64,000 nucleotides of DNA, taken from contig NZ_HG964497.1 in the NCBI RefSeq assembly GCF_000613125.1, forward strand, positions 292,823-356,822. Direction: 5' to 3'. How positions within the stretch are numbered: position 1 is the stretch's first letter; every line of letters begins with the position of its first letter. The notes beneath the pieces were generated by a model. That model made no database searches and was not told where the DNA came from. It saw only the letters and a program-made list of their open reading frames with translations. This DNA is from Bacillus sp. EB01. GTDB lineage: Bacteria > Bacillota > Bacilli > Bacillales > Cytobacillaceae. Both the position numbers and the translations under genes were made by a program. Positions 1-64,000 of the stretch are shown here, piece after piece.

Positions 1-2
1 CC

Positions 3-251
3 AAGCCTGCACCTAAACCAGCAGCAGGAACGACATTGTACAAGGTACAAGCCGGTACATTCAAGGATCGAGAGAACGCTGACGATCTTGTAAAAAAATT
101 AAAAACCAAAGGCTATGACAGCTTTGTTTTTAAGGATACAGATGGCCTCTTTAAAGTTCAGGCTGGTGCTTTTAAAGAAAAGGAAAACGCCGATGCACTA
201 GCAAAAGAGCTTCTGGCTGACGGGTTCGACACTTTTGCCTATAAAGACTAA
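3..251 (+). CDS. SPOR-repeat protein, 3' end only
   Basis: Only the C-terminus is in the window; the frame is open to the left edge. It reads a Pro/Ala-rich linker (KPAPKPAAGTT) followed by two SPOR-type repeats of about 35 residues, each with the pattern KVQAGxFKxxENADxLxKxLxxxGxDxFxxKD. SPOR domains bind denuded peptidoglycan, and in Bacillus such double repeats usually sit at the end of secreted cell-wall amidases. The catalytic part would lie upstream and is not visible, so the enzyme class is inference. A perfect rho-independent terminator starts at the stop codon. A TTG at 36 is only an internal codon. Confidence 0.85.
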   Translation, partial: KPAPKPAAGTTLYKVQAGTFKDRENADDLVKKLKTKGYDSFVFKDTDGLFKVQAGAFKEKENADALAKELLADGFDTFAYKD

Positions 252-283
252 TACCCGCAGGAGATCCTGCGGGTATTTTTTTA
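251..283 (+). terminator. Rho-independent terminator of the SPOR gene
   Basis: A 12-bp perfect stem (ATACCCGCAGGA paired with TCCTGCGGGTAT) is followed directly by a run of seven T. Confidence 0.93.
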
Positions 284-290
284 TCCAAGT

Positions 291-440
291 GAATGAATGA
301 CAAATCAACCCGTTCGGTTACCCAAAATGTCATTCATTGACTTGATGAATGACAACTCAACCCGTTCCAGCACCCAAAATGTCATTCATGGAACTGATGA
401 ATAACAACTCACCCCGTTCCAGCATCCAAGATGTTATTCA
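291..440. repeat. 52-nt period repeat array A (3 units)
   Basis: Units anchored on GAATGACA/GAATAACA begin at 295, 347 and 399, exactly 52 nt apart. Each unit carries the inverted arms ATGAATGACA and TGTCATTCAT (perfect in the first two units, ATGAATAACA/TGTTATTCAT-type in the third, where both arms changed together). It lies between two converging genes and contains no ORF. The same arm sequence recurs in array F near 24.1 kb. Confidence 0.85.
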
Positions 441-567
441 TAATTTATAAATATATATCAATCCTCTTCACAGCCTCTTCACAGCTGAAAAAAAGACTCC
501 AAGTGACTTTGTTTAACATCAGCCAGTAAAAAACCCGCCCGGCTTCGGCAGCCGGACGGGAGCTATT

Positions 568-924
568 TCATTCCTTGCGTTTATCAAAAACCGTTTTCTG
601 AACAACCAGGTTGACGAGTGACATGATGATGGCTACAAAGAGCGCCATCCCAAAGCCTGAAATTTCGAAGGCGGAACCCATCAGCTTGTCGGTCATCAGC
701 AAAGTTAATGCATTGATGACAAATAGAAAGAAACCAAGTGTTAGGACAGTAACTGGAAGGGTGAGCAAAATTAGGATTGGCCTGACGATGATGTTCAGAA
801 TTGACAGGAGGAAGCTGGCTCCTATGGCTGCTCCGAGTCCCGAAAGCCTGAATTCATCATTGAAGTAACCAGCTATCGCCATAAATAAAACTGCATTGAT
901 GGCGATTCCGATAAACCACTTCAT
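568..924 (-). CDS. yvlD: YvlD-family four-helix membrane protein (phage holin family 4)
   Basis: This is a small integral membrane protein with four hydrophobic segments at about residues 4-20, 27-50, 53-75 and 85-108 and a basic tail (KTVFDKRKE), matching the YvlD / phage_holin_4_2 family in length (118 aa). The ATG at 924 is preferred over the GTG at 933 because AGGAAGG sits nine bases before the ATG but abuts the GTG. It follows yvlB on the same strand. In B. subtilis the yvlABCD genes are a cell-envelope-stress operon. The PspC-like yvlC that normally lies between yvlB and yvlD is absent here. The molecular function is unknown. Confidence 0.82.
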   Translation of the reverse strand: MKWFIGIAINAVLFMAIAGYFNDEFRLSGLGAAIGASFLLSILNIIVRPILILLTLPVTVLTLGFFLFVINALTLLMTDKLMGSAFEISGFGMALFVAIIMSLVNLVVQKTVFDKRKE

Positions 925-995
925 TTGCCTCACCCTTCCTAAAACGTTTGATTCATATCACTAGTGTATTCCAGTTTGCCGGAGAAAATGTAGCT

Positions 996-2123
996 TTACT
1001 CTTGGCTATCTTTTTTATAAACACTTGCCTTACGGACAGAAATACCGCCAGTCTTCGTTTCAGCAACAATCCTCGAAACCTGTTCTTCTTCCTGAATTGT
1101 TTTAAAGCGAAGAAGCTTTTGGACCATTTCACTCTTCTCTTCAATGAGCTGAATTCTGTCTAGGTCAACTTGGAAACCTCCAAGGTTGGATCTCAACTCC
1201 CCGTCAACAGCCAGCTCGGCTGGCACGTAAATCTCAATTCCACCTGTAACTGCTTTGGTGGAAAGGAAATCGCAGTCGCCCTGCACCTCGCACTCAATCC
1301 CGCCGTTAAAAGTTCTCAAGTCGGCTTTTTTGAATGGGCCGGCAAGCTTGATGCCTCCGTTGATTGTTTCAGCATCGACTCTCTCGACTGCACACCGCTT
1401 CAATTTAATATGCCCATTTGCTGTTTCGGCCTCCAGTTTTTCACCGGAAACACCTTTTAAGGATATTTTCCCGTTGCCGGTCTTGGCCTTTAAATCCTTG
1501 ACCTGCAGATTCTCTCCAGTTACAGGACCATTGAACAGCTTTGCACGGATCTTTTCATAGGAGGCATTTGGAACATAAAGGACTGCATCCAGCTTCATCC
1601 ACTTCTGGGTGGCAAGCAACTTCAGTTTGCTGTCTTCAACCACGAAGATGACAGAGTCTAGCAGAGCCTTTCTTGCCTCCTCCTGGGTGTCCGCCCTGTA
1701 AACCTTTGCCTGGCATTCAATACGGACATCTTCTTGATCGGCCGGCACGATTTTGACCGAGCCGTTTGCAATGCTAACGTCGATATCTGAGAGATTCACG
1801 GCGTTGTGCTGGAAAATATGCGAAATTTCAACAGACTGGCCGAAATTCAAATCCAAATCAAGCTCTTTGACCTTTTTAATAACAGTATCCACCAAATCAA
1901 AAAGTTTATCTTTTGCTGAGTTATTTTTATAAGATCCATGGGATGAATATTTTTTCTCGGAGCTTTGGTCGACAACGACAGAAAGTTCATTCATGATCTC
2001 CTGTTCTTTTTGGTCAGCTGACTTTGACGACTTTTCGAGCTCTTCCAGAAGCGTGATGGCCTCTGTAGCAGACAGGCTGCCCCTCTCCACCAACTCCAAT
2101 ATTCGTTTCCGTTCTTCCTTCAT
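996..2123 (-). CDS. yvlB: YvlB / LiaX-like DUF4097 protein
   Basis: The N-terminal 35 residues form the SHOCT-like helical hairpin typical of YvlB and LiaX (KEERKRILELVERGSLSATEA). After a charged linker comes a long beta-repeat region with the DUF4097 pattern of alternating xxAxTxNGxIxL motifs (about residues 180-350). There is no signal peptide or membrane segment. LiaX in enterococci senses envelope-targeting antimicrobials; a similar role here is inferred from family only. Length (375 aa) is close to B. subtilis YvlB. ATG 2123 is chosen because GGGGAG lies seven bases upstream; the preceding TTG is too close. It is followed by yvlD. Confidence 0.82.
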   Translation of the reverse strand: MKEERKRILELVERGSLSATEAITLLEELEKSSKSADQKEQEIMNELSVVVDQSSEKKYSSHGSYKNNSAKDKLFDLVDTVIKKVKELDLDLNFGQSVEISHIFQHNAVNLSDIDVSIANGSVKIVPADQEDVRIECQAKVYRADTQEEARKALLDSVIFVVEDSKLKLLATQKWMKLDAVLYVPNASYEKIRAKLFNGPVTGENLQVKDLKAKTGNGKISLKGVSGEKLEAETANGHIKLKRCAVERVDAETINGGIKLAGPFKKADLRTFNGGIECEVQGDCDFLSTKAVTGGIEIYVPAELAVDGELRSNLGGFQVDLDRIQLIEEKSEMVQKLLRFKTIQEEEQVSRIVAETKTGGISVRKASVYKKDSQE

Positions 2124-2162
2124 CAAAAAACTCCCCTTTCCGTTCTACAATTAGCATTATGT

Positions 2163-2495
2163 TTACAAATGATACGTATGAGCCGGTTCTTGAAGTGCTT
2201 TGATTCCCATGATAACATTCCAAATCGTGATTCCCAGTACAAGAATGCCATACACAATAAAACCGAGAATGGCGAACACAAACCCAGCCCCAGGTTCCGC
2301 TGCAGCCACGAATAGGGCAAGCATGATAATGAACGGAACTCCAGCTATCGGAATAAGATGGGACAGGAATGCCTTTTTGGCATGGCTTTTCGTCACTTCG
2401 CTATCAGCGACAAAATAGACTACGCACGGCAGCAGGAATGCTGCAAAAAAGACGCTGAAATAACAAAGTGCCGATAAAACTCTTTGTGTATCCAT
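2163..2495 (-). CDS. DUF4870-like small membrane protein (YvlA-like position)
   Basis: The 110-residue protein has three hydrophobic segments (about residues 7-27, 45-65 and 70-98) separated by the polar stretch ADSEVTKSHAKKAFLSH, the arrangement of DUF4870/Tic20-like proteins. ATG 2495 has GGAGGAG eight bases upstream; the in-frame ATG at 2516 lies before that site and is not used. It is 39 nt upstream of yvlB on the same strand and occupies the yvlA position of the B. subtilis operon, so co-transcription with yvlB is likely. Function unknown. Confidence 0.75.
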   Translation of the reverse strand: MDTQRVLSALCYFSVFFAAFLLPCVVYFVADSEVTKSHAKKAFLSHLIPIAGVPFIIMLALFVAAAEPGAGFVFAILGFIVYGILVLGITIWNVIMGIKALQEPAHTYHL

Positions 2496-2555
2496 ATGGA
2501 TCACTCCTCCAAACATAATGTACGTGACAAATGCCTAAAAGTTTCAATTGAAAGG

Positions 2556-3467
2556 TTATAAATCGTTTCTGACAAGCCTGTGCTTATTTTCAAAATAGCG
2601 CTGCAGCCCGCCGGCAAACAGGTTCAAAAACAGAATCGTCAAACCGATGGCCGCTATTGCTGAAAACGGGATCCATCTGTAAATTCTCACATCATCAAGA
2701 ATGGTCATGAACAACGTAGGCCAGGCATGTGACGTATTGACGACATCATACAAAAAGCGGCTTTCCTGACTGATGAATGTGTGGTTGATAAAAATGTGAA
2801 TGATGCCCAGCTGTGAAATCAGGAACAGGATACGGCCGATGTCATTGATAACGAGCACAATAATATTTGGTATGACAACCGGCAGATAATAATTCCTGAA
2901 CATTTTATACGGCGTACATCCTGCGACAATTCCAGCTTCAATATATGGGCGTTTCTCGGTCTGCTTCATATGCTCATGGATGATTTCCGCAACCCGCCCG
3001 CCTTCAAGCAAGGCTAGGACAAGCACAAACCAGACCGGTCTGATTTCCGAAAAAAAGATGAAGGGCAGCATAGCAAAAAACGATACAAAAAAAATCGGTG
3101 GCATGAATGAAAATAGCTGCTGCCAGGCGTGCATGGCCACTTCCATGAACTTTGAATAAAAGGCGGCAACTGCGAGCGGCACCGCAAACACATACCTCAC
3201 AACAACAATCGCCAACACGATGAGCAATGTCTCTCCCGCCCCCATAATAATTAGGCTCAGTATATCCACCCCTTTATGGTTGCTGCCAAGCGGATAGCCG
3301 TCCATCGGCGGGAATGGAGGCAGAACAAATTTACCTTCCTCTGTTTTAAGAGCTCCAAGTTCCTTCAACTCCGTGTCAACGAATGGAAAATAGGACCCAA
3401 AAACAGCCACTAGAGCTACAATCACTAGAAAAAATGCACCAAGCCATAGTCTCCAATTCCATTTCAT
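2556..3467 (-). CDS. Orphan ABC permease, OppC/DppC-like
   Basis: The protein has an N-terminal membrane anchor, an extracellular segment (about residues 25-70) and a BPD_transp_1 core. The cytoplasmic EAA-type loop reads EAGIVAGCTPYKMFRNYYLP, so the residues that touch an ATPase are present. Length (303 aa) is normal for an OppC-type subunit. ATG 3467 has AAAGGAG eight bases upstream. The OppB-like partner ends five bases upstream. No ATPase or substrate-binding protein gene lies nearby, so the substrate cannot be told; peptides or nickel would be typical of the family. Confidence 0.8.
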   Translation of the reverse strand: MKWNWRLWLGAFFLVIVALVAVFGSYFPFVDTELKELGALKTEEGKFVLPPFPPMDGYPLGSNHKGVDILSLIIMGAGETLLIVLAIVVVRYVFAVPLAVAAFYSKFMEVAMHAWQQLFSFMPPIFFVSFFAMLPFIFFSEIRPVWFVLVLALLEGGRVAEIIHEHMKQTEKRPYIEAGIVAGCTPYKMFRNYYLPVVIPNIIVLVINDIGRILFLISQLGIIHIFINHTFISQESRFLYDVVNTSHAWPTLFMTILDDVRIYRWIPFSAIAAIGLTILFLNLFAGGLQRYFENKHRLVRNDL

Positions 3468-3471
3468 ACAA

Positions 3472-4413
3472 TTAGCTCCTTTCAAGCGGGGAGACCAAAT
3501 TCTTCCCAATTCCTGCCGCCAGTTTTGCTAGAAAAATAACTCCGGTAAAAAGAATAATATAGCCAGCCGCACCAAATAGGTTTATCGGGTTTTGCTGGCC
3601 AATCCCAATCATTGCTGGCGAGGCCACGGTTTCATAGAAAAACAAGGCGGCACCCCGGTAATTTGTCAAATACTCAACAATGAACAAGTTTGATAGAGTA
3701 TAAAGCGTAATTGTATTTGTATGGCTAAGAATTTTTGGATAACAATTTTTCAGGACATGGCTATACAATACCTTTAGCGATGGCGTTCCTTTTGAAAAAG
3801 CAGTGACGATGTAATCCCTGCCCTGTTCATCGCGAATGCTTGAATAGGTGATATTGGCAATATAAAAGATAGGGTAGATTGATAGAAAGGCGATGTTTAA
3901 GACTAGTACACTCATAGAGTCGCTTCCATACACCTTCATGTACGGCATAATTCCCCATTCGTATGCGGTCATAATGGCAATTTGAATCATAATGATTAGG
4001 AATAAGTCCGGGATCGATAAGAAAACACGAGTTGTTGGCTCGCCAAGGAAGCGAGTTTTTTTGTTACGGAACCGGTAATCAAATACCCCTTTAGCGATTC
4101 CCGCGAACAGGCCAATCGCTAGTGCAGGCAGCGCGATTTTCATGCTTTTGGTAAAAGTCCGAACGACATGCACAGTAGCCGAGTGGCCATCCATGACCTC
4201 GCCCAGTCCTTTGTTCACTTTGATATATGTATAAAAGTCTTTGAACTGCTGGACGTGATCCTTTAGAGAATATTCATACCGCGCACTCTCAAACGACCCT
4301 CCCCGCCCTTCCGTATACACTGTTGTCCTCGGCAAAAATAGCAAAGTCAAAAAAAGGATTGTCGCTACAATCCACAATATACCCTGGCGAACTACAAGGT
4401 TTACAATATTCAA
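3472..4413 (-). CDS. Orphan ABC permease, OppB/DppB-like
   Basis: An N-terminal membrane helix is followed by a roughly 70-residue extracellular region rich in charged residues (TTVYTEGRGGSFESARYEY), then the BPD_transp_1 core with the coupling loop DYIVTAFSKGTPSLKVLYSH. TTG 4413 is the likely start because AAGGGGG lies eight bases upstream. It forms a two-gene unit with the OppC-like permease. The extracellular insert and the lack of ATPase and binding protein set the pair apart from standard opp/dpp operons. It may borrow an ATPase encoded elsewhere. Confidence 0.78.
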   Translation of the reverse strand: MNIVNLVVRQGILWIVATILFLTLLFLPRTTVYTEGRGGSFESARYEYSLKDHVQQFKDFYTYIKVNKGLGEVMDGHSATVHVVRTFTKSMKIALPALAIGLFAGIAKGVFDYRFRNKKTRFLGEPTTRVFLSIPDLFLIIMIQIAIMTAYEWGIMPYMKVYGSDSMSVLVLNIAFLSIYPIFYIANITYSSIRDEQGRDYIVTAFSKGTPSLKVLYSHVLKNCYPKILSHTNTITLYTLSNLFIVEYLTNYRGAALFFYETVASPAMIGIGQQNPINLFGAAGYIILFTGVIFLAKLAAGIGKNLVSPLERS

Positions 4414-4664
4414 ATTTCCTTCCCCCTTTTCTCTACGCAACTCTTTATTTGCTTTTCTCCTTTGTTAGTCGAGGTTTCCTTTATTTGTGTTACATTAATT
4501 TTACAATTTTGTCAGAATGTTTTCAATTTATTGTAATTTGATGTGTGCTTGGTGATTTTACTGGTTTTTATAAGGTTTTATAGAGTAGCAGCTTACTTAT
4601 GGGCAGGAGTTGGTGGAGGAGATATCCTTTTGTGGAAAATTGGGTGGGTATGGGCTAACTAGAA

Positions 4665-4850
4665 AGCTCTGTTGGTGACATTTCAGTGAGTGATTATTCG
4701 TAAAACGTGACCAAGAAACCCTATTGGTGACATTTTAGCAGAAAATTTTTTATGAAATGTAACCAAGAAGCTCTATTGGTTACATTTCACTACATAATTT
4801 TTGGCAAAACGTTATCAATAAGCCCTACTGATGAGATTGGACTTGGAAAA
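4665..4850. repeat. 52-nt period repeat array B (4 units)
   Basis: Units anchored on (A/G)TTGGTGACAT, or a diverged version of it, start at 4671, 4723, 4775 and 4827, each exactly 52 nt apart. Within a unit TTGGTGACATTT and AAATGTAACCAA form an imperfect inverted repeat (11 of 12 pair). The last unit is strongly decayed (ACTGATGAGA). Confidence 0.8.
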
Positions 4851-4889
4851 TGCCTATTGGTTGTTTGAGTACTTTTTGATGCTGAGAGA

Positions 4890-5092
4890 GGCGAAATGTC
4901 CTTGAAACTGGTTTCGGAAATTTTTCACACTACCGGTGTTGAGTACAATTTGGTACTTACGGAAGACGAAATGTCCTTGAAATTAGTTTTAAAGGACATT
5001 TGGATGCTGTTGTAGAGGCAAAATGTCCTTGAAATCGGTTTTCGAGTACATTTTGATCCCTCCGGTAGGATGAAATGTCCTTGATATGATAT
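4890..5092. repeat. 52-nt period repeat array C
   Basis: AAATGTCCTTGAAA-type cores occur at 4894, 4969, 5021 and 5073; the last three are exactly 52 nt apart, while the first interval is 75. Arms TTTCGAGTACATTT and AAATGTCCTTGAAA are complementary at 12 of 14 positions. The sequence is clearly related to array E (about 19.1-19.3 kb). Together with array B it fills the roughly 780-bp gap between uvrA and the permease pair; I see no gene there. Confidence 0.8.
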
Positions 5093-5148
5093 GTGGATTC
5101 GCGTCGCGGTAAATTGGATGTTTCCAGCCCGAGGATTTCCTCCAGAAC

Positions 5149-5185
5149 TAAAACAAGACCGCGCCTATTCAGCACGGTCCTATTC
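5149..5185 (-). terminator. Probable terminator after uvrA
   Basis: On the minus strand GACCGTGC and a GGCGCGGTC arm form a hairpin followed by TTGTTTT, 11 nt or more beyond the uvrA stop. Confidence 0.6.
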
Positions 5186-5195
5186 TAAGCTGTTC

Positions 5196-8078
5196 TCATT
5201 TCGTATGAGCAGCCTGTTTTTCGGTTTCTTCTATTTGCTTTCTCATCCGCTCACGGTCACGCTCTAGGATTGGCTTCAAGTAGCGGCCTGTATACGACTC
5301 CGGAACTTCCGCAACTTGCTCGGGCGTTCCAGTCGCGACAATCGCGCCGCCCCTGTCGCCGCCTTCAGGGCCGAGATCGATGAGATAATCTGAAGCCTTA
5401 ATAACATCGAGGTTATGCTCGATCACCAGAACAGTATCTCCGTTATCAACGAGCCGCTGCAGGACATCGAGCAAGCGCGAAATGTCATCCGCGTGAAGCC
5501 CGGTTGTCGGCTCATCGAGGATATACATCGTTTTACCGTTCGAGCGCCTATGCAATTCGGATGCAAGCTTCACCCTTTGTGCTTCACCGCCGGACAAGGT
5601 GGTTGCCGGCTGGCCAAGAGTGACGTAACCAAGCCCGACATCGGCAATTGTCTGCAGTTTGCGGCTGATTTTCGGATGGTTCGCGAAAAATTCAACGCCA
5701 TCGGCAACTGTCATTTCAAGGATATCAGAAATGCTTTTGCCTTTATATTTCACTTCAAGTGTTTCGCGGTTGTAGCGCTTCCCGTGGCAAACTTCGCAAG
5801 GGACGTAGACATCCGGCAGGAAATGCATCTCAATTTTGATGATCCCGTCACCCTTGCACGCCTCACAGCGGCCGCCCTTGATATTAAAAGAGAAACGTCC
5901 TTTCTGGTAACCGCGAACCTTGGCTTCATTGGTAGATGCAAACAAACCGCGAATATCATCAAAGACTCCGGTATAGGTAGCCGGATTCGACCGCGGTGTA
6001 CGGCCAATCGGAGACTGGTCAATATCGATGACCTTGTCAAGATGGTCGATTCCCTTGATGCTCTTGAATGCCCCTGGCTTTGTTTTTGCACGATGAAGCT
6101 TCTGGGAAAGCGACTTTTGAAGAATTTCATTGACAAGTGTACTCTTCCCGGATCCGGAAACACCTGTAACGGCCATGAAAACACCGAGCGGGAACTTGAC
6201 ATTAATATTCTTCAAGTTGTTTTCCGAAGCGCCCTTGATTTCCAGATAGCGCCCATCCGGCTTGCGCCTTTCGACCGGCAGCGGGATGAATTTTTTACCG
6301 GAAAGATACTGGCCGGTCAAGGAGGCAGGATTGTTCATGACCTCTTCAGGCGTGCCCATGGCGACAACCTCACCGCCGTGCGCGCCAGCTCCTGGGCCGA
6401 TATCAATCAGGTAATCGGCAGCAAACATTGTGTCTTCATCGTGTTCAACGACAATAAGCGTATTGCCAATGTCGCGCATATTTTGAAGAGTACTGATCAA
6501 CAGGTCATTGTCGCGCTGGTGGAGGCCAATCGACGGCTCGTCCAGGATGTAGAGTACTCCGGTCAGCCGCGAGCCAATTTGGGTCGCAAGCCTGATCCGC
6601 TGCGCTTCACCGCCAGATAACGTTCCGGCCGCGCGGCTAAGCGTCAGGTAATCGAGGCCTACATTTTTCAAAAAGCCAAGCCGTTCGCCGATTTCCCTTA
6701 ACAGCAATCTGGCAATTTGCATTTCCTTCTCTGTCAGGTTAAGCGAAGAAAAGAAATCCAGTGCTTCCACAACGGAATAATCCGTGATTTCACTGATATG
6801 CTGGCCTGAAACTTTAACAGCCAACGCTTCCCTCTTAAGTCTGTAGCCGTCGCAGGTTGGGCAAGGCTGCTGTCCCATATATTTTTCCATCTGCTCACGA
6901 ACCCAGTCAGAGCTTGAATCCTTGTAGCGGCGCTCGACATTTCGAAGAACGCCTTCAAAGACGATATAGCCTTCCTTTACCTGGCCCCAATCATTTTTAT
7001 ATTTAAAATAAATCTTATCGTTTTTTGCACCCTTCAGAATCTTGTCCAGCTGGCTCTTGGGAAGATCCTTGACCGGAACATCCATGTTGATCCCATAATG
7101 GTCGCAGACGGCCTTCAGGAGCGATGGATAGTATTGAGACGAAACAGATTCCCAAGGGGCAATTGCATTCTGGTTCAAGGTCAGGTCCTTGTTTGGGATA
7201 ACAAGGTCTGGATCAACCTCCGTTTTGGCACCGAGGCCGTCACATTCAGGGCAAGCACCAAATGGACTGTTGAACGAAAACATCCGTGGCTCAAGCTCGC
7301 CAACTGAGAAGCCGCAGATCGGACAGGCATGGTGTTCGCTGAACAACAGCTCTTCCTGGCCCATAACGTCAATGACGGCTTTCCCGCTTCCGAGCCGGAG
7401 TGCAGTTTCCAGGGAATCGGCAAGCCTGGCCTCGATTCCTTCCTTGACAACGACCCGGTCGACGACAACATCAATTGAGTGTTTTTTATTTTTTTCAAGT
7501 GAAATTTCTTCACTTAAGTCAATCATTTCACCGTTGATTCGGACGCGGACAAAACCCTGTTTCTTGATGTCCTCAAGAACCTGGACTTGCATCCCTTTCC
7601 TGCCGGCGACTACCGGGGCAAGGATTTGCATTTTGGTCCGTTCCGGATATTCCATAATACGGTCGACCATTTGTTCAATCGTCTGTGATGAAATCTCAAT
7701 TCCATGCTCCGGGCAAACCGGCCGGCCGACCCTTGCAAAAAGCAGCCTTAAATAATCATAAACTTCAGTGACCGTTCCAACTGTAGACCGCGGGTTCCGG
7801 CTTGTAGTCTTCTGGTCGATCGAGATTGCAGGCGAAAGGCCTTCAATTGAATCAACATCTGGTTTGTCCATCTGGCCGAGGAACATTCTTGCATAGGCGG
7901 ACAGCGATTCGACATACCTGCGCTGCCCTTCGGCATAAATGGTATCGAATGCAAGAGAGGACTTTCCGGAACCGGAAAGCCCAGTCACTACGACAAGCTT
8001 GTCTCTCGGAATGGTGACATCGATATTTTTCAAATTATGGGCCCTGGCGCCTTTTACGACAAGTTTATCCAATGCCAT
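5196..8078 (-). CDS. uvrA: UvrA, excinuclease ABC subunit A
   Basis: This is the DNA-damage recognition ATPase of nucleotide excision repair. Length is 960 aa as expected. Both ABC modules are complete: Walker [10 protein letters not shown] near residue 31 and GVSGSGKST near residue 641, with signature motifs [12 protein letters not shown] and [12 protein letters not shown]. The zinc sites CPIC...CPEC and CEAC...CEVC are intact. ATG 8078 has AAGGATG upstream. It starts 8 nt after the uvrB stop, giving the usual uvrB-uvrA operon, which is controlled by the LexA box before uvrB. Confidence 0.98.
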
Positions 8079-8085
8079 TTTGTTG

Positions 8086-10065
8086 TCATCCTTCCGCTTT
8101 TAACTCTAGTATCAAATCACGAAGCTCGGCTGCGCGCTCGAAGTTAAGCGCCTTTGCAGCTTCCTTCATTTCTTTTTCCATTTGGGCGATTACGCGCTCA
8201 CGGTCTTTCTTGGCAAGCTTGGCAAGCGGGGCTGTTGCTGAGTAGTCTTCGCTTTCCTCTGCTGCCTGGGTAGCACGGATTGCTGCACGGATATCCTTCT
8301 GAATCGTCGTCGGTGTGATTCCGTGTTTTTTGTTGTATTCCTCCTGGACCGTACGGCGACGCTTTGTTTCTTCAATCGCTATCTGCATCGAGTTAGTGAT
8401 TTTATCAGCGTACATAATAACATGTCCGTTCGCATTTCTAGCTGCGCGTCCAATCGTCTGGATAAGCGAGCGTTCGGAACGGAGGAAGCCTTCCTTGTCC
8501 GCATCTAGAATTGCAATCAGCGATACTTCAGGAATATCAAGACCTTCCCTTAGAAGGTTGATCCCGACCAGGACATCGTATTTCCCAAGCCGGAGCTCGC
8601 GGATGATTTCAATTCGCTCAAGCGTCTTGATTTCGGAATGCAGGTAATTAACCTTAATGCCGATTTCCTTTAGATAATCAGTCAGGTCTTCGGACATTTT
8701 CTTTGTCAGTGTCGTTATAAGGACACGTTCATTCCGCGCCACACGCTCATTGATTTCCCCAATCAGGTCGTCAATCTGGCCTTCGATCGGACGGACCTCA
8801 ATTGTTGGATCCAGCAGGCCAGTTGGGCGGATAATCTGCTCGACCATCTCTGGTGTATGCTCGATTTCATAAGGCCCGGGCGTTGCGGAAACGTTAATTA
8901 TCTGCGAAATATGCTTCTCGAATTCCTCAAACATGAGAGGACGGTTATCGAGAGCGGACGGCAGCCTGAAGCCGTGATCGACAAGCACCTGTTTCCTTGC
9001 TTTGTCTCCATTAAACATACCCCTTATTTGCGGAAGGGTAACATGGGACTCATCAATGACGAGCAGGAAGTCTTCAGGAAAATAATCGAGCAGTGTATAT
9101 GGCGTCGAGCCTGGAGGCCGGAGCGTCAGGTGGCGCGAATAGTTCTCGATCCCGGAACAGAAGCCCATTTCCCTCATCATTTCGAGGTCATATCTTGTCC
9201 GCTGTTCAAGCCTTTGTGCTTCCAGCAATTTTTCCTCGGAACGAAGCTCTTCCAGCCGTTCTTCAAGCTCGGCCTCAATGTTTTGAATTGCTATACGGAG
9301 CTTTTCTTCGCGGGTTACGAAGTGGGAAGCTGGGAAGATTGCGATATGGTTGCGTTCACCGAGGATTTCTCCAGTCAGTGCGTCAACTTCACGGATACGA
9401 TCAATTTCATCGCCGAAAAATTCAACCCTTACACAGTGCTCATCACGCGACACAGGGAAAATTTCGACGACGTCGCCGCGAACCCTGAACGTTCCGCGCT
9501 TAAAATCAATATCATTCCTGGCATACTGGATATCGACCAGTCTGCGAAGGAGTTTGTTCCGTTCAATTTCCATCCCGGTCCTGAGACTAAGCACCATCTC
9601 ACTATATTCCTCTGGAGAACCGAGGCCGTAGATGCAAGAGACGGACGCTATGACGATGACATCCTTGCGTTCAAACAATGCGGAAGTCGCCGAGTGGCGA
9701 AGCTTGTCAATCTCATCATTGATGCTTGCATCTTTTTCTATAAATGTATCGGTCGAGGGCACATAGGCCTCTGGCTGATAATAATCGTAGTAACTAACAA
9801 AGTATTCAACAGCATTGTTCGGAAAAAATTCCTTGAACTCGCTGTAGAGCTGTCCGGCAAGCGTCTTGTTGTGTGCGATAACAAGTGTCGGCTTGTTCAC
9901 TTCTTTAATAACGTTCGATACAGTGAATGTCTTCCCGGTTCCAGTCGCCCCGAGCAGTGTCTGGATACGCTTGCCTTTATAAATTCCGTCTACCAGCTTC
10001 TCAATGGCTTTCGGTTGGTCTCCCTGTGGCGAATACTTGGACACTAGCTCAAATTGGTTTTTCAA
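8086..10065 (-). CDS. uvrB: UvrB, excinuclease ABC subunit B
   Basis: UvrB is the damage-verification helicase of nucleotide excision repair, which receives DNA from UvrA and recruits UvrC. Visible features are Walker A GATGTGKT (about residue 39), the beta-hairpin [21 protein letters not shown] region split around residue 100, the DESH box, helicase motif QTIGRAARN, and the C-terminal UVR domain ([19 protein letters not shown]). The start is TTG 10065, eight bases after GGAGGG and aligned with family N-termini ([11 protein letters not shown]). The in-frame extension to 10170 has no such site. Length 659 aa is standard. Confidence 0.97.
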
Positions 10066-10265
10066 ATTAAATGCCCTCCAGTAGTCAAAGTGTAACCCGG
10101 TCCGCTCCTTATTTGAATGGACGGGCACAAACGAACATGTCCCCTTCCCCTCATAAATGAGAGAAGGCAACTGAAAGGATGCCCGAATTCAATAATCCCG
10201 GCATTGTCCCCAAATCTCATACTAACCATTCTACCACAAACTGTATGAAACTAACCAATAATATG

Positions 10266-10279
10266 CGAACAAATATTCG
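10266..10279. promoter_or_regulatory. LexA (DinR) box before uvrB
   Basis: CGAACAAATATTCG fits the Bacillus SOS consensus CGAAC-N4-GTTCG at all but one position. It sits about 200 nt upstream of the uvrB start, as expected for an SOS-controlled uvrBA operon. Confidence 0.75.
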
Positions 10280-10407
10280 ATTAGTTTCGAGTTTTTCCCA
10301 ATTTTTTTGAAATAAACCGCGATACGGAAGAATTTCATCCTATGGAGCCTGAATCCTTTGTTGCCCACAAATACATAAACCTTGTGGGCATGCAGGAACG
10401 AGCGCCA

Positions 10408-10449
10408 TTTTATAAAAAATAAAAACTCCCGTTAATGGCTCGGGAGTTC
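10408..10449 (-). terminator. Terminator after csbA
   Basis: On the minus strand AACTCCCG pairs with CGGGAGTT and is followed by TTTTATTTTTT. It lies downstream of csbA. Confidence 0.75.
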
Positions 10450-10468
10450 GGTTCACTTCATCCCACTC

Positions 10469-10507
10469 TTAAGGGACAGTATGCCCTAAAGGGCAACTGT
10501 CCCTTAA
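10469..10507. repeat. Long near-perfect hairpin, GGGACAGT type
   Basis: TTAAGGGACAGT pairs perfectly with ACTGTCCCTTAA (12 bp), and the interior TGCCC/GGGCA stem adds five more pairs around a TAAA loop, with one unpaired A. There is no T-run, so it is not a typical terminator. It lies in the 495-bp gap between uvrB and csbA, which otherwise holds only the LexA box and the csbA terminator. Confidence 0.8.
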
Positions 10508-10560
10508 GGTCCGATTGGTTCGACTAACCATCAGCAAAGAACGCTGATGGAAGGCTCACT

Positions 10561-10794
10561 TTATGTTTGTTTTCCAGGGAATTTCGGTTTGAGGTAGGAG
10601 GCTGCCCAAAAACCGGCTGTGAGCGAGAATGCGTCGATGACGATTAGCGCCCAGCTGTCAGTGTAGCCTTTGTAGACGGAGGCAGCAATTAAGGCAACTG
10701 TCAGGACGAGACCGATAACCCGGTTATACGTTACCCGCGAAAACAAAAGGACTGTCAGCCCGGGCAGGAAGAATGCCGCCAAGTATTTCATCAC
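10561..10794 (-). CDS. csbA: CsbA family small membrane protein
   Basis: The 77-residue protein has three hydrophobic helices (about residues 5-22, 26-42 and 48-68) and the sequence pattern and genomic position (next to uvrB) of CsbA, a sigma-B-controlled membrane protein of B. subtilis with unknown molecular role. GTG 10794 has GGGAGG seven bases upstream; the ATG immediately after it is the alternative. It follows the RsbR-like STAS gene by 27 nt, so the two are probably co-transcribed, which fits a general-stress link. Confidence 0.82.
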   Translation of the reverse strand: MMKYLAAFFLPGLTVLLFSRVTYNRVIGLVLTVALIAASVYKGYTDSWALIVIDAFSLTAGFWAASYLKPKFPGKQT

Positions 10795-10821
10795 CTTTCT
10801 ACCTCCCTTTCCTTGTTGGGA

Positions 10822-11664
10822 TTACCACTCAATCTTCGACAGGGCAGCGCCGAGATTAGGCTCCATTTGTGTATTGCTGAAGTTGATTCCCTGTTCAACG
10901 GCGGCTTGGGCTACTTCCGGGCGCATTCCTGAAAGGATGGCCTGCACACCCAGCAGGTTTAGCCCTTTTATGACCTTGGAAAGCTCGCATGATGCTACTG
11001 CATCCATTTCTGGAACTCCGGACAGGTCAATATACAGCCTAGTAATTCGCATATGCGAACTCTGATTTAGGACCGATTCCATGATTGCCTGAGCGCGTTC
11101 AATGTCAATTTTACCGATTAAAGGCAGGACGCCGATGCTGCTTGCTATCGGGATAACCGGAGCGCTTAGTTCAAGAATGATTTTTTCCTTTTCAGTTATA
11201 AGCTTATTGTGCACTTCATTATAGTGCTCTGAGAATAAGTCCACTACTTTATCAAATGCTATATTGATTTTTTTGGACCAGCGAAAAATATCACCGTGCT
11301 TAATGGCCAGGTTATCGTTTTGAGTAACGAAACTTTCAATAAAGTCCAGGAAGACAGCCCTGAAAACACCGAATTGCTTAATGACAAGGTGAAGAGGGAC
11401 GTTGGAATTTACGCGGTCCTCCGCAACCATCTTTGTCCATGGAATCAGACCTTCCTTGTAGGGCTCTTCTTCCTCTATGAAAACCTTGGAGATATTCGTA
11501 TTAAATAGTTTGTTTTGCTCGCGGAGCTTTTTAACTAACTCCGGGGCTGCATCTTTGGAATAAAGCGAGCCTGATTCTTTATTCCTGCGGCTTAGCCATT
11601 CGTCGGTCATATCCGATGAATGGGACAATAGGTATTCGTATAGGGCTTGGTCTAATTCGTTCAT
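10822..11664 (-). CDS. RsbR-like stressosome protein (N-RsbR + STAS)
   Basis: Residues 1-150 resemble the non-haem-globin-like N-terminal domain of RsbR paralogues, and residues about 160-275 form a STAS domain (LYIDLSGVPEMDA...LLGVQAILSGMRPEVAQAAVEQGI). RsbR proteins build the stressosome that controls sigma-B. The segment corresponding to the first phospho-threonine of RsbRA seems to read MDA rather than MDT, so that site may be lost; this alignment is by eye. ATG 11664 has GGAGG five bases upstream. Length 280 aa matches the short RsbR paralogues. No RsbS or RsbT lies nearby. Confidence 0.8.
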   Translation of the reverse strand: MNELDQALYEYLLSHSSDMTDEWLSRRNKESGSLYSKDAAPELVKKLREQNKLFNTNISKVFIEEEEPYKEGLIPWTKMVAEDRVNSNVPLHLVIKQFGVFRAVFLDFIESFVTQNDNLAIKHGDIFRWSKKINIAFDKVVDLFSEHYNEVHNKLITEKEKIILELSAPVIPIASSIGVLPLIGKIDIERAQAIMESVLNQSSHMRITRLYIDLSGVPEMDAVASCELSKVIKGLNLLGVQAILSGMRPEVAQAAVEQGINFSNTQMEPNLGAALSKIEW

Positions 11665-11872
11665 GATAGCCTCCGCAACACAAAAATAGACGAAATAGCA
11701 GGCAATTCCGTTCCCTCCTGTCCTCAAGCTCTCTGAGGAGGGCTGCTTGCTTTAACGATTGCTTTTACCTTCATATAATACAGGAAATTCTCTCAATTTG
11801 CATGCTTTGCAGGTTTCACTCCATTAAAGGAGGAGAAAATGTAGGGTATGATGCTGATTGGAGGTAATAATT

Positions 11873-12619
11873 GTGGATGATGTACTGAAGGTGACTTCTC
11901 ACCGCCCCTATCCTCTGCCGGATTTGCCATGGATGATGACCCAGACATGGGAAAACTTGCTGTTCATGCATTGGCCGGTTGATACATCAGCGATAAGGGC
12001 GCTGGTTCCCGCCGAACTTGAATTGGATACGTGGAAGGGGCAGGCATGGCTGACTATTTCGCCGTTTCAGGTAAAGCACCAGCGATTCAGAATACTGCCA
12101 GAGATTCCGCTTTTGAATGAGTACCTCGAATTGAATGTGCGGACTTACGTGAAACGCGGCGGGAAGCATGGGGTTTATTTCTTTTCTCTTGATGCAAATT
12201 TGGCGCCGGCTGTGCTGGCGGCAAATGGCCTGCTTGCGCTTCCTTATAAGCATGCCGAAATGGAGTTCAAGAGGGCTGGAAAGGATGCCGAAGGAGAAAC
12301 TGGTTTTCTTTTTACAAATAAAAGAATTTCGGCCGAGAACGGTTTCGGTGAATATCAGGCTGCCTACAGGCCGGAATCCGCTCCTTTTGTATGTGAGCCG
12401 GGTTCGCTTGAGCATTGGCTGGTTGAGCGGTATTGTTTGTTCACGACACGGGATGGAAAAGTGCTGCGCGGTGATATCCACCATTTGCCGTGGGATGTGG
12501 GTGAAGCGTCGGCTGCAGTGAGTGTGAATACAATGAGCCCGGTTGCGCTTTACGGCGATCCAATTCTTCAATACTGCGAATCGAAAAAAGTGCTGATGTT
12601 TCCGTTTGTGGAAGACTAA
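11873..12619 (+). CDS. DUF2071 (YqjF-like) protein
   Basis: The sequence matches the YqjF/DUF2071 family over its full length: an N-terminal MTQTWxxLLFMHWPV motif, a central YFFSLDA segment and the C-terminal HHLPW motif. These proteins are cytoplasmic and related to acetoacetate decarboxylase folds; no reaction has been assigned that I can vouch for. GTG 11873 is chosen because GGAGG lies eight bases upstream; the longer TTG-started frame would overlap that site. It is monocistronic, divergent from the RsbR-like gene. Confidence 0.82.
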   Translation: MDDVLKVTSHRPYPLPDLPWMMTQTWENLLFMHWPVDTSAIRALVPAELELDTWKGQAWLTISPFQVKHQRFRILPEIPLLNEYLELNVRTYVKRGGKHGVYFFSLDANLAPAVLAANGLLALPYKHAEMEFKRAGKDAEGETGFLFTNKRISAENGFGEYQAAYRPESAPFVCEPGSLEHWLVERYCLFTTRDGKVLRGDIHHLPWDVGEASAAVSVNTMSPVALYGDPILQYCESKKVLMFPFVED

Positions 12620-12825
12620 AGGCTTAATGATTGTGTCCGCAAAAGTGCAAAAATGTTACGCGATTAGCTGATGGAACCAAAAAACTGCCTTCATAGCTTT
12701 TTTGCGTTTCTTACAAAAGGAACGCTCTTTTTATCGATTTTCACATTAAAATATGAAACTATTTCTTAGAAATTACGACAAACACATTGGAAGTGATAGA
12801 AACCTAAAGGAAGTGGCTTTTTTCA

Positions 12826-13176
12826 ATGTTTTATCGAAGAAAATCTTATCTTGTAAAAAATGAATTTGTTGATTCCCTGAATGATCTTTTTAATGAGTAC
12901 AATTTTGTGAATCGCCTTAGGCATGGTGCGCGGCTGACCGGCCGCTGGATGGTTCCTGTCGATGCCGATACAACTGAAATCTTCGCAATCTGGGAATATG
13001 ATAATTTTGAATCCTTCCTGGAGATTGAAGCAAATATCCGCGAGGACGAGGCCCATGCCCAGCAGGTTCAATCCTGGTATGAGGCATACGGAGGCAAGGA
13101 CTATGTGTTCAAGCAATATATCATCGATGTCCGGGACGAACAGATTAAACCGACGTTTTATGCGCAGGTCCATTAG
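12826..13176 (+). CDS. NIPSNAP-family small protein
   Basis: The 116-residue protein has the NIPSNAP ferredoxin-like pattern: MFYRRKSYxVKxEFVDSLNxLF at the start, then the core EIFAIWEYDNFESFLEIE and a C-terminal DYVFKQYIIDV. It has no signal peptide. Members are thought to bind small molecules or act as monooxygenase-like folds, but no role is established. AAAGGAAG lies upstream at a rather long spacing. It stands alone between DUF2071 and the SpoVAF-like gene. Confidence 0.75.
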   Translation: MFYRRKSYLVKNEFVDSLNDLFNEYNFVNRLRHGARLTGRWMVPVDADTTEIFAIWEYDNFESFLEIEANIREDEAHAQQVQSWYEAYGGKDYVFKQYIIDVRDEQIKPTFYAQVH

Positions 13177-13422
13177 TTGCATCGAACAGCTTACGAGCCT
13201 CCGGTGAAGACGAGTATTGAAAAAGGAAGAGGCAGCATGAATGCCACCCCTTCCCCCTGGCTGGCAAAGCAAGGTTGCCAATAAAAAGTATATAACTGTT
13301 CAATCGCGATTATGACTACCTAAACCAAACCCTGCTTGAGCTTCTTGGCAATGAACTATTCCCTAACTCCGATTAAACGTAGCTTGGATACAGAGCGCTT
13401 AACCCCCCAACAGAATCATCAA

Positions 13423-14883
13423 CTACCTGTCAGGGTCCTTAGGATCCAGGACCCCCGGCCGCTTGGATTTAAACGGGATCGGCGACCTGACCAGAATTTC
13501 CTTGAACGACTTGAGATTAAAAGGAATGAACGGCCACATATACGGTATTCCAAAGCTTTTCATCCTTGAAAGATAGATTACAACGAGTGTGAAGCCGACA
13601 ACCAGACCCAGTGTGTGGAATAATGCAGTGGAAATGAGCAAAAACAACCGGACAAGCCGGTTGGCAAGGCTAAGCTCATAGCTTGGGGTCGAAAACGTTC
13701 CGATAGCAGCGAGCGCCAAATAGAGGATGACCTCATTTGTGAGCAATCCCACCTCGACTGCCACCTGCCCGATCATCAACGCAGCAATAAGGCCCAGTGC
13801 GGTTGCCAGCGATGTAGGGGTATGAATGGCCGCCATACGCAGCATATCGACCCCGACTTCGACAATCAAAAATTGCAGGAATAACGGGATTTTTCCAGGA
13901 TCGTTCGGACCGATAAACTCCATACTTTTTGGCACCAGGCTCGGATCGATTGCCAGCAGGTACCAGATCGGAAGCAGGAACAAGGATGCCCAGACTGCCA
14001 AAAATCGAACCAGCCTTAAGTAAGCACCGACGAGCGGCTTGTTCCGGTACTCCTCTGCGTGCTGAAGATGGTGCCAGTAAGTCGTCGGCGTAATCATCGC
14101 GCTTGGAGATCCATCGACAAGCACACAAACATGCCCCTGGTACAAATGAGTTGCCATTGTATCTGGCCGCTCCGTATACCGAACCGCCGGGAATGGATTC
14201 CATTTACTGCCGGTAATGAATTCCTCAACTGTCTTCTCCGCCATCGGCAGCCCGTCCGTATCGATCTTCGAAAGCTTATCCTCAAGTTTCTTTACCAAGT
14301 CCTGGTCGGCAATGTCCTCAATATAGCAAATAACCATATCTGTTTTTGAACGGCGCCCAACCTGCATATATTTCATCCGTAAAGTCCTGTCGCGAACGCG
14401 CCTTCTAATCAGCGCGGTATTGAACACAATCGTCTCAACAAATCCGTCACGCGAGCCGCGGACAACCCGTTCTGTATCAGGCTCTTCAGGGCCCCTGACC
14501 GGATAGGTCCTGGCATCAATCAGAATAATTTCCTGCTCGCCATCGATGACAAGCGCAGTCGGCCCGGCAAGCACCATATCCGCTGCCTTGTCCAGGTCAT
14601 CCGTTGAGTCCAATTCAATATAGGGGACATACGTCTTCAACATTTCTTTGATCGTTGCACCCTGGAGCTGCTCCTTTTTCAAGTTGGCCATGAACTTCAG
14701 CAGCAGATGCAGCATGTCATCCTTTACAAGCCCGTCAATCATGAATAGGCTCATTTTCCGCCCCGAGTACTCGACCTCAAGGTGGATGACGTCAAAGCTT
14801 TTTCCAACCCCTAGCTCACTTTTTAAAAAAGCAACATTTGCCTCAAGGCTCTTGCTTACTTTATTTTTCACTTCCGTTTCCAT
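13423..14883 (-). CDS. SpoVAF-like (GerA family) spore germination protein
   Basis: The protein is a GerA-type A subunit most like SpoVAF: a soluble N-terminal half (residues 1-290) with VRGSRDGFVETIVFNTALIRRR and TERPD motifs, then about five membrane segments including EFIGPNDPGKIP and IHTPTSLATALGLIAA. SpoVAF is made in the forespore, sits in the spore inner membrane and supports germinant-triggered ion release. ATG 14883 has GAGGTGG upstream; the in-frame ATG at 14907 does not. In B. subtilis spoVAF is the last gene of the spoVA operon; here no spoVA gene is near, so this is a detached copy or paralogue. Confidence 0.86.
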   Translation of the reverse strand: METEVKNKVSKSLEANVAFLKSELGVGKSFDVIHLEVEYSGRKMSLFMIDGLVKDDMLHLLLKFMANLKKEQLQGATIKEMLKTYVPYIELDSTDDLDKAADMVLAGPTALVIDGEQEIILIDARTYPVRGPEEPDTERVVRGSRDGFVETIVFNTALIRRRVRDRTLRMKYMQVGRRSKTDMVICYIEDIADQDLVKKLEDKLSKIDTDGLPMAEKTVEEFITGSKWNPFPAVRYTERPDTMATHLYQGHVCVLVDGSPSAMITPTTYWHHLQHAEEYRNKPLVGAYLRLVRFLAVWASLFLLPIWYLLAIDPSLVPKSMEFIGPNDPGKIPLFLQFLIVEVGVDMLRMAAIHTPTSLATALGLIAALMIGQVAVEVGLLTNEVILYLALAAIGTFSTPSYELSLANRLVRLFLLISTALFHTLGLVVGFTLVVIYLSRMKSFGIPYMWPFIPFNLKSFKEILVRSPIPFKSKRPGVLDPKDPDR

Positions 14884-15138
14884 ATATTCCACCTCGGCAT
14901 ACCGCATGCTAAAGACACGCTGGTTTTTCCATCAACTACCATCATAGCCATTCTAAAGGGTGGATATACTTGCGCGGGAAGGGGTGTGAATGAGCGTGAA
15001 AACTCGAAATGATTTAAAAAGACCAATACTTTACACCTAGGTAAAATGGATTGTAAAGTATGTGCAATTTGTGAAAAAGTAAACACATGGATAAATTTAG
15101 TTTATAATGAACCTAACATTTAACAAGGAGTGAATTTG

Positions 15139-15690
15139 GTGAAGCTTAAGGTTTTTACAGTTGCTTTGTTTCTTGGCATTATCCTGGCCGGCTGCAGCGA
15201 AGACAGCACCAAAGTCGAGAACTCAGCTAACGAAACAGCTGCCAATCAGAGTGAAACCCCTGCAGTTCAGGAATTAATAGCGGATATCAGTTCAGGTAAA
15301 ACAGAAGTCGAAGCTGCTTCAATCACATCTGACCAGCTTATCATTAAGGGAACGGATGGAACTGAAACTGTTCATGAGTTACCGGCAGACCAATTCTTTG
15401 TATCCATTGCCCCTTATGTCAGCCAAACCCATGAATGAGGTACTCATAGCCTGGCAGGTTGTCAGGGAGAGCTTATGAATGAGGAATTTGATGTTGTCAT
15501 CGAAGACAATGAAGGAAATATTGTAGTAGACAAAACGTTGAAATCCGGAGCAAATGGATTCATTGATTTATGGCTGCCCCGGAATAAAACATACAATGTA
15601 AAGATTGAATACGACGGCAAAGTAACAGAATCCCAGCTGTCTACTTCCCAGGGAGATATCACTTGCATCACCACCATGCAATTAATATAG
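15139..15690 (+). CDS. CueP-family lipoprotein, predicted selenoprotein (TGA = Sec100)
   Basis: The first part (15139-15435) has a lipoprotein signal (LAGC, Cys19) and ends PYVSQTHE before TGA at 15436-15438. The frame continues without another stop as GTHSLAGCQGEL...GFIDLWLPR...GDITCITTMQLI, which is the second half of the CueP copper-binding family. In the family the interrupted position is a cysteine (THxC...C). A hairpin with loop GGT follows at 15450-15466. I therefore read the TGA as selenocysteine rather than a stop; Cys108 and Cys176 are retained. GTG 15139 has AAGGAG eight bases upstream. Total 183 aa. CueP holds periplasmic Cu in Salmonella; an extracellular copper or redox role is inferred. 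Confidence 0.82.
15450..15466 (+). promoter_or_regulatory. Predicted bacterial SECIS hairpin of the CueP gene
   Basis: CCTGGCA pairs with TGTCAGG (7 bp, one G-T) around a GGT loop. The first loop G is 19 nt after the TGA, within the spacing known for bacterial SECIS elements, and the GGT loop resembles that of E. coli fdhF. Confidence 0.75.
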
Positions 15691-15705
15691 CAGCACGATA
15701 AATCG

Positions 15706-15740
15706 AGGGCCCAGCTGTTATGCGCTGGGCCCTTTCTTGT
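15706..15740 (+). terminator. Terminator after the CueP gene
   Basis: AGGGCCCAGC pairs with GCTGGGCCCT, followed by TTCTTGTTT. Its place after 15690, not after the internal TGA, supports a single transcription unit for both halves of the gene. Confidence 0.85.
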
Positions 15741-15766
15741 TTGCCAAAATGGAGCAAGAGAATTTT

Positions 15767-16072
15767 CTCGACGAATCACACTCCGCAGGCCCTAGTTCCG
15801 TCTAGTAAATCCTTTTTCTCGACGAATCACAATCCGCAGGCCCTAGTTCCGTCTAGTAAATGCCTTTTTCCCGACGAATCACACTCCGCTTGCCCTAGTT
15901 CCGTCTAGCAAATGCCTGTTTCTCGACGAATCACACTCCGCAGGCCCTAGTTCCGTCTAGCAAATGCCTTTTTCTCGACGAATCACACTCCGCAGGCCCT
16001 AGTTCCGTCTAGTAAATCCTTTTTCTCGACGAATCTCACTCTGCCGGCCCTAGTTCCGTCTAGTAAATCCTT
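15767..16072. repeat. 51/52-nt period repeat array D (6 units)
   Basis: CTCGACGAATCAC-type units start at 15767, 15818, 15870, 15922, 15974 and 16025 (spacings 51, 52, 52, 52, 51). Units are highly alike, and each carries CGACGAAT and a later CCGTCTAGTAAA segment that pair imperfectly as inverted arms. The array fills the gap between converging cueP and speD. An ORF-like frame through it is only a by-product of the repeats. Confidence 0.9.
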
Positions 16073-16210
16073 TTCTAACACTTCTCTCTCGTTTTTACAT
16101 GGAAGCTTTCTGTTGTATCGCATAATTTCGTGCGATGTTTATACTTCCGAAGCAAAATGAGCTTGTCTCTGCGATTGAAGTCCTCAGAAGCTTCCTTTGT
16201 AGAGCGGAAG

Positions 16211-16251
16211 TCAAAAAGAGGGTGTCCCAAGTATGCCTTTGGGACACCCTC
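16211..16251 (-). terminator. Terminator after speD
   Basis: On the minus strand GAGGGTGTCCCAA and TTGGGACACCCTC form a 13-bp stem followed by TTTTTG. Confidence 0.9.
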
Positions 16252-16281
16252 CCTTCACAACCTATCCTTCTCAAATCAGGA

Positions 16282-17163
16282 TCAGTTTTTCTTTCTCTGC
16301 ACTTCGTTCTCCAGGTTCTCACGGAAGGCTTTCTCGGCGTTCTTATCAAAACTGCCCATGTAAATATTTTTCCCATAAAAAATTTCATCCATCTCCCATT
16401 TGATGCTGCCTTCAATTTCCTCGCGCTGCTCCTCGCTTAACTTGTCCTTCGTATAGCCGAACAGATAATTGTTCAAGTCGAAATCACGCAGCTTGCACTT
16501 TGTATGGAATATGTTTTCCTGGTACACATTCACATCGATCATATGAAACTTATCAGCCACCTCATCCGGAATGTAATTCTGGATTGACGAAATCTCATGG
16601 TCAATAAACAGCTTGTAGCCTTCCTTGTCACGCGTGAAACCACGCACCCTGTAATCAAGCGTCATCACATCTGTCTCGAACGAATGAATCAGGTAATTGA
16701 GCGCCTTCAGCGGCGAAATCTCTCCGCAAGTCGATACATCAATATCGGCGCGAAACGTCGAAATCCCCTCATCCGGATGATACTCCGGATATGTATGAAC
16801 CGTAATATGACTCTTATCAAGAGAGAGTGTCACATTTGATGGCAGCGGCCCAGGCGATTCCTCAAAATGCTCGGTCGGCACCTCGACAACCGGGCCCTCG
16901 GACACTAGCATCGTCACGCTCGCACCCTGCGGCACATAATCCTGCTTCGCCACATTCAACACATGCGCCCCGATAATATCCGCGACATGCTTCAGGATTT
17001 TTGTCAGGCGATCCGCATTGTACTGCTCATCAATATACTCAAGGTACGCCTCGCGCTCCTCCTTCGTGCCCGTATAGCAAATATCGTACATATTAAAACT
17101 TAAACTTTTCGTCAAATTATTGAAGCCATGCAGCTCCACACGTTGCTGCGGTGTCAAATCCAT
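16282..17163 (-). CDS. speD: S-adenosylmethionine decarboxylase proenzyme, E. coli-type SpeD
   Basis: SpeD makes decarboxylated AdoMet for spermidine synthesis. The sequence follows the long E. coli type (293 aa) rather than the roughly 125-aa form usual in Bacillus: [13 protein letters not shown] at the start, LDKSHIxVHTYPE, [22 protein letters not shown] and [14 protein letters not shown]-like motifs. Self-cleavage would occur between Lys117 and Ser118, with Ser118 becoming the pyruvoyl cofactor. ATG 17163 has a G-rich GGAGGGGG site upstream. No spermidine synthase gene is adjacent. The gene stands alone with its own terminator, and the class suggests acquisition or alternative ancestry. 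Confidence 0.95.
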
Positions 17164-17417
17164 GATAGCAAACCCCCTCCGGATCTCGTAAATACTAATA
17201 TCATACCCATTCCAACTTCAAAAAAAACGACGATCGTTTTTGTGAAAACCAACAGCCGCCGAAGCTTATTCATAGCTGATCCATACGCCACGCCAGCATC
17301 ACTACCCCATTCCACCATACGCAACCTTCTCCGTCACAAAACGTTTGAAAAGCAACAGGTTTCCACCATGGTTTCCTTGTTAAAATAAGGTTGTAAATAA
17401 ATGAAAGGAAGAAGGCC

Positions 17418-17876
17418 ATGAAATTATCTAGATATTTGCTGCTGATGTTTTCAATCCTGGCCGTCGGCATCATTTCTGCCTGCAGTTCGCAATCATCAAC
17501 TGAAGAGCTGACATTGGATCCGAAGCATACTGCCTTGCCAGATTATGTTCTCCAGACTCCTGATAAGGTACAAGAAACATATGTTATGGCCGCCCAGCAT
17601 CCCGATGCACTTGCATCTGTTCCATGCTATTGCAGCTGCGGCACCGGATCCGGCCATGAAAGTAATTTGGATTGCTTCATCAAGGGAATGGATTCCGACC
17701 TTGCTGTAACTGAATGGGATCCGCACGGCACCGCTTGAGACATTTGTGTCAATATCGCCCGGGAGGCGGTAGAAATGAAACAAGACGGTAAAAGCCTGAA
17801 GGAAATCCACGAAGCTATTGTTGAAGAATATTCATCCTATGGTGAAGGAACTCCGACACCTGTCCCAGCAAACTAA
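17418..17876 (+). CDS. PCYCGC-motif lipoprotein 1, predicted selenoprotein (TGA = Sec107)
   Basis: A lipoprotein signal (IISAC, Cys22) precedes the metal/redox motif PCYCSCG (Cys70, 72, 74) and NLDCF. The first frame stops at TGA 17736-17738 after WDPHGTA, but reading on gives DICVNIAREAVEM...SLKEIHEAIVEEY to a TAA at 17874-17876, the normal C-terminus of PCYCGC-motif proteins, where the family has HGxxCxxC. The TGA replaces the first cysteine of that CxxC, giving Sec-Asp-Ile-Cys. A hairpin with loop CGGGA lies at 17753-17771. ATG 17418 has GGAAGAAGG upstream. The second copy at 18061 has the same TGA. Role unknown; probably extracytoplasmic copper or thiol chemistry. Confidence 0.85.
17753..17771 (+). 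promoter_or_regulatory. Predicted SECIS hairpin, PCYCGC gene 1
   Basis: TATCGCC pairs with GGCGGTA (7 bp, one T-G pair) around loop CGGGA. The loop begins 22 nt after the TGA and its second base is G, as in bacterial SECIS models. Confidence 0.75.
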
Positions 17877-17889
17877 AATAGCCTTATTT

Positions 17890-17935
17890 CAGAGCTCTTC
17901 CGTTAGTGGAGGGGCCTTTGTTTTAACATCTCGTA
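17890..17935 (+). terminator. Weak terminator after PCYCGC gene 1
   Basis: CTCTTCC and GGAGGGG can pair with wobbles, followed by CCTTTGTTTT. Confidence 0.4.
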
Positions 17936-18060
17936 TAACTGTTCATTATTTTTTAACCGTTTCTCGATAGTTTCTGCACATTTTTCCTTCATTCTTAGAT
18001 GGGAAGCAGAAACCGTCCTAGTATGACTAATCTAAAAACGTTATATAAGGAGGATAGACG

Positions 18061-18516
18061 ATGAAATTATCAAGATACCTAATGCTTATGTTTTCAATCC
18101 TTGCAATCGGCGTCATTTCTGCCTGCAGCTCGTTGGATACTGAAAACCTCGAGCTTGATGCAAAGCATGCTCCTCTGCCGGATTATGTCCTGCAAAGCTC
18201 CGATAAGGTCCAGGAAACGTACCTGTTGGCTGCCAAGTATCCGGAAGCTCTCGCCGCATCACCATGTTATTGTGGCTGCGGTATGGATGATGGCCATAAA
18301 AGCAACCTTGATTGCTTTATAAAAGGAATGGATTCCGACCTGGCCGTGACTGAATGGGATCCTCATGGCACCGCTTGAGACACTTGTGTCGACATCGCCC
18401 GGGAGGCGAGTATGCATAAGCAGAACGGTAAAGGCCTGAAGGAAATCCATGAAACCATTGTTGACCATTATTCGAACTTAGGGGAAGGGACACCGACTCC
18501 GGTACCCGCAAATTAA
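18061..18516 (+). CDS. PCYCGC-motif lipoprotein 2, predicted selenoprotein (TGA = Sec106)
   Basis: This is a tandem paralogue of the 17418 gene, with the same MKLSRY... signal ending ISAC (Cys22), motif PCYCGCG (Cys69, 71, 73) and NLDCF. TGA at 18376-18378 follows WDPHGTA again, and the frame continues DTCVDIAREASMHK...KEIHETIVDHY...TPTPVPAN to TAA 18514-18516. Divergence between the copies is spread over the part after the TGA with protein similarity kept, which argues that the downstream part is still translated. The hairpin CGCC-CGGGA-GGCG is identical in both. ATG 18061 has AAGGAGG seven bases upstream. Total 151 aa. Confidence 0.86.
18395..18409 (+). promoter_or_regulatory. Predicted SECIS hairpin, PCYCGC gene 2
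   Basis: TCGCC pairs with GGCGA around loop CGGGA; the loop begins 22 nt after the TGA, the same geometry as in the first copy. Confidence 0.72.
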
Positions 18517-18527
18517 TAGGCCATAAA

Positions 18528-18568
18528 GAGAAGGCATTCACTGATTTAACAAGCGAATGCCTTTTTTG
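18528..18568 (+). terminator. Terminator after PCYCGC gene 2
   Basis: AAGGCATTC pairs with GAATGCCTT, followed by six T. It comes after the distal TAA, not after the internal TGA. Confidence 0.85.
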
Positions 18569-18673
18569 TATATATTTGTTTTTGCCGAATCGCTTTCTCT
18601 GGCACATAGATTGCTTCTATGTTACGTTTTTAAGCTTTCCGGCCCCGGTTCGGGAACATAAATTGCTTCTCAG

Positions 18674-19009
18674 CTACGCAGCCATTTTCCGGCAAGCCTC
18701 GGCACAACGGAAGCAGGCCTCCGCACATTTCCTGCAATGTTCATGATGATGTGCATGCTTTTCACATTCTCTGCCGCACGCTTCGCAAATTTCCGCACAC
18801 AGGTCACAGATCTCTTTTACAAAAGGCGATTTCGACTGCATCGCCTTAATAGCAAATGCACAGATGTCGGCGCACTCCCGGTCCGTGCGTATGCACTCCG
18901 CCATCATCTTGACGTCATCCTCTCGAAGACAGGCATCATAGCAATGGTTGCATGCTTCCATACATTCAAAGCACGCCTCAATACAATCAATATAGTGCTG
19001 ATTTCCCAT
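18674..19009 (-). CDS. Cys-rich four-helix copper-binding protein (Csp-like)
   Basis: The 111-residue protein carries cysteines at helical spacing throughout (CIEACFECMEACNHCYDAC, then CADIC, CDLCAEICEACGREC and CRKCAEACFRCAEAC) plus a HAHHHEHC segment. This is the pattern of the DUF326 / Csp four-helix bundle proteins, which store Cu(I) inside the bundle. There is no signal peptide, so it should be cytosolic. ATG 19009 has AGGAGG nine bases upstream. Its position beside copA/copZ/csoR and the CueP and PCYCGC genes supports a copper role. Confidence 0.87.
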   Translation of the reverse strand: MGNQHYIDCIEACFECMEACNHCYDACLREDDVKMMAECIRTDRECADICAFAIKAMQSKSPFVKEICDLCAEICEACGRECEKHAHHHEHCRKCAEACFRCAEACRKMAA

Positions 19010-19124
19010 CCCGTTCCACCTCCTCTACCTTTTAACAATACCCGTGGCAGAGCAATTGAAACGATTATTTAACAGTGAGGGGGCGAAGTATTCCCATGAC
19101 TATCAACGATCTCATTTCCAACCA

Positions 19125-19335
19125 TTTCGAGTACATTTTGAACCCGGCTGCCTATCGAATTGTCCTTGAATTACTATTTCGGGTACATTTTGAGCCCGGC
19201 TGCCTGTCGAATTGTCCTTGAAATACTATTTCGAGTACATTTTGAACCCGATTACCTATCGAATTGTCCTTGAATTATCATTTCGAGTACATTTTGAGCC
19301 CGGCTGCCTATAAAATTGTCCTTGAAGTTTCAAGT
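19125..19335. repeat. 52-nt period repeat array E (4 units)
   Basis: GTACATTTTGA units start at 19131, 19183, 19235 and 19287, exactly 52 nt apart, alternating with (A)ATTGTCCTTGAA. The arms TTTCGAGTACA and TTGTCCTTGAA are imperfect complements. It is the same family as array C near uvrA. It occupies the gap between the Csp-like gene and the copA operon. Confidence 0.88.
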
Positions 19336-19380
19336 TAATTAATCATGCATGTGTGCAAAGTGATTAAAAAGCGACCAAAT

Positions 19381-19417
19381 AAAACAGGCCAGAGTCCGAT
19401 GAACTCTGGCCTGTTTG
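19381..19417 (-). terminator. Terminator of the copper operon
   Basis: AAACAGGCCAGAGT and ACTCTGGCCTGTTT form a 14-bp perfect stem; on the minus strand it is followed by TTTATTTGG. Confidence 0.88.
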
Positions 19418-19425
19418 TGTATATT

Positions 19426-19551
19426 TTAGTGGTTCGATTGTTCATGCTGCGCCGGAGCTTCATCTGGACCCAAAACTGCCGAGTACACTCCATAACCGGC
19501 TATTACTAATACGAGATATGCCACGGCTGCAATTGTCCACTTCTTTATCAT
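19426..19551 (-). CDS. 41-aa single-helix membrane peptide downstream of copA
   Basis: An ATG at 19551 with GGGAGGG upstream opens a 41-residue frame beginning MIKKWTIAAVAYLVLVIAGY, one transmembrane helix, and ending in a short hydrophilic tail with AQHEQSNH, which contains two His. It lies 12 nt after the copA stop and just before the operon terminator, so it is the last gene of the copper operon. I cannot assign a family; a small accessory subunit or metal-binding tail of the copper exporter is conjecture. Confidence 0.7.
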   Translation of the reverse strand: MIKKWTIAAVAYLVLVIAGYGVYSAVLGPDEAPAQHEQSNH

Positions 19552-19563
19552 CTTTTTCCCTCC

Positions 19564-22002
19564 CTACAATTTCACCTTTTGGAGGCGGAGTGCATTCAGG
19601 ACGACCGATACGGAACTGAACGCCATCGCAGCACCAGCGAGCCATGGAGCGAGGAAGCCAAGGGCTGCAATCGGTATTCCCAATGTATTATAGCCAAATG
19701 CCCAGAACAGGTTCTGTTTAATGTTGCGGATAGTCAGCTTGCTCATAAAGATGGCATCGGCAATGCTGTTCAAGTCGCCGCGGATCAAGGTAATGTCAGC
19801 CGCCTCCATAGCAACGTCCGTACCTGTACCAATCGCCATCCCGATGTCAGCGACTGCTAGGGCAGGGGCATCATTGATGCCATCACCAACCATCACAACT
19901 TTTTTACCGGCAGCTTGGAGCTTTTTCACTTCCTCTGCCTTGCCTTCAGGAAGGACTTCGGCAATAACGTTGTCAATTCCAGCCTGAGAAGCGATCGCCT
20001 TCGCAGTCTGGGTGTTATCGCCTGTAATCATGATTACGTCAAGGCCCATTTCTTTCAGGCGTTTGATCGCCGCCTTTGAAGTGTCCTTGATTGTATCAGC
20101 AACTGCAACGATTCCAGCATACTGGCCATCAATTGCAACTAGCATTGCCGTTTTTCCTTCGCGCTCTAGTGCATCCATTTTCTCAAAAGCAACTTCGCTG
20201 TTAACTCCATTCTTTGCCATTAGTTTACGTGTCCCAATTAGCAAATCGCGGCCACTAACAGACGCTTTTATGCCAAAACCAGGGATGTTTTCAAAAGAAG
20301 TACCCGAAGATAAATCCAAACCTTTTTCTTTGATGCCCTGTACGATCGCCTGGGCAAGCGGATGCTCGGATTGCTTTTCGGCAGATCCTACAAGCGCTAG
20401 AAATTCATTTTCTTCCATAGTCCCTGAAAGGATGACATCGGTCAAAACAGGCTTTCCATTTGTAACAGTACCCGTTTTATCTAGGACGACTGTATCGATT
20501 TTATGTGTCATTTCAAGATGTTCTCCGCCCTTGAACAGGATGCCATATTCCGCAGCACGTCCTGAACCTGCCATGATAGAGGTCGGAGTTGCCAGGCCAA
20601 GTGCGCATGGGCAGGCAATTACAAGCACAGCGATCATTTTTTCAAGCGCCTCGGCAAAATTGCCAGGCTCTGCCCAGAAGTACCAGACAAGGAATGTAAC
20701 AACGGCGATACCGACAACAATTGGAACGAAAATCCCGGAAATCTGGTCAGCCAACCGTTGGATTGGCGCCTTTGAGCCCTGCGCTTCCTCAACGACCTTA
20801 ATGATTTGGGCCAGGGCTGTGTCGCGCCCAACTTTGGTTGCTTCAATTTTAATAAAACCATTCTTATTTATTGTCGCACCAATGACTTCATCTCCTGCTG
20901 CTTTATCAACCGGAACGCTTTCCCCGGTCAGCATCGATTCATCAATGGCAGACTGCCCCTCGACAATCCGGCCATCAACAGGAATCTTGTCGCCTGGTTT
21001 AACGTGGATGATGTCGCCAACAAGCACTTCTTCAAGAGCAATCTCAACCTCTGCCCCGTCACGTTCGACGATTGCAGTCTTAGCCTGGAGCCCCATCAAT
21101 TTCTTGATTGCTTCGGATGACCGGCCCTTTGCCTTTGCCTCGAACAGCTTTCCAAGGATAATGAGAGTCAAAAGGACGGCACTTGTTTCATAGTACAGCT
21201 CAACTGAATGTGCATTGCCCCCGAGTGATACAAATGACAGGTATAGGCTGTAGAAATAGGCTGCCGATGTACCGAGCGCAACAAGCACATCCATGTTGGC
21301 ACTGCCATTTTTCAATGCTTTGTAGGCACCAACGTAGAACTGGCGGCCAATTATAAATTGGACCGGTGTCGCGAGCGCAAGCTGTACCCACGGATTCATG
21401 AACATATCCGGAACATAAATGAACGAGGTAAACGAAAAGTGACCAACCATTGACCATAGGAGCGGCAAGGACAGGATGAGCGAGAAAATAAATTTCCCTG
21501 TCTGGTTTTCAATCTCCCGCTGGCGATAGTCCGCTGTTGCCTGCTCGTTTGCTTCTTCCTTTAGGGCTGCACCGTAGCCAAGCGCCTCAACCTTTTTAAT
21601 GATATCTCGTTCCGAAAGGACGGACGGATTGTATTCAACTGATGCCTTTTCAAGGGCAAGATTGACATTCGCCTTGGTAATGCCGTCCATCTTGTTCAGG
21701 CCTTTCTCAATTCTGGTCGAACAAGCGGCACACGTCATTCCTGTGATATCAAACTCCTTTTTCTCGGCTACGACATCATAGCCAAGATCTCGGACCTTGT
21801 TTTCAAGGCTGGCAAGGTTAGTGACAGCCGGGTCAAATTTGACCGAAGCCCTCTCGAGTGCAAGGTTAACGTTCGCTTCCTGTACGCCCTCAAGCTTGTT
21901 TAAGCCTTTTTCAATCCGAACTGCACAGGCGGCACACGTCATTCCGGTAATTTGTATCGTCGTTTCTTTTGCAGGTTTTTCTAATGCTGTACCCGTACTC
22001 AT
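19564..22002 (-). CDS. copA: CopA, Cu(I)-exporting P1B-type ATPase
   Basis: The 812-residue pump has two N-terminal metal-binding domains ([13 protein letters not shown] near residue 19 and [13 protein letters not shown] near 87), the membrane CPC motif ([10 protein letters not shown]), the actuator GESVP loop, phosphorylated Asp in DKTGT (about residue 508), the HP motif (SEHPLA) and [10 protein letters not shown]. These define a Cu(I) exporter of the plasma membrane. ATG 22002 has GGGGGAG eight bases upstream. It is preceded by csoR and copZ, and a CsoR operator lies directly before its ribosome binding site, so a second internal control point is likely. Confidence 0.97.
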
Positions 22003-22017
22003 ATTCTCAACTCCCCC

Positions 22018-22034
22018 ATACCCCGATAGGGTAT
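22018..22034. promoter_or_regulatory. CsoR operator before copA
   Basis: ATACCC-CGATA-GGGTAT is a perfect inverted repeat of the CsoR type. It lies between copZ and copA, 16 nt upstream of the copA start. Confidence 0.82.
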
Positions 22035-22126
22035 ATTTTCTTGAAAAAAGAACGTGCCAACAGATTTAGGCACGCGCCGTTTGAATCCAACTCCAGCAAC
22101 GCCGCTAAACGGGTGCCTTCGCTTTT

Positions 22127-22333
22127 TTAGACTACATCGTAGCCCTGGTCTTCAATTGTTTCCTTAATTTTGTCCAATGAAACGCTATCGTTATTGTACT
22201 CGACTGCAACTGTTTTGGCGCTAAGGTCAACAAGGACACGCTCCACACCATCCAGCTTGCCTACGCTGCCTTCAACTGCTTTGACGCAATGTCCGCAAGA
22301 CATACCTTCTACATTCAATAATGTTTTTTCCAT
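22127..22333 (-). CDS. copZ: CopZ, copper chaperone
   Basis: The 68-residue HMA domain has the Cu(I) site GMSCGHC at residues 10-16 and the usual beta-alpha-beta-beta-alpha-beta length. It passes Cu(I) to the N-terminal domains of CopA and to CsoR. ATG 22333 has GAGGGG upstream. It lies 27 nt after csoR and 125 nt before copA on the same strand, forming csoR-copZ-copA. Confidence 0.96.
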   Translation of the reverse strand: MEKTLLNVEGMSCGHCVKAVEGSVGKLDGVERVLVDLSAKTVAVEYNNDSVSLDKIKETIEDQGYDVV

Positions 22334-22360
22334 AAGTAAACTTCCCCTCTCAAATCTAAT

Positions 22361-22708
22361 TTATTTTTTCATGAGCCTTTGAATTGTAACAAGCAGCTCA
22401 TCAACAACCTCGTGATCGCCTTCCTGGATGCGTTCAACAACACAGCTTTTCATATGTCCTTCAAGCAGGATTTTTGCGACGGAATTCAAAGCGGCCTGTG
22501 TTGCAGAAATTTGTGTAATGACATCATCGCAATACGTATCCTTGTCAATAAGGCCTTTAATGCCTCGGATCTGCCCCTCAATACGATTTAACCTTGTGAT
22601 AAGATTTGATTTCGTCTTCTCGGAATGATGGCTTTTTCGGGCAGAGTTTTCAGTATTGCAATGGTCTTCACACACAGGTGCTGTTTCTTCACGGTTAATT
22701 ATTTCCAT
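22361..22708 (-). CDS. csoR: CsoR, copper-sensing repressor
   Basis: The 115-residue protein belongs to the DUF156/CsoR family: an extended hydrophilic N-terminus containing extra Cys and His (CEDHC), then LITRLNRIEGQIRGIKGLI and the Cu(I) ligands in YCDDVITQI and EGHMKSCV (Cys-His-Cys). Cu(I) binding releases DNA. ATG 22708 has GGAGG seven bases upstream. It is the first gene of csoR-copZ-copA, and a G/C-tract region just upstream may be its own operator. Confidence 0.95.
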   Translation of the reverse strand: MEIINREETAPVCEDHCNTENSARKSHHSEKTKSNLITRLNRIEGQIRGIKGLIDKDTYCDDVITQISATQAALNSVAKILLEGHMKSCVVERIQEGDHEVVDELLVTIQRLMKK

Positions 22709-22736
22709 TCCATCGCCTCCTCACACTTATATTACT

Positions 22737-22755
22737 ATACCCCCCCACCCTATGC
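22737..22755. promoter_or_regulatory. Possible CsoR site before csoR
   Basis: ATACCCCCCCACCCTAT has the terminal ATACCC half-site and a C-tract but is not a clean palindrome. Its place just upstream of csoR suggests autoregulation. Confidence 0.45.
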
Positions 22756-22877
22756 AACTATTACTTCTTATGATTTTTTAAAAATTCTCTAATTCCGTAC
22801 ATAGTGTCCCGATTTTGTCACAATTTATGATTTTAAAGGATTCTTTTAAAGAAAGTAGCATTTTTACAGTCCAAATG

Positions 22878-22902
22878 GTTTCAACTATTCTGCAAAGGGT
22901 AA
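22878..22902 (+). promoter_or_regulatory. Sigma-B promoter of rsbY
   Basis: GTTTCA, a 13-nt spacer and GGGTAA fit the sigma-B consensus GTTTAA-N12-14-GGGWAW. It lies 64 nt before the rsbY start. Confidence 0.7.
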
Positions 22903-22965
22903 GGGAAAGGGATATACTATTTATATAGAGAGACTAGTGTCAAGGAAGGCAAAGGGGTATTGAGA

Positions 22966-24102
22966 ATGGCAATTCTGATTGTTGATGATAACCAGGTGAA
23001 TTTATTTTTAATAGAAAAAATTCTTAAAAGGGCGGGCTACACCAATTACCTGTCCTTTTTGACGGCCCGTGAGATGTTCGATTATTTGCAGATTGACAAC
23101 CCTCATCCCATCGAACGCCCTGCAGACGTTATCTTAATGGATATCATGATGCCGGAGATGGATGGAATTGAGGCTTGCCGGCGTCTGCAGGAGCATCCGC
23201 AAACACGGGATATTCCGGTCATTTTCGTAACTGCGCTTGAGGATTCGAATAAGGTATCCGAAGCACTCGATGCCGGCGGAAGTGACTATGTAATGAAGCC
23301 AATAAACAAAACCGAGCTGTTGGCACGAATTCGTGTCGCACTCAGGCTTAAATATGAAAAAGACTGGCATAAAGAGCAGGATGAAAAAATCCAGAATGAG
23401 CTTCACTTGTCGATGCAGGTTCAAAAAAGCCTGCTTAGCGAGCCGGTCGTTGAGGACAAGTTGTTAATTAAGGCTTCCTACTTGCCGGCCAATACATTAG
23501 CTGGAGATATGTACTATTGGCATAAAATTGACGATAACCGCTATGCAGTCATCTTGCTTGATATGATGGGGCATGGTATATCCGCATCACTCGTCTGCAT
23601 GTTCATTTCCTCTGTGCTCCGTGACTTGATCAGGGCTAATCCTGATCCCGAACATGTGATTCGGGAGCTGAATCGGTGGATGAGTTCCCTGAACAGCCGG
23701 AACCAGCAAATTCCGTATTATTTTACAGCAATTTATACTGTTGTAGATACAGGGACGCAAACACTTCAATATATTAATGCTGGCCATCCGTCCGGGTACG
23801 CCCTTATTGATGGAGAGCTTGTAGAACTGAATTCCAACACAGTTGCAGTAGGCTTTTTCGATAAAATCAATGTTGAAAATAAAGTCCTTTCATATGAGAA
23901 TTCGGCACAGCTTCTTCTGTTTACCGATGGAGTTCCGGAAACCGCAGAAAAGCATGGACTGCCTGGTATGGAATATATGAAGCAAGCCGCTGCCCGGCAC
24001 TTGGAGGTTGAGGAAAAGGAACCCGTGGATTTTCTGCTTTCGAAGGACTTACAAGCTGTTGCTGACGATGATATTTGCGTCATCGTGATACAGGCCAGAT
24101 AG
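22966..24102 (+). CDS. rsbY: RsbY-type response-regulator phosphatase (REC + PP2C/SpoIIE)
   Basis: Residues 1-125 are a receiver domain (VDDN, phospho-Asp in LMDIMMPEMDG, conserved Lys in MKPINK). Residues about 150-378 form a SpoIIE-type PP2C phosphatase (LAGDMYY, LLDMMGHG, FTDGVPE, ADDDICVIV). In B. cereus the same protein, RsbY, dephosphorylates RsbV to free sigma-B when activated by RsbK. ATG 22966 has AAGGGG eight bases upstream. The sigma-B promoter before it would give positive feedback. It faces rsbM and rsbK, which lie on the other strand. Confidence 0.88.
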   Translation: MAILIVDDNQVNLFLIEKILKRAGYTNYLSFLTAREMFDYLQIDNPHPIERPADVILMDIMMPEMDGIEACRRLQEHPQTRDIPVIFVTALEDSNKVSEALDAGGSDYVMKPINKTELLARIRVALRLKYEKDWHKEQDEKIQNELHLSMQVQKSLLSEPVVEDKLLIKASYLPANTLAGDMYYWHKIDDNRYAVILLDMMGHGISASLVCMFISSVLRDLIRANPDPEHVIRELNRWMSSLNSRNQQIPYYFTAIYTVVDTGTQTLQYINAGHPSGYALIDGELVELNSNTVAVGFFDKINVENKVLSYENSAQLLLFTDGVPETAEKHGLPGMEYMKQAAARHLEVEEKEPVDFLLSKDLQAVADDDICVIVIQAR

Positions 24103-24114
24103 AAGTCACTAATG

Positions 24115-24208
24115 AAACATTTCGCTTTCTTGACAGCCTTGAGTTGTCATTCATCGGCTTTATGAATGACACTTCGCTCTCTTGGCAACCAGGAGTTGTC
24201 ATTCATTT
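24115..24208. repeat. 52-nt period repeat array F (2 units)
   Basis: ACATTTCGCT/ACACTTCGCT at 24117 and 24169, and GAGTTGTCATTCAT at 24141 and 24193, are both exactly 52 nt apart. The inverted arms ATGAATGACA and TGTCATTCAT are the same as in array A at the left edge. It lies between converging rsbY and rsbM. Confidence 0.8.
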
Positions 24209-24321
24209 AAAATGCACAAACCGATTAAAAAGAAAGCTGTGCATTTTTTATAAAGGCAGGAGCTATCCAGGTTCCTTTTTGGGTGGCCTGAGCGTATTTC
24301 CCTTATCACTAACGACACAAG

Positions 24322-24353
24322 AAAACGAGCACCGTATAGGGGCTCGTTTTAAT
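24322..24353. terminator. Bidirectional terminator between rsbY and rsbM
   Basis: AAAACGAGC and GCTCGTTTT form a stem of nine pairs with T-runs in both directions. Confidence 0.8.
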
Positions 24354-25173
24354 TTACTTTTACTGAAGTCTTCTTATATACCTTTTCTAACGGGTCAAAT
24401 TCTTCAAAATTCGGATGTACGTCAGTCCGGATGGCCTCTTTGCTGCCAAGCCCCAGAAAACCTCCTACGCTGAGACTCCCGTCAATCAGGTTCAGTACAT
24501 GACGCTGCAAATCCTGATTGAAATATATGAGTACATTACGGCAAATAATCACATGAAATTCATTAAAAGACCCATCCGTAACCAGGTTATGCTGGGCGAA
24601 TACAATCTTCTCGCGCAATGCGGGAACAATCGTAGCGAAATGGCTATCAGCTGTATAATATTCCGAAAAAGCCTGTTTTCCGCCCGCCTGTAAATAGTTT
24701 TTTGTATAGGCCTGCATTTTGGAAAGCGGAATAATACCATTCTCTGCTACCGTTAGTACCTTTTCACTCATATCAGTCGCATAAATCTTCGACCGCTCCC
24801 CAAGTCCTTCCTCTTCCAGCAAGATGGCCATGGAGTATGCCTCTTCGCCAGTTGAACAGCCTGCGTGCCAGATGCGGATTTGTTCAAGCTTCTTCAGGCG
24901 CGGGATAACATTACGCCTAAAGGATGCAAAGAAACTTGGATCACGGAACATTTCTGTTACATTAATTGAAAAGTCATCAAGCAGCTTCCTCAAAACTGTT
25001 TCATCCTCAATGATCTTTTCCGTCAAACGAGAAATTCCCGGAAGCTGTTCAAGACGAAGCCGATTCTGCACCCGACGCATAATCGATGAATTCATATACT
25101 GCCGAAAATCAAACCCCGACAGCCTATACACCGCTAAAAGCAGCAACTCTAATTCTAAGTCTTCCTTTTGCAA
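24349..25173 (-). CDS. rsbM: RsbM, CheR-type methyltransferase
   Basis: The protein has the CheR all-helical N-domain (residues 1-75), the SAM site IWHAGCSTGEEAYSMAILL, and the catalytic-domain motifs FRDPSFF and IICRNVLIYF, so it is a protein-glutamate methyltransferase of about 275 aa. In B. cereus RsbM methylates and restrains the sensor kinase RsbK; the same arrangement directly after the hybrid kinase supports this. There is no chemotaxis gene nearby. TTG 25173 lies seven bases after GGAGG; the TTG one codon earlier is also possible. A palindrome just upstream could affect translation. Confidence 0.85.
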   Translation of the reverse strand: MQKEDLELELLLLAVYRLSGFDFRQYMNSSIMRRVQNRLRLEQLPGISRLTEKIIEDETVLRKLLDDFSINVTEMFRDPSFFASFRRNVIPRLKKLEQIRIWHAGCSTGEEAYSMAILLEEEGLGERSKIYATDMSEKVLTVAENGIIPLSKMQAYTKNYLQAGGKQAFSEYYTADSHFATIVPALREKIVFAQHNLVTDGSFNEFHVIICRNVLIYFNQDLQRHVLNLIDGSLSVGGFLGLGSKEAIRTDVHPNFEEFDPLEKVYKKTSVKVN

Positions 25174-25183
25174 CAAAATACCT

Positions 25184-25215
25184 CCCGGGGTAGGGGTCTG
25201 ACCCTTACCCCCTAC
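25184..25215. repeat. Palindrome between rsbK and rsbM
   Basis: CCCGGGGTAGGGG and CCCCTACCC face each other (9-bp perfect stem GGGTAGGGG/CCCCTACCC) around GTCTGACCCTTA. It lies between the rsbK stop and the rsbM ribosome binding site, whose GGAGG touches its edge. Confidence 0.75.
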
Positions 25216-25227
25216 CCGTATACCTTC

Positions 25228-28041
25228 CTAGTTCTGTGCGAGCCAGACTCTCATTGCTGAGAGGAGCTGGTCGATTTTGAGTGGCTTGGAGATATAGTCT
25301 GATGCGCCTGCTTCAAGGCACTTTTCTTTGTCGCCTTTCATGGCCTTGGCGGTCAAGGCGATGATAGGGAGTTCGCCAAACCTCTCCATCCCCCGGATTT
25401 GCTTCATGGTTTCATACCCATCCATTACAGGCATCATAATATCCATAAGGACAATGTCAACTTTTTCAGTTGTTCTAAGGACCTCAAGGCATTCCATTCC
25501 GTTTTCCGCTGTAATGATTTTCATGCCTTCCTTTTGGAGAGCCTTTTCAAGAGCATAAATATTGCGGTGGTCATCATCGGTAATGATTACTGTTTTACCG
25601 CTTAGGCCATTGGATGGCTCCTGAATATTGTTGTTGCCGGAATTGATGGCTATTGCAGTAGCACTTTCATTGGCATTAGCTGTAGCCGTATCGTTCTTTT
25701 CATGGTTCATTCCAACAAATGACCCAGCTTCAGAACCATGTTCAACGCCAATTGCGACCTCTTTACTTGCTTCATGAATCGGATTAATTTCCTGGACACC
25801 TTGCGGCAGGCTTGGCAGAAGCAGAGTGAAGGTACTTCCTTTTCCTTCCTCGCTCTCCAACTTGACCGTCCCGCCCAGCAGCCTTGCAAATTCCCTTGAG
25901 ATTGACAGGCCAAGGCCGGTGCCGCCGTATTTCCTCATCGTAGCCCCGTCGACCTGCTGGAATGCCTCAAAAATATGCTGATGCTTATCTTTTGGAATAC
26001 CGATCCCAGTGTCGCTGACCGATATCTTCAGCCAAGTATCCGACACAGGGAAGTCAGGCTGTTCCTTTTCAGAAACCTGTTCAACCTGGACCACTACCGC
26101 TCCCTGTTCTGTAAACTTGAACGCATTTGAAAGAAGGTTTTTGACAATTTGCTGAAGGCGCTGTTCGTCCGTATAGAACAGCTCAGGCAGGTCGTCACCC
26201 AGCTCAACCATAAAGCCCAGTCCTTTTCGAACTGCATGATGTGAGAATACGTGCTCGATCCTTCCCCCGAAGTCGGAAATATTTACAGCATCAAATACAA
26301 CCTCTAACTTCCCTACCTCAACTTTTGACAAATCAAGTATGTCATTAATTAGGTTTAGCAAATCCTGCCCGGAAGTATGAATAACTTTAGCAAAATCTTT
26401 CTGTTCTTCAGTCAGATTTGACTCCTCTTCCTCACCGAGCATTTCAGAAAGCAGCAAAATGCTGTTAAGAGGAGTCCGCAATTCATGGGACATATTTGCA
26501 AGAAATTCCGATTTGTATTTCGAGCTTTGTTGCAGTTCTCTTGCCTTAATTTCAAGGTCTTCCTTAGCCACCTGCAATTCAGCCGATTTTTGCTCGGCAT
26601 CCCGTGTACGTTCCTCAAGCTGCTCATTGATCATCCGCAGTTCCTCTGCCTGTGTTTGCAGCTCCTCGGACTGGGCCTGAAGCTCTTCCGATTGCGACTG
26701 TAGCTCTTCAGCCTGAGCCTGTGATTCAAGCAAAAGGCGCTCAACTTCCATCCTGCCAAGAATATTCATGACCGCAATTCCAAGCGTCTCAAATACCTTT
26801 TCGGCAAGCCGCTGCTGCGCCTTAGTAAATGGCTTCAAAGAAGCAAGCTCAACGACTGCCACCGTTTCATCCTTGACCATGACCGGTGCAATCAAAATAC
26901 TCTTCGGCCTCATTGAACCTAGCCCCGTCGAAATGGCTGTATAATCCTCCGGAACATCTTCCATATAAATCATTTCTTTTACGGCAGCGCTCTGGCCGAC
27001 TAATCCTTCGCGCAAGGCAATTTCCTCCCGGCCCGCCGTTCCGCCGCCATCAGCATAAGATGCAATTTTCTTCAACGAGTTATTTTCCATTAAATAAAAT
27101 GCGCCAAGGCTTGCTCCGACAGCAGGGGACAATCTTTCCATCAGCTGCCTTGCAAGCGATTCAACCTCGGTACTTCTTGTATAGAGGTTGACAAGTTCAG
27201 CCGATTGAGTCTGAACCCAATTCTGCTCGGAGATTTCTTCCGTAAATTCTCTTTCCTTCATATAAAATGTCTCCAGTGAGGCAGCCATTGAATTAAAGGA
27301 GGCAGCAATTTTACCTATCTCGTCGTGTGATTCCACATTCAGCCTTGGAATTTCCTCCAGGTTGTTGTAATCGACATTCTGGATACCCTCCGTTACAGCC
27401 TCCAGGCTTCGGCTCGTGCTCCGGATGACCCATAATGTGACAAGCGAAATCAAAATAGTTGCCGAGACAACTGAGGCAATAAGTGACAGAATTAACTGGT
27501 CATATGCTGAATTCGCAGTCTCAAGAGACTCGTTCATCAAGCCTTCCTGATATGTCTTGAATTCATTAACCTTTTGTAAAAGTAGGTTTTTATCGTTTTC
27601 CGCACTATAATAAATTTGCTGCAATTCATTTTCTGTAGCTCCTGATTCCAAGGCGGCCAACAACCGTTGCTCCATATTCAGATAATTTGTAAAGGCTGTA
27701 TCAATTTCGCCAAGAAGCATTTTAGACTTTTCCTTATTTAATGTTCCTTCAAGCTCAAGAATTGATGTCCGTATGAATTCCTGATTTTCCCGAAGCAACG
27801 GAATGACTGTTTCACTGTCTGTACTCGAGCCATCGTAAATAATATTGACTAGCTCTCGGTCCGTCAAAAGGACAGACTGCCTGATAGCTAAGGCAGCATT
27901 CACTTTGGCATACTGGTCCTCAACGATGTCCAGCATGTTCTCTCTCATTTTTCCTGTATTCAATAAAATGACAAATAATAGCACAACTAAAAATAAGACT
28001 GTTAATCCCAGTCCCAGCAATTGCTTTTTCCTAAATGTCAC
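25228..28041 (-). CDS. rsbK: RsbK-type hybrid sensor histidine kinase
   Basis: The order of domains in this 937-residue protein is: membrane helix (about 7-28), extracellular CHASE3-like helical region (30-180), second membrane helix (185-208), HAMP, GAF (about 270-420), a long coiled coil of repeated QSEELQAQ heptads, HisKA with phospho-His in [14 protein letters not shown], HATPase (DTGIGIP, GTGLGLS) and a C-terminal receiver ([11 protein letters not shown]). This is the build of B. cereus RsbK, which activates RsbY. GTG 28041 lies seven bases after GGTGGG; the frame extends to 28077 without a better site. rsbM follows directly. Confidence 0.86.
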
Positions 28042-28157
28042 AGCTATACCCACCCACTTTCTATCGGAATCTACCATACTCCCTTGTAGTTACTACTATA
28101 ACAATAGTGCTATGTTTTATCGAGGAATATGGCAAGATTATGGTGGATTTTTTACTG

Positions 28158-28191
28158 GAAAAAGGCTGACTGCATACGCAGCCAGCCTTTA
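28158..28191. terminator. Hairpin, probable terminator
   Basis: GGCTG-A-CTGC pairs with GCAG-C-CAGCC with one mismatch and has T-rich flanks on both sides. It lies between rsbK and the SpoIIAA-like gene. Confidence 0.5.
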
Positions 28192-28348
28192 AATTTGGCT
28201 GTGTTAAACAAGTGTGTTGATTTCCGCTACACAAAGGAAAGCTCCTGAGAATATTCATCAAAGTGACACAAAGGATAGCAACCTTGAATTAACATCGCAG
28301 AGACAGGCGTTCTTTGCCTATCGCGAGGCAGCTCTTTGCCTGTCACGA

Positions 28349-28384
28349 GGCACTTCGCTTTCCGTGGGGCGTGCGGGGAGCCAG
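28349..28384. repeat. GCACTTCGCTTTCCG-type dispersed repeat
   Basis: GGCACTTCGCTTTCCG followed by a G/C-rich tail recurs at 63083 in this window. The surrounding 440-bp gap (28078-28515) also holds tandem variants of CTTTGCCT(A/G)TC(G/A)CGAGGCA (28314-28350) and no gene that I can support. Confidence 0.75.
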
Positions 28385-28515
28385 TCTTGCTTCAGTGCCT
28401 AGCCCCTCGAGGTCGCTTTGGTCCCTCAAGTAAAGTCAAAGAACATTGCTATAAAATTACAATATCCATTTTAAAACAGCCTCAAATTCAATTGATTGAA
28501 GTTAGGATATTTCAC

Positions 28516-28872
28516 CTACTCTTTCAGCCACGCCCAGGCCGCCTCTTCTTCCCCTTTGTCAAAATGCCTCGCTTCAAGGCCGGGCAGAAATCTCCCCAGC
28601 TCTGTGACAGCTTCAAGCCATTTCAATTCTGTTACGACGGCAAATTTACGGAACTGGCTCCAGCGCTTCGCATCGAATTTCATTCCGTAGGCCATACCCA
28701 TCAGTGTTGTCCCGTCCACATCGTGCATTTTGGCAAATATATTAAATTTGTTGTTTTCTCCAAATCTTTCTTTCACATATTGCTCAAGCTTCTCCGCATC
28801 TTCTTTTGTCGCAGTACCACTGAATTCAACTGCAATTGTTGATTCATCCCTGCTTGGAATAAAAGTTAGCAT
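28516..28872 (-). CDS. SpoIIAA-like (STAS fold) protein
   Basis: The 118-residue sequence matches the SpoIIAA-like family (PF11964 type): MLTFIPSRDESTIAVEFSGTATKEDAEKL at the start, then FNIFAKMHDVDGTTLMGM and FAVVTELKWLEAVTEL. These are single STAS/CRAL-TRIO-like domains with no established function. ATG 28872 has AAAGGAGG eight bases upstream; the frame reaching 28914 lacks such a site. It lies beside the sigma-B kinase module, but a functional tie is not shown. Confidence 0.8.
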   Translation of the reverse strand: MLTFIPSRDESTIAVEFSGTATKEDAEKLEQYVKERFGENNKFNIFAKMHDVDGTTLMGMAYGMKFDAKRWSQFRKFAVVTELKWLEAVTELGRFLPGLEARHFDKGEEEAAWAWLKE

Positions 28873-29015
28873 GCCATCAGCCTCCTTTTCTAGACTTTGG
28901 GTGTTTCCACCCAAAAATGGTATCTATCCTTCGATTCCCCGGCGAAGTCTCTATGAAACTTCAGTACAGTCATGATAAAGTAATGGTAAACAATGGAATA
29001 AGGGGGATGATGCTG

Positions 29016-29552
29016 GTGAATTCATACATCGCATTATTGCGCGGGATTAATGTGAACGGTCATAACATGATCAAAATGGCCGAGCTGAAGGCTTTGTTTG
29101 AGGAACTGGGTTTTGAAAAAGTTAAAACGTACATACAGAGCGGCAATGTTTTATTTTTGGCTAACGGCGGAGCCGGGGAACTTGCGGTTAAAATTGAAAA
29201 GGCGATTTCGGAAAGGTTTGGCCTGGCAGTCCCGGTTGTCATCCGGACAGCTGAGGAATTTGATTCAGTGATCGCCAACAGCCCCTACCCGCCCGAAAGT
29301 CTTGCCGAAGGGGAACTAATTCATGTTGCCTTCCTATCGGATATTCCGTCTTCGGAGGCGATAAAGCGCCTGGAAAAATACTGTTCAGAAACCGAAGAAT
29401 TTACGCTTATCGGCAAGAACATTTACTTATTGCTGCGTAAAAATTTCCATACATCGAAGCTGTCAGCAAACGTTATGAAGCTCGGCGTCCATGCCACACT
29501 CCGAAACTGGCGGACAACTGCCAAGCTCGCCGAACTTGCAAGGACACTATAA
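29016..29552 (+). CDS. DUF1697 protein
   Basis: The protein carries the diagnostic N-terminal ALLRGINVNGHN and VKTYIQSGNVLF motifs and a C-terminal KLGVHATLRNWRTTAKL motif of the DUF1697 family (about 178 aa). The function of the family is unknown. GTG 29016 lies nine bases after GGGGG; the ATG codons at 29007 and 29010 are inside that site. The frame is open further upstream but overlaps nothing conserved. It is monocistronic, divergent from the SpoIIAA-like gene. Confidence 0.82.
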   Translation: MNSYIALLRGINVNGHNMIKMAELKALFEELGFEKVKTYIQSGNVLFLANGGAGELAVKIEKAISERFGLAVPVVIRTAEEFDSVIANSPYPPESLAEGELIHVAFLSDIPSSEAIKRLEKYCSETEEFTLIGKNIYLLLRKNFHTSKLSANVMKLGVHATLRNWRTTAKLAELARTL

Positions 29553-29571
29553 TCCTTATTTAAACAATTGT

Positions 29572-29610
29572 ATAAAAACTAAAAAGCGGTCTCTCATCAA
29601 AGAGACCGCA
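29572..29610 (-). terminator. Terminator after kimA
   Basis: GCGGTCTCT and AGAGACCGC form a perfect nine-pair stem, followed on the minus strand by TTTTTAGTTTTT. Confidence 0.85.
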
Positions 29611-29629
29611 AGACAGTTATCGTCCCCTT

Positions 29630-31456
29630 TTACTTTTTCAAGTGGTATGGGACGGTTGTAATGATGATGTCGCGCCGGTAAAGCAAGTAGGCACGGATTA
29701 ACAGGCTGGATTGATTGTGGAGGATATTGTGCCAGCCCTTCTTCGGAATAAATTGCGGGATGATCACCGTTACCTTATAGTTTGATTCGGCAGCCTTGTG
29801 CTCAACAATGTCTACAAATTTAGTCAGTGGATGAATGATGCTCCGATACTGGGAGTATAGCGTAACAAGGCGGACATCCGGCTGCCATTTTCCCCATTTT
29901 TCCTCAAAACGCTTCTGCTCCTCCTTATCAAAGGAAACATAAACCGCAATCAATTTATCGGCATTTAGCGACTTTGCATAATTCAGCGAGTTCTCGACCA
30001 CGTGGGTGATTCCAGCTACCGGAATGATGATGACATTACCGGCTACTTCCATTGCCGGCTCACTTGCCGCAACCCTAAGTTGTTCGGCAACTTCTAGATA
30101 GTGTTTATGAATCCTGTGAAATATATAGATAATCAGCGGCAGGAACACTAGCACTGACCAGACCTGGGCAAACTTTGTTAAAAAGAACATGACCGTTACG
30201 ATGAAGGATATAACTGCTCCAGTCGCGTTAATTGCAAGCTTCATCTTCCAGCCAGCCGGTTTTTCACGGAGCCACTTTAGGATCATTCCCGTCTGCGAAA
30301 GCGTGAACGGTATGAATACGCCAACCGCATAAAGCGGAATCAGGTTTTCCGTATGTCCCCTGAACACAACAATTAACAGGATGGATGCCACTCCAAGGAA
30401 GATAATCCCGTTTGAATAGCCAAGCCTGTCACCGCGGATCGTGAACATCCTAGGTATGAATTTATCCTTTGCAAGATTCACCGCGAGCAGCGGGAATGCA
30501 GAATAACCAGTGTTTGCAGCCAATATCAATATCAGTGCAGTTGTGAACTGGATGAAGAAATACATCCAATTACGGCCAAATACAGATGATGCTATTTGCG
30601 AAACAACCGTCTCTTCTACTTTAGGGGTGATACCGTAAAAATAGCCGAGCAGGACAATTCCTGTAAATAGAATAGCCAGCAACCCCCCCATCGCCGCCAG
30701 TGTTTTGGCTGCGTTTCTTGGAGCCGGGTCCTTAAAATTCGGGATTGCGTTCGAGATTGCCTCTACCCCGGTCAGCGCCGAGCTTCCGGAAGCAAACGCC
30801 CGCAGCAGCAGGAACAGCGAAATGCCAGCAACCGGTGTTCCAATCGGTGCACTCAGCTCCGGCGGGACCTGCCCGGTTGCTACGTTGAAGAGTCCGACTC
30901 CAATCAGGATAAACAAGGCCAGCACAAACAAATAAACAGGATAAGCAAGCACCGAGGCCGATTCGGTCACACCGCGAAGATTCAGGGTCGTAATAAAAAT
31001 CACGAACAATATTGCAATCCCCACATTTTGGTCATGCAGTGATGGGAAAGCCGAAGTAATCGCATCTGTACCAGCCGATACGCTTACCGCTACTGTTAAA
31101 ATGTAGTCCACCAGCAGCGACCCGCCGGCAATCAAACCGTAGTTGGTTCCAAGGTTTTCCTTCGAAACAACATACGCTCCTCCACCCTGGGGATAGGCAT
31201 AAATGATTTGCCCATAAGAAAGGATAAGTGCGAGAAGCAGCACCAGAACGCCGAGCGCAATAGGCAGCGAGTACCAGAATGCAGCGGCACCAATCGTCAC
31301 AAGGACGAGCAGGATTTGTTCAGGGCCGTACGCTACAGAAGACAGCGCGTCCGAGGACAAAATCGCCAATGCCTTTGTCTTACTCAGCCTCTGCTCCCCA
31401 AGTTCATTGGATTTCAAAGGGCGCCCAATCAAATACCGCTTAATAGGTGATTTCAC
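29630..31456 (-). CDS. kimA: KimA, c-di-AMP-controlled potassium importer
   Basis: This is an APC-superfamily transporter (608 aa) with about 12 membrane segments up to residue 460 and a cytosolic C-terminal domain of about 145 residues (IIIPVAGITHVVENSLNYAKS), the build of KimA (YdaO). N-terminal landmarks are GRPLKSNELGEQRLSK and LSSDALSSVAYGPEQ. KimA imports K+ with high affinity by proton symport and is inhibited by c-di-AMP. GTG 31456 has GGAG ten bases upstream. The ydaO-type riboswitch and its terminator precede the gene, so transcription should fall when c-di-AMP is high. Confidence 0.92.
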   Translation of the reverse strand: MKSPIKRYLIGRPLKSNELGEQRLSKTKALAILSSDALSSVAYGPEQILLVLVTIGAAAFWYSLPIALGVLVLLLALILSYGQIIYAYPQGGGAYVVSKENLGTNYGLIAGGSLLVDYILTVAVSVSAGTDAITSAFPSLHDQNVGIAILFVIFITTLNLRGVTESASVLAYPVYLFVLALFILIGVGLFNVATGQVPPELSAPIGTPVAGISLFLLLRAFASGSSALTGVEAISNAIPNFKDPAPRNAAKTLAAMGGLLAILFTGIVLLGYFYGITPKVEETVVSQIASSVFGRNWMYFFIQFTTALILILAANTGYSAFPLLAVNLAKDKFIPRMFTIRGDRLGYSNGIIFLGVASILLIVVFRGHTENLIPLYAVGVFIPFTLSQTGMILKWLREKPAGWKMKLAINATGAVISFIVTVMFFLTKFAQVWSVLVFLPLIIYIFHRIHKHYLEVAEQLRVAASEPAMEVAGNVIIIPVAGITHVVENSLNYAKSLNADKLIAVYVSFDKEEQKRFEEKWGKWQPDVRLVTLYSQYRSIIHPLTKFVDIVEHKAAESNYKVTVIIPQFIPKKGWHNILHNQSSLLIRAYLLYRRDIIITTVPYHLKK

Positions 31457-31540
31457 AGTTGGTCATCTCCAATAATATAATTGTTCCAAGAAGAGATTTG
31501 CCTTTCCAGCCCGAAATGTGGTTATTTTTCCAAAAGACCA

Positions 31541-31583
31541 CAAAAAAATGCCCACAAGTCATCACGAAGAGACTTGCAGGCAT
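31541..31583 (-). terminator. Riboswitch-controlled terminator before kimA
   Basis: On the minus strand ATGCCTGCAAGTC pairs with GACTTGTGGGCAT, followed by seven T. It lies directly after the c-di-AMP aptamer. Confidence 0.88.
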
Positions 31584-31607
31584 GAAGGGTTCAGTCCAGC
31601 AAGCTTC

Positions 31608-31733
31608 ATCTTCCTTCCCAATAACGCTTACGAGGTTAGCTGCCGGATTCGGGCGCATGAGTTGCCCTACCTTTAAAAAGGATTCACCCCATGTTCGAGT
31701 GGTTCCCCCGCACCAATTGGTTTCAGCGATTTA
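31608..31733 (-). promoter_or_regulatory. ydaO/yuaA-type c-di-AMP riboswitch aptamer
   Basis: The minus strand shows the conserved blocks in order: CGCTGAAAC, GCGGGGGAACCA, GGGGTGAATCC, AAGGTAGGGCAACTC, GCCCGAATCCGGCAGCTAA and CCTCGTAAGCG, ending in GGGAAGGAAG. These match the ydaO motif, an OFF switch for K+ import genes when c-di-AMP is bound. Confidence 0.93.
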
Positions 31734-31927
31734 GGAATTTGAAACTGAACTTACTATACTCCCGTGAACTCCTTCTGTAAAGAAGATAAATTGTGAAATT
31801 TTTATAAAAAAAACTAGCCTGTATCCCTATTTCTTGGGACACTTTCCCGCGAATCCCTCACCCTGCATTCACAGGGACAATCTGGTATCATAAACATACG
31901 TTCAGCTATTTGAAAGGGGCCCAACAA

Positions 31928-32398
31928 ATGAGTGAACCCATTGAGTTAACACGGATTAAAATTAACCAGGTTAGTGTCGAGGATAAAGTCAAGGAAGCGT
32001 ATATCGGTGATTTCCCCGAACCTATCAGGTTTGGAGTCCATAGCGGCGTGAAGAAGTTTTACGGGGCAACACCCCAAGTAGAATATCCATCAACATTGGA
32101 TCACATCGTTGCGGCAGCAGGCGGCTGACTGGTCGGGACCTTATCAGGCGCGCTGGAGGCGCGTAAAATACCCGCAGCACCCGACAAAGTTAGTGCCGAC
32201 GTCGTCGGAACCATTGAAAATGTCAATGGCATACTCAAAATCACCAAAATCAGTGTTCATTACAGCCTGAAGATACCCGCTGGCAAGCGTGAGGCTGCCG
32301 AGCGAGCGCTCTCTGTTTTTGATCGGGGCTGCCCAGTATCACAGACTCTTAAGAACGCAATAGAGTTTGAACACACACATACAATTGAAGAATATTAA
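31928..32398 (+). CDS. OsmC-family peroxidase, predicted selenoprotein (TGA = Sec67)
   Basis: The upstream part ends HIVAAAGG at a TGA (32126-32128) and the frame continues LVGTLSGALEARKIP...FDRGCPVSQTLKNAIE...IEEY to TAA at 32396-32398, a complete OsmC/YhfA-type protein of 156 aa. In OsmC proteins the residue after GG is the peroxide-reacting cysteine; here it is TGA, while the resolving Cys135 (GCPV) is kept. A hairpin with loop TGGAG follows at 32148-32164. Sec at a peroxidatic position is chemically sensible. ATG 31928 has AAAGGGG eight bases upstream. Confidence 0.88.
32148..32164 (+). promoter_or_regulatory. Predicted SECIS hairpin of osmC
   Basis: GCGCGC pairs with GCGCGT (one G-T pair) around loop TGGAG, whose second base, G, lies 27 nt after the TGA. 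An upstream GGTC/GACC mini-stem may stack on it. Confidence 0.7.
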
Positions 32399-32402
32399 AC
32401 TA

Positions 32403-32445
32403 AAAAAGGATACCAGCTCTTGCTACACAAGCTGGTATCCTTTTA
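32403..32445 (+). terminator. Terminator after osmC
   Basis: AAAAGGATACCAGCT and AGCTGGTATCCTTTT form a 15-bp stem ending in T. It lies just after the distal TAA, supporting one gene. Confidence 0.9.
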
Positions 32446-32711
32446 TATGTCTAAAGTTTAATTTTTTGGCAATGGAAACACAACGGGCAATTCTAAGGTT
32501 AGTAAGCGCACGCAATACTTCAATGAGCATTTCTTTGAATGAGTACCAATAAGCCCCATTTCAAATCCGAAGATTTTTTGTGAGTATGAACTCTATGTCG
32601 ATAAAGCTCCGATTTACTCTTTACCTGCTAAACTCCTACTTTCCTTTACGTACAAAACTTCACAATCCCTTTTAAACTTAATCCGCCAATACTCCCCATG
32701 CGTAAGGGTTT

Positions 32712-33344
32712 TTAAATTTTCTTGGTGTCTTGGGCCAGAATATTTAAAAGCGCGGCAAAAGAATACTCTTTTTGAGTTCTTAGTGCCCTTTCTGCCTGTT
32801 CAGCATTTCTTTGCCTTAGAGCATCAACAATTAACTGATGTTCCTTATTCGAATGATCTTTCCGGTCAGGAAGGTAAGAAAATACCGCTCGGGAAAATTG
32901 TGATTTTTCCATTAGTGAAAAAATCATTTCACAAAGAGTGGCATTTTTTGATAATTGATAAAGCTTTTGATGAAATTCAGTATTCAAACGGCTAATTTCT
33001 TTTATATTGCCCTTTGGGATGGTATTTTCGATTTCGTCGACTATTTTCTGAAGCTCATCTATACCTTCATCAGTCGCATTCTTGGCTGCCAGGCGTGTAG
33101 CAAATGATTCTAATTCCAGGCGTATGGTGAAGACCTCCTCAGCCGTTTGTATGTTTATTGTACTTACCCTAGAACCAACATGAGGAATGTTTTCAACTAA
33201 ACCTTCTGATTCCAGTTTCTTTAATGCTTCCCTCACTGGAATGTCACTTACGCCAAACTGTTTAGCTATCTCTCTTGCAACAATTCGTTCGCCTTGCTCC
33301 AGGATACCGGTATTGATATCTTCTTTTAATCTTTGATAGACCAT
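32712..33344 (-). CDS. GntR/FadR-family (FCD) regulator
   Basis: A winged helix-turn-helix (residues 1-65, DIPVREALKKLESEGLVENIP) is followed by an all-helical FCD domain with metal-binding His (FHQKLYQLS, HQLIVDAL). ATG 33344 has no ribosome binding site, and the frame stays open upstream with plausible GntR sequence (KIYSTKTE) up to a stop before 33386. The only start-like codon after GGAG there is ATA at 33380, so the true start may be non-AUG. It is the last gene of the catabolic cluster (33.6-37.7 kb) and probably its repressor. Confidence 0.82.
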   Translation of the reverse strand: MVYQRLKEDINTGILEQGERIVAREIAKQFGVSDIPVREALKKLESEGLVENIPHVGSRVSTINIQTAEEVFTIRLELESFATRLAAKNATDEGIDELQKIVDEIENTIPKGNIKEISRLNTEFHQKLYQLSKNATLCEMIFSLMEKSQFSRAVFSYLPDRKDHSNKEHQLIVDALRQRNAEQAERALRTQKEYSFAALLNILAQDTKKI

Positions 33345-33415
33345 TTCTGTTTTTGTACTATAAATCTTAAAATTATTTATGAAAACTCAACTCCGATCTA
33401 GCTGTAAGATAAAGT

Positions 33416-33434
33416 CATATACTATATAATATAG
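33416..33434. promoter_or_regulatory. AT-rich candidate operator before the GntR gene
   Basis: CATATACTATATAATATAG resembles the AT-rich palindromic stretch before the aldolase gene at about 38.0 kb and the TAGTATACTATA stretch before the cupin gene at about 35.48 kb. Candidate GntR binding sites only. Confidence 0.35.
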
Positions 33435-33547
33435 ATTCTTTCGGATTGTCAAAGAAATCTTTAACAAATAATGGTTACTTAGCCATTTTAATAATAACGT
33501 ATAATATAAAAAAGTTCCAAGAGGAGTGAGTGTGAAAACTATCATAA

Positions 33548-33592
33548 AAAAACATAATTGGCTCATTTTTTAATCTAAAATGAGCCAATTGG
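33548..33592 (-). terminator. Terminator after the DUF6282 gene
   Basis: AATTGGCTCATTTT and AAAATGAGCCAATT form a 14-bp stem; on the minus strand it is followed by ATGTTTTTTT. Confidence 0.85.
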
Positions 33593-33603
33593 TTTATATC
33601 GTA

Positions 33604-34494
33604 TCAGGCCTCTGCCAAAAATGTAGTATTCTCTACAGTCATTTTTCTAATTTCCGAATTGGTGAAGCCATTTTCAGAAAGGTTTTTAACCGCTTCAATA
33701 AGTCCTTCATCCGGGTATGGATTATTCATCTGTCCCAAATCTGATGATAGGATGAACTTGTCAACTCCTATATAACGAATTTCTTCATAAATATCCTCCC
33801 ACGTCGCACCATATGCAGGCGTGATACAGCCTACACATATCTCAAGGAATGCGCCTGAATCGGCTAATTCCTTCTGCTCCTCTTTAGAGAGGGCAATTGA
33901 AGAGAAGGTTGGATGAGTAATGACAACTTTTCTAATATCTTGACCTTTTGCAGCTGAAACTAAAGCGAAGATTTCTTTTTTGCTCAAGTGCCCTGTTGCA
34001 AGGATAAGGTCATTTTCTTTTACAATTTTAAGCACTTCATGAACTTCAGCTTTTAGTTTCCCGTCCTCTAGAACTGTAATCCCACTTTGGGTTTTCCCCT
34101 CTTTTCTACGGTCAAATTGTACTTGTGCCCAAGGTGGCAGTTCCTCATAACCCGTTTGGTTAAACATATATTGAATCTCATTTTCAGCATCAAATGTCGG
34201 CATCCAGACGAGCTTTGCACCATCTTTTGCTGCCATTTCCACGGCGGTAGGGTTTATTCCTCCAACTGAATTGTTTAAAGCAATAGCCCCCATTGGATTA
34301 AAATCGGGATGGATTTTTTTTACTAGCCTGGCTCTTTCTGCAGTATTAAAATAGTGGGATTTTATTACAAACCCTTTCATTCCGATCTTTTTTAACCGCT
34401 CTGTATAATCAAAATCATCTAATTTTCGCGCACTGATATCAGGACCAGTGTGAACATGCAAATCATAAGCGCCTTCAAGTAATTTTTCATACAT
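33604..34494 (-). CDS. DUF6282 family, amidohydrolase-like protein
   Basis: The N-terminal DLHVHTGPD motif, KSHY near residue 46, ATGHLSK near 183, THPTFSSIA near 206 and SSDLGQ near 263 are the spaced metal ligands of an amidohydrolase/PHP-like TIM barrel. The substrate is unknown. Length 296 aa. ATG 34494 has GAGGAGG eight bases upstream. It follows the cupin gene by 18 nt in the same operon, so it probably hydrolyses an intermediate of the same pathway as the HpcH/HpaI aldolase. Confidence 0.75.
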   Translation of the reverse strand: MYEKLLEGAYDLHVHTGPDISARKLDDFDYTERLKKIGMKGFVIKSHYFNTAERARLVKKIHPDFNPMGAIALNNSVGGINPTAVEMAAKDGAKLVWMPTFDAENEIQYMFNQTGYEELPPWAQVQFDRRKEGKTQSGITVLEDGKLKAEVHEVLKIVKENDLILATGHLSKKEIFALVSAAKGQDIRKVVITHPTFSSIALSKEEQKELADSGAFLEICVGCITPAYGATWEDIYEEIRYIGVDKFILSSDLGQMNNPYPDEGLIEAVKNLSENGFTNSEIRKMTVENTTFLAEA

Positions 34495-34512
34495 AGAATT
34501 TTCCTCCTCAGA

Positions 34513-35433
34513 TTAACTATTTTCCCTATCAGCTTTCGGCATTGGATATTCATCAGAGTTTAAAACCCAGCCCGGTTTTTCCGAAAAGTCAATCCGGGGC
34601 GGACAGAAAATATCAATTAACAGGTTTGAGCCCGAACCAGTAGATTGTGTAGTATGAATAACCCCTGGAGGAATGATTGCTACAGATGGACTTGCACAGT
34701 GTTCATGCTCATCCGGACGCCACTCTCCCATATCTGTCGTCCACGGCCAACGAAGATGGTGTGTAAATTCCCCCTGAATTGCAAGCGAACATTGCTCAAA
34801 ATCATCATGTGTATGCGGAGACATTTTAGAAGGGTCACGAGGTCCCTCGAATGGTTCAAGGAAATTGACCATGAATGTTGTACATCTGAAAATACGGCCA
34901 AATCTTCCTGTCTCCTTAGCCACATCCAAGCTGTAAACCCTTACCTTGTAACCACCCTCCGGTTCTGGCCAGGGGTTGATTGGCGCAACATGCGGATTTG
35001 GGTTTCGGTAGGACTCTTTATTATATGGAAGATTTTCGAGGTCTTTATTTTCTGAGCTGAACAGCCGAATGACCTTTCCACCTTTGTTCACCTTTATCTC
35101 ACTTTTACCGCCCGGAATGAAGGCAATGCTAAAACCATCTAGCTTTGTTGTGTGATTTCCCCATATAATCTCAGCCTCACTGTCCTTATCCGGAAGCAGC
35201 AATACATATTCGTCTACTTGGTCTTCTCGCTTGAAATTTGCACCCTCAGTTGCGTCAGAGTAGGCAAGAAAGAAATTCTGGCCCCGTATCCACCAAGTCT
35301 TTGTGAAAGCATCAGCCTCAATAGGCTCCTGTTCGTAGAACTTTCCGTAATCCGCAGGGGCAATTTGCCTAAGTTCTTTCTGACTCTCTTTTGCCTGACC
35401 TAAAGTTGAACGTGGATCAGTTTTGTCAAACAT
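34513..35433 (-). CDS. Cupin-like protein of the catabolic cluster
   Basis: The 306-residue protein looks like a two-domain cupin. The C-terminal half has SPHTHDDFEQCSLAIQGEF and a later PPGVIHTTQS, giving the His-His-Glu...His metal set; the N-terminal half (residues 40-150) looks like a degenerate cupin. I do not recognise a named enzyme; isomerase or dioxygenase chemistry would be typical. ATG 35433 has GGAGG seven bases upstream, so the longer frame to 35532 is not used. It shares an operon with the DUF6282 gene and has its own 210-bp upstream gap. Confidence 0.65.
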   Translation of the reverse strand: MFDKTDPRSTLGQAKESQKELRQIAPADYGKFYEQEPIEADAFTKTWWIRGQNFFLAYSDATEGANFKREDQVDEYVLLLPDKDSEAEIIWGNHTTKLDGFSIAFIPGGKSEIKVNKGGKVIRLFSSENKDLENLPYNKESYRNPNPHVAPINPWPEPEGGYKVRVYSLDVAKETGRFGRIFRCTTFMVNFLEPFEGPRDPSKMSPHTHDDFEQCSLAIQGEFTHHLRWPWTTDMGEWRPDEHEHCASPSVAIIPPGVIHTTQSTGSGSNLLIDIFCPPRIDFSEKPGWVLNSDEYPMPKADRENS

Positions 35434-35604
35434 ACCTACACCTCCAAGTATTATCCGTTCATTCTTACTATTTTTATAGTATACTAGTGCTGGAAAAGCC
35501 CTTAAGATAAGGCATATCTCAAGGACTTCCATACGCTATAAAATCCTAGATTCCTTGATGTATTTCTTATTTTGTACTACTATTACATTGGTGTTTTTTT
35601 ATTT

Positions 35605-35643
35605 TTCCTAAGCAAACTTTAGTTCAATAGTTTTGCTTAGGTT
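35605..35643 (+). terminator. Plus-strand terminator with no plus-strand gene
   Basis: CCTAAGCAAA and TTTTGCTTAGG form a stem followed by eight T on the plus strand only. All genes nearby are on the minus strand. Confidence 0.6.
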
Positions 35644-35647
35644 TTTT

Positions 35648-36937
35648 TTATTCTAATTCTTTACCTTTTGTTTCTGGCAAAAGTGCTACTGCAAAAATGG
35701 CTATAATATATAAACCTACCGAGGAATACACGAGGGCTGTCCCAAGACCAGTTGTAATTGCAATAGCTCCCGCCCCAGTAATTGCAAATGCTGAGACCCC
35801 ACGTCCAACATTATAGGCAAATCCTTGGCCTGATCCACGTAATCTGGTTGGAAACATTTCAGCTAGAACGGTACCAAACCCGCCATAATATCCACAATAA
35901 GCCGCACCCACTATGAACATGAGTAAGAAGAAAATGACCATATTGCTGGCACCTGTGAAAATAAATGTAGGAATGAAAATAGCTGCAACCGCAAAGAACA
36001 ATGCAAAGCTCTTTTTTCTTCCTATCTTATCGCTAAGGAACCCGTACACGATGTATCCGCAAATACTTCCTAAATAGAAAGGGACCATAAATATCGATGC
36101 ATTCACAACATTGAAACCGGCCCCGCCTTCAGACACAGGTGTTCCTAAGTAAGCAGGAAGCCAAGTGGCGATAGGATAACTGGCACCCAGACCTACAATA
36201 CAAAATAGTGTTCCGATAATTGTCGGCTTTAGTAAGTTCCCACGGAAGAGGTCAAACCAGGATGTCTTTTCTTCTTTATCTTTTTTTACTTGAATTTCTT
36301 CTTTCACTTCGTTTTCTACCCAAATTTTCGGTTCCTCTACATTTTTGCGAATCCAAAAAACGAGAAGTGCTGGCAGGACTCCAATAAAAAATACTGCCCG
36401 CCAACCAAACGCATTAATTAGGGGCCCTGCAACCAGTGCAGCAGTTAAACCACCGACAGCGTATCCAGATTGCATGATGGACATAGCCTTCCCTCGGTGT
36501 TCTTTAGGCCATGTTTCGGAAATCAACGCTGCTCCAGCAGACCATTCGCCTCCCATTCCTAAACCGACAAAGATACGGAAAAACATTAGAAACCAGATAT
36601 TTGGAGACAAACCACAAAGCATAGTGGCAACTGAATAAATAAGAACCGTCATTGACAGAGCCTTTGTTCGGCCAATTTTGTCAGCGACCCGGCCAAAAAC
36701 AATTCCGCCGAGTGCCGAAGCAACCACCGTAACGGAAGCCACCAATCCTGTGCTAGCTGTCGTTAAGCCCCATTCTTTAATCAAAGTAACGATTACAAAG
36801 TTATATAGCAAAAAATCAAATGCATCAAGTGCCCATCCCAGAAAAGCACCAATAAGCGCTTTCCACTGTTGATTATTTATCTCCTTGTACCAGGGACCAT
36901 TCGTTATAGGTTGTGCTTCAACTTCTACAGCCTGCAT
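35648..36937 (-). CDS. MFS transporter, organic-acid/aromatic-acid type
   Basis: The protein has twelve membrane segments and the duplicated MFS loop motif (GRVADKIGRTKAL after TM2; GFLSDKIGRKKSF after TM8), plus LGWALDAFDFLLYNFV in TM1 and RIFVGLGMGGEWSAG in TM4, typical of the sialate/aromatic-acid:H+ symporter group. It is likely the uptake system of the cluster; the substrate is a small acid by inference. ATG 36937 has GGAGG six bases upstream, placing the start after the preceding stop; the ATG at 36955 overlaps the aldolase stop region. Length 429 aa. Confidence 0.85.
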   Translation of the reverse strand: MQAVEVEAQPITNGPWYKEINNQQWKALIGAFLGWALDAFDFLLYNFVIVTLIKEWGLTTASTGLVASVTVVASALGGIVFGRVADKIGRTKALSMTVLIYSVATMLCGLSPNIWFLMFFRIFVGLGMGGEWSAGAALISETWPKEHRGKAMSIMQSGYAVGGLTAALVAGPLINAFGWRAVFFIGVLPALLVFWIRKNVEEPKIWVENEVKEEIQVKKDKEEKTSWFDLFRGNLLKPTIIGTLFCIVGLGASYPIATWLPAYLGTPVSEGGAGFNVVNASIFMVPFYLGSICGYIVYGFLSDKIGRKKSFALFFAVAAIFIPTFIFTGASNMVIFFLLMFIVGAAYCGYYGGFGTVLAEMFPTRLRGSGQGFAYNVGRGVSAFAITGAGAIAITTGLGTALVYSSVGLYIIAIFAVALLPETKGKELE

Positions 36938-36955
36938 GTTGAACCTCCGTTCCAT

Positions 36956-37723
36956 TTATCCGATTGAAGTATTTAAATCATCTAAAACAGCTTTCGCACC
37001 CCTAGCAAAAAACGCTACGTCGTTATCATATACAAGGTACCGTACTCCAGCACCAATCGCCCTTAAAGCTTGGTCATGATTGGAAACGAAAGTTCCTGCT
37101 ACCTTTCCATTTTTCAAAGCTAATCTGGTAAGCTTTTTTAAAGCGTCCTGCACAAGAGGGTGATCGACTTGTCCCGGAATGCCGTATGAATTGCTTAAGT
37201 CACTGGGTCCCAAAAACAATACATCTATGCCCTTTAACTCAGCGATCTCTTCTAAATTTTCGACTGCTTCCTTGCTCTCTATTTGAACGACAACTAATTG
37301 CTTTTTCAAAGAATCGGACATATGTTGGTCTTTGTTCTTAAGAGTATATCCAGCAGCCCGAGTTGAGAATGAAAGGCCTCGTTTCCCTATTGGCCGATAT
37401 CTTGATGCTTCCACAACTTTTTTTGCCATTTCGGCCGTGTCCACTCCAGGTGCTTGTACACCTTGAACACCTGAATCCAAAACCCGCAATAGTGGATTTT
37501 CTTCTATTCCGGGAACCCGGATAACAGTAGAGATTCCGGCTGCATCCCCAGCCCTTATTAAGTCTTCTGCCTGACTATAATCAAGAGCTGAATGCTCCAT
37601 ATCCAAAATAACAAAATCAAATCCAATATACCCGAGCATCTCGGTAGCTACTGGGCTTGAGAATTTACTAAATGTACCTATTACAATATTCTTTTCTTCT
37701 AGTTTTTCTTTCACTGTAATCAT
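36956..37723 (-). CDS. HpcH/HpaI-family aldolase
   Basis: The 255-residue protein is a class II (metal-dependent) aldolase of the HpcH/HpaI/GarL family: DMEHSALDY near residue 41, QAPGVDTAEMA near 90, metal ligands in QIESKEAVENL and LFLGPSDLSNS. Such enzymes split 2-keto-3-deoxy acids into pyruvate and an aldehyde. ATG 37723 has AAAGGAGG upstream. It is the first gene of the cluster aldolase-MFS-cupin-DUF6282-GntR; a perfect 16-bp palindrome lies just before its ribosome binding site. Confidence 0.88.
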   Translation of the reverse strand: MITVKEKLEEKNIVIGTFSKFSSPVATEMLGYIGFDFVILDMEHSALDYSQAEDLIRAGDAAGISTVIRVPGIEENPLLRVLDSGVQGVQAPGVDTAEMAKKVVEASRYRPIGKRGLSFSTRAAGYTLKNKDQHMSDSLKKQLVVVQIESKEAVENLEEIAELKGIDVLFLGPSDLSNSYGIPGQVDHPLVQDALKKLTRLALKNGKVAGTFVSNHDQALRAIGAGVRYLVYDNDVAFFARGAKAVLDDLNTSIG

Positions 37724-37751
37724 TTACTTACCTCCTTTGCTAACGAAACAC

Positions 37752-37767
37752 TAACCAAATTTGGTTA
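37752..37767. promoter_or_regulatory. Perfect palindrome before the aldolase gene
   Basis: TAACCAAATTTGGTTA is a 16-bp perfect palindrome about 20 nt upstream of the ribosome binding site; likely operator of the cluster. Further upstream (about 38005-38035) is an AT-only palindromic stretch. Confidence 0.55.
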
Positions 37768-38091
37768 AATGAAATCTAGCGGTCTCACATTTGTCAAATC
37801 TACTAAGTTCATTTTTTCTACCATCACCTCCTCTGTTCCCCCATCAAAGACTATAATTAGCTTTAAACACTAAAGGAAACGTTTACATTTTACTTTTCAG
37901 TAGGCGGCAGCTTTTTTATGCCATAGTGCGGTACTTTTTCTATGAAGTTAAGAGACTTTGTATTTAGCAATATATAGCCAAATAGGATTACTGCCCCCCT
38001 ATGTAATATATAATATATTATATATAATATATTTGTAAACGGATTCATAAAAATATTCAGTAAAATTATTTAACTTCGCTTCTTTTCTTCC

Positions 38092-38143
38092 AAAAAAATC
38101 ACCCCAATTATTAGAATAGCCCTAATAATTGGGGTGATTTTCA
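38092..38143. terminator. Terminator after the GH65 gene
   Basis: AATCACCCCAATTATTAG and CTAATAATTGGGGTGATT form an 18-bp perfect stem with T-runs on both sides. Confidence 0.92.
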
Positions 38144-38160
38144 AAATAGAATAAACGATA

Positions 38161-40443
38161 TTATTTATCCGAGTTACCGGCAGTAATTAGAACCCCTGTA
38201 GAAACACTAAAAGTTTCATCTGAAATCTTAATCTCCAGGTCCTCGCCCGACACAAGCTCAACTTCTGTACAGGCACCATTAACAGTTATGCGGAGCTTCC
38301 TCTCTCGATAGCGAAGCGGGAATGAATAACTTTTCCATTGTTCCGGAAGTACAGGGTTCAGGGAGAGTCCATCCTCCTTGATTCTTAACCCGGCAAAACC
38401 AAAAATGATTGCCATCCATGTTCCGCCCATATTGGCCATATGAAGGCCATCCTTTGTATTTCCGTGTGTGTTGTCCAAATCTAGCCGTGCCGTTTCTATA
38501 AAATAATCATACGCTTTTTCCTTGTACCCGTGCTTGGCGGCCATAATACTGAATACACAGGAAGAAAGAGAAGAGTCATGGGTAGTAATCGTTTCATAGT
38601 AATCATACGAATTTTTCATTGTTTCGCTGTCTTGTTCATCCTCGAGTAAGAAATGGGCCAAAACGGTATCAGCCTGCTTACATACTTGATACCGGTACAA
38701 GGTTAAAGGATGGTAATGGAGCAAGAGCGGAAATTTCTCTTCAGGTGTAGCCTCCAGGTCCCACTTCTTTTTATTCAAAAAAGCATCATCCTGCGGATTA
38801 ATGTTCAGTTCCGAATCGTAGGGAAGATACATCTGATCCGCCGCCTTCTCCCAGGCTTTCACTTCTTCGTCCTCCAGCTGGAGATTCTTTTTCCATACGG
38901 TAACACCCCCTGGCTCGTTTAAGCTTAACAGGTTATACACCTTAGCTGCCCATCTTAGATTGTGCTTCGCCATGACGTTTGTGTAGTAGTTATTATTCAC
39001 TATGCATGTATATTCATCTGGACCAGTAACGGCATCGATCCTGAATTGCCCATCTTTGAAATGGCCTGCTTCAATCCAAATTCTGGCTGTTTCAAATAAA
39101 ACCTCTGCGCCATATTCTTTTAAAAATTCGATGTCGCCAGTGACCAAATAATATTGAATAAAGCTATAGGCTATATCCGCGCTAATATGGTACTGTGCCG
39201 AGCCTGAAGGAAAGTAGGACGAACATTCCGAGCCCGAGATGGTCCGCCATGGATATAGTGCCCCTTTTGAGTGGCCCATTATTTTAGCATGATTCCTGGC
39301 TCCATCCAGAATGGAATGGCGGTACAACAGCAGCTGTTTTGCAATTTCAGGATTAGACAGTAAAAAAACAGGAATCATATAAATCTCAGTATCCCAGAAA
39401 TAGTGGCCCTCATAGCCTTCACCGGAAAGCCCTTTAGCTGCGATATTGGAAACCCGGTCCTGTCCAGCCGATTGCAGGAGGTGGAATAAATTGAAACGAA
39501 TTCCTTCCTGAAGAGCAGCATCCCCTTCAATTTGAACATCCGTATCTGACCAAAACGCTTCTAGAAAAGCCTCCTGTTCAAATAATGCTTCATCGAAATC
39601 CAAATCCGAAATTTGCGACTGGACTTCTTCTGCCCGAGCCAATAAATCATCGCCATGGCGGAGAGTATCGACGTAGACACTCTTTTTCTCAAATACTAGC
39701 GGTTCAGTTAACAAACCATTAAATCTGATTTCTATTTTCCCGCCATTTACCTGAGCCTCGCTGGCTGTCTTTTGACTGGTAGAATAAACAGTGCCACAGG
39801 CTGCTTTCAGTTGGGACTCCAGTGCTTCTACTTCAACAAATGAAGTTTTATTTTCCTGGAAGGCCTGATTGAGTTTAAGGCGTTTTGCGTGGCCGGAAGA
39901 AACCCTTGGGTCATTTTTATCGACAAAATTGGAAACATCCCCATTAACCATTGAAACAATGGTGATTTCCCCAAAGTAATTCACAGGTTCAATGACAACT
40001 TTTTGCATGAAAAGTTCCTTATGCTTAAAGGATGCAAGCCGGAGGAACTTAATTTTTACTTCTTTTCCGTCCGGCGACTGCCAATGAACACTTCTTTCAG
40101 CATAGCCTTTATCAAGATGGAGGGTTCGCCTATATGAAACGACCTTTCCTTCAAACAAAGAGAATCGTTCAGCGCCAAATTCGATGATAATAGTCTGTAC
40201 ATCAATCACGTTTAGCAATTTTTGCTGTGTATCCGGGAATCCATAGAGCTTTTCTCCATACTCAACCGGTACAATATCGTGAAACGCATTGATATAGGCG
40301 CCGCGGATAGATGGGAATGAATCCGGAAATGCTTCCTCAAAATTCCCGCGTACTCCAAGGTATCCATTTCCCGTAAAAAACAGGCTTTCTTCATTTAAAA
40401 GCTGGTGTTCTTGCAGTGAATACGAGTTGATTTTCCAGGACAT
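38161..40443 (-). CDS. GH65 disaccharide phosphorylase, probably trehalose phosphorylase
   Basis: The 760-residue protein has the GH65 layout: N-terminal beta-sandwich (1-270), helical linker, (alpha/alpha)6 barrel with GLSGEGYEGHYFWDTEIYM and catalytic Glu in TGPDEYT (about residue 477), and a C-terminal beta domain. GH65 phosphorylases cleave maltose, trehalose, kojibiose or nigerose with phosphate to beta-glucose 1-phosphate and glucose. Sequence alone does not settle the substrate; the TreR-type operator before the operon points to trehalose. ATG 40443 follows GAGGTG. It is the last gene of the binding protein-permeases-GH65 operon. Confidence 0.88.
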   Translation of the reverse strand: MSWKINSYSLQEHQLLNEESLFFTGNGYLGVRGNFEEAFPDSFPSIRGAYINAFHDIVPVEYGEKLYGFPDTQQKLLNVIDVQTIIIEFGAERFSLFEGKVVSYRRTLHLDKGYAERSVHWQSPDGKEVKIKFLRLASFKHKELFMQKVVIEPVNYFGEITIVSMVNGDVSNFVDKNDPRVSSGHAKRLKLNQAFQENKTSFVEVEALESQLKAACGTVYSTSQKTASEAQVNGGKIEIRFNGLLTEPLVFEKKSVYVDTLRHGDDLLARAEEVQSQISDLDFDEALFEQEAFLEAFWSDTDVQIEGDAALQEGIRFNLFHLLQSAGQDRVSNIAAKGLSGEGYEGHYFWDTEIYMIPVFLLSNPEIAKQLLLYRHSILDGARNHAKIMGHSKGALYPWRTISGSECSSYFPSGSAQYHISADIAYSFIQYYLVTGDIEFLKEYGAEVLFETARIWIEAGHFKDGQFRIDAVTGPDEYTCIVNNNYYTNVMAKHNLRWAAKVYNLLSLNEPGGVTVWKKNLQLEDEEVKAWEKAADQMYLPYDSELNINPQDDAFLNKKKWDLEATPEEKFPLLLHYHPLTLYRYQVCKQADTVLAHFLLEDEQDSETMKNSYDYYETITTHDSSLSSCVFSIMAAKHGYKEKAYDYFIETARLDLDNTHGNTKDGLHMANMGGTWMAIIFGFAGLRIKEDGLSLNPVLPEQWKSYSFPLRYRERKLRITVNGACTEVELVSGEDLEIKISDETFSVSTGVLITAGNSDK

Positions 40444-40455
40444 TTAAACACACCT

Positions 40456-41289
40456 CTATTCTTTCACTCCGCCACTTGTCAGTCCTGATACGATTTGCTT
40501 CTGGAAGAAAAGGACAATGATTAGCGTAGGAATCGTGACGATTACTGTTGCGGCAGATACCTCTCCCCAGAGGATTTCAAATTGCGTCCGGAGGAATGAA
40601 ATGGCGACCGGAACCGTATGATATTTCTCTTCCCCATTTAATGCGATGGACAGCAAAAATTCATTCCAGGCAGCGATAAATGTTATAATGGCAACAGTAA
40701 ATACACCTGGGGCAGCCAAAGGAAAAATAATTTTATAGAGCGTCTGGAAGGTAGTTGCGCCATCAATTTTTGCAGATTCCTCCAGGGCTAATGGAATCTG
40801 GTTAAAATGGGTCACCAAAATCCAGACAGCCATCGGAAGCGTAATTGTCGAGTAAGGAAGGACAATCGCAAACGAGTTAAGCAGGCCCAAGTCCAAAAAC
40901 AGATTATAAATCGGTCCGGTCAAGATCATTTGTGGAAACATCGACACAGCAAGTATAAGTCCAAGCAGAATGTTTTTCCCTTTAAAATGGAAACGGGAGA
41001 TCGCATAGGCTGAAAGCGTAGCGACAATAATTACGTAAAGAGTCGTTACCGTGGCAACGATAAAACTATTTTTTATTGAGTTTACTATTCCCTTTTCAAA
41101 TAGGATTTGAACATAGTTTTTCAGAGTTGGATTTTCCGGGATGACATTAAAGGCACCGGTCCCAAAGATTTCCCCGGATGTTTTAAAGGAGGTAATGAAT
41201 ACCCAGAAAAACGGGAATACCATCGCAAATAAATAAAATGCGACGAACACTCCAATCGTGATCCACAATTTCCGTTTAGAAGTTTGCAT
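40456..41289 (-). CDS. Sugar ABC permease, MalG/ThuG-like
   Basis: The 277-residue protein has six membrane helices and the carbohydrate-permease coupling motif EESAKIDGATTFQTLYKIIFPLA (split view: EAA-loop residues G-A-T conserved). ATG 41289 has GGGGGG six bases upstream; the frame reaching 41490 only overlaps the MalF-like gene. It ends 12 nt before the GH65 start. The ATPase gene is missing from the operon, so a shared MsmX-type ATPase is expected elsewhere. Confidence 0.9.
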   Translation of the reverse strand: MQTSKRKLWITIGVFVAFYLFAMVFPFFWVFITSFKTSGEIFGTGAFNVIPENPTLKNYVQILFEKGIVNSIKNSFIVATVTTLYVIIVATLSAYAISRFHFKGKNILLGLILAVSMFPQMILTGPIYNLFLDLGLLNSFAIVLPYSTITLPMAVWILVTHFNQIPLALEESAKIDGATTFQTLYKIIFPLAAPGVFTVAIITFIAAWNEFLLSIALNGEEKYHTVPVAISFLRTQFEILWGEVSAATVIVTIPTLIIVLFFQKQIVSGLTSGGVKE

Positions 41290-41302
41290 TCTTTTCCCCC
41301 CC

Positions 41303-42517
41303 TTAATTTTTCTCCATGAGATTGGTACCGAGGAACCGTACAAACAGGATTGCGATAATGGCCACACAAACAAACATAAGCATGACAAGGATTGAGCCAT
41401 ACCCGAAATTGGTTTGGCCGAACATGACTTTATAGGCATAGATTGATAGTGTTTCCGTATCCCCGCCAGGGCCTCCTCCAGTAAGGACAAAAATCAAGTC
41501 AAAGACACGGAAGGCATCCAGCGTCCTGAAAAGCAAGGCAACCAGAATAGATGGTTTTAGCAGAGGCAAGGTAATTCGGAAAAACGATTGAATTTTCCCT
41601 GCGCCGTCAATTGCCCCGGCTTCATAGAGCGATTTGGGAATGTTCTGCAAGCCTGCCAGCAACAGCAGCGCCATATAAGGCGTCGTTTTCCAAACATCTG
41701 CAAAAATGCTTGAGGCCATTGCGCCAGGACCGCTCAGGAGCAAATCTTGGGATTGCTCGATAAGCCCGATATTTTCAAAAACATAGGCAACAATCCCGCT
41801 GCTGCCATTATATAAGTAACTCCACATCATGGCTGCAACTGCGGTCGGGATCGCCCATGGAATTAGTGAAGTGGTCCTGACCAGCCCCTGGCCCAACATT
41901 GCTTTATTTAAAATAAGCGCCAGCCCGATTCCAAGGACAAGCTCAATAAACACGGAAACTACCGTAAAGAGCGTCGTGTTCCAAAGCGCCTTTCCGACAC
42001 GGTCATCGGTCAAGACCTTCGCATACCCCTTTAAGCCAATAAAGTTGGAAGGGATGATACTATTTTGGATATCGTCAACAAGGGCAGGGAGATCATCTTT
42101 ATGAATGAGGGTATACTTCCCATTTAAGCTATCCACAAGTTCCTCTGCATCCTTATGGAGGGCAGAGACCTCATCGCGCTGATCCCCGCTAATCTTAATG
42201 ACACCTTTATCAGTTTCAAACTGCTTGCCAGTTTCGGCAAGCCGCTCCTTTATCTCTTGAACCTTCTCTTGATCGCCGGAATCGGTAACATTAGGTAGAT
42301 CCTCATCCAGAAACATCGAAACATACAGGGAGGTTTCCTTGTACAAGTCGACATTGAACCGTTCATTCAAGTAAAGCCCAGCCTTTTGCTGGTCATTCAG
42401 ACGATAATCAAAAAACGTATAGGTTAGTGATTGGAACACCGGCCATAACGAGAAAATGCCGATTAAAATGAGCGTGGGTACAATAAACAGCCATTCCTTA
42501 AAACCCATTTTCCACAA
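41303..42517 (-). CDS. Sugar ABC permease, MalF/ThuF-like, with extracellular insert
   Basis: After the first membrane helix (residues 9-28) there is a hydrophilic insert of about 110 residues rich in Lys/Glu/Asp, before the remaining five helices. The coupling loop EAGAIDGAGKIQSFFRITLP is intact. The insert recalls, in another position, the P2 loop with which E. coli MalF touches its binding protein. TTG 42517 lies eight bases after AAAGGG; the ATG three codons later is the alternative. Length about 404 aa, long for this family. Confidence 0.88.
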   Translation of the reverse strand: MWKMGFKEWLFIVPTLILIGIFSLWPVFQSLTYTFFDYRLNDQQKAGLYLNERFNVDLYKETSLYVSMFLDEDLPNVTDSGDQEKVQEIKERLAETGKQFETDKGVIKISGDQRDEVSALHKDAEELVDSLNGKYTLIHKDDLPALVDDIQNSIIPSNFIGLKGYAKVLTDDRVGKALWNTTLFTVVSVFIELVLGIGLALILNKAMLGQGLVRTTSLIPWAIPTAVAAMMWSYLYNGSSGIVAYVFENIGLIEQSQDLLLSGPGAMASSIFADVWKTTPYMALLLLAGLQNIPKSLYEAGAIDGAGKIQSFFRITLPLLKPSILVALLFRTLDAFRVFDLIFVLTGGGPGGDTETLSIYAYKVMFGQTNFGYGSILVMLMFVCVAIIAILFVRFLGTNLMEKN

Positions 42518-42654
42518 TAGAATCACCCTTTCATGGCTGTAAGAAAAGCGCAAGCGCCTTTGTGAGAGGCAAATGCCTGTGTTAGCAATTTTTTCTAAGA
42601 ATCCTCTTATTGTTTAGTCTTAGTACAAGGGTTTGTAGAACTTGAAACCGACCT

Positions 42655-42830
42655 CATTCAGCTTATTGGCTACATTTTAACCTGCCTGGGAGCTCAGAAC
42701 GGTCCCAATCTTGCCTATTGGCTACATTTTAACCTCCCGTAGAGTTCAAAACGGTTCCAATCGGGCTTATTGGCTACATTTTGACTTTTCTGGGAGCTCA
42801 AAACGGTTCCAATCAGGCTCGATTGGAAAT
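42655..42830. repeat. 52-nt period repeat array G (3 units)
   Basis: GC(T/C)TATTGGCTACATTTT units start at 42661, 42713 and 42765, exactly 52 nt apart. Arms ATTGGCTACATTTT and AAAACGGTTCCAAT pair imperfectly. It sits inside the transporter operon, between the binding-protein gene and the MalF-like gene. Confidence 0.88.
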
Positions 42831-42851
42831 TGGAAAATTATTATTCTTATA

Positions 42852-42885
42852 GAAAAAGGCTCTAATAGGAATTAGAGCCTCCTCC
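42852..42885 (-). terminator. Partial terminator after the binding-protein gene
   Basis: On the minus strand GGCTCTAAT and ATTAGAGCC form a perfect stem followed by TTTTTCT. It would keep the binding protein more abundant than the permeases. Confidence 0.85.
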
Positions 42886-42894
42886 TGTTATTCT

Positions 42895-44157
42895 CTACTC
42901 TGCTTTGCCGGCTGCTTCGATTGCTGCCGCGGCCTCGTCAAGCCCTGATCCAGAACTCAAGTATTTATGTGCTTGAACCTGAATGGTATCCGATACTTTG
43001 GAGTACTCAGGAGAAACAGGGCGTGCAATTGTTGTTGTCAATGCTTTTTGGAAACCAGGATAGGAAAGCATAACGTTCTTTGCTTTTACATCCGCATTTT
43101 CAAGCAGAGCGTTAAATCCAGGCAGGTACCCGCCTTCTGTGCTCATGATTTTTTGGCCTTCTTCTCCAGCTGCAAACTTAACAAATTCCCATGCGCCATC
43201 AAGGTTCTTGGAGTTTTTGTTCAAGCTCAGCAGCCATCCGCCGACGGATCCTCCATTTGGCAGTGGAGCGATGCCTACCTGGTCAACCTTGATTTTTACT
43301 CCATCTTCCTGGCCATTGATACGTCCAAAAGCATATGGCCAGTTACGGGAGAATACAGCATTTCCTTGCTCAAAGTTTGTATGGGTTTCGCCTTCCATGA
43401 AATTCAGGATATCCTTTGGTGAGAAAGGCGCTTTTGTGAATTTGTACATCGCTTCAAGTCCGCCTTTTACATCGGTGTAGGACTTGGAAAACTCGGTAAC
43501 GTTAACCGTCAGGCCTTCGTACTGCTTGGACTGGTAGACAAATCCAAACTTAGTGCCTTTTTGGCCGGAATATTTCTCGGACATAGCATAAAGGTCATCA
43601 AACGTATAGCTGCCGCCTTCAAGTTTAGCAGCATCTTCAGCGCTTACGATATCTTTGCGGAAGTAAAGGAGTCCTAGGTCAGGGAAGAAAGGAAGTGTGT
43701 ATTGCTTCCCTTTGTAATTTCCAGAAGCCATCGACCCGGCATTAAAATTATCCTTTGAGTACCCAGCTTCATTCATTTTCACATCGATTGGTTCAAGATA
43801 TCCAGCACCGGCAAATTCACCTGCCCAGACTACATCGAGGGACAATACATCGTATTCACTCGATCCGCTAGATAACGAGTTTAGGAGCTGGTCGTGCATT
43901 TGTGCAGAATCGTTTGTCATTTGGGTCCATTCTACCTTGTACTTTTCCTGGCTGGAGTTAAAAGCATCTAACAGTTTTTGTGTGGCTGGTGTATTATCAT
44001 TTTGTGCAGCAAATTTTAGAACAACTGGCTCATTCTTTGCATCTCCACCTGCCGGTTTTGAAGGTTTCTTGCCAGTATCATCACTGCTACAGCCTGCTAA
44101 GGCAATGCTGGCCGCGAAAGAAAGCGCTAACATTTTTGAGAAAAAACTTTTCTTCAT
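42895..44157 (-). CDS. Sugar ABC substrate-binding lipoprotein
   Basis: The signal peptide ends in the lipobox LAGC (Cys23), followed by a Gly/Pro/Lys-rich linker and a type-I solute-binding fold (420 aa): LKFAAQNDNTPATQKLLDAFN at the N-terminal lobe, GNYKGKQYTLPFFPDLGLLYF and RNWPYAFGRI in the cleft region. It resembles trehalose/maltose-binding proteins such as ThuE. ATG 44157 has GGGGG ten bases upstream. It is the first gene of the operon, behind a TTGTATATACAA operator. Confidence 0.9.
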   Translation of the reverse strand: MKKSFFSKMLALSFAASIALAGCSSDDTGKKPSKPAGGDAKNEPVVLKFAAQNDNTPATQKLLDAFNSSQEKYKVEWTQMTNDSAQMHDQLLNSLSSGSSEYDVLSLDVVWAGEFAGAGYLEPIDVKMNEAGYSKDNFNAGSMASGNYKGKQYTLPFFPDLGLLYFRKDIVSAEDAAKLEGGSYTFDDLYAMSEKYSGQKGTKFGFVYQSKQYEGLTVNVTEFSKSYTDVKGGLEAMYKFTKAPFSPKDILNFMEGETHTNFEQGNAVFSRNWPYAFGRINGQEDGVKIKVDQVGIAPLPNGGSVGGWLLSLNKNSKNLDGAWEFVKFAAGEEGQKIMSTEGGYLPGFNALLENADVKAKNVMLSYPGFQKALTTTIARPVSPEYSKVSDTIQVQAHKYLSSGSGLDEAAAAIEAAGKAE

Positions 44158-44190
44158 TTAACACAGACCCCCTTATGGTTTATACTTAAA

Positions 44191-44202
44191 TTGTATATAC
44201 AA
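44191..44202. promoter_or_regulatory. TreR-type operator before the ABC/GH65 operon
   Basis: TTGTATATACAA is a perfect 12-bp palindrome identical in core to the two sites before treP (55209 and 55241). It lies in the 107-bp gap between the binding-protein gene and the AraC gene. Confidence 0.8.
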
Positions 44203-44264
44203 GAAAATGACAGTTATATTAAAATTTTAAAGTTTTTATTAAATTTTTAGGGTGAAAACATGCC

Positions 44265-45035
44265 ATGATTAGTAATCAATCTATGAAATCTGCTATCATT
44301 CAGCAATATTTTGAAACCCGTCTTAAAAACAAACAAAATTATTTTGTCCATCCATCCTATGGACTTGAACAACAGCTCATGGATTGTATAGGAAGAGGTG
44401 CCGAGGAGGATGCAAAAGCCGTTCTCGACCTAATTAATTCCTCTGAACGCGCAAAGCTGGCGGACGACCCGATCCGGTCATTAAAGAATTCCCTTATTTG
44501 TTCCTGCACCCTTTTTACCCGGTCGATTATTAAAGCTGGAGTCCTGCCGGAGGATGCCTTTGATTTAAGCGACGTGTATATTCGTCAAATTGAAAGATTA
44601 AGCTCTCCCGCCGAAATCAAGGCGCTCGAATATGAAATGATTTCTTCTTTCATCGACACATTAAAATCGGCGAATCGCCCGATTTACAACAATGTAATTA
44701 ACAAGGCAATCAACTATATTAACCAGGGGATTTTTCATGATTTATCTCTGGAAATTATTGCGGACCATGTCGGAGTGACTCCAAGTTATCTTTCCAAAGT
44801 ATTTAAAGAATCCGTAGGGGTGACGATTTCTGAATTCATTAATCGCAGGAGGGTAGAGGAATCAAAATACTTTTTACTGCATTCCAAACTATCCTTAAGT
44901 GATATTGCCCACCTATTCCAGTACTGCAACCAGAGCTACTACACCCTTCTTTTTAAAAAATACATAGGGGTTACTCCGAAACACTTTCGAAACATACAAA
45001 CACCAGATGTAATGATTAATTACTCCGCAAAATAA
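44265..45035 (+). CDS. AraC-family regulator
   Basis: Residues about 1-140 are a YSIRK/YesN-like helical region without a recognisable sensor; residues about 150-245 contain two helix-turn-helix units (LSLEIIADHVGVTPSYLSKVFKE and LSLSDIAHLFQYCNQSYYTLLFKK) of the AraC type. It diverges from the ABC transporter operon and shares its 107-bp promoter region, so it is a likely activator of that operon. ATG 44265 has AGGGTG ten bases upstream. A strong terminator follows. Confidence 0.88.
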   Translation: MISNQSMKSAIIQQYFETRLKNKQNYFVHPSYGLEQQLMDCIGRGAEEDAKAVLDLINSSERAKLADDPIRSLKNSLICSCTLFTRSIIKAGVLPEDAFDLSDVYIRQIERLSSPAEIKALEYEMISSFIDTLKSANRPIYNNVINKAINYINQGIFHDLSLEIIADHVGVTPSYLSKVFKESVGVTISEFINRRRVEESKYFLLHSKLSLSDIAHLFQYCNQSYYTLLFKKYIGVTPKHFRNIQTPDVMINYSAK

Positions 45036-45072
45036 AAGTCCTTTTAAGGGTGACCTTAAAGGACTTTTTAAT
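45033..45072 (+). terminator. Terminator after the AraC gene
   Basis: AAAGTCCTTTTAAGG and CCTTAAAGGACTTT form a long stem followed by T. Confidence 0.88.
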
Positions 45073-45303
45073 ATTCGTGTTAGAGCATTAGAAGTTATTC
45101 AGATGGCCATTGCCTTAACTATCGCTGTTCTTCTATAAAAGGTATAACCTTAATCCCTAAAAACTTCTATTTATCTACACAAATATGAGAAAAACTACAA
45201 AATTTTCAAAAAAACGATTGTCATCCTTTTGTTCTATCACTTAATATAAAAGTATATTTCATTTTAATCATTTTTTACCAAATACAATTAGGTGGTAGTT
45301 TTA

Positions 45304-45903
45304 TTGGTATATGACGGAATTATTATTTCCCTTATTGTCGGCTTGCTTCGAAAGGGCAACTTAACAGGCCTGGCTGATTTAAAGCTAAAGTATGGATGGA
45401 TTTTTCCACTCTTATTATTGGTACAAATCATCGTATTTGTTTTTCAAAATAAGATTCCTTTTCTTGGGCAGGCAAGTTCCTACATTTATATGCTTGTATA
45501 CGTACTGGGATTGCTGTTTTTGTTCCTGAATCGCCATCATACAGGCTTTATCGCTATTTTGATCGGGGTATTCCTGAACTTCCTTGTAATGGCTGTAAAT
45601 GGAGGAAGAATGCCTGTTTCAATGGAAGCTACAGCTGCTGTCCTCGATCCAGCATTTGTTGATGTTATGAAAAACAGCCTATACGCAAAGCATATGATAT
45701 TAGATGAATCTACAAGATTGGCATTTCTGGGTGATATTATACCGTTGACAAATCCCTATCCACGCGATCAGGTAATTAGTATCGGTGATGTGATTATGAA
45801 TGTGGGCATTTTCCTTTTCATTCAGCACCTTATGGTGAATAATCCCAGAGGTAAAGAGGTTATAGATAACTCCTTTTCTATAAAAGGAGGTGAAACTAAA
45901 TGA
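45304..45903 (+). CDS. DUF5317 membrane protein
   Basis: The 199-residue protein has about six hydrophobic segments and the DUF5317 landmarks VNGGRMPVSMEA, MILDESTRLAFLGDIIPL and VISIGDVIMNVGIFLFI. Function unknown. TTG 45304 is preferred because AGGTGG lies eight bases upstream; the GTG at 45292 is inside that site. Its stop overlaps the start of a 31-aa ORF (ATGA), and a GGDEF/HD-GYP gene follows 160 nt later. In Firmicutes DUF5317 genes often sit with signalling genes, so a link to c-di-GMP turnover is possible. Confidence 0.8.
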   Translation: MVYDGIIISLIVGLLRKGNLTGLADLKLKYGWIFPLLLLVQIIVFVFQNKIPFLGQASSYIYMLVYVLGLLFLFLNRHHTGFIAILIGVFLNFLVMAVNGGRMPVSMEATAAVLDPAFVDVMKNSLYAKHMILDESTRLAFLGDIIPLTNPYPRDQVISIGDVIMNVGIFLFIQHLMVNNPRGKEVIDNSFSIKGGETK

Positions 45904-45995
45904 ACAAGGCAAGATTAAAGAATCTTTTGTTTAACGCAATCATTGTTGGTTCTGTTATCGTTGCTCTAACTTCCGGCTATAAGCTAGGAGGATGA
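45900..45995 (+). CDS. 31-aa hydrophobic peptide overlapping DUF5317
   Basis: ATG 45900 overlaps the DUF5317 stop (ATGA) and follows its AAAGGAGGTG, giving a very strong ribosome binding site at correct spacing. The product MNKARLKNLLFNAIIVGSVI continues with ALTSGYKLGG, a positively charged start, one hydrophobic helix and a Gly-rich end. It could be a small membrane partner or a secreted signal peptide; neither can be shown. A terminator-like hairpin follows. Confidence 0.6.
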   Translation: MNKARLKNLLFNAIIVGSVIVALTSGYKLGG

Positions 45996-46006
45996 GTGAG
46001 ATTCAA

Positions 46007-46043
46007 GAAGGAGGAGTTATTTATCAATAACTTCTCCTTTATT
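46007..46043 (+). terminator. Terminator after the 31-aa ORF
   Basis: AGGAGGAGTTATT and AATAACTTCTCCT form a stem of about 12 pairs followed by TTATTCT. Confidence 0.75.
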
Positions 46044-46065
46044 CTATAAATGAGAGTGATCTATA

Positions 46066-47886
46066 ATGGAATTCTTTAAAACACGCGCCAATGTATACCT
46101 TCTTATAGTTTCGATAACCGGCATCGCAGTCTTTGCTTTATCGAGTAACTTTGAGCACTTTTCCACTTCTGAATGGCCGATGATTTTTACACTAGCTGGA
46201 TCAATACTCTTGCTTAACCATATTGTATTTGAATTACCCCCAGAGGGTAATAGACTCTCCATGGATTCCTCCATATTTTTGGCAAGTCTTTTTTTGTATG
46301 GCCTTGAATCGACTCTAGTTGTATTGGTGATCTTCTCAATAGTTTATATGTTCTCTTATCGAAAAATGGAATGGTGGAAGCATGTTTTTAATTTTGCCAT
46401 TTATGCTTTTATGATTTCGAGTGCCGATTATATATTTAGTCTTACTGGCGGAATACCTAGCAGCACAGAATTTGCAAATTTACTTCCTTACATCAGTGCG
46501 TTAAGTGTCTATTTTGTAATGAATGTGGGGCTTATCGCAATCTATTTCGCTTTAGGAGGTTTCGACAGCATAAGTAAAGTATTAAGAGGAATGTTTAAAG
46601 GAACATTCGCCACATATATAACCACCTTATTGCTTTCCTTCGTATTGGTCATTTTAATTGAGTCACAAAAAATATTTGGACTTTTTCTTTTTGTCAGTAT
46701 AACAGTGATGTTATCTGTAGCTTTTAAACAGCATATTGAATTATATAAAGTGATGTCGGATAAAGCTAATAAAGATCATTTAACCGGGTTAAACAACCAT
46801 GGCTATTTCAAGGAACTGCTTGAGAAACACGTTTTTACGGCAAAGGAGACAGAGCGGCCTTTAAGCATTGCACTTCTTGACCTTGATGATTTCAAAAAAT
46901 ACAACGATTTATATGGCCATATTCAAGGAGATCATTTACTTAAAGATTTTGGTACATTGCTAGAATTTGAATCGAAAACAAACGACTTTATCGTTGCCCG
47001 CTATGGCGGCGAAGAGTTTTCAATTATAATGCCCGATACACCCAGAGATAGAGCATACGCTTTTATGAACGAGTTGAGAAAAAAGACGAATGACACCTTT
47101 TTCAAAGGGGTTGAAGCATTGCCTTATGGCTGTTTATCCTTTTCCGCGGGGATAGCGGAATGGGAAAATCAGACATACAGTGTCTCAGAGTTTTTAAATA
47201 ACGCCGATCAAGCAATGTATGCCGCTAAGGATCAGGGCAAAAATCTGGTTCAAGTTTTTAAAGAGCATTCGGACTACTCTGTCCAGCGGTCTTTAAATCT
47301 TGAAAAAGATCTTGAGGAAGCTGAGCAGCAGTTAAAAATATTCCTTTCAAAGGATGTCTACACGTATCGCCATAGCAAGCGGGTCTATCAATATGCAGTA
47401 GATTTTTCAAAAAAGCTGAATTTAAGCGATTACGACAGGAAAACCCTCATCCTCGGTGCCATCATCCATGACATCGGAAAACTTGAAATTCCGAGAGATA
47501 TTTTAAATAAAAAAGGAAAACTGGAGCCTCATGAATGGGAAATGATGAAAAAACATGTAACTTGGGGCAAAGAAATTATTTCAACAAACAAAAAGTTGGA
47601 GGACCTTATCCCTTTGGTCGAACTTCATCACGAGAGATATGATGGCAATGGATATCCGTACGGGCTTAAAGGGAAAACGATTCCAAAGCTTGCCCGGATT
47701 CTCTGCATCATTGACTCGTTTGATGCGATGACAACAGAACGGCCATACCAGAAGACAAAAACCTTTGAGGAAGCTATTGTAGAGCTAAGAACGTGTGCCG
47801 GGAAGCAATTCGACCCCCAATACGTGGAACCTTTTATTGAGATGATAAAACAAGAAGCAGGATTGGATAGAGAAAAAGTTGTTTAA
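46066..47886 (+). CDS. Membrane GGDEF + HD-GYP c-di-GMP enzyme
   Basis: Residues 1-220 contain about seven to eight membrane segments. A GGDEF domain follows (DHLTGLNNHGYF, active site GGEEF, about 235-390), then a coiled linker and an HD-GYP domain with HDIGK, HHERYDGNGYP and the later DSFDAMTTERPY (about 425-590). Both catalytic signatures are intact, so the protein could make and degrade c-di-GMP. ATG 46066 has a weak GAGTGA site. Length 606 aa. It follows the DUF5317/peptide pair. Confidence 0.9.
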   Translation: MEFFKTRANVYLLIVSITGIAVFALSSNFEHFSTSEWPMIFTLAGSILLLNHIVFELPPEGNRLSMDSSIFLASLFLYGLESTLVVLVIFSIVYMFSYRKMEWWKHVFNFAIYAFMISSADYIFSLTGGIPSSTEFANLLPYISALSVYFVMNVGLIAIYFALGGFDSISKVLRGMFKGTFATYITTLLLSFVLVILIESQKIFGLFLFVSITVMLSVAFKQHIELYKVMSDKANKDHLTGLNNHGYFKELLEKHVFTAKETERPLSIALLDLDDFKKYNDLYGHIQGDHLLKDFGTLLEFESKTNDFIVARYGGEEFSIIMPDTPRDRAYAFMNELRKKTNDTFFKGVEALPYGCLSFSAGIAEWENQTYSVSEFLNNADQAMYAAKDQGKNLVQVFKEHSDYSVQRSLNLEKDLEEAEQQLKIFLSKDVYTYRHSKRVYQYAVDFSKKLNLSDYDRKTLILGAIIHDIGKLEIPRDILNKKGKLEPHEWEMMKKHVTWGKEIISTNKKLEDLIPLVELHHERYDGNGYPYGLKGKTIPKLARILCIIDSFDAMTTERPYQKTKTFEEAIVELRTCAGKQFDPQYVEPFIEMIKQEAGLDREKVV

Positions 47887-47945
47887 TTGCAGTTAAAACA
47901 TATGATGACTCCCGTTAAAACCTGGCCGTACTTGGCGATTAAAAC

Positions 47946-47987
47946 AAAAAGGTTAGTAATCCCACTGAGGGTTACTAACCTTTTTTA
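47946..47987. terminator. Bidirectional terminator
   Basis: AAAAAGGTTAGTAA and GTTACTAACCTTTTTT form a stem with T-runs both ways, between the GGDEF/HD-GYP gene and the small membrane protein gene on the other strand. Confidence 0.85.
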
Positions 47988-48344
47988 TAAATAAACGTTT
48001 ACCAAAAGGATACCGACGGCAACCAATATGCATACTGCAGCTCCGAATATACCGAAACCAAGCCTATCCGCTCTTTTCTGCAGCCTCACATACTCATCAT
48101 ACGTTATGTCCCCTCTGGTATACCGAATCCCAGGAATGCCAGGCTTTATTAAATGGGAGGCTCCTGCCTTATCTACAAGGAGCACGCCTGATATCATATC
48201 GCTTGGTTTTATTAGAGCGGTTGACGAATTTTCAACTAGTTTACCATTGATTTCAAACCCTGTGATTTTGTAGGCAGTCTCTCGAATCATTTGATCCACG
48301 ATGGACTGGGATCCTTGTTCAAAACTGTCATTGGCCACACACAT
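47985..48344 (-). CDS. Hypothetical small membrane protein
   Basis: The 119-residue protein has a soluble N-terminal part (ETAYKITGFEINGKLVENSSTALIKP region), a central VLLVDKAGASHLIKPGIPGIRYTRGDI segment, and one C-terminal membrane helix (about 98-118) ending NVYL. I do not recognise a family. ATG 48344 has GAGGTG nine bases upstream, so the GTG at 48356 is not the start. It diverges from the response-regulator gene, with 130 bp between them. Confidence 0.6.
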   Translation of the reverse strand: MCVANDSFEQGSQSIVDQMIRETAYKITGFEINGKLVENSSTALIKPSDMISGVLLVDKAGASHLIKPGIPGIRYTRGDITYDEYVRLQKRADRLGFGIFGAAVCILVAVGILLVNVYL

Positions 48345-48487
48345 TGTAGCTATCACCTCACAGCATTATATGAACATACAAGATTTAGTTGCCCTGCCCT
48401 CATATTCTTAACAAAATATCTAAATCTACATAAGTTGGAAAAAGTTATAATAGTAGGTATAAGGCAGCCAAATGGGGTGATTCACAC

Positions 48488-49159
48488 TTGAAAAAAGTCG
48501 TTTTGATCGATGACGAAGAAAGGATGCTTGATTTAATTTCCTTGTATTTAATGCCGAAGGGCTACAGGTGTATTAAGTTTACTTCCCCCTTAGCCGCATT
48601 GGACTACTTGGAAACGGAAGGAGCTGAATTGGTCCTTCTTGATGTCATGATGCCTGAGATGGATGGATGGGAAACGTGCCAGGAAATAAGGCGTCATTGG
48701 GACATTCCAATCATTATGTTGACAGCAAGAACCGAGAAAACGGATATTGTTAGAGGCCTTAAGCTTGGAGCTGACGACTATGTCCAGAAGCCGTTCGATG
48801 CAGAGGAACTTATTGCACGGCTGGAAGCTGTATTAAGAAGGAAAGGCCCTTCAAACATTACTTTGTCATTCAAGGGATTGGTGCTAAACCAGGATTCTTT
48901 TGAACTATCTTTTGAAGGCAGGCCAGTCTCTTTAACCCCGAAAGAATTCGCCATGCTGAGTTTATTTATGCAGAATAAAAACAAAGTGTTCTCGCGGGAA
49001 CACCTGTTAACGACAATTTGGGGCCATTCAGTTGTCACGGAAGATAGGACAATCGATTCCCACGTGAGAAACCTGCGGGACAAGTTGAGAAAAGCAGGAT
49101 TTCCCGTTGACGATTATTTGTCAACCGTGTGGGGTGTCGGATACAAATGGTCTAAATAA
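48488..49159 (+). CDS. OmpR-family response regulator
   Basis: The receiver domain (IDDEE, phospho-Asp in LLDVMMPEMDG, Lys in VQKPF, residues 1-115) is joined to an OmpR-type winged helix (LTPKEFAMLSLFMQN, DSHVRNLRDKLRKAG, VWGVGYKW). TTG 48488 is the start, eight bases after GGGGTG. No histidine kinase lies beside it, so it is an orphan, and its targets cannot be read from context. A strong terminator follows. Confidence 0.92.
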   Translation: MKKVVLIDDEERMLDLISLYLMPKGYRCIKFTSPLAALDYLETEGAELVLLDVMMPEMDGWETCQEIRRHWDIPIIMLTARTEKTDIVRGLKLGADDYVQKPFDAEELIARLEAVLRRKGPSNITLSFKGLVLNQDSFELSFEGRPVSLTPKEFAMLSLFMQNKNKVFSREHLLTTIWGHSVVTEDRTIDSHVRNLRDKLRKAGFPVDDYLSTVWGVGYKWSK

Positions 49160-49160
49160 T

Positions 49161-49193
49161 AAAGGACTCGCCGCTATTGGCGAGTCCTTTATA
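49161..49193 (+). terminator. Terminator after the response regulator
   Basis: AAAGGACTCGCC and GGCGAGTCCTTT form a 12-bp perfect stem followed by ATATT. Confidence 0.9.
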
Positions 49194-49235
49194 TTGTGAA
49201 AAGTTTCTTAAAATGCCACCAGAAATAATTGATTT

Positions 49236-50429
49236 TCACACCGCTTTATCTTCCCATTTTTTCTCGTCATGGACGAAAAGGATGCCAAGCTCGTGATGGT
49301 CTCCTTCGTAAAGGGCGCGCTGCACGAATCGAATTTGGTTGTTGGTGTCAAACACTTCAAGCCGGCACTGGGCACGGTTATGCTGGAGAGCTTCATAGAA
49401 TTCCTGTTCATCATGGACCGGTGCCCCGTTCACCTTACTGATCAGTTCACCGACCTTAAGGCCCATTTTTTCAGCTGGAGAGTCGGGAATGATACCGAGG
49501 ATCATCAAGCCATTATTTTTCCGGGAAAAATAAAAAGGCATTCCGTCTTCCTTCAGCTTTTGCAGAAGAGCAAGCGCTTCGCGTCCGAGGATGGCAAGGG
49601 CTGTGGCTCCGACTGCAGCAATAGGATACCAATACCCCGCAGCAGCTATAATCAGAACAATAATCCCTAGTTTAATAACCTTTTTCCCCTGGGATACGAT
49701 TGCATCTATAGGGTGCATTCCAAATACTTGCTGGTGCATGCCAATCGCAAATGGCACTAAAAATAACGAGTATGTTTCCCCGCCAAGCGTGAACACTGGC
49801 CACCATTCGAAAGGCAGGCTCAGTGTGCTTCCCGGGATTAAAAGGAATACAGGCAGCAGCCAGAGCCTTCTTGCCTCATGAACACCGACTATCTGGCCGC
49901 GTTTGCTTGTTCGTAGCTTTGGCGATGTTGCATGGCTTCCTCTTTTTAAAATCAAAAACCCTTCAACAATCACTAGCATGGAAAGCAGGATGGCTACGGA
50001 AGGATAAATTTTATCACCCGCTGCCTCAAATGCTCCCTGGATAAACGGGAAGTTGACGCTGACCCCGCCAAGAATGGCAAGCGCAAAGAATGCCGCCCCA
50101 ATTGTATATGCAGGCCCAACTAGCCTCATATTACCTGTCAGGCTGAACAGCAGTGTGAATGCCGCAATCAGGATAAGCGATGCAACTGGAACTGTAAGAC
50201 CCATCCCAATTGCCGCAACTGAAAGCACCAGTCCTGCGGCAAGGCCGGCAGGGACCAGTTGGCGCAGCTCGAAGTAAGCATCCTTGGCGCGGATGTGGAA
50301 GTTCTTCCGCTCGCGTTTCACTCGGCTTACTCCGAGAACGGCAGCCAAGAAAAACACATAGTAGAAGACAGGATGCAGAAACATCCTTCCTATCCCTTTT
50401 AGCACCTCAATACCCCATTGCTCAATCAT
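49236..50429 (-). CDS. minJ: MinJ, division-site selection membrane protein
   Basis: The 397-residue protein has about eight membrane segments in residues 1-290 and a C-terminal PDZ domain (GLMILGIIPDSPAEKMGLKVGELISKVNG, about residues 305-380), the build of MinJ (YvjD), which bridges DivIVA and MinD in Bacillus. Its place near ctpB and uvrA matches Bacillus order. ATG 50429 is the likely start (MIEQWGIEVLKG), with GGGCGG upstream. The swrA gene found near here in B. subtilis is absent, and a trehalose operon lies between minJ and ctpB. Confidence 0.88.
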   Translation of the reverse strand: MIEQWGIEVLKGIGRMFLHPVFYYVFFLAAVLGVSRVKRERKNFHIRAKDAYFELRQLVPAGLAAGLVLSVAAIGMGLTVPVASLILIAAFTLLFSLTGNMRLVGPAYTIGAAFFALAILGGVSVNFPFIQGAFEAAGDKIYPSVAILLSMLVIVEGFLILKRGSHATSPKLRTSKRGQIVGVHEARRLWLLPVFLLIPGSTLSLPFEWWPVFTLGGETYSLFLVPFAIGMHQQVFGMHPIDAIVSQGKKVIKLGIIVLIIAAAGYWYPIAAVGATALAILGREALALLQKLKEDGMPFYFSRKNNGLMILGIIPDSPAEKMGLKVGELISKVNGAPVHDEQEFYEALQHNRAQCRLEVFDTNNQIRFVQRALYEGDHHELGILFVHDEKKWEDKAV

Positions 50430-50594
50430 TTTTCTGCACCGCCCTGTATGTAAGTTCATTTTCGTTCGTATTCAGCTTATTCCTATTCTATCAAAAAGCA
50501 CCGCTAAAACATATTGCTAGATTCTTGAAGCTGGGAAATGTTTTAGGAATAGTCCCCCAAAATTTCAACATGTTCGTTCGTTTAAAAAAGTGGT

Positions 50595-50880
50595 GGTAAC
50601 TAGTATTTATTCACTAGCTAACAAAAAACGTTAAAATCCAACTTGCTCATTACCTAGTTAATTGTCATTTTATAAAGATAAGTTTACTAGTGAAACTGTA
50701 GAAAACACTAGTTACATATATGTTTGACATCTTTCGAATCACTAGCAATAACTTACTATCCCTCTGATTACTGCTGTGCATAGACTAGTGAGTAACAGGC
50801 AGTAACCAGATTGATTTTTTCAGCAGTTAGTGAAAAACAACTATAAAAAGCAAAATCATTTGGTCAATAATCACTAGTAA
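50595..50880. repeat. Cluster of ACTAGT/CACTAG motifs
   Basis: ACTAG-containing motifs occur at 50599, 50612, 50653, 50686, 50706, 50740, 50784 and 50872, many extended to TCACTAG or ACTAGTGA, with ACTAGTG and CACTAGT facing each other at 50686-50712. No ORF. This fills most of the 530-bp gap between minJ and treR; spacing is irregular. It may be a decayed array or a set of binding sites. Confidence 0.5.
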
Positions 50881-50926
50881 ACTCAATATATAATCAGCGG
50901 AAATAAACATTCAGAGCCCCTTTAAT

Positions 50927-50958
50927 ACAAAAACCGCCCAATGGACGGTAATTTTTAT
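50927..50958 (-). terminator. Terminator after treR
   Basis: On the minus strand ACCGTCC and GGGCGGT pair around ATT and are followed by TTTTTG. Confidence 0.75.
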
Positions 50959-50963
50959 AAAAA

Positions 50964-51680
50964 CTATTTACTCCGCCTTGCAAAGTCAACAAACCGGAAT
51001 TTATCCAGGCGATGCCTAGATTCGGTATACTCTATCAGGATGGCATTATCAAGGAAAACATGATTGCGGACTACGACCACATGATCGGTGCCGTTCAGAT
51101 CAAGATACTTCCGGTCCTCATCCGTGCATTCCTCGACTGTGATTTCCTTCCTGGCAAACGAAATCTTCAGGTTCAAGACATTTTCAATATATTCATAAAT
51201 GCTGTTCTCACAGATTTCCTTTGTCAGGCCAGGGACGTGCTTTTTTATAAAAAAATCCTTATCAAGGATGATTCGCTCCCCGCCGGTCTCCCGGGTCCTT
51301 ATGACCTTCCAGACTTCTTCCCGGGAAGGGATTTTAAGTTCATTTTGCAAAAACTGATCGGGTTTCATTATATAAAGTTCATGTACCTCTGTCGAAAATG
51401 GCTGCCCAACCTTTTCGGCCACTTCCTTAAAACTTGTTAGCCCGGAAACAGGGAAATCAAACCGGCCAATATCGAGGACAATTGAACCCTTTGCCTTAAT
51501 TTTCTGGATGTAGCCGTGCTGGGAAAGAAGATTGAGTGCCTTGCGAATGGTTTCCCGGCTTGTCCCATATTGTTCTGCCAATACATTTTCAGATGGAAGC
51601 TTCGTGTTCTTTTTAAGCTTCCCAGACTCGATCTGATCGGCAAGTTCCTGGTAAATATTTTCATACTTGTTATGGACCAT
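50964..51680 (-). CDS. treR: TreR, trehalose operon repressor (GntR family)
   Basis: The N-terminal winged helix (NKYENIYQELADQIESGKL... SRETIRKALNLLSQHGYIQK) and the UTRA effector domain (about residues 90-235) match TreR of B. subtilis, which senses trehalose 6-phosphate. The length of 238 aa is as expected. ATG 51680 aligns with family starts and lies six bases after GGGTG; the ATG at 51698 is upstream of that. It follows treA in the operon order treP-treA-treR. Palindromes TTGTATATACAA before treP are its operators. Confidence 0.92.
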   Translation of the reverse strand: MVHNKYENIYQELADQIESGKLKKNTKLPSENVLAEQYGTSRETIRKALNLLSQHGYIQKIKAKGSIVLDIGRFDFPVSGLTSFKEVAEKVGQPFSTEVHELYIMKPDQFLQNELKIPSREEVWKVIRTRETGGERIILDKDFFIKKHVPGLTKEICENSIYEYIENVLNLKISFARKEITVEECTDEDRKYLDLNGTDHVVVVRNHVFLDNAILIEYTESRHRLDKFRFVDFARRSK

Positions 51681-51708
51681 GTCCCTCACCCGGTTCATGT
51701 AATAATGT

Positions 51709-51738
51709 AGGAGGCAGCTGGTTCACTGCCTCCTTTAT
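51709..51738. repeat. Inverted repeat between treA and treR
   Basis: AGGAGGCAG and CTGCCTCCT face each other around CTGGTTCA. The T-rich side (TTTATTG) is on the plus strand, so on the transcribed strand it may act as an RNA-processing or stability element rather than a terminator. Confidence 0.5.
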
Positions 51739-51768
51739 TGTATCATTTATAAGCTGTTAGAAGCACGA

Positions 51769-53436
51769 TTACCGAATATGAAACACTAGAGATTCATATG
51801 GCCGCAAATCAAAGCTGCGGTAATCCGGCGGAGTATCCTCGTAGTTCGAAATCAGCACATGTGCATCATTACCTGTAAAGCTAACATCCTCGGGCAGCTC
51901 GAACCTTCCTTCCTTGCCGTAAAAATTATTTACCACCAGCAACGCTTCATCCCCCATCCTGCGCACATACGCAAAGATTTGCGGGTCACCTTCGAGCAGG
52001 AGCTCATAGTCTCCATGAGTGATGATATCGTAACCTTTACGAAGAGCGATCAGTGACTGGTAGTGATAGAAAACGGAGTCACAGTCGGCCAGCGCCTGCT
52101 CGACGTTAATTTCCTTATAGTTGCTGGCCACATCAATCCAGGGAATGCCAGTCGTAAATCCTGCATTTTCCGACGCATCCCACTGGACCGGGGTGCGCGA
52201 GTTATCACGTGACTTACTTTTCAAAATCTCAATGACTTCCTCTTTCGTTTTTCCTTCTGATAGAAGAATGTTGTACATGTTAAGCGACTCAACATCACGA
52301 TAGTCGTCTATGCTATCGAATTTCGGGTTGGTCATCCCGATTTCTTCGCCCTGGTAAATATAAGGGGTTCCCTGCATCATATGGATCGTTGTCGCAAGCA
52401 TTTTCGCGGACTCGACGCGGTATTCGCCATCGTCCCCATAACGGGAAACAATGCGCGGCTGGTCATGGTTGCACCAAAACAGCGCGTTCCAGCCGCCACC
52501 TTTATTCATTTCAACCTGCCAGGTGGACAGGATTTGTTTCAGGGCAATAAAGTCAAAGTCGGCAAGCGTCCACTTGTCCCCACCCTCGTAATCAACCTTC
52601 AGGTGGTGGAAGTTGAAGGTCATGCTGAGCTCGCGGCTTTCCGGATTGCTGTATTGGATACAGTTGTCTATCGATGTTGAAGACATTTCGCCGACGGTCA
52701 TGCTATCGAATTTCGAGAACGCTTCACGGTTCATTTCCTTCATAAATTCATGGACGCGAGGACCGTCTGTGTAAAAGCGGCGTCCGTCACCTCTATCATC
52801 GTTCGGGAAGCTTTGGTCTTTGGAAATCAAGTTAATGACATCAAGACGGAAACCATCTACGCCTTTTTCAAACCAGAATGTCATCATTTCATATACTTCC
52901 TGGCGCACCTTTTCGTTTTCCCAATTCAAATCGGCCTGGGTGACGTCAAACAGATGCAAATAGTACTGGCCTGTATTCTCATCATACTCCCAGGCATTTC
53001 CCCCAAATTTCGATTCCCAATTTGTTGGCGGGCCGCCGTCGACAGGATCCTTCCATATGTAGAAGTCCCGGTACGGGTTGTCCTTCGACTTGCGCGCTTC
53101 CTGGAACCACGGATGCTCAGTCGACGTGTGGTTCACAACAATATCCATGATGATTTTTAAGCCGCGAGAATGGGCTTCTTCCAGGAGCCGATCGAAGTCT
53201 TCCATTGTGCCATATTCTTCGTGAATTGAAAAATAGTCACTGATGTCGTAGCCATTGTCCCTTTGTGGCGATTTGTAAATCGGGGTTAGCCAGATGACAT
53301 CAACCCCAAGCTGTTTCAAATAGTCAAGCTTGTCGATGATTCCAACAATGTCACCGACACCTTTTCCAGAAGAGTCCTTAAAGCTTTTCGGATAGATTTG
53401 GTATACGACTGATCGTTTCCACCAAGGTTCGTTCAT
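51769..53436 (-). CDS. treA: TreA, trehalose-6-phosphate hydrolase (GH13)
   Basis: TreA splits imported trehalose 6-phosphate into glucose and glucose 6-phosphate. The 555-residue protein has GH13 motifs in order: DIVVNH, DGFRLDVINL (nucleophile Asp), VGEMS (acid/base Glu) and FWCNHDQPR. N-terminal WWKRSVVYQIYPKSFKD is typical of phospho-alpha-glucosidases. ATG 53436 follows AAAGAGGTGG. It lies between treP and treR; a hairpin in the gap after treP may reduce its expression. Confidence 0.95.
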   Translation of the reverse strand: MNEPWWKRSVVYQIYPKSFKDSSGKGVGDIVGIIDKLDYLKQLGVDVIWLTPIYKSPQRDNGYDISDYFSIHEEYGTMEDFDRLLEEAHSRGLKIIMDIVVNHTSTEHPWFQEARKSKDNPYRDFYIWKDPVDGGPPTNWESKFGGNAWEYDENTGQYYLHLFDVTQADLNWENEKVRQEVYEMMTFWFEKGVDGFRLDVINLISKDQSFPNDDRGDGRRFYTDGPRVHEFMKEMNREAFSKFDSMTVGEMSSTSIDNCIQYSNPESRELSMTFNFHHLKVDYEGGDKWTLADFDFIALKQILSTWQVEMNKGGGWNALFWCNHDQPRIVSRYGDDGEYRVESAKMLATTIHMMQGTPYIYQGEEIGMTNPKFDSIDDYRDVESLNMYNILLSEGKTKEEVIEILKSKSRDNSRTPVQWDASENAGFTTGIPWIDVASNYKEINVEQALADCDSVFYHYQSLIALRKGYDIITHGDYELLLEGDPQIFAYVRRMGDEALLVVNNFYGKEGRFELPEDVSFTGNDAHVLISNYEDTPPDYRSFDLRPYESLVFHIR

Positions 53437-53511
53437 GTTGCCACCTCTTTTTGGGGGTGCCTGTCACTCCCCGGATTTTGTCGAATGGTGCAGTACACCA
53501 TCCGTATTAGA

Positions 53512-53546
53512 AAAGATACCACTGGCCAGGGAGGCCAATGGTATCC
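53512..53546 (-). terminator. Intra-operon terminator between treP and treA
   Basis: On the minus strand GATACCATTGGCC and GGCCAGTGGTATC form a 13-bp stem with one G-T or mismatch pair, followed by TTTTC. Confidence 0.78.
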
Positions 53547-53569
53547 AATTTTTTAGATTCAATTAAAGA

Positions 53570-55006
53570 TTAAAGCTGTGTTTCCTGTACCTTTACTTCG
53601 CGGCGTGCGCGGCCTTTGCCCCAGACGTAGGTGAGGACGAAAGGCACGACTAAAGCAATGGCCATTCCAATAAAGAACGGAGCCCATTTTTGCGGTACGA
53701 TCGACAGGAAGCCTGGCAGACCACCTACACCGATTGATGGAGCAAGAGTTTTGTTGACTGTGATGAAAGCACCAGCAATCGCAGAACCGATCATCGCTGA
53801 AATAAATGCGAAGCGGAAGCGGAGGTTTACCCCGAACATAGCCGGTTCTGTAATACCAAGATAAGCGGAAATTGCTGATGTACCGGATAAGCTTTTCAGC
53901 TTTTTATCGTCAACAAGCAGCATCATTGCGAGTGCCGCAGAACCCTGGGCAATATTGGACATAACCAGGATTGGCCACAGGAATGTTGTACCTGTGCTGC
54001 CAATCAGCTGCAGGTCAACAGCCAGGAACGTATGGTGCATACCTGTTATAACAAGTGGGCCATATAGCGCTCCATAAACAAACCCGCCTATCGCTGGGGC
54101 GAAATCAAAAATTCCAGTGAACAGGTCGGTAATCCATGAAGCAACTGTAAATGTAACCGGCCCAATAACAATGAAAGATAGGAAACCGGTAACTAATAGT
54201 GCGATTGGCGCTACGAGCAGAAGATGGAACGCATCCGGAATTTTCTTGCGGAGCCAAATTTCAAGTTTAGCCAAGACATATGATGCCACCAGGACTGGCA
54301 ATACTTGACCTTGATAACCGACTTTCTGGATTTCCAGGCCAAAGAGATTCCAAGTAGGAATTTCGCCTGTTTGCTGTGCGGCACCCCATCCCCATGCATT
54401 CAGGAGATCCGGGTGTACAAGCGAAAGGCCAAGGACAATACCGAGCAGCGGACTTCCGCCGAACTTGGTGACCGCGGACCAGCCGACCAGTGCTGGAAGG
54501 AAGGCGAACGCTGTTCCGGCAATCAGGTTGATTATCGACGCAAAGTCAGCCCACTGGGGGTGAACTTGTACTAAAGATTTGCCTTCGTAGAAAATATCAG
54601 CGCCAGTAAGGATATTGTTGATACCTAGCAAAAGACCCGCAGTAACGATTGCTGGCAGAATTGGAATGAAGATGTCCGCAAGCGTCTTAATCGCGCGCTG
54701 GAGTGGATTCAAATTAGACTCAGCCGCATCTTTTATGTCTTGTTTGCTTCCCTGGGCAATGCCAGTTTGGCCGGTCATTTCATTGTATACTTTATCAACG
54801 GTCCCCTGGCCGATTACAACCTGGAACTGGCCATTAGCCGAGAACGACCCTTTGACAACGTCGATGTTTTCTAATTGTTCTTTGTTTACTTTGCCTTCTT
54901 CCTTCAATGCGAAACGCAGGCGTGTGACACAGTGGGTTGCGGCTGCAATATTGTCTCTGCCGCCGACTGCATCAACGATCTCAGATGCTGACTTTTTCAG
55001 ATCCAT
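53570..55006 (-). CDS. treP: TreP, trehalose PTS EIIBC component
   Basis: The EIIB domain (residues 1-85, phospho-Cys in ATHCVTRLRF) is joined to an EIIC domain of about ten membrane segments (residues 105-470; GMHHTFLAVDLQLIGSTG, GVGGLPGFLSI). No EIIA domain is fused, so phosphate would come from EIIA-Glc, as in B. subtilis. It imports trehalose as trehalose 6-phosphate. ATG 55006 has AGGAGGAG upstream; the frame to 55108 lacks one. Two TreR sites and a cre-like site lie upstream. Confidence 0.95.
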   Translation of the reverse strand: MDLKKSASEIVDAVGGRDNIAAATHCVTRLRFALKEEGKVNKEQLENIDVVKGSFSANGQFQVVIGQGTVDKVYNEMTGQTGIAQGSKQDIKDAAESNLNPLQRAIKTLADIFIPILPAIVTAGLLLGINNILTGADIFYEGKSLVQVHPQWADFASIINLIAGTAFAFLPALVGWSAVTKFGGSPLLGIVLGLSLVHPDLLNAWGWGAAQQTGEIPTWNLFGLEIQKVGYQGQVLPVLVASYVLAKLEIWLRKKIPDAFHLLLVAPIALLVTGFLSFIVIGPVTFTVASWITDLFTGIFDFAPAIGGFVYGALYGPLVITGMHHTFLAVDLQLIGSTGTTFLWPILVMSNIAQGSAALAMMLLVDDKKLKSLSGTSAISAYLGITEPAMFGVNLRFRFAFISAMIGSAIAGAFITVNKTLAPSIGVGGLPGFLSIVPQKWAPFFIGMAIALVVPFVLTYVWGKGRARREVKVQETQL

Positions 55007-55157
55007 GGTGTCTCCTCCTAAAATGATAGATGATAGCGTTTGCGATTTGGGCTGTAAAAATTCGATTGGTCCATCCTTACTTTTCTCCAAAAAGGAAAAA
55101 GTAAACATAAATTTCTCAGCCCGTATTATCCCCCTTGCAGTGTACAGTGATTTAATA

Positions 55158-55171
55158 ATTTAGCGCTTTCA
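55158..55171. promoter_or_regulatory. Candidate cre (CcpA) site before treP
   Basis: On the minus strand TGAAAGCGCTAAAT matches the cre consensus TGWAANCGNTNWCA at 12 of 14 positions. Confidence 0.6.
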
Positions 55172-55208
55172 TTCTTTTTTAAAAAAAGAGTTAGGCGTAT
55201 GTTTTTAT

Positions 55209-55254
55209 CCTGTATATACAAGTTATATTGATAACTATATCCTGTATATACAAG
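55209..55254. promoter_or_regulatory. Double TreR operator before treP
   Basis: CCTGTATATACAAG occurs twice, at 55209-55222 and 55241-55254, 32 bp apart (about three helical turns), allowing two repressor dimers on one face. Confidence 0.88.
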
Positions 55255-55285
55255 TTAGTCAAGATATTGAGATTAGGAAATAATT

Positions 55286-55627
55286 TCATGTCAGTAGAGG
55301 ATGAAGCGGAAGGAAGTAGATAGTTCCTTTGTTTGTGCCGATTGTAACTAAATCCAAAGCAGACAAAATTCTAGTGGCCGCTTTCCTTGAATCCAGGCCA
55401 GTGAACTTGCGGAAATCTTCATTGGTTATGAATGGTTTGTATAGGATGAGATAATCTTTTACTGCTTTTATGTAGGCATCCTTTGAAATGTTTCTACAGG
55501 AGGAACAGAACCAGTGTACGGACCTATACAGCATTTTGTATCTTTTGTAAAAAACCTCACTTATGAGCCTCACATAAGCCGATTCCACACCGATATGAGC
55601 ATTTAGACATTTACTGGAAAAAATCAC
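55286..55627 (-). pseudogene. C-terminal remnant resembling NERD-domain proteins
   Basis: The 113-residue frame reads HWFCSSC followed by SKDAYIKAVKDYLILYKP, ITNEDFRKFTGLDSRKAATRI and GTNKGTIYFLP, which resembles the C-terminal part of Bacillus NERD (nuclease-related domain) proteins. The NERD domain itself, which would precede it, is missing, and the GTG start has no ribosome binding site. I read it as a truncated relic between treP and ctpB. It could also be a short free-standing gene. Confidence 0.45.
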
Positions 55628-55706
55628 GCAACTATGAATTCAATCAAATTTCCTTCCCCCGATGAAAACAGGAAAAAGGCAGGAACAGTTCCCGCCTCTT
55701 ACTACC

Positions 55707-57161
55707 TTACTTCGCGAGCAACAGCAACGCTGTCCTCAGCTGCAAGTCATTTTTCTCTTTTTTCCGTTCTTTCGTCATAGCAGTTTCAAGAGCCTCAGCT
55801 GTCTTGGCATCAATCTTTCCCGTCGGCTGCAATCCTGCCTGCTGCTGGAATGCTTTCACCGAGCGGACTGTGCCTGCACTAAAATAGCCATCTGTCCGTC
55901 CCGGTGTATAGCCTAGCCCTTCCAAAATCGCCTGGGCGTTCTTCACTTGCTCATTATTCATGTCCACCTGCAACGCGCCATCAACCTGAAGAGGATGGGT
56001 CGAGAAAATACTTGGCTGCGCTACTTCGACTGTTGGAGCTATGCCCTTCTTATGAATCCAATTTCCATCAGGGGTCAGCCATTTAGCCAGCGTAAGCTTA
56101 ATATTACTGCCATCGCCCATCGGCATCGCCTGCTGAACTGTCCCTTTACCAAACGTCTTCTCTCCGACAAGCGGATACCCTTCTGCCTCAGCAAGCGCGC
56201 CAGCTAGGATTTCCGAAGCAGAGGCACTTCCCTTATCGATGAGCACGGCAACCGGGTATTCCTTTTCCTTCTTTAAAGTGGAATAGTACTTATCCCGTTC
56301 GCCGTTCCGCTTCTCGATCATCACGAACGGTTTTTCTCCACTCACTAACTCACGGAGGATTTCCTCCACACTTAGCAGCAGCCCTCCAGGATTGCCGCGT
56401 ACATCAATTACGAGTCCGGAAATTCCATCTCCCGAACGCTCCAGCTCCTTTAGCTGCTTCTTGAAGTCTGAAGCCGTTTCCTCGGCAAACGACGTCAGCT
56501 CGATATAGCCAATTTTCTTGCCATTTATATTCTTTACATCTGAAAAAACAGTCTCGACTGGAATCTGATCACGCTTCACCTTCACCCTGATTGGTTCCCT
56601 AAGGCCAGCCCGCTCAATTTCAAGCTCGACAACGGTCCCTTTTTTACCGCGAATTTTCAAGGTTGTTTCAAATAAATCTAGCCCCTCGACACTTTTGCCA
56701 TTAACCTTCCGAATTACATCATTCGGTTTTAGGCCAGCTTTTTCTGCGGGAGAGTTCTTGAACGGTGACACAATCACCGTCTTGCCGCCATCCATTCCAA
56801 CTTCGGCACCAATTCCCTCGAAAGACGATTCAAGCGATTCATTGAACTGCTTGGCAGTCTCCTTGTCCATATAAACCGAATAAGGGTCGCCCAGCTTTGC
56901 AAGCATGCCCTGAATAGCACCCTCAACCAGCTCCTCCTTATCGATTTCCTCCACATACTGGCTGTAAATCAAATCGTATGCCTGGCCTACCTTGTCTAAG
57001 TTCACAGTTTCAGCCTTAGAATCGCCCTTTTTCAGTACACCCGCTACATCGACTGCAAATCCGGTTTCCTGTACTTCCAGCCACTTCATCCCTGCATACG
57101 TTCCGCCCGAGCCAACCGTTAAGCTGGCGGCCACCACTAGTGCCATCCATTTCCGCCTCAT
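55707..57161 (-). CDS. ctpB: CtpB-like S41 carboxy-terminal processing protease
   Basis: The order of domains is signal anchor (residues 5-25), S41 cap, PDZ (about 105-190), the S41 catalytic core with Ser in KGSASASEI and Lys in GEKTFGKGTVQ, and a C-terminal peptidoglycan-binding domain (AILEGLGYTPGRTDGYFSAGT, about 405-460). CtpB of B. subtilis cleaves SpoIVFA to time sigma-K activation. ATG 57161 has GGAG very close; ATG 57146 after GAGGCGG is an alternative. Length 484 aa. It lies next to ftsX in Bacillus order. Confidence 0.92.
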   Translation of the reverse strand: MRRKWMALVVAASLTVGSGGTYAGMKWLEVQETGFAVDVAGVLKKGDSKAETVNLDKVGQAYDLIYSQYVEEIDKEELVEGAIQGMLAKLGDPYSVYMDKETAKQFNESLESSFEGIGAEVGMDGGKTVIVSPFKNSPAEKAGLKPNDVIRKVNGKSVEGLDLFETTLKIRGKKGTVVELEIERAGLREPIRVKVKRDQIPVETVFSDVKNINGKKIGYIELTSFAEETASDFKKQLKELERSGDGISGLVIDVRGNPGGLLLSVEEILRELVSGEKPFVMIEKRNGERDKYYSTLKKEKEYPVAVLIDKGSASASEILAGALAEAEGYPLVGEKTFGKGTVQQAMPMGDGSNIKLTLAKWLTPDGNWIHKKGIAPTVEVAQPSIFSTHPLQVDGALQVDMNNEQVKNAQAILEGLGYTPGRTDGYFSAGTVRSVKAFQQQAGLQPTGKIDAKTAEALETAMTKERKKEKNDLQLRTALLLLAK

Positions 57162-57618
57162 TCTCCGTCACTCCCAGCATTGGCTCCGCACTCTTAAATA
57201 CGGCAACCATTCTTTTAAAAAGACAATACCAAAGCCCGGCTTTTGCCTAGTTACAATACATATATGCAGGAATGGACGAGTTATGATTCGCGCATCTTAG
57301 AGTTTTCAGCAGGGTAACTGGAGTCAACTTCCATCTCTTTTTGCCGAAAAATAAGTTTACTAATCTTCAAAAAAGGAAATATATAGGGTGTAACGCCGGC
57401 AAGCACACTCAGAATGGAACATCAAGATGCCGGTTTATTTAACCAATAAAGCACTGCTCTCAAAACAGCAATGGACTTGGGTCTTTTAATGAATAGAAAC
57501 TATAAAATAAGGCGGTGTGAGCGAAGCCAAGCAGAACAACGACCCAGGCATAGCCTTTTCATTTTATCAAATTGATTCTAAGCCTAAATGGTTAGGGCAG
57601 TTCCGCCTCTTTTCCACA
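57162..57618. other. Gap between ctpB and the M23 gene
   Basis: About 460 bp without a coding frame that I can support. It presumably holds the ctpB promoter. I see no repeat of the 52-nt class here. Confidence 0.5.
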
Positions 57619-57652
57619 GAAAAGACGGAGAAGCTCTGCTCCTCCGCCATTA
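57619..57652 (-). terminator. Terminator after the M23 gene
   Basis: On the minus strand CGGAGGAGC and GCTTCTCCG pair around AGA and are followed by TCTTTTCT. Confidence 0.75.
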
Positions 57653-57683
57653 TCTTTATATGAAATTATCAACTATAAATCTA

Positions 57684-59039
57684 TTATCTTGGAACTCCGT
57701 AAGCGAACGGGTTGACGGCATTGGACTTGCTGCCGTTCCATTGGCCTTTGTGAAGTTCGAAGTGTAAGTGTTTACCAGTCGATTGGCCTGTATTTCCCAT
57801 ATAACCGATGAACTGACCTTTAGAAACAACCGCACCTTCGCCAATGCCGCGGCTTTCAAGGTGAGCATAGACAGTCGTGAATGTCTGGCCATTGATGGAG
57901 TGTGCAATGAATACAACATTTCCATAGCTGCTCGAATAGTAAGAACGGATAACAACCCCGCTCGCGGCAGCTACAACCGCTACGTTTGAGCTACGGTTCG
58001 CCCAGTCTACGCCATAGTGGAACGTTCCCCAGCGTGGACCGAATCCGGATGTATTCGCACCTGTAGTTGGCTTCATGAAATTACCTGAAGTAACTACCGG
58101 TTCTGGTGCTGGTGAAGAAGGTGCTGGCGCTGGTGCTGTTGCTGCACTGGAACCGCCTCCTCCTTTATTCGAAGCTGCAGCTGCAGCCTTTTTTGCAGCG
58201 GCTTCTGCTGCCGCGCGTGCTTCTGCTTGTTTGCGGGCGCGCTCTGCTTCTTGAGCAATTCGGGACTGTTCAAGCTGAATAGCTTTAGCCATCGCTGCTT
58301 CCTGTGCCCTTAACGTAGCCTCTTCTTCTTGAAGGCCCATTTTATGGTCATGCTCTTCTTCTTCCTGCTTAACAAGCTGTTTCATGAGCTTGTCTTTTGC
58401 TGAACGCTGGGAATCGAGCTGTTTCTTCGCTACTTCAAGTTCTGCCTTCATCTTTTTCAGGCTGGCCAACTCTTCTTCAACTTGTTTCTGTTTCTTTTCA
58501 AGGCTTTCCTTGTCTCTCTGATGCTCTTCAAGGATATCCTTGTCAGCTTCCATGATGGTTGCAACCGCAGTTGCACGGTCAACGAAATCACCAAAACTGG
58601 TTGCACCCATGAGTACATCTATATAGCTGACCATCCCGCCGCTAACCTGGAAGTTGCGGGCACGATCCTTCAAAAGCTCTTCCCGCTTGGCGATGCGGTC
58701 CTGCAAGATTTTAATTTCTCCCCGGAGTTTCTTAATTTCTTTTTCTGTATCCTGGATATCAGCTGTCTTCTCACGAATTTTTTCGTTTGTGTTGCCGATG
58801 GCCATATCCAAACGTTTGATTTCAGCATCGACCTTGTCCTGCTCGACCTGAAGCCTTTGGATTTCCTTATCTGTTGCATGGATATCTGAATTGATACCCG
58901 AACGCTCTGTTTGAATCTGCTGTTTCTGGTTTTGCAAATCTGATAGCTTTGAGGCTTCTGTTTTTATTGTAGTGCCTCCAAACAAACTCCCTATGCCTAC
59001 CGCAACTGATACGGTAAGCGCCATGACTGATTTTCTCAC
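57684..59039 (-). CDS. EnvC/PcsB-like M23 peptidoglycan endopeptidase
   Basis: A signal peptide (about residues 5-28) is followed by a long coiled coil (30-260, with QVSGGMVSYIDVLMGATSFGDF in the middle), an Ala/Lys-rich then Pro/Ala/Ser linker, and an M23 domain with HYGVDW and HLHFELH zinc ligands (about 340-450). This is the build of FtsEX-activated hydrolases such as EnvC or PcsB. It follows ftsE-ftsX directly on the same strand, so activation by FtsEX is likely. GTG 59039 lies ten bases after AAGGAG; the TTG at 59060 overlaps that site. Length about 451 aa. Confidence 0.88.
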   Translation of the reverse strand: MRKSVMALTVSVAVGIGSLFGGTTIKTEASKLSDLQNQKQQIQTERSGINSDIHATDKEIQRLQVEQDKVDAEIKRLDMAIGNTNEKIREKTADIQDTEKEIKKLRGEIKILQDRIAKREELLKDRARNFQVSGGMVSYIDVLMGATSFGDFVDRATAVATIMEADKDILEEHQRDKESLEKKQKQVEEELASLKKMKAELEVAKKQLDSQRSAKDKLMKQLVKQEEEEHDHKMGLQEEEATLRAQEAAMAKAIQLEQSRIAQEAERARKQAEARAAAEAAAKKAAAAASNKGGGGSSAATAPAPAPSSPAPEPVVTSGNFMKPTTGANTSGFGPRWGTFHYGVDWANRSSNVAVVAAASGVVIRSYYSSSYGNVVFIAHSINGQTFTTVYAHLESRGIGEGAVVSKGQFIGYMGNTGQSTGKHLHFELHKGQWNGSKSNAVNPFAYGVPR

Positions 59040-59171
59040 TTCCCGATTTCTCCTTTCCAATGTAACCCATGTACAGGTAAATCGTTCTTAGATTCATCCG
59101 TTTTGAAATATTGTTTTTTCGCTCATGATACTCGCTTCAACCAAAGACCCAAATAACTTTGTGACAACTCG

Positions 59172-60056
59172 TTACCCTTTTAAGAACTTGCGGACTGACA
59201 TCAAGCTTCCCCATACACCGATTAATGCTCCCATCAGGATGAGAAGCCCGGATACCTGATACATGAATGGGTCAAACGGAAGGATTTGAATAAAATGTCC
59301 ATCAAGAAGCGGCGAGATAAACTCATATGCTTGGTAATAGGCAATAGATAGTAAGACAATCGGCACAACCGAGCCAAGAACTCCGAGCCAAAGCCCTTCC
59401 AGGAAGAAAGGCCAGCGGATAAACGCATTAGTTGCACCCACCAATCTCATAATCTGAATTTCTCTGCGGCGGGCAATAATTGTAATTTTAATTGTGTTAG
59501 AGATTAAAAATACTGCAGTAAAAAGCAATCCAGCAATTAAGGCTAGCCCTACGTTCCTGCTGGCACCGATGAAACTAAACAGCCTTTCAACACTTTCCTG
59601 GCCATACTGGACTTTATCCGTAAATTCCAGGGCATCGATTTTGCCTGCAGCCTTCATTGTATCTTCGGGATTTTTCGTTTTTACGATAAATACATCACTT
59701 AAAGGATTGTCCTGCTCAAATAGCTTGTAAGATTCACCGAGATTGTTAATGAGAATATCAAGTTCTTCTTCTTTTGATGAGTATACAATTTCATCAACTT
59801 CCGGGATGGAATCTATTTGATCCTTTAACACCTGCTGCTGTTTCTCATTAGCAGTGATATCGATGTGAACGCGGATTTCCACGTCCTCTTCTATGGTTGT
59901 AGCAACCTTGTTGAGATTCATCATAATAACGAAAAAGACACCGACAAGAATGAGTGTAACAGTGACGGCACCAACGGATGCAAATGTCATCCAGCCGTTC
60001 CGGCCAATGCTTTTCATACTTTCACGAGCGTGGCGGCCAATGGTTCTAACTTTCAT
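59172..60056 (-). CDS. ftsX: FtsX, membrane subunit of the FtsEX complex
   Basis: The 294-residue protein has TM1 (about 22-45), an extracellular loop of about 125 residues, then three membrane segments (about 170-195, 220-245 and 265-285), the FtsX/MacB topology. FtsEX transmits ATP hydrolysis to cell-wall hydrolases and, in B. subtilis, also affects sporulation entry. ATG 60056 has GAGGTG nine bases upstream; it overlaps the ftsE end by 11 nt, so translation is coupled. The longer frame to 60110 lies inside ftsE. Confidence 0.95.
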   Translation of the reverse strand: MKVRTIGRHARESMKSIGRNGWMTFASVGAVTVTLILVGVFFVIMMNLNKVATTIEEDVEIRVHIDITANEKQQQVLKDQIDSIPEVDEIVYSSKEEELDILINNLGESYKLFEQDNPLSDVFIVKTKNPEDTMKAAGKIDALEFTDKVQYGQESVERLFSFIGASRNVGLALIAGLLFTAVFLISNTIKITIIARRREIQIMRLVGATNAFIRWPFFLEGLWLGVLGSVVPIVLLSIAYYQAYEFISPLLDGHFIQILPFDPFMYQVSGLLILMGALIGVWGSLMSVRKFLKG

Positions 60057-60732
60057 AACCGTAGTCACCTCTTTGCTCGTCGCGAACAATCCTGCCATCC
60101 TCAATCGCAATGACGCGATGCTTGATAGTATTCACGATTTCTCTGTTGTGGGTTGCCATGACAATCGTGGTTCCCCTTGTGTTGATTTCATCAAATATCC
60201 TCATAATCTCCCAGGATGTTTCAGGATCGAGGTTGCCAGTAGGCTCATCCGCAATAACAACTTTAGGTGAGTTGACAATGGAACGGGCAATTGAGACCCT
60301 TTGCTGCTCACCGCCTGAAAGCTCGGTTGGCAGCATTCTAGCCTTATGCTTTAAGCCCACAAGATCCAGCACTTCCATAACCCGCTTCTTAATGACCTTC
60401 GGCTGCTCCTCAATAACTTCTAGAGCGAATGAGACATTTTCATAAACTGTCTTCATTGGCAGCAGCTTATAGTCCTGAAAGACAACACCAAGGTTGCGGC
60501 GGAAGATAGGAACCTTTTTCTGCTTCAGCTTTGCAATATTAATTCCATTTATTAGGATCGTTCCTGATGTGGGCACTTCCTCGCGATACATCATTTTTAT
60601 AAATGTCGATTTACCAGCACCGCTCGGTCCCACAACATAAACGAATTCACCCGGGCCTATACGAATATCTATGCCATTAACAGCAGTAACGCCGTTTGGA
60701 TACTTTTTATAAACACTCTGCATTTCTATCAT
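60046..60732 (-). CDS. ftsE: FtsE, ATPase of the FtsEX complex
   Basis: The 228-residue ABC ATPase has Walker A GPSGAGKST (residues 35-43), Q-loop VFQDYKLL, signature LSGGEQQR, Walker B VVIADEPT and the switch His in MATHNRE. ATG 60732 has AAGGTGAT upstream. It is the first gene of ftsE-ftsX, with the M23 endopeptidase downstream. Confidence 0.97.
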   Translation of the reverse strand: MIEMQSVYKKYPNGVTAVNGIDIRIGPGEFVYVVGPSGAGKSTFIKMMYREEVPTSGTILINGINIAKLKQKKVPIFRRNLGVVFQDYKLLPMKTVYENVSFALEVIEEQPKVIKKRVMEVLDLVGLKHKARMLPTELSGGEQQRVSIARSIVNSPKVVIADEPTGNLDPETSWEIMRIFDEINTRGTTIVMATHNREIVNTIKHRVIAIEDGRIVRDEQRGDYGYES

Positions 60733-61177
60733 TTATTTAATCACCTTACTAGTTTTTGTCGACTGTACAATTTGTTGACTGATCTTGTTGACAGTATTCT
60801 TGTTTATCTGACAAAAAAACCAATGTGTGTTGTAACACAAACCCATTATATCATTCAATTCATGTAAAAAAAGGGGGAGAAATATTACAGTTTCTTTTCA
60901 AAGTGAACTTTCCTTTACAATTTTATCCTGTATTGGACAAAAAAACTAGAAATATTTTCTTTAAGGATAATTTTGTCACTTGAAAGTTTTACTATGAATA
61001 TAGTCAAAACAGGGGTTAAAGGAAGTTAATGCTTTTCTTATATAACATGTCATTTCCTTGTCATTATGACATTTCGATTACAAAACCTTTTTGAACAGCT
61101 TGTGAAAATTTTAACGAATCCGTTTGCATTTCAAAATTACTATTGGTTTTCATCATTCCGTATTGAAACAATTCATA
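60733..61177. other. Gap between ftsE and cccB
   Basis: About 445 bp of AT-rich sequence. It should contain the ftsE promoter. I see no gene, repeat array or RNA here. Confidence 0.5.
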
Positions 61178-61206
61178 AAAATACGCCCTGCCATTCGACA
61201 GGACGC
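61178..61206 (-). terminator. Terminator after cccB
   Basis: On the minus strand GCGTCCTGTC and GGCAGGGCGT pair around GAAT with wobbles, followed by ATTTTTATG. Confidence 0.78.
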
Positions 61207-61212
61207 TCTGCT

Positions 61213-61518
61213 TTATTTCTTTTGTGAAAGCCATTCTGCTACCTTGGATGCCTCTTCACCTTTATAAAGGCCAGGAGGCATACCGCCTTTTCCATCCACG
61301 ATGATCTTCTCAATTTCTTCTTTTGAATATTTACTGCCCACTTTTGTAAGCTCTGGAAAAGACCCGCCAGACAGGTCAACACCATGGCAGCCTGAACATT
61401 TTTGTTCGTATAGTTTCTGGGGATCTGCGCTTGCGGAATCGCCGCCGCCACTATCACCGCCACAGGCTGCAAGCACCATGGAAGCACCCATAATCAAGGT
61501 AATCAGCTTTTTGTTCAT
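61213..61518 (-). CDS. cccB: CccB, lipoprotein cytochrome c-551
   Basis: The 101-residue protein has a lipobox (LAAC, Cys19), a Gly/Ser-rich linker, the haem c site CSGCH near residue 41 and an axial Met in GGMPPGLY, as in B. subtilis CccB. It is membrane-anchored outside the cell and carries electrons to the caa3 oxidase. ATG 61518 has AAAGGAG upstream. Its position between the YitT-family gene and ftsE is the Bacillus order. Confidence 0.95.
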   Translation of the reverse strand: MNKKLITLIMGASMVLAACGGDSGGGDSASADPQKLYEQKCSGCHGVDLSGGSFPELTKVGSKYSKEEIEKIIVDGKGGMPPGLYKGEEASKVAEWLSQKK

Positions 61519-61562
61519 GTATTTTACTCCTTTTATAATTACTCAGGTTGATTATACCAATT

Positions 61563-62435
61563 TCACTCCCGTTTGAAACCCTCTCCAAGCACCTCAGCAG
61601 CATCCATAACAATGACAAAAGCAGTTGGGTCAATGGTTTTAACTAATTGTTTCAATTTTGTGAACTCCCATTGATCAACAACGCACATCAGGACAGGCTT
61701 CTCCGCATCGGTATATCCACCATAAGCAGACAGCCTTGTTACCCCCCGATCAATCTTGTTTAGAATGCCTTCGCGGACCTCTTCCTGCTTACTAGTTATA
61801 ATCATTGCCATTTTCGAAGTTCCAAAGCCAACCTGTACGAGATCGATTGTCTTACTTGTTACATACAGGCCAATTAGAGCGTAAAGGCCCCTTTCAATAT
61901 CAAAGACAAGTGATGCAGCAAGAACTATAAGGCCATCAATTAATACGACACAGCGGCCAAGGGTCAAGCCAGTATACTTATGCATGATCTGGGCTGCAAG
62001 ATCTGTCCCGCCTGTCGAAGCCCTGCCGCGAAAAACAATACCGAGACCAAGCCCGACCCCTACTCCTCCAAATAATGCACCAAGAAGAGGATCATTCGTC
62101 CATGGCTCGAAATCCGCGGAAGCAAAGACAACCAACGGCAAAAATACTGTACCGGCAAGAGTCTTAATACCAAACTGCCTTCCAAGCAACAAAACACCCG
62201 CAATAAACAGCGGGATATTCAACGACCACTGTACAAATGCCGGTTCCCAGCCGAATGCTGCATCGGTAATAGTTGAAATTCCACTGACTCCTCCGGAAGC
62301 GATTCGATTCGGAAGAAGGAACAAATTAAAGGATAAGGCGACAACAGCGGAGCCAGTTAGTATGTATATATATTCCATGACTTTTTCTAATGGGGTTGCT
62401 GTCAAATCATGATTTCTTCTTCTTTTTGCTTTCAA
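61563..62435 (-). CDS. YitT/DUF161-DUF2179 membrane protein (YvjA-like)
   Basis: Five or six membrane segments (residues 20-195) with GGVSGISTI and FRGRASTGGTDLAAQI precede a cytosolic DUF2179 domain (about 205-290, GVTRLSAYGGYTDAEKPVLMCVV). The family is widespread in Bacilli; its transport substrate is not known. TTG 62435 is chosen because GAGGTG lies seven bases upstream; the TTG at 62441 is too close. Length about 290 aa. It sits between prfB and cccB, the place of yvjA in B. subtilis. Confidence 0.85.
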   Translation of the reverse strand: MKAKRRRNHDLTATPLEKVMEYIYILTGSAVVALSFNLFLLPNRIASGGVSGISTITDAAFGWEPAFVQWSLNIPLFIAGVLLLGRQFGIKTLAGTVFLPLVVFASADFEPWTNDPLLGALFGGVGVGLGLGIVFRGRASTGGTDLAAQIMHKYTGLTLGRCVVLIDGLIVLAASLVFDIERGLYALIGLYVTSKTIDLVQVGFGTSKMAMIITSKQEEVREGILNKIDRGVTRLSAYGGYTDAEKPVLMCVVDQWEFTKLKQLVKTIDPTAFVIVMDAAEVLGEGFKRE

Positions 62436-62584
62436 TGGCAAACACCTCTTAGTTAATACGATAATTCCCGCAGAAATAGCGGTTCATAAAGCCGTTTTGA
62501 TTATACCATCCTAGAGATGATAAACATAATAATACCGGTGAAGAAACTATTTTCATAAAACAAGTAATTCCACTGAAGCAATTT

Positions 62585-62878
62585 ATGGCGGAAATGGCCG
62601 GTCAATTCAAACAAATTAACATGCAATTCAAAAAAATTGACCAGCAATTTGAAAAGATGGACCAGCGTCTTGAAGAATTGGAGCAAAGATTGGATTATCG
62701 CTTTAATAGAGTTGATAAACGGCTGAACTGGATGGACATCCGTCTTAACGTTATTGATACCAGGTTAAATGGCATCGACTTCCGTATTGAAGACCTTACG
62801 GAAACAGTCAATAACAATGCAGCAGAATTTAGAAGTCATTTTCAAATTTTCAGGAACAAAAATGGATCAACCCGATAA
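62585..62878 (+). CDS. Small coiled-coil protein, possibly a fragment
   Basis: The 97-residue frame is built of heptad-like repeats (FKKIDQQFEKMDQRLEEL, then RLNWMDIRLNVIDTRLNGID), a continuous coiled coil as seen in phage-tail or Bdr-type proteins. ATG 62585 has no ribosome binding site, and the frame is open further upstream, so the start is uncertain. It is the only plus-strand gene in this part and may be a remnant. Function unknown. Confidence 0.5.
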   Translation: MAEMAGQFKQINMQFKKIDQQFEKMDQRLEELEQRLDYRFNRVDKRLNWMDIRLNVIDTRLNGIDFRIEDLTETVNNNAAEFRSHFQIFRNKNGSTR

Positions 62879-62987
62879 AATGTTTCAGACCGTTGCAGAG
62901 AGACTGCAATAGTAGTTGCCGCTTATGAATTGCTCAATGATACACCCCATTCAGCTTCCCATTTCTTCTAGCAAACTAGACCCAAAT

Positions 62988-63033
62988 TACAAAAAAGCCT
63001 TTGCCAGCAAATTATTGCAGCAAAGGCTTTTCT
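62988..63033. terminator. Bidirectional terminator
   Basis: AAAAAGCCTTTG and CAAAGGCTTTTC form a 10-11-bp stem with T-runs on both sides; it can serve prfB and the coiled-coil gene. Confidence 0.75.
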
Positions 63034-63082
63034 GTTTATTTTTATATAACTTAAACTTAAGTTTTTCTAAATTTCCGCTCCT

Positions 63083-63175
63083 GGCACTTCGCTTTCCGCG
63101 GGCGGTCGCGGAGCCTCCACGGCGCCTGCCGCACCTGTGGGGTCTCCCCTGTCCCGCTTTTCCCGCAGGACGTTG
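63083..63175. repeat. GCACTTCGCTTTCCG-type dispersed repeat
   Basis: GGCACTTCGCTTTCCG followed by G/C-rich sequence (CGGAGCCTCCACGGCGCC) repeats the motif at 28349. The G/C content is far above the neighbourhood. The rest of the gap up to prfB holds nothing I can name. Confidence 0.7.
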
Positions 63176-63316
63176 AATAATCATCCTTGAAAAGGCATCG
63201 CAGGAGAAAATGCGATTTTTGCATTTTCGAACGAGTCTTCGTGCCTTCCGCTCCAATTAATTTAATAAAGTGTCACCACTTCAGCGATTCTTTAGTTTAC
63301 CGTTATAGTAACTTTA

Positions 63317-64000
63317 TTAAGACAACTTTGACCTTAGGTACGAATCGATGAACTGATCGAGGTCTCCGTCCATCACACCCTGGACATTTCCGGACTCTGA
63401 ACCAGTACGGTGGTCCTTTACCATTGAATACGGGTGGAATACATACGAACGGATTTGGCTTCCCCAGCCAATTTCCTTCTGCTCACCGCGAATCTCGGCA
63501 AGCTGCTTTTCCTTTTCTTCAATCTCACGCTGATACAGCTTTGCCTTTAGCATCTTCATAGCTGCATCACGGTTCTTAATCTGGGAACGCTCCGACTGGC
63601 AAGTCACAACGACTCCGGTTGGTATATGTGTAATTCGCACTGCAGAATCAGTCGTATTAATATGCTGTCCGCCTGCTCCGCTTGCACGATACGTATCAAT
63701 TTTCAAATCCTCAGTACGGATATCAACTTCTATATCATCATCAAGCTCGGGCATAATTTCACAAGATACAAACGATGTGTGGCGCCTGCCTGAGGAATCG
63801 AATGGTGAAATTCGCACAAGGCGGTGTACACCTTTCTCCGCCTTAAGGTATCCGTAAGCATTATGGCCCCTGATTGCGAGTGTCACGCTCTTGATTCCTG
63901 CTTCGTCTCCAGGAAGGTAATCCAGTGTTTCCACCTTGTAGCCGCGCTTTTCAGCCCAACGCGTATACATCCTGAGAAGCATCGAGCCCCAATCCTGCGA
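63317..64000 (-). CDS. prfB: Peptide chain release factor 2, C-terminal part
   Basis: The frame is open to the right edge, so the N-terminus, with the programmed frameshift site usual in prfB, is outside. Visible are the stop-codon recognition tripeptide SPF ([15 protein letters not shown]) and the catalytic GGQ ([17 protein letters not shown]). RF2 releases nascent chains at UGA and UAA. It matters here because predicted selenocysteine UGA codons must compete with it. It is followed downstream by the repeat at 63083 and the YitT-family gene. Confidence 0.96.

Follow-up and report, generated by a model that had tools for sequence, protein, structure and literature searches.

Selenocysteine-Type CueP and Three Further Predicted Selenoproteins around a Copper Gene Cluster in Bacillus sp. 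EB01

Four genes in the genome of Bacillus sp. EB01, each carrying one in-frame UGA, are, at a probability that we put near 95%, true selenoprotein genes, that is, genes whose UGA would be decoded as selenocysteine (Sec). The insertion of Sec is itself something that we infer from the site of the UGA, from the machinery of the genome, and from a hairpin that accompanies the UGA. The genes encode a lipoprotein of the CueP family, two lipoproteins of the PCYCGC family, and an OsmC-like protein, and they lie in a stretch of 64,000 nucleotides of contig NZ_HG964497.1, all of which was analysed and is called the window below. The window PCYCGC and OsmC-like proteins are, by sequence, new branches of known selenoprotein families, and CueP is apparently an undescribed one.

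Four Genes with a Single In-Frame UGA

The first-pass annotation of the window had located the four TGA codons at 15436, 17736, 18376, and 32126, and these positions are correct: in each case, the frame is otherwise open to a normal C-terminus. The CueP gene occupies 15139..15690 on the + strand and its TGA (Sec100) 15436..15438. With the TGA read as a residue, the product is 183 aa long, has no further stop, and presents the context THEUGTHSLAGCQGE. The profile PF21172 spans the TGA (E=5e-43, residues 55-181, 146.5 bits vs a cut-off of 27), NF038094 matches with 176.3 bits (cut-off 60), and the conserved Cys residues of the family are in place, one of them as the predicted Sec. In the alignment with PDB 4gqz, the TGA falls on the first Cys of the motif THPCxxHxLxGC. 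With the known family, to which Salmonella CueP (PDB 4gqz) belongs, the window protein shares a match over the full length, the C-terminal Cys, and the motif THPCxxHxLxGCQGE; it differs from that family in that the first motif Cys is a TGA with a SECIS, and in being a lipoprotein of a Gram-positive organism. Excerpts of a study of Salmonella CueP describe it as a periplasmic copper protein whose Cys104 is required for copper resistance (PMC13201067). Judged from the sequences, the Salmonella counterpart of Sec100 would be C96, eight residues from the next Cys, taken as the published Cys104; copper binding by the window CueP would be a property that it has as a member of the family.

The two PCYCGC genes follow on the same strand. 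The first (17418..17876, 152 aa) has its TGA (Sec107) at 17736..17738 in a UDIC motif, and the second (18061..18516, 151 aa) has its TGA (Sec106) at 18376..18378 in a UDTC motif, both sites being read from the frame and from the alignment of homologues. Both frames reach a normal C-terminus with no further stop, and PF13798 spans both TGAs (E=4e-32 and 2e-29; 111.8 and 102.8 bits vs a cut-off of 25). The name-giving motif of this family is PCYCSC in the first protein and PCYCGC in the second. By eye, lipobox-type signals (LAGC, ISAC) are present at the N-terminus of CueP, where the signal is LAGC, and of the PCYCGC proteins. According to excerpts of a 2026 review of prokaryotic selenoproteins, CYCXC/PF13798 is a selenoprotein family with a UxxC motif (PMC13188914). 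The window proteins share with it a Pfam match over the cut-off and the UxxC; unlike OS_HP4 (CYCXC; NF041379), they score below the cut-off of that model (74.3 and 66.2 of 90 bits), and they are Bacillaceae lipoproteins of which many are Sec forms and some Cys forms.

As for the OsmC-like gene (31928..32398, + strand, 156 aa), its TGA (Sec67) at 32126..32128 stands in the context AAAGGULVGT, and the frame again stays open beyond it to a normal C-terminus. PF02566 spans the TGA (E=1e-13, residues 53-149, 52 bits vs a cut-off of 27.5). In the alignments with 1ukk and 1qwi, this codon falls on the first Cys, presumably the peroxidatic Cys of OsmC proteins; the second conserved Cys is in GCPVS. 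The protein therefore has the domain of the OsmC superfamily with a predicted Sec at the first Cys, as does the OsmC-like selenoprotein family (NF041052). It is unlike that family in scoring far under the cut-offs of NF041052 (OsmC_like_Se; 28.6 of 95 bits) and TIGR03562, and in having U-x3-T where the UxxT form is listed for OsmC-like selenoproteins in excerpts of the 2026 review (PMC13188914).

The earlier suggestion that each TGA replaces a functional Cys of its family holds in these structural alignments and, for the PCYCGC genes, in their Cys-type homologues. The suggestion that an ordinary terminator follows the distal stop fared less well. Sites were found after CueP (15705-15734) and PCYCGC-1 (17894-17915), and the scanner returned none after PCYCGC-2 and OsmC; terminator-like sites were no commoner than in shuffled sequence (4 vs a mean of 4.0; 1 vs 1.0). 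Inverted repeats after PCYCGC-2 and the OsmC-like gene were noticed by eye only.

A fifth selenoprotein was also sought in the window. It contains 48 frames with one TGA, the four candidates included; among the 10 of the other 44 that were scanned against Pfam, four have a match that is confined to one side of the TGA and six give no match, and no further candidate was retained from these.

Selenocysteine Machinery of the Genome

The genome, a single contig of 5.28 Mb, contains all of the genes for which a search had been advised, namely, selA, selB, selC, and selD. The tRNA-Sec scores 65.2 bits, over the Rfam cut-off, and ARAGORN reads its anticodon as TCA. SelB scores 358.6 bits, SelA 572 bits, and SelD 399.5 bits, with SelA and SelD adjoining each other. 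SelD has a single TGA of its own, and so has each of two matches of the formate dehydrogenase type; in the one inspected, the TGA is within TUHAP, which we take to be the classic Sec site of formate dehydrogenase. The corresponding motif is given as UHxP in a table of the 2026 review (PMC13188914). Because the machinery is accompanied by TGA-type SelD and formate dehydrogenase, evidence that is independent of the four genes, Sec decoding very probably operates in this genome, whatever the status of those genes.

Compared with the bacterial Sec decoding system (SelA, SelB, SelC, SelD, and bSECIS), no difference was noticed at the level of sequence: the four machinery genes are there, and the hairpins stand 19-27 nt after the UGA with G at the start of the loop. 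The features expected of a selenoprotein gene are found together, i.e., a UGA at the Cys of homologues, the machinery, and a conserved SECIS with G at the loop start.

Exchange of Sec and Cys among Homologues

Homologues were collected from 151 genomes of the family to which the window belongs. CueP is present in 93 of them, and SelB is over its cut-off in 129. Eight CueP rows were dropped (G148 and G132, disrupted, in two pieces each; remnants in G145 and G082; weak partial matches in G053 and G136). The 94 intact copies comprise 16 with Cys at the site and 78 with a TGA; the TGA occupies one and the same codon in all 78, and none of them has a further stop. For the PCYCGC family, 101 of 104 loci could be aligned at UxxC. 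The site is TGA in 86 of them, none with a second stop, and Cys in 15, of which one has a stop (TAG) elsewhere in the gene; a degenerate copy (L248), two fragments (L249 and L250), and one further fragment row were left out. The OsmC-like gene has TGA in all 23 full-length copies from the same genomes, a count that leaves out rows at ≤55% identity, i.e., broken copies (G003, G032, G048, and G008) and distant OsmC families; among the family genomes, no close Cys ortholog was found, just distant OsmC proteins. The order of all four TGA genes is the same in two relatives, G040 and G020.

The alternative that comes first to mind is that the four genes are recent pseudogenes made by nonsense mutation. 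Under the standard code, each ORF does end at its TGA, and a few copies in relatives are decayed, with further stops or breaks (CueP in G148 and G132; OsmC in the four genomes named above). What speaks against it is the use of the same codon in 78 CueP and 86 PCYCGC copies that have no other stop and a conserved protein beyond it, together with the intermixing of Sec and Cys types on the CueP tree. The first-pass annotation had argued that random nonsense mutation would not keep choosing TGA at a key Cys, and the single-site pattern in 94 CueP and 101 PCYCGC homologues, which span many genera, bears this out: Cys and TGA are exchanged at exactly one codon, with no general decay after it. The pseudogene explanation is hardly credible and was rejected on this ground.

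The Sec reading, in turn, is consistent with the distribution of the machinery. Genomes with SelB over the cut-off hold 77 TGA and 7 Cys copies of CueP, and those without it 1 TGA and 9 Cys copies (Fisher p = 1e-7, uncorrected for relatedness). The sole TGA copy without SelB is in G135, a 66% complete assembly in which tRNA-Sec over the cut-off is also absent. For the tRNA-Sec check, 28 genomes were picked; tRNA-Sec over the cut-off is absent from 9 of the 10 SelB-less genomes with CueP, and from 8 of the 9 in which CueP is of the Cys type, the ninth being G058 (88% complete), which has a tRNA-Sec, no SelB over the cut-off, and a Cys-type CueP. An exception among the PCYCGC genes is G110 (99% complete, 5% contamination), which has a TGA-type copy and no SelB or tRNA-Sec over the cut-offs.

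On the CueP tree of 94 rows, the Sec label requires 9 changes, of which at least 5 are forced by well-supported branches, and none of 500 shuffles was as low. The label is therefore inherited, yet it has switched repeatedly.

Hairpins Downstream of the UGA

As the first-pass annotation had described, a hairpin follows each of the four TGAs, and G occupies the first two loop positions in all of them. That of CueP, CCTGGCA-GGT-TGTCAGG, is at 15450..15466 (+12 to +28 after the TGA); those of PCYCGC-1 and PCYCGC-2 are at 17755..17769 and 18395..18409 (both +17 to +31); and that of the OsmC-like gene is at 32148..32164 (+20 to +36), all on the + strand. In the consensus structures, the loop begins 19 nt after the TGA in CueP, 22 nt in PCYCGC, and 27 nt in OsmC.

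For the strength of folding, the 48 nt that follow the site were compared with shuffles of synonymous codons; a stretch further downstream was the control. The mean z for CueP is -0.73 in TGA copies (n=78) vs +0.03 in Cys copies (n=16), and for PCYCGC -1.58 (n=86) vs +0.47 (n=15); the OsmC TGA copies reach -1.71 (n=23), and the downstream control lies between -0.00 and +0.46. Values of z < -1 are found in 28% of CueP, 79% of PCYCGC, and 87% of OsmC TGA copies, and in none of the Cys types. The effect in CueP is modest compared with the other two families.

Base pairing gives a similar picture. The CueP consensus, CUUGACA-GGU-UGUCAAG, is fully paired in 64/64 distinct TGA sequences, and the consensus of the 15 distinct Cys-type sequences is a different, weak hairpin. 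The PCYCGC hairpin is paired in all 78 distinct TGA sequences, 11 of which have two-sided changes at the pair +18/+30, where both bases are third codon positions, and the OsmC hairpin is paired in 19/19 TGA sequences. When single sequences are folded, G occupies the first two loop places in 63/64 CueP, 74/78 PCYCGC, and 19/19 OsmC sequences of the TGA type; since the same is seen in 10/15 and 8/15 of the Cys types, the G feature alone is not specific. Taken over the folding results, a SECIS-like hairpin stronger than the protein constraint needs is present in TGA-type genes only.

These data bear on a second alternative, in which the UGA is a regulated stop, the short product is functional, and the rest is made by occasional readthrough or with a residue other than Sec. 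The UGAs of selenoproteins do terminate part of the time, which would be in keeping with such a scheme. It would leave unexplained a hairpin that exceeds the needs of the encoded protein in TGA-type genes only, the presence of Cys-type CueP in all 8 near-complete genomes that have neither SelB nor tRNA-Sec over the cut-offs, and the fact that the greater part of the CueP domain, together with two conserved Cys, lies 3' of the TGA. We consider a regulated stop very improbable; site specificity, machinery, and a hairpin confined to TGA types all favour decoding as Sec.

Spread of Sec-Type CueP

A degenerate pattern for TGA-type CueP was run over a genome collection of 84,980 species and returned 99 stretches, all of which give a CueP match by tblastn. 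All 99 have the 7/7 stem pairs and the GGU loop. The pattern and the protein fix GG, TGY, and CAR (much of the 3' arm), which leaves the 5' arm and the U in third place of the loop as the independent part of this result. Among the 80 matches listed of the 99, there is a break near the site in L310, L315, and L326, and a few others reach the end of the locus.

By record name, 97 of the 99 are Bacillota of the order Caryophanales, 92 of these Bacillaceae, and the other two are labelled Chryseobacterium and Pseudomonas. The CueP part of the Pseudomonas-labelled record is identical to the CueP of G146, and the Chryseobacterium-labelled contig was matched to G057; both genomes are of the family of the window, and both labels are therefore taken as wrong. 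Of 398 genomes drawn from the phylum, 9 carry CueP: two are of the TGA type, both in the same family, and the other 7, from outside it, are all of the Cys type, so that this draw contains no Sec-type CueP beyond the family. Among plasmid records, CueP was matched 23 times, in each case at less than 60% identity.

Copper Neighbourhood and Proposed Function

The two PCYCGC genes adjoin four genes on the - strand, and CueP is 1.7 kb further. The first of these neighbours encodes a cysteine-rich DUF326/Csp1-like protein, probably for copper storage (18674..19009; 53.9 of 100 bits with the Csp1 model, under its cut-off). It is followed by a CopA-type copper P-type ATPase with two HMA domains (19564..22002, by profile match), by a CopZ copper chaperone (22127..22333, profile over cut-off), and by a copper-sensing repressor of the CsoR/RicR type (22361..22708), which has 79.9 of 175 bits with the RicR model and is assigned to the CsoR family by similarity. 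The first-pass annotation had linked the four genes to copper and peroxide defence, and the copper part of that link is supported, for CueP, by its family and, for the cluster, by this neighbourhood. It is weakened by the relatives: a conserved copper neighbourhood of CueP was looked for in 99 TGA-type loci of 8 kb each, and CopA was found in 5, CopZ in 4, and CsoR in 3. As CueP is rarely near CopA elsewhere, the cluster supports, without proving, a copper role of the PCYCGC proteins. We regard the copper role as fairly probable.

The contrary proposal accepts the Sec decoding and, in place of copper handling, gives the proteins a part in general thiol redox reactions or in peroxide defence. 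In its favour are the redox character of the UxxC motif, the membership of OsmC in a peroxidase family, and the lack of CopA within 8 kb at most TGA-type CueP loci. It accords poorly with the location of three of the four genes beside csoR, copZ, copA, and the Csp-like gene, and with CueP being a copper-binding family; according to the Salmonella excerpts, copper resistance there depends on Cys104 (PMC13201067). On balance, this proposal is possible but rather doubtful, and the copper role is the one developed here.

How might the four proteins work? At the in-frame UGA, the ribosome would be served by SelB, which carries Sec-tRNA(Sec) and would be held in place by the hairpin 12-36 nt 3' of the codon, and Sec would be inserted at the site of the functional Cys of the Cys-type homologues. 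CueP and both PCYCGC proteins, exported lipoproteins by appearance, would then act outside the cytoplasm. The most likely role of CueP would be to bind copper, or to handle it by redox chemistry, on the outside of the membrane through its selenolate and the other conserved Cys; that of the PCYCGC proteins would be to provide, in their UxxC, a redox or metal-binding pair outside the cytoplasm. In the OsmC-like protein, most likely a peroxidase of the cytoplasm, the attacking residue would be Sec, a peroxide role suggested by analogy with its family. A selenolate is a softer and more nucleophilic ligand than a thiolate; therefore, the likely gain from Sec in CueP would be tighter binding of Cu(I) or quicker turnover in copper redox reactions.

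Relation to Known Selenoproteins

Neither CueP nor its models PF21172 and NF038094 are mentioned in excerpts of the 2026 review (PMC13188914), and CueP is absent from the main texts of a 2022 review, the deep-Sep paper, and a 2016 survey. In excerpts of a 2006 survey, copper and OsmC were looked for and not found; the same excerpts give only three selenoprotein families for the Bacillales (PMC1794560). No report of a Sec-type CueP came up in literature searches, and the one paper that combines these terms with Bacillus deals with another subject. The NCBIfam models of June 2026 label OS_HP4 and OsmC_like_Se as (seleno)protein, and those for CueP carry no such label. It is this silence of the surveys, together with the missing label, that makes CueP, in our view, a selenoprotein family that has apparently not been described.

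Since gene-calling programs end a gene at UGA, Sec-type copies have probably been recorded as truncated genes or missed in annotation.

Outlook

Collectively, these data lead to a broader proposal, which we hold with about even confidence: Bacillaceae may use Sec as an extracellular copper-handling residue, and CueP, as a new family, may form with Sec-type PCYCGC proteins a selenium-based extracytoplasmic copper defence that annotation has overlooked as truncated genes. In the sampled family, the Sec form is the commoner form of CueP (78/94), and with it a copper-binding protein would join the selenoprotein families. With its repeated exchanges of Sec and Cys, CueP offers a natural experiment on the contribution of Sec to copper chemistry.

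Many Bacillaceae are aerobic or facultative. Excerpts of the 2026 review state that aerobic bacteria rarely retain selenoproteins (PMC13188914), and the family is a place where that rarity can be tested.

Features Adjoining the Genes of the Window

Directly past the terminator-like site of the CueP gene, the window carries a head-to-tail array (15763-16074) in which a 52-bp unit is repeated in 6.1 copies that are 93% alike. Further along, on the reverse strand, an amino acid permease gene (29630-31456) is preceded upstream by a c-di-AMP riboswitch of the ydaO/yuaA type (31610-31738, same strand).

Sec-Type Genes and tRNA-Sec in the Family

As for OsmC, the Sec-type gene, with TGA at the family Cys codon, lies ∼7-8 kb from selB in four genomes of one genus, g4 (G057, G078, G085, and G091), and in G003 a decayed copy is found ∼9 kb from selB. 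A UGA-type PCYCGC gene also occurs in G110 (locus L235), a genome with neither SelB nor tRNA-Sec over the cut-off. Is this gene a contaminant? Or, was it recently transferred? Either may be the case, or it may reflect decay.

In G047 (contig C10), a Cys-type CueP gene (83924-84451) lies 0.8 kb from the tRNA-Sec gene (85243-85335), and contig C5 of G087 has two tRNA-Sec matches over the cut-off, with 19 kb between them. In the window's own genome (locus L009, 3118-5769; C1:251118-253769), two ORFs, judged by reading to resemble tyrosine recombinases, lie ∼0.1 kb and 1.6 kb from the tRNA-Sec gene, which is possibly an integration site.
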